Under the pieces are notes generated by a model. The model had not been told where the DNA came from. It did not search any database and saw only the letters and a program-made list of their open reading frames with translations. From a virus, in IMG/VR virus record IMGVR_UViG_3300021090_000122, positions 1 to 20,941 of that record: a stretch of 20,941 bases of DNA; one strand, given 5' to 3'. Both the position numbers and the translations under genes were made by a program. This document shows, in pieces, positions 1-20,941 of the stretch. Position 1 is the stretch's first letter. Each line of letters begins with the position of its first letter.

Positions 1-127
1 CCGATGCTGACATTGACGATGATAGGCCCGCCACCACCGCCGCCAGACATCATCCTCTGGCTATCCCCGGCAGTGTGCACAGTTGACCCAGGAGCCAGGC
101 TGACCAGTTCCGGACCCTGCTCACCTA
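1..127. repeat. Terminal direct repeat, left copy (circular-contig overlap)
   Basis: Bases 1-127 are identical to 20815-20941, read directly from both ends of the window. The tape measure frame crosses the junction without a break when the copies are merged. An exact 127-base end overlap is the typical k-mer overlap left when an assembler closes a circular graph, so I read it as an assembly overlap on a circular map of about 20,814 bp rather than a biological terminal repeat. A short genuine direct terminal repeat cannot be excluded from sequence alone. Confidence 0.95.
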
Positions 128-2006
128 CCCAGGTCATCCCTGATCTTGGCCCGCCCCCTGCTGCTCCGATGATGCCGCCGTGTGCCCGGCCAGTGCCATA
201 CGGGATGTCCTTCGCGGGAACTCTTGAACCGGATGACGTGTAGTAGGTATGGATGTTGACTGTCTTGTTCTGGATGCCATTGAGCAAGCTATGTACAGTT
301 CGCACGCCAGACCGAAGGTTCTCGATGTTCGCCAAAGCCTTGACGCGCTTCTCCGGCGGAAGACTCTTGATCTCGCGCTCGGCCCTCTTCAGCTTGGCGG
401 TGAGGTCAGCTCCTTGTCCCTTGAGAAATGTAATCTTCTGGCCGGGTGACTTCTGCAGGGCGACCTTTGCCTGGAACAACTTCCTGTTCATGTCGTCAAG
501 GTTCATGAGCATAGCTGTTCGCTTTTCCTTTGGAACAGTCTCAAGATCCTTGGTGATTTTGGCAATCTTCTTCTCGGCGTCAGCGATCTGTCCCTTGATG
601 ACAACGCGCGTCGTCATTCCCTTGACGCTGTCGTCCCACTCCTTGACCTTCTTGATCGCTCCGTCAAAAGCTTTGTCGGCCCCTTCCTTGATAGAGTCGA
701 AGCCCTTGGCCGCTGCCTTGAGCTTTGGACCGATACCAGGCATCCAGCCGAATGCCGTGGCTGCGCCATTAAGCATAGTGCCGACAAGGTCGAGGAATGC
801 ACCTGTGATGAACTTGAGGCCCTGCAGGATGATCTTGGCCGAGAACAGTACGACCCGCGCAACGCCCTCGAAGGCAGCAGCGACCATCACACGAAACGTC
901 TGTGACTTCTGGTAGGCCACGACGAGCGCAACGCCGATTGCGACAATGGCCATGACGACCAGGCCAATCGGGTTCGCAGCCAGCACGACGTTCATGATGC
1001 CCTGTGCGATTGCCCACAGCTTTGTTGCGACTACGATTGCCATGATGGTTGGGGCTATGAAGTCCATAGCGCCCTGTGGGATTGCGTTGACGATTGCGGC
1101 CAGGGCCGATGCGACACCAAGGCCGATGCCAGAGAACGGGGCCAGGGCCTCGATCACCTTCATGGCGGTCTCTGCCAGGTTCCTGAACATATCCAGGATG
1201 GCAGGGACCTTGTCCTTGACGCCGTCCATGAACGACTGGAACCCAGAGCTGCCCTTCAGGCCCTGACCGAACTCGGCGAACTTCTTGGTAATCTTCTCCA
1301 GGCCGCCGGTCATCGAACCAGCGAACGGCAAGAATGCCTGGAGGATTCCAGCGAAGCCGCTACCGATGTTCTTGAGACTTCCCAGGAAGTCTGGCAGAGT
1401 CTTCTTTGCTGCCTCGTTCATGTCGCCCATGAAGGACTTGAAGCCTCCGCCAGATACGCCCTTCTTGATCGAGTCCATCATGTCTCCGAGCGCATCAGCA
1501 GCGGTCTCGACCAGAGGTGTCAGTGCCGGCAGCGCAGACCGCATCGCTTCCAGGCCCTTGGTGAAGATTGGCATGGTCTTCGGGGCCAGCGCATCAGACC
1601 ACTTGGTGAAGTCTTCCTTGAGGCCGATGAATGCCTTGGCGGTGTCGCGCGTCGCAGGAGGCAGCTTGGACATAGCCGCGTTGTACGCCTCCATGTCTGC
1701 TGCCGCGCTGGAAGCTCCTGAAGCAGCAGACTCCTGGGCCTTGGTGTATAGCTCGGTCGCTTCGGTCACCTTCTGCATCTGCGGCATGACAGCAGCGCCG
1801 AACGCCCCGACAGCCACGCCCACCGAAGCGAACGCAGCCACCGAGGCACCAGCAGCAGCGACCAGCGGACCGGCGATGCCAGGCCCAACCGTAGCAGCCA
1901 GGGACTTCATCCCGCCCATGACCTTCGCAAAGCCTTCGCCAGCCTGGTCAAATCCGGCTGCGGTGTCGTTGATCGACCGGACTGTGATGCTCACTACGTT
2001 GGGCAT
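1..2006 (-). CDS. Tail tape measure protein, N-terminal 668 codons (gene continues at the right end)
   Basis: The tape measure protein sets tail length and occupies the tail tube lumen. The frame opens with ATG at 2006 behind GAGGAGG, its A shared with the TAA stop of the frameshifted chaperone, and stays open to the window edge. It resumes in frame at 20814 and stops at 20724, giving 698 aa. Visible features are an Ala/Gly-rich N-terminus starting MPNVVSITVRS, a long hydrophobic stretch near residues 313-370 (probable membrane-inserting segments), a charged helical region, and a Gly-rich C-terminus with WVGEQGPELVSLAPGS and a run of glycines typical of tape measure C-termini. The position after tail chaperones and before minor tail genes fits. 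I see no peptidase or lysozyme motif. At about 1.5 angstrom per residue the tail would be roughly 100 nm; that figure is inference. Confidence 0.93.
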   Translation of the reverse strand, partial: MPNVVSITVRSINDTAAGFDQAGEGFAKVMGGMKSLAATVGPGIAGPLVAAAGASVAAFASVGVAVGAFGAAVMPQMQKVTEATELYTKAQESAASGASSAAADMEAYNAAMSKLPPATRDTAKAFIGLKEDFTKWSDALAPKTMPIFTKGLEAMRSALPALTPLVETAADALGDMMDSIKKGVSGGGFKSFMGDMNEAAKKTLPDFLGSLKNIGSGFAGILQAFLPFAGSMTGGLEKITKKFAEFGQGLKGSSGFQSFMDGVKDKVPAILDMFRNLAETAMKVIEALAPFSGIGLGVASALAAIVNAIPQGAMDFIAPTIMAIVVATKLWAIAQGIMNVVLAANPIGLVVMAIVAIGVALVVAYQKSQTFRVMVAAAFEGVARVVLFSAKIILQGLKFITGAFLDLVGTMLNGAATAFGWMPGIGPKLKAAAKGFDSIKEGADKAFDGAIKKVKEWDDSVKGMTTRVVIKGQIADAEKKIAKITKDLETVPKEKRTAMLMNLDDMNRKLFQAKVALQKSPGQKITFLKGQGADLTAKLKRAEREIKSLPPEKRVKALANIENLRSGVRTVHSLLNGIQNKTVNIHTYYTSSGSRVPAKDIPYGTGRAHGGIIGAAGGGPRSGMTWVGEQGPELVSLAPGSTVHTAGDSQRMMSGGGGGGPIIVNVSI

Positions 2007-2574
2007 TACACCTCCTCAGGCGCGGGCTCCGGAGTTCCCATAGCATAGATCATCAGGAGCTGAAGCATGCTAGCATCCTCGGCCAGGATCTCGCTCGGTA
2101 GCTTGTGCCACCGGTCGCACAGGCCGATTACCAGCTTGGCGTGCCTCAGCTCCTGAGGCTCTACGACAGTGTTTCCATCGGAATCGACTCCACCGGGAAC
2201 GTCTCTCCAGAGCCTGAGTCTTTTCCCAGGTCGCTCGAAACACCGGCGACAGCATCCATCCACGCCGTAACAATCGGCATGATGAATGTGAACTCCTGTT
2301 CCTTGACGCTGTCGATCGTCGCGGGAACGGCGCAGCCCTGTTCGTCCTCCAGGTTCCAGGACACCAGCGCACCGGCGAACCCTTCCAGCAGGAACCGGAC
2401 GGCCTTGAGGTCGGACGGCTGGAAGCTCTTGCGGGTCACGTCGATGTTCTGCGCATGGTCCATCAGCTCCAGCAGCGCGCCAGACGACACCGAGCGCGCA
2501 CTGACCTCCAGGCCCTCCAGTTCGCTGTCGGCGAACCTGAGTTCGAACCTGGTCTCTTGCTTCTTGAATCCCAT
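2006..2574 (-). CDS. Tail assembly chaperone, -1 frameshift long form (gpGT-like), join(2574..2221, 2221..2006)
   Basis: This is the predicted extended chaperone made by a -1 ribosomal slip at GGGAAAA (2227-2221). Zero-frame codons GGA AAA re-pair as GGG AAA, and translation continues in the overlapping frame to TAA at 2006-2008. The product is about 118 + 71 = 189 aa. The extension ends in an acidic, Pro-rich tail (TPEPAPEEV) after a helical part (LVIGLCDRWHKLPSEILAEDASMLQLL), which resembles the T part of lambda-type GT proteins. The downstream frame has no good start and ribosome site of its own close to the overlap, consistent with expression as a fusion. Gene order directly before the tape measure is the classic position for this switch. 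Confidence 0.85.
2161..2574 (-). CDS. Tail assembly chaperone, short form (gpG-like)
   Basis: This 137-aa zero-frame product starts at ATG 2574 after a GGGAGA ribosome site and stops with TAG at 2161. The family binds the tape measure protein and tube subunits during tail assembly and is absent from the virion. The N-terminus (MGFKKQETRFELRFADSELEGLEV) is beta-rich, followed by helices with a Leu-rich stretch (LLELMDHAQNIDV, DLKAVRFLLEGFAGALVSW). The identification rests on position between the tail tube and tape measure, the size, and the slippery heptamer in its last fifth. I do not recognise a closer family from sequence alone. Confidence 0.85.
   Translation of the reverse strand: MGFKKQETRFELRFADSELEGLEVSARSVSSGALLELMDHAQNIDVTRKSFQPSDLKAVRFLLEGFAGALVSWNLEDEQGCAVPATIDSVKEQEFTFIMPIVTAWMDAVAGVSSDLGKDSGSGETFPVESIPMETLS
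2221..2227 (-). promoter_or_regulatory. Programmed -1 frameshift slippery heptamer GGGAAAA
   Basis: On the minus strand the chaperone reads CTG GGA AAA GAC, so the bases G GGA AAA form a canonical X XXY YYZ heptamer in the zero frame. Slipping back one base puts ribosomes into the frame that runs to 2006. The overlap of the two open frames spans roughly 2161-2263. Downstream, GACTC (just after the heptamer) and GGAGTC about 25 bases on could pair weakly; I see no strong pseudoknot. Confidence 0.88.
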
Positions 2575-2614
2575 CGTGGTCTCCCTTGCTTTTGATGGGG
2601 GCTCCTGGGGCTTA

Positions 2615-3034
2615 TTAACTCCAGGTGGGCGCGGTGCCGTTCTGGAGGACGCCAGGAGCGCTCCAAGTCAGGGCACCGTCGGCTGCGCGGGTGATCGCGT
2701 AGTCGGTGTACAGGACCTCAGGGGCCAGCGTGTTCGCGCCGACCGTACCAGTGACGGTGAGCGTAGTGGTCCGGGCAACCGAGGTCGAAGGCACGGTCTT
2801 GAACACGGCGTGCGCCTGGTTTGCGGAGTCGTTGAACACGCCGTTGAGAGTGATCGAGAAGTCGGCCAGTAGCAGCAGACGCTCCATCGCAGCCTTGTCG
2901 ACACCGGTGACGTCCTGCGCAGCGCGCGGGGTTGAGAACTGGAAGTTGGTGACGTCGTTCTTGATGACCTGTGCAGCCGCAGCAGCGTCGTCTACCGACA
3001 ACGTGGTCCAGCCTACACCCGAAGTCTTCGCCAT
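2615..3034 (-). CDS. Tail tube-like protein B (139 aa, paralogue of the 249-aa tube protein)
   Basis: This 139-aa protein starts at ATG 3034 behind AAAGGGGATAAGC and sits directly before the tail chaperones. It shares a clear core with the protein encoded at 3484-4233: DVTGVDKAAMERL against EVTGIDKSAIERL, then FNDSANQAH against MNDSAGQAH, then TRAADGALT against TRAADGMLT, with the same MAKxSG N-terminus. Major tail tube subunits commonly occupy the slot before the chaperone, so this may be the main tube subunit and its longer paralogue a cap, terminator-proximal ring or decorated variant, or the reverse. Lengths of 130-250 aa fit the tube family. Tube identity is inferred from position and paralogy rather than a diagnostic motif. 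Confidence 0.75.
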   Translation of the reverse strand: MAKTSGVGWTTLSVDDAAAAAQVIKNDVTNFQFSTPRAAQDVTGVDKAAMERLLLLADFSITLNGVFNDSANQAHAVFKTVPSTSVARTTTLTVTGTVGANTLAPEVLYTDYAITRAADGALTWSAPGVLQNGTAPTWS

Positions 3035-3037
3035 TGC

Positions 3038-3484
3038 TTATCCCCTTTCAAGGATCGTGTTGAGCTTGTCCTGGTGTTCTGCGAAGTCCTCGACCCAGTG
3101 TTCTGGACGAGTGTGTGTGACGGCCGGAGTACCACGAGGGTTGCCCCGGAAGTCCCCGCCCTGCACCATGAAGATCTCGGGCAGCTCTGTCCGGACCTTG
3201 TGCTGTGTGAAGCAGGGCTGGCCGGGTCTGAACAGGAACTCCGTCAGGCCCTCCGGCGTACGGGACTCGGTGAACCCACGGCCGGACTGCTTGCGGATGT
3301 AGAAGGCCTGCTTGGCACCGAGCTCAGCAGACTCATCGATCAGCGAGCGCCACCCGTTGGCGTAGGCCGCACACTCGACATCCTCGCACGTGGAATCCGC
3401 GAAGTGCGTGGACTTGGGCAGTGCGATCCTGTACGTCTTGTAGTCCTGAGGCGACATGGCGGGCTCGAAGCGGTTCAGGGCCAT
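3038..3484 (-). CDS. Conserved actinophage tail-region protein of unknown function
   Basis: This 148-aa protein starts at ATG 3484, which shares one base with the stop of the preceding tube gene (TGATG), so the two are translationally coupled. It resembles a family I recall from actinobacterial phage tail operons, with an N-terminal ExxMxxxxYKTYxIxxPxxTHF pattern, a CEDVEC pair of cysteines near residues 33-37, an FRPGQPCFTQHKV segment, a GGDFRGNPRG loop and a C-terminal WVEDFAEHQDKL helix. The paired cysteines and histidines could bind metal, but that is speculation. Its position between two paralogous tube genes suggests a role in tube or head-tail joining assembly. No function is established to my knowledge. 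Confidence 0.85.
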   Translation of the reverse strand: MALNRFEPAMSPQDYKTYRIALPKSTHFADSTCEDVECAAYANGWRSLIDESAELGAKQAFYIRKQSGRGFTESRTPEGLTEFLFRPGQPCFTQHKVRTELPEIFMVQGGDFRGNPRGTPAVTHTRPEHWVEDFAEHQDKLNTILERG

Positions 3485-4233
3485 CAGAAGTCCACCAGGC
3501 TTTCGTTTCGCATGATCGCGACGGCAAAGGTACACTCGGAGAATGTACCAGAGGTCGTCACCTTGAGGTAGCGTTCGACAGCGAGCGTACGCGCTGTCTG
3601 GATCCGCTGGGTGCCGATGGCCGAAGCCGCAGCAAACACCCCGCCGGTGACGTTGACGTATGCGTCTGCGCCGTTGTTGGACGACTCCTGGATTGCGACG
3701 GTGCACGAGGTGCCCGTGAACGAGAACACCTGCAGGTAGGCCTGTAGGCCGAACTCTTGAGCAGCAGCCGCCGCTCCGAAGTCGATAGCCGTGCCAGCCG
3801 TTGCAGTGGTGTCGGTTCGCTTACCGGCCGTTCCCTGGATCCCCCATTCCAGACCGAAGGCGTTGGCCTGCGCCTGTGTCGCGAACGTCAGCATCCCGTC
3901 TGCAGCACGCGTGCCGTCGTATTCGATCTGCTTGCCCACAAGGCACGCCGCAGCATTGCCCAGAGTGGTTCCCCGAGCGTAGAACACGCCGACGTCGGCT
4001 GTCGGCAGGGTCCGAAGGCGTACGTGCGCCTGTCCGGCGCTGTCGTTCATGAAGGAGCTGAACGCAATCGAGCCGTCCCTGATGCCTCCAAGGCGCTCGA
4101 TTGCTGACTTGTCGATGCCCGTCACCTCCAGAGCGGCCGGACCACCGCCGATTCGCGACAGGGAGCCAATGTCGCCAGACAGGTCGTACCCGCCAACGTA
4201 CAGATTGTCTCCCAGTCCGGACTGCTTCGCCAT
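3484..4233 (-). CDS. Tail tube-like protein A (249 aa, with C-terminal extra domain)
   Basis: This starts at ATG 4233 immediately after the TAG of the preceding gene, with AGGAGG as ribosome site. The first ~135 residues are the tube-like core shared with the 139-aa paralogue at 2615-3034 (EVTGIDKSAIERL, FMNDSAGQAH, TRAADGMLTF). Residues ~145-249 form an additional beta-rich domain (AYLQVFSFTGTSCTVAIQES, RYLKVTTSGTFSECTFAVAI) of a kind often appended to phage tail or fibre proteins, perhaps displayed on the tail exterior. It follows the tail terminator gene, the standard position of a major tail protein. Which paralogue builds the main tube is not decidable here. Confidence 0.8.
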   Translation of the reverse strand: MAKQSGLGDNLYVGGYDLSGDIGSLSRIGGGPAALEVTGIDKSAIERLGGIRDGSIAFSSFMNDSAGQAHVRLRTLPTADVGVFYARGTTLGNAAACLVGKQIEYDGTRAADGMLTFATQAQANAFGLEWGIQGTAGKRTDTTATAGTAIDFGAAAAAQEFGLQAYLQVFSFTGTSCTVAIQESSNNGADAYVNVTGGVFAAASAIGTQRIQTARTLAVERYLKVTTSGTFSECTFAVAIMRNESLVDF

Positions 4234-4689
4234 CTATGCCTCCTGATTCCACAAGTCGTTGACGACCACTGGAAGAGCAATCGTCATGATCCGGTACAAC
4301 GTCTCGTCAATCTCCAGGTATCCAGCCTCCATCGACAGCGGCTTGCCGTACTGACCAAGCAGGTCGATGTTCCGGACGTTACCGCCTAGCTCGAAGTCTC
4401 CGGAGTAGTCCGTCATCAGAGCATCGACAGCGGCGATCACCGTAGCGTCCACCGAATCAAGCGGCTCTGTGTTCATGCTGCAGTAGATCTGCACCACAAA
4501 GCCGATCAGGCCTGACGTCGAGGCAAGACCAGACCCTCCCAGAGCTGGGTTGATCGACTGGGCCCAGACCGCGCACGTTAGACCGTTGCCCGGAGCGTTG
4601 CGCGGCTCGTGAGTGTTGACGCGCTCGAACAAGCCGGTGGTCATTGCGTGCGAGACAATTGCGTCGAATATTGCAGATACATTCATCAC
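4234..4689 (-). CDS. Probable tail terminator / tail completion protein
   Basis: This is a 151-aa frame from GTG 4689 (4-base GTGA overlap with the stop of the upstream gene); ATG at 4686 is an equally good start and would give 150 aa. The N-terminal helix (IFDAIVSHAMTTGLFERVNTHEP) followed by strands and a final helix is the usual order in tail terminators (gpU / gp17-like), which cap the tail tube and join it to the neck. Position after an HK97 gp10-like gene and before the tube protein supports this. No catalytic motif is expected. The call is mainly from synteny and fold-like pattern. Confidence 0.65.
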   Translation of the reverse strand: MMNVSAIFDAIVSHAMTTGLFERVNTHEPRNAPGNGLTCAVWAQSINPALGGSGLASTSGLIGFVVQIYCSMNTEPLDSVDATVIAAVDALMTDYSGDFELGGNVRNIDLLGQYGKPLSMEAGYLEIDETLYRIMTIALPVVVNDLWNQEA

Positions 4690-5072
4690 TGCATCCTAGG
4701 GAGGTAGCGAGTCAACACTGTCTCAGCGATCCTGGAGGATTGCCGGTCGACATTCTGCGACACAAGCCGGAACGTGTGATACCCCTTGAAGCGGGTTGTT
4801 CTGTTCCGGCTCCCAGTCCCTTCGAGCCAAGGGCCGTATACCACGCCGTTGTCGTTGACCTCCCAGGAACCGCTGGACTGTACGGCGTGAATGTTCGACT
4901 GGTAGTACCCGGTAGGCTGTCGTAGTACCCGTCCAAGCTGCTGCCTGACCTGCCGCGCGCCGACCTCTGCAATCTCCTCTTCGGCAGCCTTGACAAACTG
5001 CCGTACCGCGAGCCGGGCACGGCCGTCAAACAACGGGCCTGACTTCTGTACGTCTACATCGAACCTGGGCAT
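4686..5072 (-). CDS. HK97 gp10-like neck / head-tail connector protein
   Basis: This 128-aa protein starts at ATG 5072, two bases after the upstream stop. The N-terminal helical stretch (ARLAVRQFVKAAEEEIAEVGARQVRQQLGRVL) followed by a strand-rich region with YGPWLEGTG and FKGYHTFR is typical of small gp10-like minor head/neck proteins, which often carry a Y-x-x-x-x-E-x-G motif after the first helix. It lies between the adaptor-type connector and the tail terminator, the normal slot. It should act at the interface between the capsid portal and the tail. Confidence 0.75.
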   Translation of the reverse strand: MPRFDVDVQKSGPLFDGRARLAVRQFVKAAEEEIAEVGARQVRQQLGRVLRQPTGYYQSNIHAVQSSGSWEVNDNGVVYGPWLEGTGSRNRTTRFKGYHTFRLVSQNVDRQSSRIAETVLTRYLPRMQ

Positions 5073-5074
5073 GT

Positions 5075-6127
5075 CTACACCGCCATTGTTCTGGCCTTGC
5101 GGCCGTAGCGGGCCTTGGCGTCTGCTTCGAGGGCCTTGATCCCGCGCCCGGTGAACTCCTTGGCGTTGTCGCCTGATCCGGAGATACGAGCGTATCCGGC
5201 GCTCTGCTGCAGCAGGGTGTTGATCGAGTACGCGGCGGCCAGAGTCTCCACCAGGCCCGGAGGCTCCCAGCGAACAATCGCCGTAGCGGTGTCGTGCGCA
5301 GCAGCTGTTGTACCGAGAGCACCGCGCTCGACCACTACAGTGCGTGGTGCGAAGATACTGGCCGACGCGGAATGCGTCGCCAGGACAGAGCCGTCCCAGG
5401 CCCGCTTGACAGTCAGTGTCGTACTGGCGATGTCGACCACCAACATACGCTCGCTGTCGATCAGGATAACTTCGCCCGGTTGCGGCGCGGCCGTAGCAGT
5501 GCTCAAAACGATCGACACGTCAGCAGCGCTCGCTGTCATGCTGTCGGACGCGTGGATGTCGACTGCTGTGTCGGCGAACGTACGGCCAGTCACGCGCATC
5601 CGCTCGTTGTCGATGCGGATGATGCTGCCAACGCCGACCAGGGAGCTGTCGGAAATGTCCACAGATGTCTCGCTGGTGTCCAGGGCTTCTGTGACAGTTC
5701 CAGCAGGCATCTCGTCATTGCTGTGCCCGAAGACGCCAGTCAGTGCGACGTTGCGCTGGTGAGTGTCGCCTCCGTCGAAGCTGGTGCTTGTGCCGATGTC
5801 CAACTCGATGTAGGTGTACGGCGGGCCATCGTTCGCGGGCTCCAGGTTGACATCGCCCAGAGCAATCGCGTTCCCGCCAGATGTGATCGAGGCCAGGCTG
5901 ATCAGCTCGTCCTGATCAAGCCAAAGCCTCCAGCTCAGGCTCTGCTGAGAGTCTGGCCAGTCCTTGTAGCGCGTTCCTGTCCACGGGTAGAACCTCCTGT
6001 GCAGGAGGCCCTCGACAGCGCGGCTTCCCGACTCGATTGCTCGATCAACCTGGGCGTTGGACCGCGCTGTTTCCTTGATGTCCAGGACAGACTTGACGTT
6101 CTCCCTGGTCGTGTACCAAACGCCCAT
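5075..6127 (-). CDS. Head-tail adaptor/connector with internal beta repeats
   Basis: I chose ATG 6127 because GGGGAG lies 8 bases upstream; the frame is open a little further but without a ribosome site. The product is 350 aa. Residues ~1-130 (ETARSNAQVDRAIESGSRAVEGLLHRRFYPWTGT...) match the usual N-terminus of phage adaptor proteins that plug onto the portal. Residues ~145-287 hold a repeated beta motif: IIRIDNERMRV (169-179) and VILIDSERMLV (220-230), then TVKRAWDG...ATHSA and VVERGALGTTAAAH. The C-terminal helix returns to adaptor-like sequence (LVETLAAAYSINTLLQQSAGYARI). The repeats therefore look like an insertion within an adaptor fold, making this longer than the common 100-200 aa form. 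Confidence 0.75.
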   Translation of the reverse strand: MGVWYTTRENVKSVLDIKETARSNAQVDRAIESGSRAVEGLLHRRFYPWTGTRYKDWPDSQQSLSWRLWLDQDELISLASITSGGNAIALGDVNLEPANDGPPYTYIELDIGTSTSFDGGDTHQRNVALTGVFGHSNDEMPAGTVTEALDTSETSVDISDSSLVGVGSIIRIDNERMRVTGRTFADTAVDIHASDSMTASAADVSIVLSTATAAPQPGEVILIDSERMLVVDIASTTLTVKRAWDGSVLATHSASASIFAPRTVVVERGALGTTAAAHDTATAIVRWEPPGLVETLAAAYSINTLLQQSAGYARISGSGDNAKEFTGRGIKALEADAKARYGRKARTMAV

Positions 6128-6132
6128 GCCGG

Positions 6133-6477
6133 TTACTCCCCTTCTTCCCACCACGCGCAGAGCTGGTCGCGCGTGTAGTCGTCAGCGTTCGCGCCTTCGT
6201 CCTCGAAGCCGTTGGCCCTGGCGAACTCCGCCCACTTCGCCTTGCTGGCGTTACGTGATGGAGTCTCGGGGCCACTGCCATCCGTCGCTGGGGCAGTGGA
6301 GGACTCCGCCGGGTCCGGACTGGAGGGGCTCTCCGTCGTTTGGACAGGCGGAAGGTCGCTGTTCTCGGTTGGCTCGCTCTTCGTCTTCTGCGACCCGGAA
6401 GATGTCGCAGAGCTGTTCCCAGGCCATTCCCCGCTCCCTGCGTTCGTCGGGCCGCCGTGCACGGTGATCTTAGGCAT
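6133..6477 (-). CDS. Disordered linker protein with short C-terminal helical domain, head-tail region
   Basis: This 114-aa protein begins MPKITVHGGPTNAGSGEW at ATG 6477. Residues ~20-75 are almost all Ser, Pro, Thr, Glu and Gly and should be disordered. The last ~35 residues (KAKWAEFARANGFEDEGANADDYTRDQLCAWWEEGE) form a compact acidic helical module resembling HeH/Rho-N-like or small structural domains common at the C-terminus of actinophage head proteins. Similar KITVHGG-type proteins are familiar to me from actinobacterial phages near the capsid-connector junction; function is not established. The stop lies 5 bases before the connector ATG, and its end contains the connector ribosome site. 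Confidence 0.8.
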   Translation of the reverse strand: MPKITVHGGPTNAGSGEWPGNSSATSSGSQKTKSEPTENSDLPPVQTTESPSSPDPAESSTAPATDGSGPETPSRNASKAKWAEFARANGFEDEGANADDYTRDQLCAWWEEGE

Positions 6478-6518
6478 CCTAGATACCCCTTCTCGGGCCG
6501 GAGGTGGCCCGTACGTGG

Positions 6519-6565
6519 TCGGCAGCCGGGCTTAGGTGGCTGTGGGTGCCCAGCCCGGCTGCCGA
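6519..6565. terminator. 14-bp perfect hairpin downstream of a capsid-associated gene
   Basis: The arms TCGGCAGCCGGGCT (6519-6532) and AGCCCGGCTGCCGA (6552-6565) pair perfectly around a 19-base loop. The hairpin starts 3 bases after the stop of the gene at 6569-7018. There is no T-run on the minus strand after it, so it may act as an mRNA 3'-end stabiliser, processing site or inefficient terminator rather than a classical intrinsic terminator. Confidence 0.6.
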
Positions 6566-6568
6566 GTC

Positions 6569-7018
6569 TTAGGCGGCGACCAGAGTTGCGCCGTCAGTGA
6601 GCGGAACCCACGTGACGCCAATAGTGACGGCACCGTTGGCCGACGACGGGAGCAGCTCCAGCTGGCCGACAGGGATTGCCCAGTTGACATCGTGACGTCC
6701 ACCCCGAAGGAAGGACGACGCAGCAGTGGTGCCCTGGTCGAGGCCGACGACGCCGCCAGCCAGAGTGTCTGACGTACCGAGGTCGGTCGCGGTCACCAGC
6801 GTCATCGTGTCGCCGGTGGTCGGGTTGTTCTGCAGCGCGACCGTGCTCGCAGCCGTGATCGAAGTGGTGACCTTCAGCCATACGCTGGTGATCATCACCT
6901 CTCCACCTGCGACCGTGAACACGGGGATTGCAGAGCTGGCCAGGGTGCCCGACGCCTTGGTGGCGACGTTGCCCAGAACCGCCTTGCGGAAGGCGGTGTT
7001 GTCGTTGAGAACAGACAT
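6569..7018 (-). CDS. Capsid-associated structural protein (possible decoration protein), 149 aa
   Basis: The start is ATG 7018 behind TAGGAGGCAACC, one of the strongest ribosome sites in the window, which implies high expression. The sequence is beta-rich and low in Cys and Met, with alternating Thr/Val/Ala strands (SAIPVFTVAGGEVMITSVWLKV; STVALQNN) and a C-terminal VTIGVTWVPLTDG. It sits two genes after the capsid gene and is followed by a strong hairpin. I do not recognise a named family; a capsid decoration or minor head protein is the most economical reading. Confidence 0.7.
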   Translation of the reverse strand: MSVLNDNTAFRKAVLGNVATKASGTLASSAIPVFTVAGGEVMITSVWLKVTTSITAASTVALQNNPTTGDTMTLVTATDLGTSDTLAGGVVGLDQGTTAASSFLRGGRHDVNWAIPVGQLELLPSSANGAVTIGVTWVPLTDGATLVAA

Positions 7019-7030
7019 GGTTGCCTCCTA

Positions 7031-7558
7031 TCAGGCGTCAGCGGAGCCGGGGCTCAGCAGGTTCGGGAGGTTGGTGGGCTTGCGCTGGACGTGGAGATCG
7101 TGCTTGAGGTAGACGCACGTCGCCAGCTGGGCGTTGGAGCCCTCTCCGCCGGAGCTGAACGAGATCCAGGCGTACCCGTCGCTGAGCTGGGCAGCGTCCA
7201 CCTCGACCAGGATCAGCTGCTGCTGCTCAGCAGAGGTGCCGGCAGCGCCAGCCTCCACGATGTCGTCGTCAGCGGTCTGGGTGAACTTCTCCCAGGCCTC
7301 ATCGTTGTCGAGGGTGGTTTCCTGCTTGACGAAGTAGTAGCTGATCGCGGCCAGGTCTGCGTCTGTACCGTTGACAGACGCCGTGTGCTGCTGGAGCACA
7401 TACGAGAAGTCGTCTCCAGCAGTACCGGCCGCCTTGACGACCAGGATGCTGATCCCGCCGCAGTCTCCGATGTAGATCCGCTTGCCGGTCTGCGCGGTCT
7501 GCGCATCGACCGGGGCCCATGCCAGGCCTACGTCGAACAGTCTTCCGAGAGCATCCAT
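7031..7558 (-). CDS. Capsid-associated structural protein, 175 aa
   Basis: This is the first gene after the major capsid protein, starting at ATG 7558 with GAGG about 10 bases upstream. The protein has an N-terminal MDALGRLFDVGLAWAPVDAQ, then strands (RIYIGDCGGISILVVKAAG, FSYVLQQH), an acidic middle and LILVEVDAAQLSDGYAWISFS near residues 115-135. Its position between the capsid gene and another beta-rich protein suggests a capsid decoration, fibre or head-stabilising role. I do not recognise a specific family, so the function is by context only. Confidence 0.7.
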   Translation of the reverse strand: MDALGRLFDVGLAWAPVDAQTAQTGKRIYIGDCGGISILVVKAAGTAGDDFSYVLQQHTASVNGTDADLAAISYYFVKQETTLDNDEAWEKFTQTADDDIVEAGAAGTSAEQQQLILVEVDAAQLSDGYAWISFSSGGEGSNAQLATCVYLKHDLHVQRKPTNLPNLLSPGSADA

Positions 7559-7644
7559 CTTTGTTGTGCCTCTCCGCTAGGGGGTTTGTTGCCTAGCTGG
7601 TTCGCCCTACTCCCGGTAGGTCCGGGTACGGGCTAGGGTCTGGC

Positions 7645-7685
7645 CCAGCCGGTTGCGTCTTTCAGGCGGTGTCGCAACCGGCTGG
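7645..7685. terminator. 13-bp perfect hairpin directly after the major capsid gene
   Basis: The arms CCAGCCGGTTGCG (7645-7657) and CGCAACCGGCTGG (7673-7685) are exact inverted complements around a 15-base loop, 9 bases beyond the capsid gene stop. No T-run follows on the minus strand. It lies in a 136-base gap with no gene and likely separates or stabilises the abundant capsid mRNA. It may be a partial terminator that lowers expression of downstream genes. Confidence 0.6.
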
Positions 7686-7694
7686 TGTTCAGTC

Positions 7695-9044
7695 TCAGGC
7701 GCGGGTCGCCAGGTTGACGAACGGGCTGAGCGTCGCACTGTTGTTGTGCGGGGTGATCGGGCTCTGGAGCCAGGGCCGACCGTCGTTGCGCTGGATCACG
7801 CGGTACGTGGTCTTGTCGCTGGTGAACTTGACGTGCGGGCTGGAGTCCACCGTCATCTGCTGACGGTCACCGATCAGGTACATGCTCCAGTCCACGAACG
7901 ACAGGTCACCGACCGTACCGAGCGCGGCCGGAGCCTTCTCAGTCATGATGATCGGGCGGCCCAGCAGAGTCAGGACCGGCGCACCGTGTCCGTCCGTCAG
8001 CCAGACCGCAGAGCCGCCGGTACCGACAGACAGCGCCATCGTGGCGAGTTCCGCGAACGTGTCGGGGCTGGCGAGCCAGACCGCGTTGTTCAGGGAGCTG
8101 GGCAGCATACGGGAGTACATCGCGATGACGTTCTCCCACACGATCGTGGTGGCTGCCTGGCCAGACGCCTTGGCGACGCTGATCAGCGCGGTGTTGTTGG
8201 CGTTGAGAGCACCGAGAGGAGCACCAGCGCCGTTCCCGCTGATGTAGTCGATGTCCTCGTAGTAGGCCATCGCCTCCGGGAAGATCTCATCGATGAACAC
8301 GCCGAACGCGCCCCAGTCGCGCACCAGTTCGTTGGTGACGTGGGCGAGCGCGGTCTGCTTGGTAGCTTCGAGCTTGATGCTCCCGAAGGTGGCAGCGGAC
8401 TCGGTGAGTTCCGCGCCCTCCTCCGTCCTGTAGACCACGACGCCGCCGTACACCGACGACACGTTGGACGTGGAGTCGATCATCGGGAACCGCAGGGTTG
8501 CGGAAGACATCGGGACCACGCGGGCACGCGGCCGGACGATCGAGGACTCCAGTGAGACCCGCAGCAGCTCCGCGCGGAACTCCTCAGGCACCAGGAAACC
8601 GCCCTCAGACGGAACCTTCTCCTGGTACGCACGCATCGTGCGCATGCGTTCGACGTTGTCGCCGGTGACGTGGCCGGAGGGGTGCGACTCCTGCCAGACG
8701 GCCTGGAGGTAGGTGGCCATGTCGGGGAAGACGCCGTTGAGCGGCGCACCGATGGCGTTGGGGTTGGCTAGCTTGTGGTACTTGTTGGACGGGGCAGAGT
8801 TGTGGTCGAGGTTCAGGCCCTTGATGGAGTGGCCTTCGTTCTCCCTGGCCCAGTCGGCCATGAAGGACTGTACCTGCTCCTTGACCTGGACCTGGATGCT
8901 GTCGTCGCGCTCCTGCACCGCGTTGACGTACCCCTTGACGAACTTGCCGAAGGTCCCGGCCGCCAGCATTCCGTCGATCTGGGCCTTGTCGCTCAGGGCC
9001 TCTTCGAACTGCTGCGGCGTTTCCGGCGCTGCGATGGTGCTCAC
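7695..9044 (-). CDS. Major capsid protein, HK97 fold
   Basis: I take GTG 9044 as the start, since it gives a GTGA overlap with the protease stop and has GGGAGG 7 bases upstream; the open frame extends further upstream but inside the protease gene. The product is 449 aa. Residues ~1-130 are helical and charged, fitting a scaffolding delta domain that the adjacent protease would remove. From ~residue 155 the sequence reads PSEGGFLVPEEFRAELL, followed by VRPRARVVPMSSATLRFPMID, YRTEEGAELTES, and DIDYISGNGAGAPLGALN, all characteristic of HK97-fold capsid proteins of the phage_capsid family. The C-terminus carries the P-domain-like FTSDKTTYRVIQRNDGRPW. It forms the icosahedral shell. Confidence 0.95.
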   Translation of the reverse strand: MSTIAAPETPQQFEEALSDKAQIDGMLAAGTFGKFVKGYVNAVQERDDSIQVQVKEQVQSFMADWARENEGHSIKGLNLDHNSAPSNKYHKLANPNAIGAPLNGVFPDMATYLQAVWQESHPSGHVTGDNVERMRTMRAYQEKVPSEGGFLVPEEFRAELLRVSLESSIVRPRARVVPMSSATLRFPMIDSTSNVSSVYGGVVVYRTEEGAELTESAATFGSIKLEATKQTALAHVTNELVRDWGAFGVFIDEIFPEAMAYYEDIDYISGNGAGAPLGALNANNTALISVAKASGQAATTIVWENVIAMYSRMLPSSLNNAVWLASPDTFAELATMALSVGTGGSAVWLTDGHGAPVLTLLGRPIIMTEKAPAALGTVGDLSFVDWSMYLIGDRQQMTVDSSPHVKFTSDKTTYRVIQRNDGRPWLQSPITPHNNSATLSPFVNLATRA

Positions 9045-9730
9045 TTCAATGCCTCCCTCAATGCGCGGATCGCCGCGTCGGTGTTGCTGTCGCTCAGGCG
9101 AGCGGCAGGATTGTCGATCGTGTGACCGACAAGGCTGATGTCCCACCGGTTGCCCGGTGAGTCTACTCCATGGACGCTGTCGGCGAGCCCGGACGCCACA
9201 GCCTCAGTCGCGTCATACCAGGTTTCCGCCTGCATGCGCGCGCGCCATTCCTTAGGCGTACCACCTGCCCGCTCGGCATAGATCCCGGCAATGGTCTCGC
9301 TGACCTTGTCGAGGAGTTCGGCCTGCTTGCGCATGTCCTCTGCGTTGCCTACAGACAGGCTGTGGCCCTCGTGGATCATCATCATCGCAGAGCTGTCGAT
9401 CTCGATGGTGTCCCCGGCCATTGCGATGACAGAGGCAATCGAGGCCGCCAGGCCTTCGACCTTGACGTTGACCTTGGCCTTGTGCTTCTTGAGGGAGTTG
9501 TAGATGGCGATACCATCGAACACCTCCCCGCCAGGGCTGTTGATGCGTAGTACAACCTCGTCTACGTCGAGGTTGCTGAGGTCATTGGCGAAGTCTGAGG
9601 CCGAGACTCCAAAGAACCCGATCTCGTCATACACCATCACCTCGGCAAAGCGGCCAAGCTTGTCTTCGTTCTTGATCGAGTACCACTTGCGCTGTGGCAC
9701 GATCCTGTTGTAGAGCTTTCCCCTGTTCAC
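9041..9730 (-). CDS. ClpP-like prohead maturation protease (capsid protease)
   Basis: This 229-aa protein starts at GTG 9730, overlapping the portal stop by 4 bases. The ClpP-type serine protease fold is visible: LRINSPGGEVFDGIAIYNSL (residues ~61-80), the nucleophile motif GLAASIASVIAMAG with Ser97, and the histidine motif MMMIHEG with His120. Asp173 in WYDATEAV is a candidate third residue. This family digests the scaffolding or delta domain during procapsid maturation. It sits between portal and capsid genes, as in HK97-type modules. No fused scaffold domain is seen, which agrees with the delta-like N-terminus on the capsid protein. Confidence 0.93.
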   Translation of the reverse strand: MNRGKLYNRIVPQRKWYSIKNEDKLGRFAEVMVYDEIGFFGVSASDFANDLSNLDVDEVVLRINSPGGEVFDGIAIYNSLKKHKAKVNVKVEGLAASIASVIAMAGDTIEIDSSAMMMIHEGHSLSVGNAEDMRKQAELLDKVSETIAGIYAERAGGTPKEWRARMQAETWYDATEAVASGLADSVHGVDSPGNRWDISLVGHTIDNPAARLSDSNTDAAIRALREALK

Positions 9731-10995
9731 GCGTCCTCCTTTCCAGGCTCGGGGGCGGCCGGTAGCTGTTGGGTTGGCGGAGGCTTCGGCTTGTTGTACC
9801 GCAGCCCTTCGGGTAGGCCAGCGATCATTGCCGCATCCTCCGGCTCGACACCGGCGTCTGTCAGCGTCTTGTATGTGTTCGCGCGGCTCTCCCGTTCGGC
9901 ATTGTCGGCTTCCTTGTCGGGCGGGACAGGAGTGTCATAGTCAAACTCCAGGTCCATGCCGGTGTCGCCGAACAGGGGCAGGAACTCAGTGTTGAGCATC
10001 TGCTTGATCCGCTCCAGCCGGGGCTTGACCAGCCAGCGCGCGAATACATACTCGCCAGCTTCGGCGTTGGCGCGGTTGACGTCGTCTACCGAGCCCAACA
10101 TCGGCTTGGGGAACCGGAATGCCTCGCGAATGGTATCCCTGGAGATGTTGGACAGCTCAGCAAACTGCATGTCACGCTGGGTGAACTTCCTGTCTACCCA
10201 CTTGCCGTGCTCCAGGATCGCAACACGGTGCGCGTTGGCTACCCCGCGATGTTGTTCGTTCCACCGGTCGCGCAGCTCCCTGAACTCCCCATCGCTGAGG
10301 CTCTCTGGAACTTCGATGATGCCGCCGGGCTCTGCGCTGTTGAGGAAGAAGTTTCTGTTCCACTCAGCAGAGTACTTGTTGGAGTCCAGGTTGGTCAGGA
10401 TGGACTGGACTGGCCCCATGCCCCGGTATGCGTCGGTCGGGTTTGGGTTTCGCAGGAACAACACCTCATCAGGGCCAAACGGGACCTTAGTGCCGTCAGG
10501 GCTGCTATAGACGTACCCGGATAGGTAGTCTGTAGCGCTTGGCACCGGTGCCATCTTGTCGGGCCTGACAGGCCACAACTCCAGGGGGCCAAGCTTCTTC
10601 GACTTGGCGAACAGAGGAACAATCCAGCCTTCCCCGACAAGGTCGAGGTGCTGGCTGATAATCTGTACGAACTCCTGCTGGGTCATGAACTTGTTGGGCC
10701 GGTTCCACACAGACAAGGCCGCGTGCTTGGTGACCTCTGTCCGGCGCTCCATGTTGTCGCCGTATCTACGCCTGCCGTCCTTGGTCTTGCGGAACAGCTT
10801 CCAGCAAGCCTCGCTGACGGCTGTAGAGTCGGCGTCGACAATGGCGAACAGAGTTCCAACAGAGCCCATTGCATTCAGCAGCGACTCGGTATTGGCGCGT
10901 ACAGACGCCTGTGCGAACGCCCCATTGTGCCCGGATCTGGAGGACACGTACGGGATAGGCGTCTTGTTAATGAGTGTTCCGACCAGGGACCTCAC
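9727..10995 (-). CDS. Portal protein, HK97 family
   Basis: This 422-aa protein starts at GTG 10995 (GTGA overlap with the membrane protein stop). Family landmarks are the N-terminal VGTLFAIVDADSTAVSEACWKLFRK, RPNKFMTQQEFVQIISQHLDLVGEGW, a WPVRPDKM segment, GPDEVLFLRNPNPTDAYRGMGPVQSI, FFLNSAEPGGIIEVPE, and FRFPKPMLGSVDDVNRANAEAG near residues 290-315. These match the HK97-type portals that form the dodecameric DNA gate at one vertex. The C-terminus is Pro/Lys-rich and probably flexible. The length is normal for the family. Confidence 0.95.
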   Translation of the reverse strand: MRSLVGTLINKTPIPYVSSRSGHNGAFAQASVRANTESLLNAMGSVGTLFAIVDADSTAVSEACWKLFRKTKDGRRRYGDNMERRTEVTKHAALSVWNRPNKFMTQQEFVQIISQHLDLVGEGWIVPLFAKSKKLGPLELWPVRPDKMAPVPSATDYLSGYVYSSPDGTKVPFGPDEVLFLRNPNPTDAYRGMGPVQSILTNLDSNKYSAEWNRNFFLNSAEPGGIIEVPESLSDGEFRELRDRWNEQHRGVANAHRVAILEHGKWVDRKFTQRDMQFAELSNISRDTIREAFRFPKPMLGSVDDVNRANAEAGEYVFARWLVKPRLERIKQMLNTEFLPLFGDTGMDLEFDYDTPVPPDKEADNAERESRANTYKTLTDAGVEPEDAAMIAGLPEGLRYNKPKPPPTQQLPAAPEPGKEDA

Positions 10996-11249
10996 GGGCT
11001 GTCACCTCCTGTCAGCCACTCCAGCACCAGCACGGCCATCCCGCTGACCAGAAGCCCGAGCCCGAGCGCTACAGTGAACGCAGCAGCTGATACGAGCACC
11101 AGGCCTGCGAGCGTCAGGACAAATCGCTGGACAGCGGCGTACGCCGGAGTGTGCTGGCCGACAAAGCGCGCCAGCTTGGCGAGCACGGGGTCACGCTTGT
11201 GTGTGCGACGCTCCGCACGGCCCTGCGCGAACGCCTGCAGAGTAGTCAC
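10992..11249 (-). CDS. Two-segment membrane protein between terminase and portal (holin-like candidate)
   Basis: This 85-aa protein starts at GTG 11249, overlapping the large terminase stop by one base (TAGTG). Residues 1-40 are basic and soluble. Residues ~43-79 (RFVLTLAGLVLVSAAAFTVALGLGLLVSGMAVLVLEWLTGG) are an almost uninterrupted hydrophobic stretch long enough for two short helices joined by a tight turn. Membrane proteins in this slot occur in actinophages without known function. It is the best of the few holin-sized candidates in a genome with no recognised lysis gene, but no motif proves that, and the position is not the usual lysis cassette. Confidence 0.75.
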   Translation of the reverse strand: MTTLQAFAQGRAERRTHKRDPVLAKLARFVGQHTPAYAAVQRFVLTLAGLVLVSAAAFTVALGLGLLVSGMAVLVLEWLTGGDSP

Positions 11250-12586
11250 TACAAGTACCTCAATCTCGTCTTTACGCCCATGTCCTTATCGGCGACCATA
11301 TACCTCTTGGCGTCCATGCCGTGGTCTCCGGACTTTACAGGCATGTCCTTTGCTGCATCCCAGATGTACCCTACTACCTCATCAGCTGTACAGGTCGGCT
11401 GGTTGGCTTCTCGCAGGGCTTGGTCAATCTCGACCAGAGCATCACGCATAATGTACAGACCGGGTGTGCCGTCTTCGCGCAGCTTGTGGCGCTCTTGTAC
11501 GGCTTGGATCCCGTCCTTGACCTTCTTGTTGGCCGGAGTTGTACTCAGGCTCGTTGTCTTGGTGAAGGTGGCGCGCCCTTCGGCGTCATGGTCGCATATG
11601 ATCCGCCTGGGCCGTGGTTCCTTCCAGACCCCGCCAGTGTACTCGCCATTGATCATTCGGCCGCCAGGGCAGACAATCGACATGATCTGCTGCGCATGTG
11701 CATCCACCGTCCGCTTGGTCATGTAGATCTCGCGGTACAGCCACAGCCTGCCATCCGGGTCAACAGCCCAGAACTGACAGACGAACGGGTTGGTGAACCC
11801 GAAGTCTATTGACCAGAACCGCTCCCAGTCGTCAGGCACCGGCTTGTTGTCGACAAGGTGTACAGCGGGGTCCCAGTCTTCGTACACCAGGCCTTCCGCG
11901 CTTACCCAAAGCCCGTCTCGTAGGCGAGCGCGGCGCGGGCCAGTAAGCCGGTCAAGCTTGGACAGGTAGGCAGCGCCGCGCTCTGTAGGCTGGCCGTCCT
12001 GGTACAGCACCGGGTTGTCAGCATGACGGGACTCCAGCAGTGTCGTGTCTCCTCTGTCCGCGCGTACCTTCAGCCAGTGGTGCGGAACGTCCGGGTTGCA
12101 GTCAGCAATCAATTGCTGGAAGCTGATCTTGCCGTTGCGCAACCGGGATGTAATGGCCTCCCAGTCGTTCTCTGTCAATTCTGTAGCTTCCTGCACATAG
12201 ACCACGTCGTACTCAGACGACATGATCCGTGTCGCCTTGTCCATCCCGCCAACAACGATGCGCGATCCGTTGGTGTATCTGTAGCAGGCGGCCTCTTGTG
12301 AGCTGCCGCCGTACCAGGTGACGTGCCCGACCTCGATGGACTCCAGCGCGACAGCCTCACGGTATGTCACGAGGCCGGTCGAAGTCAGGCTTGTCAGCGT
12401 CTTCCGGACCATAAGGCCGCGCATACCAGGATTCTTCAGCGCCATCAGGTGGAGCTTCTCCAATGCAGCGCGGCTCTTGCCTGTCCCGGCTGGGCCGGAC
12501 AGCAACACTTCGTCGTCCTTACACTTGAATGCAGCGAGAGCAGCGCCCACCGGCTTGTAATGATGCCTAAGTGACGTCTGCATCAT
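11249..12586 (-). CDS. Terminase large subunit (ATPase-nuclease)
   Basis: The start ATG 12586 overlaps the small subunit by 20 bases and has GAAGG upstream; the product is 445 aa. The ATPase domain has a Walker A GPAGTGKS (31-38), Walker B VVYVQEATE (128-136) and the coupling region CNPDVPHHW (~163-171). The nuclease domain has the three acidic sites of the RNase H-like fold: SIDFG (Asp261), ICDHDAEG (Asp332/Asp334) and DHGMDAKRY (Asp421/Asp425). It belongs to the terminase_6/3-like group, binds the small subunit and portal, and cuts and translocates concatemeric or circular DNA. No HNH endonuclease gene of the type that accompanies many cos phages is seen. Confidence 0.96.
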   Translation of the reverse strand: MMQTSLRHHYKPVGAALAAFKCKDDEVLLSGPAGTGKSRAALEKLHLMALKNPGMRGLMVRKTLTSLTSTGLVTYREAVALESIEVGHVTWYGGSSQEAACYRYTNGSRIVVGGMDKATRIMSSEYDVVYVQEATELTENDWEAITSRLRNGKISFQQLIADCNPDVPHHWLKVRADRGDTTLLESRHADNPVLYQDGQPTERGAAYLSKLDRLTGPRRARLRDGLWVSAEGLVYEDWDPAVHLVDNKPVPDDWERFWSIDFGFTNPFVCQFWAVDPDGRLWLYREIYMTKRTVDAHAQQIMSIVCPGGRMINGEYTGGVWKEPRPRRIICDHDAEGRATFTKTTSLSTTPANKKVKDGIQAVQERHKLREDGTPGLYIMRDALVEIDQALREANQPTCTADEVVGYIWDAAKDMPVKSGDHGMDAKRYMVADKDMGVKTRLRYL

Positions 12587-13085
12587 CGACGCCTTCGAAC
12601 TTGTACTTGCCCTCAACACTGGACTTCACAGTCATCTTGTTGGGGATCTGGCCGAGTTCCTCTGCAGCAGCCCTGAGCAACTTGTCCCGAAGCCGGATCC
12701 AAGCGTAAGCGTCCTCGTTGAGCTCAGCAAACTCTGCGAGCTTCTCGTTGATGCTCTCCAGGTCAGCCTGGTAGTACTCTAGCCTGTTGGACTTGTCGGC
12801 AATCCAGAGCCCGGCGAACTCGTTGTCGATGTCGGCGCGGATCGCTTCGATGCGTTCGCGGTGCTCCGTGTTGATCTGTGAGATCCGGGGCTGCGACACT
12901 CCATACTTCCGAGCGAGAGCGGATTGTGGCTTGTCGGCTTCAGCAAGCTCTCGCAGCAGTCTTGCAAGCCGGTGTCCACGAAGAATGACCTTTGGCGAAC
13001 GATAACCGTCGTCAGCATAAGAAGCTTGATAAGCAGGCCCGTCGTTGGAGCGTCCAGGAGTGGCGGGCTGTCTTTTTTTCACCAT
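12567..13085 (-). CDS. Terminase small subunit
   Basis: I chose ATG 13085 since GAGGAGG lies 9 bases upstream; the frame extends to 13103 without a better site and a GTG at 13082 is also possible. The product is 172 aa. The N-terminus is basic and flexible (MVKKRQPATPGRSN), and residues ~55-71 (SALARKYGVSQPRISQI) form a clear helix-turn-helix. A long helical, acidic oligomerisation part follows (~75-145) and then a C-terminal segment likely to contact the large subunit. The adjacent, overlapping large terminase confirms the role. It recognises the packaging site, possibly in the non-coding region just upstream. Confidence 0.9.
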   Translation of the reverse strand: MVKKRQPATPGRSNDGPAYQASYADDGYRSPKVILRGHRLARLLRELAEADKPQSALARKYGVSQPRISQINTEHRERIEAIRADIDNEFAGLWIADKSNRLEYYQADLESINEKLAEFAELNEDAYAWIRLRDKLLRAAAEELGQIPNKMTVKSSVEGKYKFEGVDDADVT

Positions 13086-13351
13086 TTCCGCCCACCTCCT
13101 CACCCATCGCGTATAGGAACGTCAGCAGCAATCCGAGGGTCACCATTTCGGCTCCGCTCAGGCATGCAACCCCAACTTAGGATTCATACCTTACCCTACG
13201 CGCGCCCGACCCCGAATATTGACCGTCATAAATATACCGTAAGCGATGAGCCGACTACCGGGACCGCGCGGGACCGGACCAGGGACTGCGAAAAGACCGC
13301 ACTGTGGCCCCAGACATATCTGCAGGTCGGAGGCCCTTTTTCAAGATCGAA

Positions 13352-13453
13352 GACCACAAGGACCACAATTCGGGAGTTCCCTCCCCGGCTATATACGCTT
13401 TTATACTTACTTACTCTTACTTAGAATTCTAAGAATATGTGGTCCTGTGGTCC
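13352..13453. repeat. Inverted iteron-like pair flanking the AT-rich core
   Basis: Left block GACCACAAGGACCACA (13352-13367) holds two GACCACA units. Right block TGTGGTCCTGTGGTCC (13438-13453) holds two tandem TGTGGTCC units in opposite orientation. The inner 8-bp units GGACCACA and TGTGGTCC are exact inverted complements separated by 70 bp of mainly AT-rich DNA. The arrangement looks like initiator binding sites on both sides of a DNA unwinding element. Confidence 0.7.
13420..13433. repeat. 14-bp perfect palindrome in the AT-rich core
   Basis: CTTAGAATTCTAAG reads identically on both strands. It lies in the most AT-rich part of the putative origin, after TTACTTACTCTTACTTA, a run of TTACT-type direct repeats (13406-13422). 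It could be a protein dimer site or a nicking or cruciform element. Confidence 0.7.
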
Positions 13454-13481
13454 TATACCCCCTTCTACCAGGGCAAACAGT

Positions 13482-13511
13482 AGGACCGCACCTGGTCCTA
13501 GGTGCGGTCCT
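13482..13511. terminator. 11-bp perfect hairpin 16 bases after the helicase stop
   Basis: AGGACCGCACC (13482-13492) and GGTGCGGTCCT (13501-13511) are exact inverted complements around an 8-base loop that itself contains GGTCC. It is placed to end the leftward early transcript, although only TACTGTTTG follows on that strand. It may equally be part of the origin repeat array, since both arms carry the GGACC motif. Confidence 0.5.
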
Positions 13512-13526
13512 GGGTCCTGCGTGGTC

Positions 13527-15059
13527 CTAGCGGAGCTTCGGGCCGTCCTTCGAGGGCTCCCGCAGCTTCATGCCCGACCAGCCGCGTGCTCCCTTGACCT
13601 TGGTCCGCTTGTACTCCAGCCCACCCAGCTCATGCCCGAGAGGGCTGGCCTGCAGCGGCTTCGTCCCGGTAGTCATGCACCACAACTCGTAAGCCGCGCG
13701 CAACTCTGCTGATGTGATCTCGAAGTCGTCGCCCTTGACAGTGCAGTCCATCAGGAACTCGGTGGTGCTGGACATCTCGTCTCGGTACCCGGCTGTTGTC
13801 TTCCTGACGGACTCCGGCCATTCCTCTCGGTCCAGGCCCTCTGCGAGGTACATGTTCCATCCCTCAACGCACCAGGCTAGGAAAGCCTCTCGCGCCCCGG
13901 CATCCGAGACCATGGCCGTACCCCTCTTGGCATTTGCCGAAGTCCTAGGCACAACCTGATCGAACTCTACGACGCACATACGGTTCGCTGTGGCTGCGTC
14001 GGCTCCCTTGATTCGCGGGGTGTCGTTGGTGGCAATGAACATTGTGAACTGCGGCATCACCGTCTCTTCGTCCTTGTTCTTCCGGGCGAAGGTGATCTGG
14101 TCGAGCCCGCCGCTCAGCCTCTTGATCTGGTCGGCATGGATCTCCAGGTTGTTGCCCGACTCCGACGACAGGGCAAACCTGGACCGGACAATGTTGGCGA
14201 TGTCTGAGCGCGGCCCTTCGTCAAACTGTCCGCGCAGCACTGTCATCTGCATCGTTGAGGCGTACCCTCCGGCAACCTGCCCGCCGAACACCGCGCTGGC
14301 CATCTCCAGGATGGTGCTCTTGCCCGAGTTGCCAGGCCCCTGGAAGAACACCATCAGCTTCTCGTGGTTCCTGCCGTACATGCTGTAGCCCAGCAGCTTC
14401 TGAACAAGCCTGCGCTTGCCCGTCTCCGGTAGGAACGTGTCAAGGTAGCTCTCCCACAGCGGCGACAACGCCCCGTCCACATACTCCGTCCCGCAGTCGC
14501 GCGTGACAAAGTCCTCTCGCGTGTAGTCGCCGAACTCCGCCTTGTCGCCGCTTGGGTCAAGGACCAGGATGCCATTGCGGCACCCCAGCAGCTTGGGGTC
14601 GGTGTCGAACTTCTCTGCGGTCACCGAAGACTGGCGCTTGAAGGTCTTCGCAACCTCCATCATCGCAACGATGCGCGACCGGTTGCCGCACTGCCGACCC
14701 CAGGACAAGGCGGCCTGCGCATCCTTCTCTCTGTCCTTGTCGCCCTTGGCTGCTGCCTTGAGTTCGTAACCATCCTTCAGTAGCTCGTGCTGGACATCCG
14801 TCGCCCAGCGGTCCACGATGCCGCGCTTGTCTTCGACCCAGCGACCTCCGACCCACACAGCCCATGCCGACCACTGGCGGATCCAGTACATGTCCTTTCC
14901 GTGCTTGGCGCAAAGCCGCTCCGCGTTCCCGGTGTCGTTCCATTCGTAACGCCCCGACACAGAGGACGTCTCGGCAGACGCAGCCTTTCCCGCAGACACA
15001 CGTGCCTTCTGCCTGGCCAGCAGTTCTTCTGGGTTGTCCGGGATCTCAGTCATCATCAC
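13527..15059 (-). CDS. D5-type SF3 helicase (phage/plasmid primase-helicase family)
   Basis: This 510-aa protein starts at GTG 15059 (GTGA overlap with the primase stop; ATG 15056 or 15053 also possible). Residues ~45-235 match the D5_N-type region (MYWIRQWSAWAVWVGGRWVEDK; NGILVLD near 162-168). The SF3 ATPase follows: Walker A GPGNSGKST (241-249), FALSSESGN (295-303) at the Walker B position, sensor FIATNDTPRI (341-350) and an arginine in ATANRM (Arg360). The C-terminal domain (~430-500) resembles a winged-helix origin-binding domain. These hexameric helicases open phage, virus and plasmid origins, as in P4 alpha. Here the primase part is a separate adjacent gene and the non-coding origin candidate lies immediately downstream. 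Confidence 0.93.
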   Translation of the reverse strand: MMMTEIPDNPEELLARQKARVSAGKAASAETSSVSGRYEWNDTGNAERLCAKHGKDMYWIRQWSAWAVWVGGRWVEDKRGIVDRWATDVQHELLKDGYELKAAAKGDKDREKDAQAALSWGRQCGNRSRIVAMMEVAKTFKRQSSVTAEKFDTDPKLLGCRNGILVLDPSGDKAEFGDYTREDFVTRDCGTEYVDGALSPLWESYLDTFLPETGKRRLVQKLLGYSMYGRNHEKLMVFFQGPGNSGKSTILEMASAVFGGQVAGGYASTMQMTVLRGQFDEGPRSDIANIVRSRFALSSESGNNLEIHADQIKRLSGGLDQITFARKNKDEETVMPQFTMFIATNDTPRIKGADAATANRMCVVEFDQVVPRTSANAKRGTAMVSDAGAREAFLAWCVEGWNMYLAEGLDREEWPESVRKTTAGYRDEMSSTTEFLMDCTVKGDDFEITSAELRAAYELWCMTTGTKPLQASPLGHELGGLEYKRTKVKGARGWSGMKLREPSKDGPKLR

Positions 15060-15829
15060 GCGTCCTTGCTTTTGTGGCTGCCATCCCAGGACCGCGTTGC
15101 GGACCCCGTTCCGAGTTCGCCGTACTTGTCGATGTATGCCGCCAGCTCGTGGTGCTTGACCACCATAAGCTCGCCTCGTTCCCAGCCAGAGTCCAGATGA
15201 TCAGACATGTCCGACTTGGCCAGCTTGTTCTGGGGGAGGACAAACACCACCTGCTCCATCTTGATCCCGACTTCAGACAGAAGCCCCCAGTGGTGCCAAG
15301 CCAGCTGACGACCGACCTTGTCCCGGTCCATGCAGATGATGATCTGGCATTTGGCCCCCAGGAACCAAATGGCCTGCCCGTAGCGCGCTCCACTGCCGCC
15401 TTGCCAGTGTGAGGTCGCCGGACCCCAGCCCGCCTGCATGATGTTGCGCGCGTCCTTTTCCCCCTCGCACCAGAACAAGGACGACGTGGGCTTGTCCCAG
15501 GCCCACAGCAGAGCCTTCAGCTGGTACATGAGGATTGTGTCGTCTCCGCCGTACATCCCGATGCCCGACGCCCACTTGCCAGGAGCAGGGCTGTCGCATA
15601 TGCACCCGTCCTCGCACATGTGCTTGGTGGTGAAGGTCTTGTCAACAACCTTCCCGGTGCGCAGGCTGATCAGGTCCCAGCGAACCTTGGCGTACACCGG
15701 CTTGAAGTCCGGATCCAGGTACACGTACGGCTTGAGTATCGACTTCGACGGCATCAGCCCCTTGTCCAGCCACCCGGACGAAGCAGCCCAGTCCAGTCGC
15801 CACTGCTCTTCGTACCACTTCTTGGTCAC
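15056..15829 (-). CDS. TOPRIM-domain DNA primase
   Basis: I start this at GTG 15829, which overlaps the Cys-rich gene stop (GTGA); the open frame runs to 15970 but inside that neighbour. The product is 257 aa. Residues ~35-70 (YVYLDPDFKPVYAKVRWDLISLRTGK) fit the N-terminal beta domain of phage TOPRIM primases. The TOPRIM signature is present: CEGEKDA with Glu122, then IIICMDRDKVGR with Asp168 and Asp170, and KSDMSDHLDSG near 205-214. A short CEDGCICDS (72-80) occupies the place of a zinc element but is incomplete as a classical four-ligand finger. It should make RNA primers and work with the adjacent SF3 helicase. The overlap of reading frames indicates coupled translation. Confidence 0.9.
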   Translation of the reverse strand: MTKKWYEEQWRLDWAASSGWLDKGLMPSKSILKPYVYLDPDFKPVYAKVRWDLISLRTGKVVDKTFTTKHMCEDGCICDSPAPGKWASGIGMYGGDDTILMYQLKALLWAWDKPTSSLFWCEGEKDARNIMQAGWGPATSHWQGGSGARYGQAIWFLGAKCQIIICMDRDKVGRQLAWHHWGLLSEVGIKMEQVVFVLPQNKLAKSDMSDHLDSGWERGELMVVKHHELAAYIDKYGELGTGSATRSWDGSHKSKDA

Positions 15830-15993
15830 GCCGCGCTCCTGAAGTAGACCTCGACACACACCGGGTAGTAACGGATGTGCTTGGGCGGGTTGACCGGCCG
15901 AACAGGAGTGACAGCCGCCGGAGCAAACTCCCAGCCGCCATGGACGTCGCAGACACATCCGCACTCGCACGCGCAGCTACAGTCCCTGTTCAC
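15826..15993 (-). CDS. Small cysteine-rich protein with CxCxCxCxCxC repeat
   Basis: This 55-aa protein starts at GTG 15993 and ends at TGA 15826-15828, with 4-base overlaps to the genes on both sides, which argues strongly that it is real. Residues 5-15 contain six cysteines at every second position (DCSCACECGCVCD), followed by HGGW. The remainder is Pro/Val-rich with one further Cys near residue 47. The alternate-Cys pattern suggests tight binding of zinc or another thiophilic metal, metallothionein-like, or a metal-stabilised knuckle aiding the primase translated right after it. I do not recognise a family. Confidence 0.8.
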   Translation of the reverse strand: MNRDCSCACECGCVCDVHGGWEFAPAAVTPVRPVNPPKHIRYYPVCVEVYFRSAA

Positions 15994-16190
15994 AGCAGCC
16001 ACTCCAGTTCCCGAACCTCACGCGCCTGCCGGACCAGCCCAGCGTAAGCAGCCGCCTCTTCGTCGTCTCCCATCCACACCTTCCAGGCACGCCTCCGGAC
16101 GGTCCTGTCGTATGCCTCCGCTTCGGTCTCGCCGGGCAGCGCCGTGATCTGGTTGCGCTCCCAGTTACGCGGGGTGCTATTTCCAAGCAT
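15990..16190 (-). CDS. Small acidic protein of unknown function in the replication operon
   Basis: I prefer ATG 16190 since AAAGGAAG lies 8 bases upstream, giving 66 aa; an alternative ATG at 16265 directly abuts the upstream stop and would give 91 aa, but it has no ribosome site and an Arg/Pro-rich, unlikely N-terminus. The protein is helical and charged with three Trp residues (NWERNQITALPGETEAEAYDRTVRRRAWKVWMGDDEE). It ends in GTGA overlap with the Cys-rich gene. Function unknown; its operon suggests a replication or host-takeover accessory. Confidence 0.75.
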   Translation of the reverse strand: MLGNSTPRNWERNQITALPGETEAEAYDRTVRRRAWKVWMGDDEEAAAYAGLVRQAREVRELEWLL

Positions 16191-16233
16191 CGGGTATACT
16201 TCCTTTCGGTTGGTACATCGGATTGGCGCAGAG

Positions 16234-16257
16234 GGCCTCACCCTTACCGGTGGGGCC
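16234..16257. other. 9-bp stem-loop upstream of the 66-aa gene
   Basis: GGCCTCACC (16234-16242) pairs with GGTGGGGCC (16249-16257), with one G-U wobble, around a 6-base loop. It lies between the ribbon-helix-helix stop and the ribosome site of the 66-aa gene. It could be an mRNA processing or attenuation element. It also weakens the case for the longer 91-aa start, which would have to read through it. Confidence 0.45.
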
Positions 16258-16265
16258 TTCGTCAT

Positions 16266-16424
16266 TTACCGGGCGCTGACTCCCAGCAGCTCCTTGTTGA
16301 TCAGCTGACGGACAACATCGGCCTTTGCCATGTCGAGCCTGTCAGCCTCCGCCTGGACGGCTGCCTCCTGGACTTCGGTAAGTCGTAGGTTGATCGGGCT
16401 TCCGTACCTCTTGGGCCTGGCCAT
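16266..16424 (-). CDS. Ribbon-helix-helix DNA-binding protein
   Basis: This 52-aa protein starts at ATG 16424 with AAGGAG 6 bases upstream. The pattern RYGSPINLRLTEVQEAAVQAEADRLDMAKADVVRQLINKEL matches the Arc/CopG/MetJ ribbon-helix-helix layout: a short strand with alternating polar residues (SPINLRL), helix 1, a turn and helix 2 ending the fold. Such dimers bind operators; in plasmids they control copy number, partition or addiction modules. With no antitoxin partner nearby, a repressor of the early operon or replication control is likeliest. The gene is shorter than most but full-length for the fold. Confidence 0.85.
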   Translation of the reverse strand: MARPKRYGSPINLRLTEVQEAAVQAEADRLDMAKADVVRQLINKELLGVSAR

Positions 16425-16452
16425 GTCTGCTCCTTGGTGTGGGGTCTTTTGC

Positions 16453-16536
16453 CTAGTACGGCGAGACGCACTCTGTAGTCATGGCGATGGTGCAGAACTC
16501 GTCTTCGTCCAGGTCGTGTCCGCAGCCGTCGCACAT
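16453..16536 (-). CDS. 27-aa zinc-knuckle microprotein, first gene of the leftward operon
   Basis: The start ATG 16536 has GGGAG 6 bases upstream and yields 27 aa with CDGC near the N-terminus and two later cysteines (EDEFC, TTEC), a plausible four-Cys zinc site. The frame is open upstream to ATG 16614 and 16608, which would add residues such as NSGNTVVFEASERTKRDWETK; those starts have weaker ribosome sites and would lie inside the divergent control region. Function unknown. The size makes this less certain than its neighbours. Confidence 0.55.
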   Translation of the reverse strand: MCDGCGHDLDEDEFCTIAMTTECVSPY

Positions 16537-16668
16537 CTTCGTCTCCCAGTCTCGCTTCGTTCTTTCCGACGCTTCAAAGACTACCGTATTCCCGGAGTTG
16601 CCGGGCATCCTCATTTCGGGCCGGCAAGCACCTCTACCTGCGGGGAATATTGGCGGTACTATTTCCGC
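16537..16668. promoter_or_regulatory. Divergent control region between leftward early operon and rightward cassette
   Basis: These 132 bases separate the leftward and rightward first genes and must carry both promoters. On the plus strand TACTAT (16657-16662) stands 6 bases before GTG 16669, placing transcription initiation at or within one or two bases of the start codon; no good -35 is visible. A 5-bp inverted repeat CCCGG-AGTTG-CCGGG (16591-16605) and two related blocks, ACCGTATTCCC (16583-16593) and GGGGAATATTGGCGGT (16642-16657), could be operators. Confidence 0.5.
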
Positions 16669-16869
16669 GTGACCGAAACCGCCTGGACCGTCCGAGAGGC
16701 CCACCGAGAGCTGGCAACTCGCGTTAGCTTCCGGACCTTCGCGGGGTGGGTGCGGGCGTCCCTAGAGCCCGTAGGGGTCCGGGAAACGGGTCACCGGGGC
16801 CGTCCGGCCTATACGTACGACGCAACCGAGGTCGAAGACCTCATAAACCGCAAGGGAGACACCGGATGA
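16669..16869 (+). CDS. Small helix-turn-helix regulator, probably leaderless
   Basis: The GTG at 16669 gives 66 aa and follows a -10-like TACTAT with no room for a ribosome site, so a leaderless mRNA is likely, which is common in actinobacteria. The frame is open upstream to 16330 but only across the antisense early genes. The sequence TETAWTVREAHRELATRVSFRTFAGWVRASLEPVGV...GRPAYTYDATEVEDLI has the layout of MerR/excisionase-like winged helix-turn-helix proteins, with the wing at GRPAYTYDATEV. It may be a cassette repressor, immunity regulator or excisionase-like factor. It is the only regulator transcribed rightward and overlaps the next gene by 4 bases. Confidence 0.8.
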   Translation: MTETAWTVREAHRELATRVSFRTFAGWVRASLEPVGVRETGHRGRPAYTYDATEVEDLINRKGDTG

Positions 16870-17012
16870 TCTGGACTGGGATCGCGGTCTTGCTGCTCAT
16901 CGCCGCAATCGTCATCAACAACATCAAGCTCCGCAAGGAGACCAAGGCCGACAGCGAGCGGCTCCGGGCGACCATTGCCGCCTACGCCACCCCGAAGAAG
17001 GCCCACCAGTGA
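16866..17012 (+). CDS. Single-pass membrane microprotein (48 aa)
   Basis: The start ATG 16866 overlaps the regulator stop (ATGA) and GGGAG lies upstream. Residues ~2-20 (IWTGIAVLLLIAAIVINNI) form one transmembrane helix, followed by a charged, probably helical tail (KLRKETKADSERLRATIAAYA). The positive charges right after the helix predict a cytoplasmic C-terminus. It overlaps the lipoprotein gene by 4 bases, so the two membrane products are coupled. Roles to consider are superinfection exclusion, a membrane anchor for the regulator, or a lysis accessory. Confidence 0.8.
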   Translation: MIWTGIAVLLLIAAIVINNIKLRKETKADSERLRATIAAYATPKKAHQ

Positions 17013-17287
17013 GAGATGCCCTGAAGGCCACCGCGCTCGCCCTGGCCACTTTGGCCGTCGCCGTAGCAGCAGGCTGTGCACAAGCAGCCGACAGGTCAGC
17101 CCCGACGTCCGGATGCACCGAAGAGGCATCTGTTCAGATGTACGTTGAGCGCTACTTCGACTGCAGCGACACATCCATCTACACCTTCAAGACAAAGGAA
17201 GACCGGGATGCATGGCTGACGATCGCCAAACTCTTCGGCAACGTCGCAGTGGACTCCGGAGAGACCTGGTTGAAGATCAAGAACTAG
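17009..17287 (+). CDS. Predicted lipoprotein (92 aa), possible superinfection-exclusion factor
   Basis: It starts at GTG 17009 in GTGA overlap with the previous gene. A short basic start, a hydrophobic core (ALKATALALATLAVAVAAG) and Cys23 in VAAGC form a signal peptide with a slightly relaxed lipobox (Ala at -3). Mature residues include Cys36 and Cys52, which could pair, and a compact C-terminal region (RDAWLTIAKLFGNVAVDSGETWLKI). It would be anchored on the outer face of the cytoplasmic membrane. Prophage lipoproteins of this size can block DNA entry of related phages; no sequence motif proves that here. It ends 13 bases before the shared terminator. Confidence 0.8.
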   Translation: MRDALKATALALATLAVAVAAGCAQAADRSAPTSGCTEEASVQMYVERYFDCSDTSIYTFKTKEDRDAWLTIAKLFGNVAVDSGETWLKIKN

Positions 17288-17300
17288 CGCCAGAAATAGA

Positions 17301-17340
17301 GAAACGCCCCGGCCAGGGAGACCTGAGACCGGGGCGTTTC
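17301..17340. terminator. Bidirectional terminator between convergent operons
   Basis: GAAACGCCCCGG (17301-17312) and CCGGGGCGTTTC (17329-17340) form a perfect 12-bp stem around a 16-base loop. The A/T ends of the stem give T-rich sequence on both exits (GTTTCCGTTCTT rightward, GTTTCTCTATTTCT leftward). It lies between the stop of the rightward lipoprotein gene and the stop of the leftward tail gene, so it should end both transcripts. Confidence 0.92.
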
Positions 17341-17361
17341 CGTTCTTGGGGCCGGTCTATT

Positions 17362-17964
17362 CTACCCGACCAGCTTTTCTGATATGACTCCCTTGCACAG
17401 GAAGATGTTGGAAGCGCTGGAGGCCGACCACTGCGCAGTGAGCTGAATGTATGTAGCGGCAGCAGTGGTGTCGACAGTGGCCGAGGCCGTGCCATCAATC
17501 ACCGTGGTGATCTCAGCCGCATCGTTGATGTATGGTGCTGTGCCTGCCAGGATGCCAGATGTTTTGTACTTCAGAGGCCCATTGAGAGCGCCTGCTGCGC
17601 CGATAGACTCGCAGCACATGAAAGTGTCTGCGATAAACAACCGGTTTGTCACGCCACTCTGAACAGTGAGAGCGGTGGTCTGGGCAACCTGAGTGTTTGA
17701 CGTCGGAGTCGCGCTGTTCCCAACTCTGAGCCGCACTGTGATCGTTGGCGTGCCGGTGACAGCCATAGCGCCCCAGGCCTTGATCCGGAAGCACATGCCG
17801 ACCTCAGCAACGTTTGCCGGGATCAGGATCTGCGCAAACACCGTCTCGGTGGTCGTGGTGTTGATGTTGGTTGCGGCTGACGGAAGGACCAGGTGCCCGA
17901 CCTCCATGGCCAACAGCTTCTCAGCCGTGACCTTCTCGCCAGCAGACCAGTCTACTGCTGTCAT
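17362..17964 (-). CDS. Distal tail / tail-tip protein, last gene of the late operon
   Basis: This 200-aa protein starts at ATG 17964, 8 bases after the stop of the 915-aa tail gene, with TAGGAGG upstream. The N-terminus DWSAGEKVTAEKLLAM matches the W-x-x-G-E-x-V-T-A-x-x-L motif seen at the start of many phage tail-tip and appendage proteins, and the rest is beta-rich (TITVRLRVGNS, AATYIQLTAQWSASSASN) like trimeric fibre or capping domains. Its place at the end of the tail operon suggests host recognition. No enzymatic motif is visible and no chaperone follows. Confidence 0.8.
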   Translation of the reverse strand: MTAVDWSAGEKVTAEKLLAMEVGHLVLPSAATNINTTTTETVFAQILIPANVAEVGMCFRIKAWGAMAVTGTPTITVRLRVGNSATPTSNTQVAQTTALTVQSGVTNRLFIADTFMCCESIGAAGALNGPLKYKTSGILAGTAPYINDAAEITTVIDGTASATVDTTAAATYIQLTAQWSASSASNIFLCKGVISEKLVG

Positions 17965-17972
17965 TGCTCCTC

Positions 17973-20720
17973 CTACAGGGCTACGAACATCGGATAGGCG
18001 ACCTTGACAGCCGCGCCGGTAGAGTGAGTCTTGACGATCCCGTTGGCCGACCTGGTCACAGTGAACGTCTGCGGGGATGTCGTACCAGAGACAGCAGTCA
18101 CTGTCATGACCTCTCCGCCAACGACTATGTCGTACGGGAATTCGCCCGCGTCCGACGCAGTGTCGGCCCAGACTGGTCCGTCAGTAGTCAACACGGTAAC
18201 GTCCGTCTCGGTGGTTGTCAGGTCCTCTCCGAGTTCAGAACCAGTGGTGTCGACTTCGAGAGTATCCACGCTGACGTCAGCTACGTGGTAAGGCGACTCA
18301 GGGATGCCGAAGAAGGCCATATTGTGTTCCTGACCAGTGAGCATCTCCTTGTACCCGACCACGAGTTGTGTGACGTCGTCTGGCGGCATCCAACTCGGAA
18401 CGTTAACCACGGTGATACGGTTGCCGACGTCGGAGAACATAGCCTGCTCGCGCATGTCGCCTGTCGCAAACGTCGAGTGCCGAAGGTTGATGGCGATGTT
18501 CGGGTAGCGTGCTTCGTCGACAGTGCCGACATTCAGCAACCACCCAGCATAGTCACCCAGCTTTGTGTCGTCCTCTACATTCATGGTGACGCTGTTGTCG
18601 TACTTGCCGACTCCGAGAGGCGGGGCCAGAACGGACAGCGGACCCGAGTCTAGCGACTTCCGTGCAGACGACCCGTTGGGCCGGAGCACGGTGATGTAGT
18701 TGCGTGTGTTCTGGTCGTCGTCGACAGGGTCCAGGGAGTCCGACAGCTCGTGGTTGCTGTAGTCGAGTTCCAGGGCCGTGGTGAGGTTGTACAGGCTGAA
18801 CCTAGTCCTGTACTCCAGGCCAATCTGGTCGCGCGATTCGTACATCATGCCCATGTCGGCGGTGACGCACTCGGCGAGTAGCTCCAGGAACTGCAACGGA
18901 CCCTGCGGTCCCATAGGCTCGGTGTGTGCTGTTCCCCCGATGATCCGAAGTTCCACGCCCTGTTCGTCGCACAGCCTTGCCATACGGACGCCAGAAAGTT
19001 CCCCGACATAGCCGATGATCTGGTCTCGGAGGTCGTACGAAGACGACACGTCCTTCTGCAGAGTCAGGTGCCCATACGACACACCAGCCATGTCCTTGTT
19101 TGGGGCTAGGGTGATCGCCGTAACGCGACCGACGGTGCAACCAGTTAGTGCCTCGCTCCACACCAGTGGGCTGCCAGTCGACAGGTAGTAGTACCCGAGC
19201 ACGGTGTTGACGTTTGCGCCGCTCTGTGTTAGCTCGATGCTGACGCGCCCTGGTTCTCCGGCAATTGCGAAGGCAGCTGCCGTTGTCGAGTCAATCACCA
19301 CGTTCTCTGCGGTGTAGGCGATCAGCTGCATGCTGCCAGCAGTGCTTGTATTGACCAGGTCGACACGGCGGGCCGACCCGCTACAAAATAGGCGGGCAAT
19401 CACAGTGCCGGCAGCAACCCCAGCGATGGGGACAGACAGAAGGTGCCTGACTTGCGTCTCGCCGGTCGATGTGTAGGTGTTGACCGTGTACTCGACACGG
19501 CCAGCCTGCATGACAGCAATTGGCTCTGACCCGACGAACTGATCGTCAGAGCCAAGGTCGACAATTCCGTCAATGTCGCCTTCGAGCCCGGAGCTGATAC
19601 CTGAGGCGATTCCGTACGATCCGCTCAGGTCCTCCATCGGCCAGTACTCGATCACAGGGTTGCTGGTGTCTCCAGTGATCCCCTTGAACAGAGCGGAGTC
19701 TGAGGCTGACGTGCCCTGGCCGAGCCGACGCATGACCCCAGCGGCTTCAAGGTCAACATAGACGTCGTTGCCTGAAATGTCCCACTTCTGCGGCCAGGAA
19801 GACACCTCTCCATGGAATCTGTAGTGACGATCCTCGATGGCCAGGAAGCACACCCAACTGCGCGGGCTTGTCGTCGTGTCGTCAAACACTTCGTCCCCGG
19901 CCACCTGGATTGTGAAGTCCGGGTTGGCCACAAGAGTTCCGGCGATCCCGTTGCGCATCTGGAATGCGTGGATCTTCCCCTGCATCGCCGAAGTGCTCAG
20001 ACCCAGGGTCGTGCCAAGCTCCAGATCAGCCGTGGAGCTGAAGATTGAAGTTGTCCCAGCAGTCGTGACGGCAGAGCCGAGAGTTGTCCACGACCCGCCG
20101 ATTGAATCGGAGGTGTAGAATGTGACTGTGTTCCCGGATGCCCCGTTGTTGACGTCCAGCGTGACACGCAGGGCAAGCCGACCCTGTGTGACGGGAATGG
20201 GTGCTGTCGAGCTGATTGTAATTCTCGCGGCCAGAGTCCCGTCCGGCGACCACGCAAACGTAGTGATCCCGTTGTCGTCAGTCCACCAGGCCCAGGACCT
20301 CTGGTTGCCGGTGACGACGTACTTCCCAGCCAGGGCCTGGCCGTCCCTCCAGGAATCAAGCGATGCCTCAAGCCTCAGGTCGATGTCGCCTGTGACATCC
20401 AACACAGCCGCGTCAACCGTCAGCGCCCCGTTGGCATTGCTGCCGTTGACAGGCATGTAGCTCTCGCCGTACGGGACCGACACCCTGATCGGAGTATTGC
20501 GGCCGATCAACCCGAAGTACGGAGACGACGGGTTGCGCGGGCTGTACTTGCCGTCAGCGTTGGAGAGCGTCAAGGTGAGCCTGCTGGCCTCGACAGATCC
20601 GCCTTCAGAAGACTTGCCCCTGTTGATTGTCACGCCAGCAGAGTATCTGACATCGTCCTTGATCGCTGTCCAGGCCCCGTTGATGTACATATCAATCTTC
20701 GGGTCGATTGGCGTGACCAT
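17973..20720 (-). CDS. Large minor tail protein with LamG-like domain (915 aa)
   Basis: This starts at ATG 20720, three bases after the tape measure stop, with GGGAGG inside the end of that gene. Residues ~1-90 (DMYINGAWTAIKDD; TLTLSNADGKYSPRNPSSPYFG; NTPIRVSV) are the typical distal-tail-like opening of actinophage minor tail proteins. Residues ~360-560 (VIEYWPMEDLSGSYG...) resemble a concanavalin/LamG-type lectin fold that could bind cell-surface glycans. The middle (~560-780) resembles a baseplate hub. The last ~70 residues carry a GEVMTVTAVSGT...FTVTRSANG...HSTGAAV motif, also seen in the connector protein. It appears to merge Dit, hub and receptor-binding functions in one chain. Confidence 0.88.
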   Translation of the reverse strand: MVTPIDPKIDMYINGAWTAIKDDVRYSAGVTINRGKSSEGGSVEASRLTLTLSNADGKYSPRNPSSPYFGLIGRNTPIRVSVPYGESYMPVNGSNANGALTVDAAVLDVTGDIDLRLEASLDSWRDGQALAGKYVVTGNQRSWAWWTDDNGITTFAWSPDGTLAARITISSTAPIPVTQGRLALRVTLDVNNGASGNTVTFYTSDSIGGSWTTLGSAVTTAGTTSIFSSTADLELGTTLGLSTSAMQGKIHAFQMRNGIAGTLVANPDFTIQVAGDEVFDDTTTSPRSWVCFLAIEDRHYRFHGEVSSWPQKWDISGNDVYVDLEAAGVMRRLGQGTSASDSALFKGITGDTSNPVIEYWPMEDLSGSYGIASGISSGLEGDIDGIVDLGSDDQFVGSEPIAVMQAGRVEYTVNTYTSTGETQVRHLLSVPIAGVAAGTVIARLFCSGSARRVDLVNTSTAGSMQLIAYTAENVVIDSTTAAAFAIAGEPGRVSIELTQSGANVNTVLGYYYLSTGSPLVWSEALTGCTVGRVTAITLAPNKDMAGVSYGHLTLQKDVSSSYDLRDQIIGYVGELSGVRMARLCDEQGVELRIIGGTAHTEPMGPQGPLQFLELLAECVTADMGMMYESRDQIGLEYRTRFSLYNLTTALELDYSNHELSDSLDPVDDDQNTRNYITVLRPNGSSARKSLDSGPLSVLAPPLGVGKYDNSVTMNVEDDTKLGDYAGWLLNVGTVDEARYPNIAINLRHSTFATGDMREQAMFSDVGNRITVVNVPSWMPPDDVTQLVVGYKEMLTGQEHNMAFFGIPESPYHVADVSVDTLEVDTTGSELGEDLTTTETDVTVLTTDGPVWADTASDAGEFPYDIVVGGEVMTVTAVSGTTSPQTFTVTRSANGIVKTHSTGAAVKVAYPMFVAL

Positions 20721-20723
20721 AAC

Positions 20724-20941
20724 CTACCTCCCTAGGGTTGCCTGGACGTTTCCGCCCCGAGCAGAGATTGACTTGCGCAGAGGGTCGATCAGAAGTTCGC
20801 CAACCTTGTTACCGCCGATGCTGACATTGACGATGATAGGCCCGCCACCACCGCCGCCAGACATCATCCTCTGGCTATCCCCGGCAGTGTGCACAGTTGA
20901 CCCAGGAGCCAGGCTGACCAGTTCCGGACCCTGCTCACCTA
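20724..20941 (-). CDS. Tail tape measure protein, C-terminal part (same gene as 1..2006)
   Basis: This stretch repeats the window start from 20815 on and then supplies the missing end of the tape measure gene: IGGNKVGELLIDPLRKSI, then GGNVQATLGR and TAG at 20724-20726. The frame matches exactly when base 20815 is equated with base 1. On the circular map the gene is 2,097 bp. It is not a second gene. Confidence 0.95.
   Translation of the reverse strand, partial: GEQGPELVSLAPGSTVHTAGDSQRMMSGGGGGGPIIVNVSIGGNKVGELLIDPLRKSISARGGNVQATLGR
20815..20941. repeat. Terminal direct repeat, right copy (circular-contig overlap)
   Basis: This copy is identical to bases 1-127 and lies inside the tape measure coding sequence. 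It should be removed once when the sequence is circularised. Confidence 0.95.

Follow-up and report, generated by a model that had tools for sequence, protein, structure and literature searches.

A small circular actinobacterial element with siphovirus-like virion genes and no profile-detectable lysin, holin or integrase

The window (the whole 20,941-nucleotide stretch analyzed here; positions 1-20,941 of the viral IMG/VR record IMGVR_UViG_3300021090_000122, one strand) is, judging from its end repeat and gene content, a complete small circular actinobacterial element with its own siphovirus-like virion genes and genes for starting replication (Table 1). It carries no profile-detectable peptidoglycan hydrolase, holin or integrase. 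This absence looks real because seven further closed circles that share the virion module are likewise missing a lysin and an integrase. We lean towards reading it as a phage-plasmid or a satellite-like element of actinobacteria, with virions that may be set free when the host or a helper lyses the cell. The prevailing view is that a tailed dsDNA phage needs an endolysin to exit a walled cell, and the recurrence of lysin-less closed genomes makes it testable whether a tailed virus can outsource lysis or uses an undescribed lysis protein.

The exact repeat at the ends of the record is 127 bp long, which is also a common assembler k-mer (word) size, and for this reason the most likely reading is closure into a 20,814-bp circle, not a molecule with physical terminal repeats. 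The closure call rests on this assembler-length repeat and on read-through of the tape measure gene, both taken from the assembled sequence. The 698-aa frame stays open across the join (minus strand, running from 2006 past the join to 20724), and its product aligns end to end and colinearly (62%) with a tape measure internal to the contig of the relative G016. Siphovirus-type markers of Caudoviricetes are present in order (terminase, portal, head protease, major capsid, major tail and tape measure), as determined by PHROGs and synteny with Streptomyces phage Dagobah. The 85-aa ORF that overlaps the 137-aa gene may be the downstream part of a tail assembly chaperone pair with a frameshift-like layout. 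Rfam and tRNA scans of the window were empty. The original prediction placed every large frame in packaging, head, tail or replication, which describes most of the genome and fails for 16266-17287, a region of small regulators, a 48-aa single-TM protein and a 92-aa lipoprotein.

Table 1. Predicted features of the window and the evidence for each.
Feature	Position	Strand	Basis
Exact direct terminal repeat, 127 bp	1..127 = 20815..20941	n/a	Sequence identity; marks closure of 20,814-bp circle
Tape measure, main part (698 aa total)	1..2006	-	Tape-measure PHROGs; 62% to G016
85-aa ORF overlapping 137-aa gene	2006..2263	-	phrog_9001 weak; position conserved in relatives
Tail assembly chaperone (putative), 137 aa	2161..2574	-	Position and conservation
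Tail protein, 139 aa; group's most conserved marker	2615..3034	-	PHROGs; relatives
Conserved tail-region protein, 149 aa	3038..3487	-	Conserved in relatives
Major tail protein, 249 aa	3484..4233	-	phrog_9522 1.7e-11
Two head-tail/tail completion proteins, 151 and 128 aa	4234..5072	-	Synteny with Dagobah and prophages
Head-tail connector-region protein, 359 aa, typical of group	5075..6154	-	PHROGs; relatives
Head-region proteins, 114, 149 and 175 aa	6133..7558	-	PHROGs; relatives
Major capsid protein (MCP)	7695..9146	-	phrog_10 2.1e-40; tree
ClpP-type head maturation protease	9041..9730	-	phrog_2976 1.1e-76
Portal protein	9727..10995	-	phrog_2662 5.4e-65
Membrane protein, 85 aa, between terminase and portal	10992..11249	-	Conserved in relatives
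Terminase large subunit	11249..12619	-	phrog_2 4.5e-34; relatives
Terminase small subunit (HTH)	12567..13103	-	PHROGs; position; relatives
Candidate replication origin	13104..13526	n/a	GGACCRC cluster and lowest GC
D5-type primase-helicase, 510 aa	13527..15059	-	phrog_1156 1.1e-107; Pfam D5_N 1.5e-19
Toprim-type primase partner, 254 aa; start possibly further upstream	15056..15820	-	phrog_239 5.3e-06; Pfam Toprim below cut-off
Small ORF of replication operon, 91 aa	15990..16265	-	No PHROGs/Pfam family
Ribbon-helix-helix (RHH) protein, 52 aa, Arc/CopG-like (weak)	16266..16424	-	phrog_6506 E 0.011
HTH-like protein, 66 aa, divergent from replication operon	16669..16869	+	Start placed inside ORF 16330-16869; no family match
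Single-TM protein, 48 aa	16866..17012	+	Start overlaps preceding stop (ATGA)
Lipoprotein, 92 aa, lipobox AAGC	17009..17287	+	Start overlaps preceding stop (GTGA)
Tail protein, 200 aa, downstream of minor tail gene	17362..17964	-	69.5% homologue in G017/L064
Minor tail protein, 915 aa	17973..20720	-	phrog_5313 2.5e-232; lectin-like (LamG/ConA) domains and tail-hub-like part; no hydrolase domain
Tape measure, C-terminal end across circular join	20724..20941	-	Read-through; G016 alignment

PHROGs and Pfam profiles found no peptidoglycan hydrolase, holin or integrase among the window's assigned proteins. Pfam scans of 135 further six-frame ORFs of at least 48 aa found no lysin, holin or integrase either, leaving no lysin domain in the hidden overlapping ORFs once suspected of encoding one. 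Six-frame searches for Amidase_2, PF08924, Peptidase_M15_3 and Phage_integrase (PF00589) were negative in the window and positive in other records. With the circle closed, these results bear out the original prediction of a complete genome without a recognizable endolysin or integrase. Profile searches see described families only and would miss a lysin from outside them. The window has no detectable lysis cassette of its own, a feature that is usual for tailed phages though not strictly defining. As a positive control, the scan does find such a cassette when present: the closed 25.9-kb circle G008 encodes an M15 endolysin (Peptidase_M15_3, 1.9e-12) and a holin (Phage_holin_2, 3.6e-16).

A PHROG 971 "endolysin" match on the tape measure covers tape-measure positions only and was discarded as a false lead; the same label trap was met in G065. 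The 915- and 200-aa products, both proposed earlier as lysin candidates, turned out to be tail proteins, as indicated by PHROGs, the homologue of the latter and a structure model of the former. The suggested structural check for a peptidoglycan hydrolase yielded lectin-like and tail-hub folds for the 915-aa model (mean pLDDT 63), and the idea of a virion lysin was rejected. Its GH43 matches are to beta folds, aligned over long stretches with low TM scores. The G008 relative of this protein shows, at its C-terminus, an additional weak match to GH18 (E 0.001, short of the cut-off), which the window lacks.

Could the window be a self-sufficient small phage with an unrecognized lysis protein? The 48-aa and 92-aa products, or the 85-aa membrane protein, would then open the cell as single-gene lysis proteins or holin/spanin-like pairs do. 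The 66/48/92-aa genes are coupled by ATGA and GTGA overlaps, encode membrane and lipoprotein features, and follow directly on the tail genes, which is where the lysis genes of G008 and G005 are located. However, this plus-strand operon points towards the late operon and away from the replication operon, an arrangement more like that of immunity or maintenance genes. The lipoprotein has no homologue among phages or in the PDB, its single-sequence structure model is uninformative (pLDDT 54), and the corresponding place in G016 and G063 is taken by quite different genes. The 85-aa membrane protein, named in the original prediction, is a poor candidate, as its homologues adjoin portal and terminase genes in many relatives. 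We consider self-sufficient lysis doubtful, and the most likely role of the operon is in maintenance, immunity or superinfection exclusion. The earlier claim that there is no classical repressor was right; candidate regulators are the 52-aa RHH protein, which may control copy number or early genes, and the HTH-looking 66-aa protein.

Seven other closed small circles in IMG/VR share the virion module and have no lysin or integrase in Pfam scans: G059 (21.2 kb), G060 (21.2 kb), G061 (21.0 kb), G063 (23.9 kb), G065 (20.1 kb), G075 (23.3 kb) and G016 (~22.7 kb, closed from a 649-bp end overlap at 97%). They belong, with the lysin-encoding G008, to a set of IMG/VR closed circles of 20-26 kb that share the module. 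These genomes bear on whether the window derives from a 40-60-kb phage whose lysis and integration region was deleted or was dropped in assembly. Virion-module relatives of 36-60 kb do exist and several encode lysins (an amidase in Dagobah and in P1312, PF08924 in G005), and a close 36-kb relative has an additional integrase. Yet independent, diverged closed circles of similar size and layout recur in different samples (MCP 46-67% to the window, GC 50-68%), each with intact ORFs and a distinct replication module, which makes deletion or artefact unlikely. Seven of nine small closed circles fall in one 25-row clade of the MCP tree, alongside 45-47-kb genomes. A single origin of the small genomes is not supported by this tree, which needs about 8 label changes for them, close to the 8.6 with shuffled labels.

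Several of the lysin-less circles encode plasmid- or AICE-type replication genes (D5 helicase, Prim-Pol). An FtsK/TraB-like translocase occurs in G059, its twin G062 and G063, gives weak matches in G016 and G064, and is absent in the window. G017 has an AICE-like core beside its virion genes. A related closed circle of 44.6 kb lies inside an actinobacterial genome assembly, and only this larger relative was observed in such a setting. Carriers of related elements include Actinomadura sp. KC345 and S. aurantiogriseus JCM 4346, and related IMG/VR contigs number in the hundreds. The window itself has no Prim-Pol, FtsK/TraB, partition or clear replicon-type gene, and a direct IMG/VR scan with its primase-helicase gave no match. 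ParA and ParB also had no match in the window; observed instead were the weak RHH protein and an iteron-like word cluster. This AT-rich region is a candidate replication origin: 7 of the genome's 15 GGACCRC words are clustered there inside 267 bp (Poisson model, P about 2e-10), and no 100-mer elsewhere in the genome has a lower GC content than the one found here.

The plasmid lifestyle of the window is argued from its relatives and from its lack of an integrase and a lysin. The element would persist as a plasmid-like circle, replicating by the Toprim protein and the D5 primase-helicase at the candidate iteron origin, and would also produce virions. These would leave when something else opens the cell, either host autolysis or the lysis system of a co-infecting helper phage. 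Host or helper release and life as a plasmid were among the options in the original prediction, and the seven lysin-less circles and the plasmid/AICE-type genes of relatives favor the two together over an unrecognized lysis protein or a chronic phage. Chronic release of virions without lysis would need no lysin, and none was found in the window, but no secretion genes were found there either. To our knowledge, no tailed phage exits actinobacterial cells without lysis, and we regard this route as very improbable.

A narrower form of host or helper release is a satellite that depends strictly on a helper for lysis, similar to the Streptomyces satellites MiniFlayer and MulchRoom. Like the window, these are small, encode their own terminase, portal and capsid, and have no annotated endolysin; MiniFlayer also lacks an integrase (PMC10690885). 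In contrast to the window, they are linear (14.8-17.4 kb) with terminal repeats of about 1-1.6 kb, have incomplete or unusual tails and are described as lacking primases. Such satellites have encapsidation genes without replication genes (PMC10690885), whereas the window combines a full siphovirus tail module with a D5 primase-helicase and falls outside that definition. No helper was identified. Strict helper dependence is possible, and we put it forward tentatively.

Among cultured phages, Dagobah (MT711977, 47 kb) shares terminase, portal, protease, MCP, connector, tail and minor tail genes with the window in synteny, and Thermobifida phage P1312 (KT021004, 60 kb) has a homologous terminase. 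Unlike the window, both encode an endolysin/amidase and other replication genes, and P1312 also an integrase/recombinase and FtsK. Arthrobacter cluster AN phage Sourignavong (15.6 kb; PMC11953736) is likewise small, mostly structural and without integrase or repressor, but has two annotated endolysin genes, indicating that small size alone does not explain the missing lysin.

The window resembles phage-plasmids in its closed circular form, its own replication genes and its lack of an integrase, and its relatives carry plasmid-type genes. Typical phage-plasmids encode lysis, whereas no lysis genes were seen here. Actinomycete integrative and conjugative elements (AICEs; PMC3218068) share Prim-Pol, D5 and FtsK/SpoIIIE families with the window's relatives, and G017 also has a tyrosine integrase. 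The window differs from AICEs in having no tyrosine or serine integrase, Prim-Pol or FtsK/SpoIIIE and a complete virion module instead. We speculate that the lineage joins a tailed-virion module to plasmid/AICE modules (D5/Prim-Pol, with FtsK/TraB-like proteins in several) without a lysis system. It might move within the mycelium through dsDNA transfer of a conjugation-like kind, and travel from colony to colony in virions that dying host hyphae or a helper set free. Lysis would then be left to the host or to a second phage. If virion genes and TraB-type transfer truly occur together in relatives, these would form a bridge between actinobacterial phages and conjugative elements, and could account for part of the soil viral sequence that resembles incomplete prophages yet is complete. 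FtsK was not taken as proof of conjugation, as the cultured phage P1312 has it too.

Two 46-47-kb circles of the same MCP clade, G084 and G085, have no detected lysis hydrolase but do encode a GDSL/SGNH hydrolase, possibly an alternative envelope enzyme in this clade.

The 20,941-nt window is an IMG/VR virus contig whose ends share an exact 127-bp repeat; trimmed of one copy, it closes into a circle of 20,814 bp. The tape measure gene reads as a single 698-aa frame across the join and aligns end to end (62%) with the tape measure of the related contig G016, whose copy is internal. This makes the circle very likely correct and, together with the end repeat, upholds the description of the genome as apparently complete. 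Assemblers also use 127 bp as a word size, so the repeat is uninformative on the physical ends.

The genes lie in two operons and a small divergent set (see table). A gap of about 420 bp between the small terminase and primase-helicase genes holds 7 of the genome's 15 iteron-like GGACCRC words, as well as its lowest-GC 100-mer, and is a candidate replication origin.

No lysis or integration genes emerged when the assigned window proteins were scanned with PHROGs and Pfam, or with PHROGs alone in the case of terminase, portal, protease, capsid and major tail protein. The original prediction had left room for a lysis protein in a hidden ORF, which is disfavored by the Pfam scan of 135 further window ORFs of at least 48 aa, none with a relevant family. 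Six-frame searches for Amidase_2, PF08924, Peptidase_M15_3 and Phage_integrase found no match in the window; the same searches recovered them in Streptomyces phage Dagobah and the related contigs G005, G008 and G017, respectively. The claim that no endolysin or integrase is recognisable thus stands at the level of profile searches, which cannot prove that such genes are absent. A match of the tape measure to 'endolysin' via PHROG 971 is a labelling effect.

Features of the window and related IMG/VR contigs (G). L numbers are stretches of these contigs, with coordinates inside the stretch.
Element	Feature	Location or length	Strand	Content
Window	Packaging-head-tail block (PHROGs/Pfam scans)		minus	One long block: terminase small and large subunits, 85-aa membrane protein, portal, ClpP-type protease, major capsid protein (MCP); connector and tail proteins, chaperones, tape measure, 915-aa minor tail protein, 200-aa tail protein
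Window	Replication operon (second operon)		minus	Toprim-like protein, D5-type primase-helicase
Window	Small-gene set, divergent from replication operon		plus	Three overlapping genes: 66-aa HTH-looking, 48-aa single-TM, 92-aa lipoprotein
Window	Candidate origin	13104-13526
G059, G060, G061, G063	Circles closed by exact end repeats	21,248; 21,247; 21,039; 23,936 bp
G065, G075, G008	Circles closed by exact end repeats	20,114; 23,342; 25,905 bp
G016	Circle closed by 649-bp, 97% end overlap	about 22,675 bp
G063	FtsK/TraB-like gene	L252:1681-3768	minus
G059	FtsK/TraB-like gene	L243:1099-2844	plus
G016	FtsK/TraB-like gene	L150:821-2053	plus
G017	AICE-like core	L319:260-13150		904-aa replication protein, HTH Xis-like, tyrosine integrase, FtsK/TraB-like, XRE-type regulator
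G085	GDSL-like hydrolase	45131-45958 (L302:5131-5958)
G008	Minor tail protein	L046:10451-12997
G061	72-aa protein	L247:10264-10482		Coiled coil, C-terminal anchor; XhlA-like by eye
G061	Antitoxin-like ORF	L248:133-318

The virion module is that of a large group, most of it uncultured: more than 570 IMG/VR stretches encode a protein related to the 139-aa tail protein. Among cultured phages, Dagobah is a relative, and Thermobifida phage P1312 is one by its terminase. An actinomycete host is very likely, given the prophage-like loci of the group in Streptomyces, Kitasatospora, Actinomadura, Nonomuraea and Streptosporangiaceae. Eight other small circles share the module, with GC contents of 50 to 68% (G061, L247/L248, is a 50% member). 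A near twin of G059 from a different sample, G062, measures 21,353 bp and has no end repeat. One MCP clade (support 100/100) takes in seven of these nine small circles, the window among them, although clustering of small size and closure over the whole tree is not beyond chance.

Pfam scans of ORFs from the non-structural parts of the small circles identified one lysis cassette, Peptidase_M15_3 with Phage_holin_2. Its M15 gene lies just beyond the tail genes of G008, and position and appearance assign the holin gene to that site as well. The non-structural ORFs scanned in G016, G059, G060, G061, G063, G065 and G075, of about 60 aa and longer, contained no such cassette; a few ORFs spanning contig ends and one 303-aa G060 ORF (helix-turn-helix/Rep-like by eye) fall outside this census, as do the tape measure and minor tail proteins in several relatives. 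The G008 minor tail protein has a weak C-terminal GH18-like domain (E 0.001) past the end of its window homologue. G084 and G085, two larger closed circles that share this MCP clade (47.3- and 46.5-kb contigs, 99/100-bp end repeats), yielded no peptidoglycan hydrolase in a partial ORF set. Both encode GDSL/SGNH hydrolases, a possible alternative envelope enzyme.

The defining genes of actinomycete integrative and conjugative elements (AICEs) are an integrase, a replication gene (RepSA, RepAM or Prim-Pol) and FtsK/SpoIIIE; at least one AICE also has D5-domain proteins (PMC3218068). The window has neither integrase nor FtsK and is therefore not an AICE. Its relatives carry several such parts. 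FtsK/SpoIIIE-type translocases are encoded by G016 (weak by profile), G059, G062 and G063; those of G063, G059 and G016 have winged-helix-like C-terminal ends and lie on closed, virion-encoding 21-24-kb circles. Since P1312 also carries FtsK, the gene is not by itself proof of conjugation. G016 and G061 have Prim-Pol and D5 helicase genes, and a 75-84-aa protein is common to G016 and G063 (58%). G017 (IMGVR_UViG_3300037483_000233), a 36-kb linear contig with the nearest relative of the 200-aa tail protein (69.5%), combines a virion module closely related to that of the window (L319/L320) with an adjacent large replication gene, an FtsK/TraB-like gene and an integrase (PF00589, 2e-22).

The combination of full virion genes and replication genes of its own with no recognisable integrase or lysin recurs in diverged closed genomes and points to a plasmid-like or satellite-like existence in which the host or a helper brings about release. 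The window element would persist in this way, any virions being freed by the host cell or a helper. Extrachromosomal existence of the wider group is supported by contig C315 of G137 (L316-L318), from an actinobacterial genome assembly. At 44,790 bp with an exact 141-bp end repeat, it is a 44.6-kb closed phage circle, apparently extrachromosomal, with the same structural module. The Streptomyces satellites MiniFlayer and MulchRoom likewise have no annotated lysin, but possess neither primases nor full tails (PMC10690885), whereas the window has a primase-helicase and tail genes. A small genome need not lose its lysin: two endolysins are annotated in a 15.6-kb Arthrobacter phage (PMC11953736).

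Alternatively, the 48-aa and 92-aa proteins could conceivably cause lysis. However, their genes are convergent with the late genes, and other genes occupy their position in G016 and G063, which speaks for a role in immunity or maintenance.
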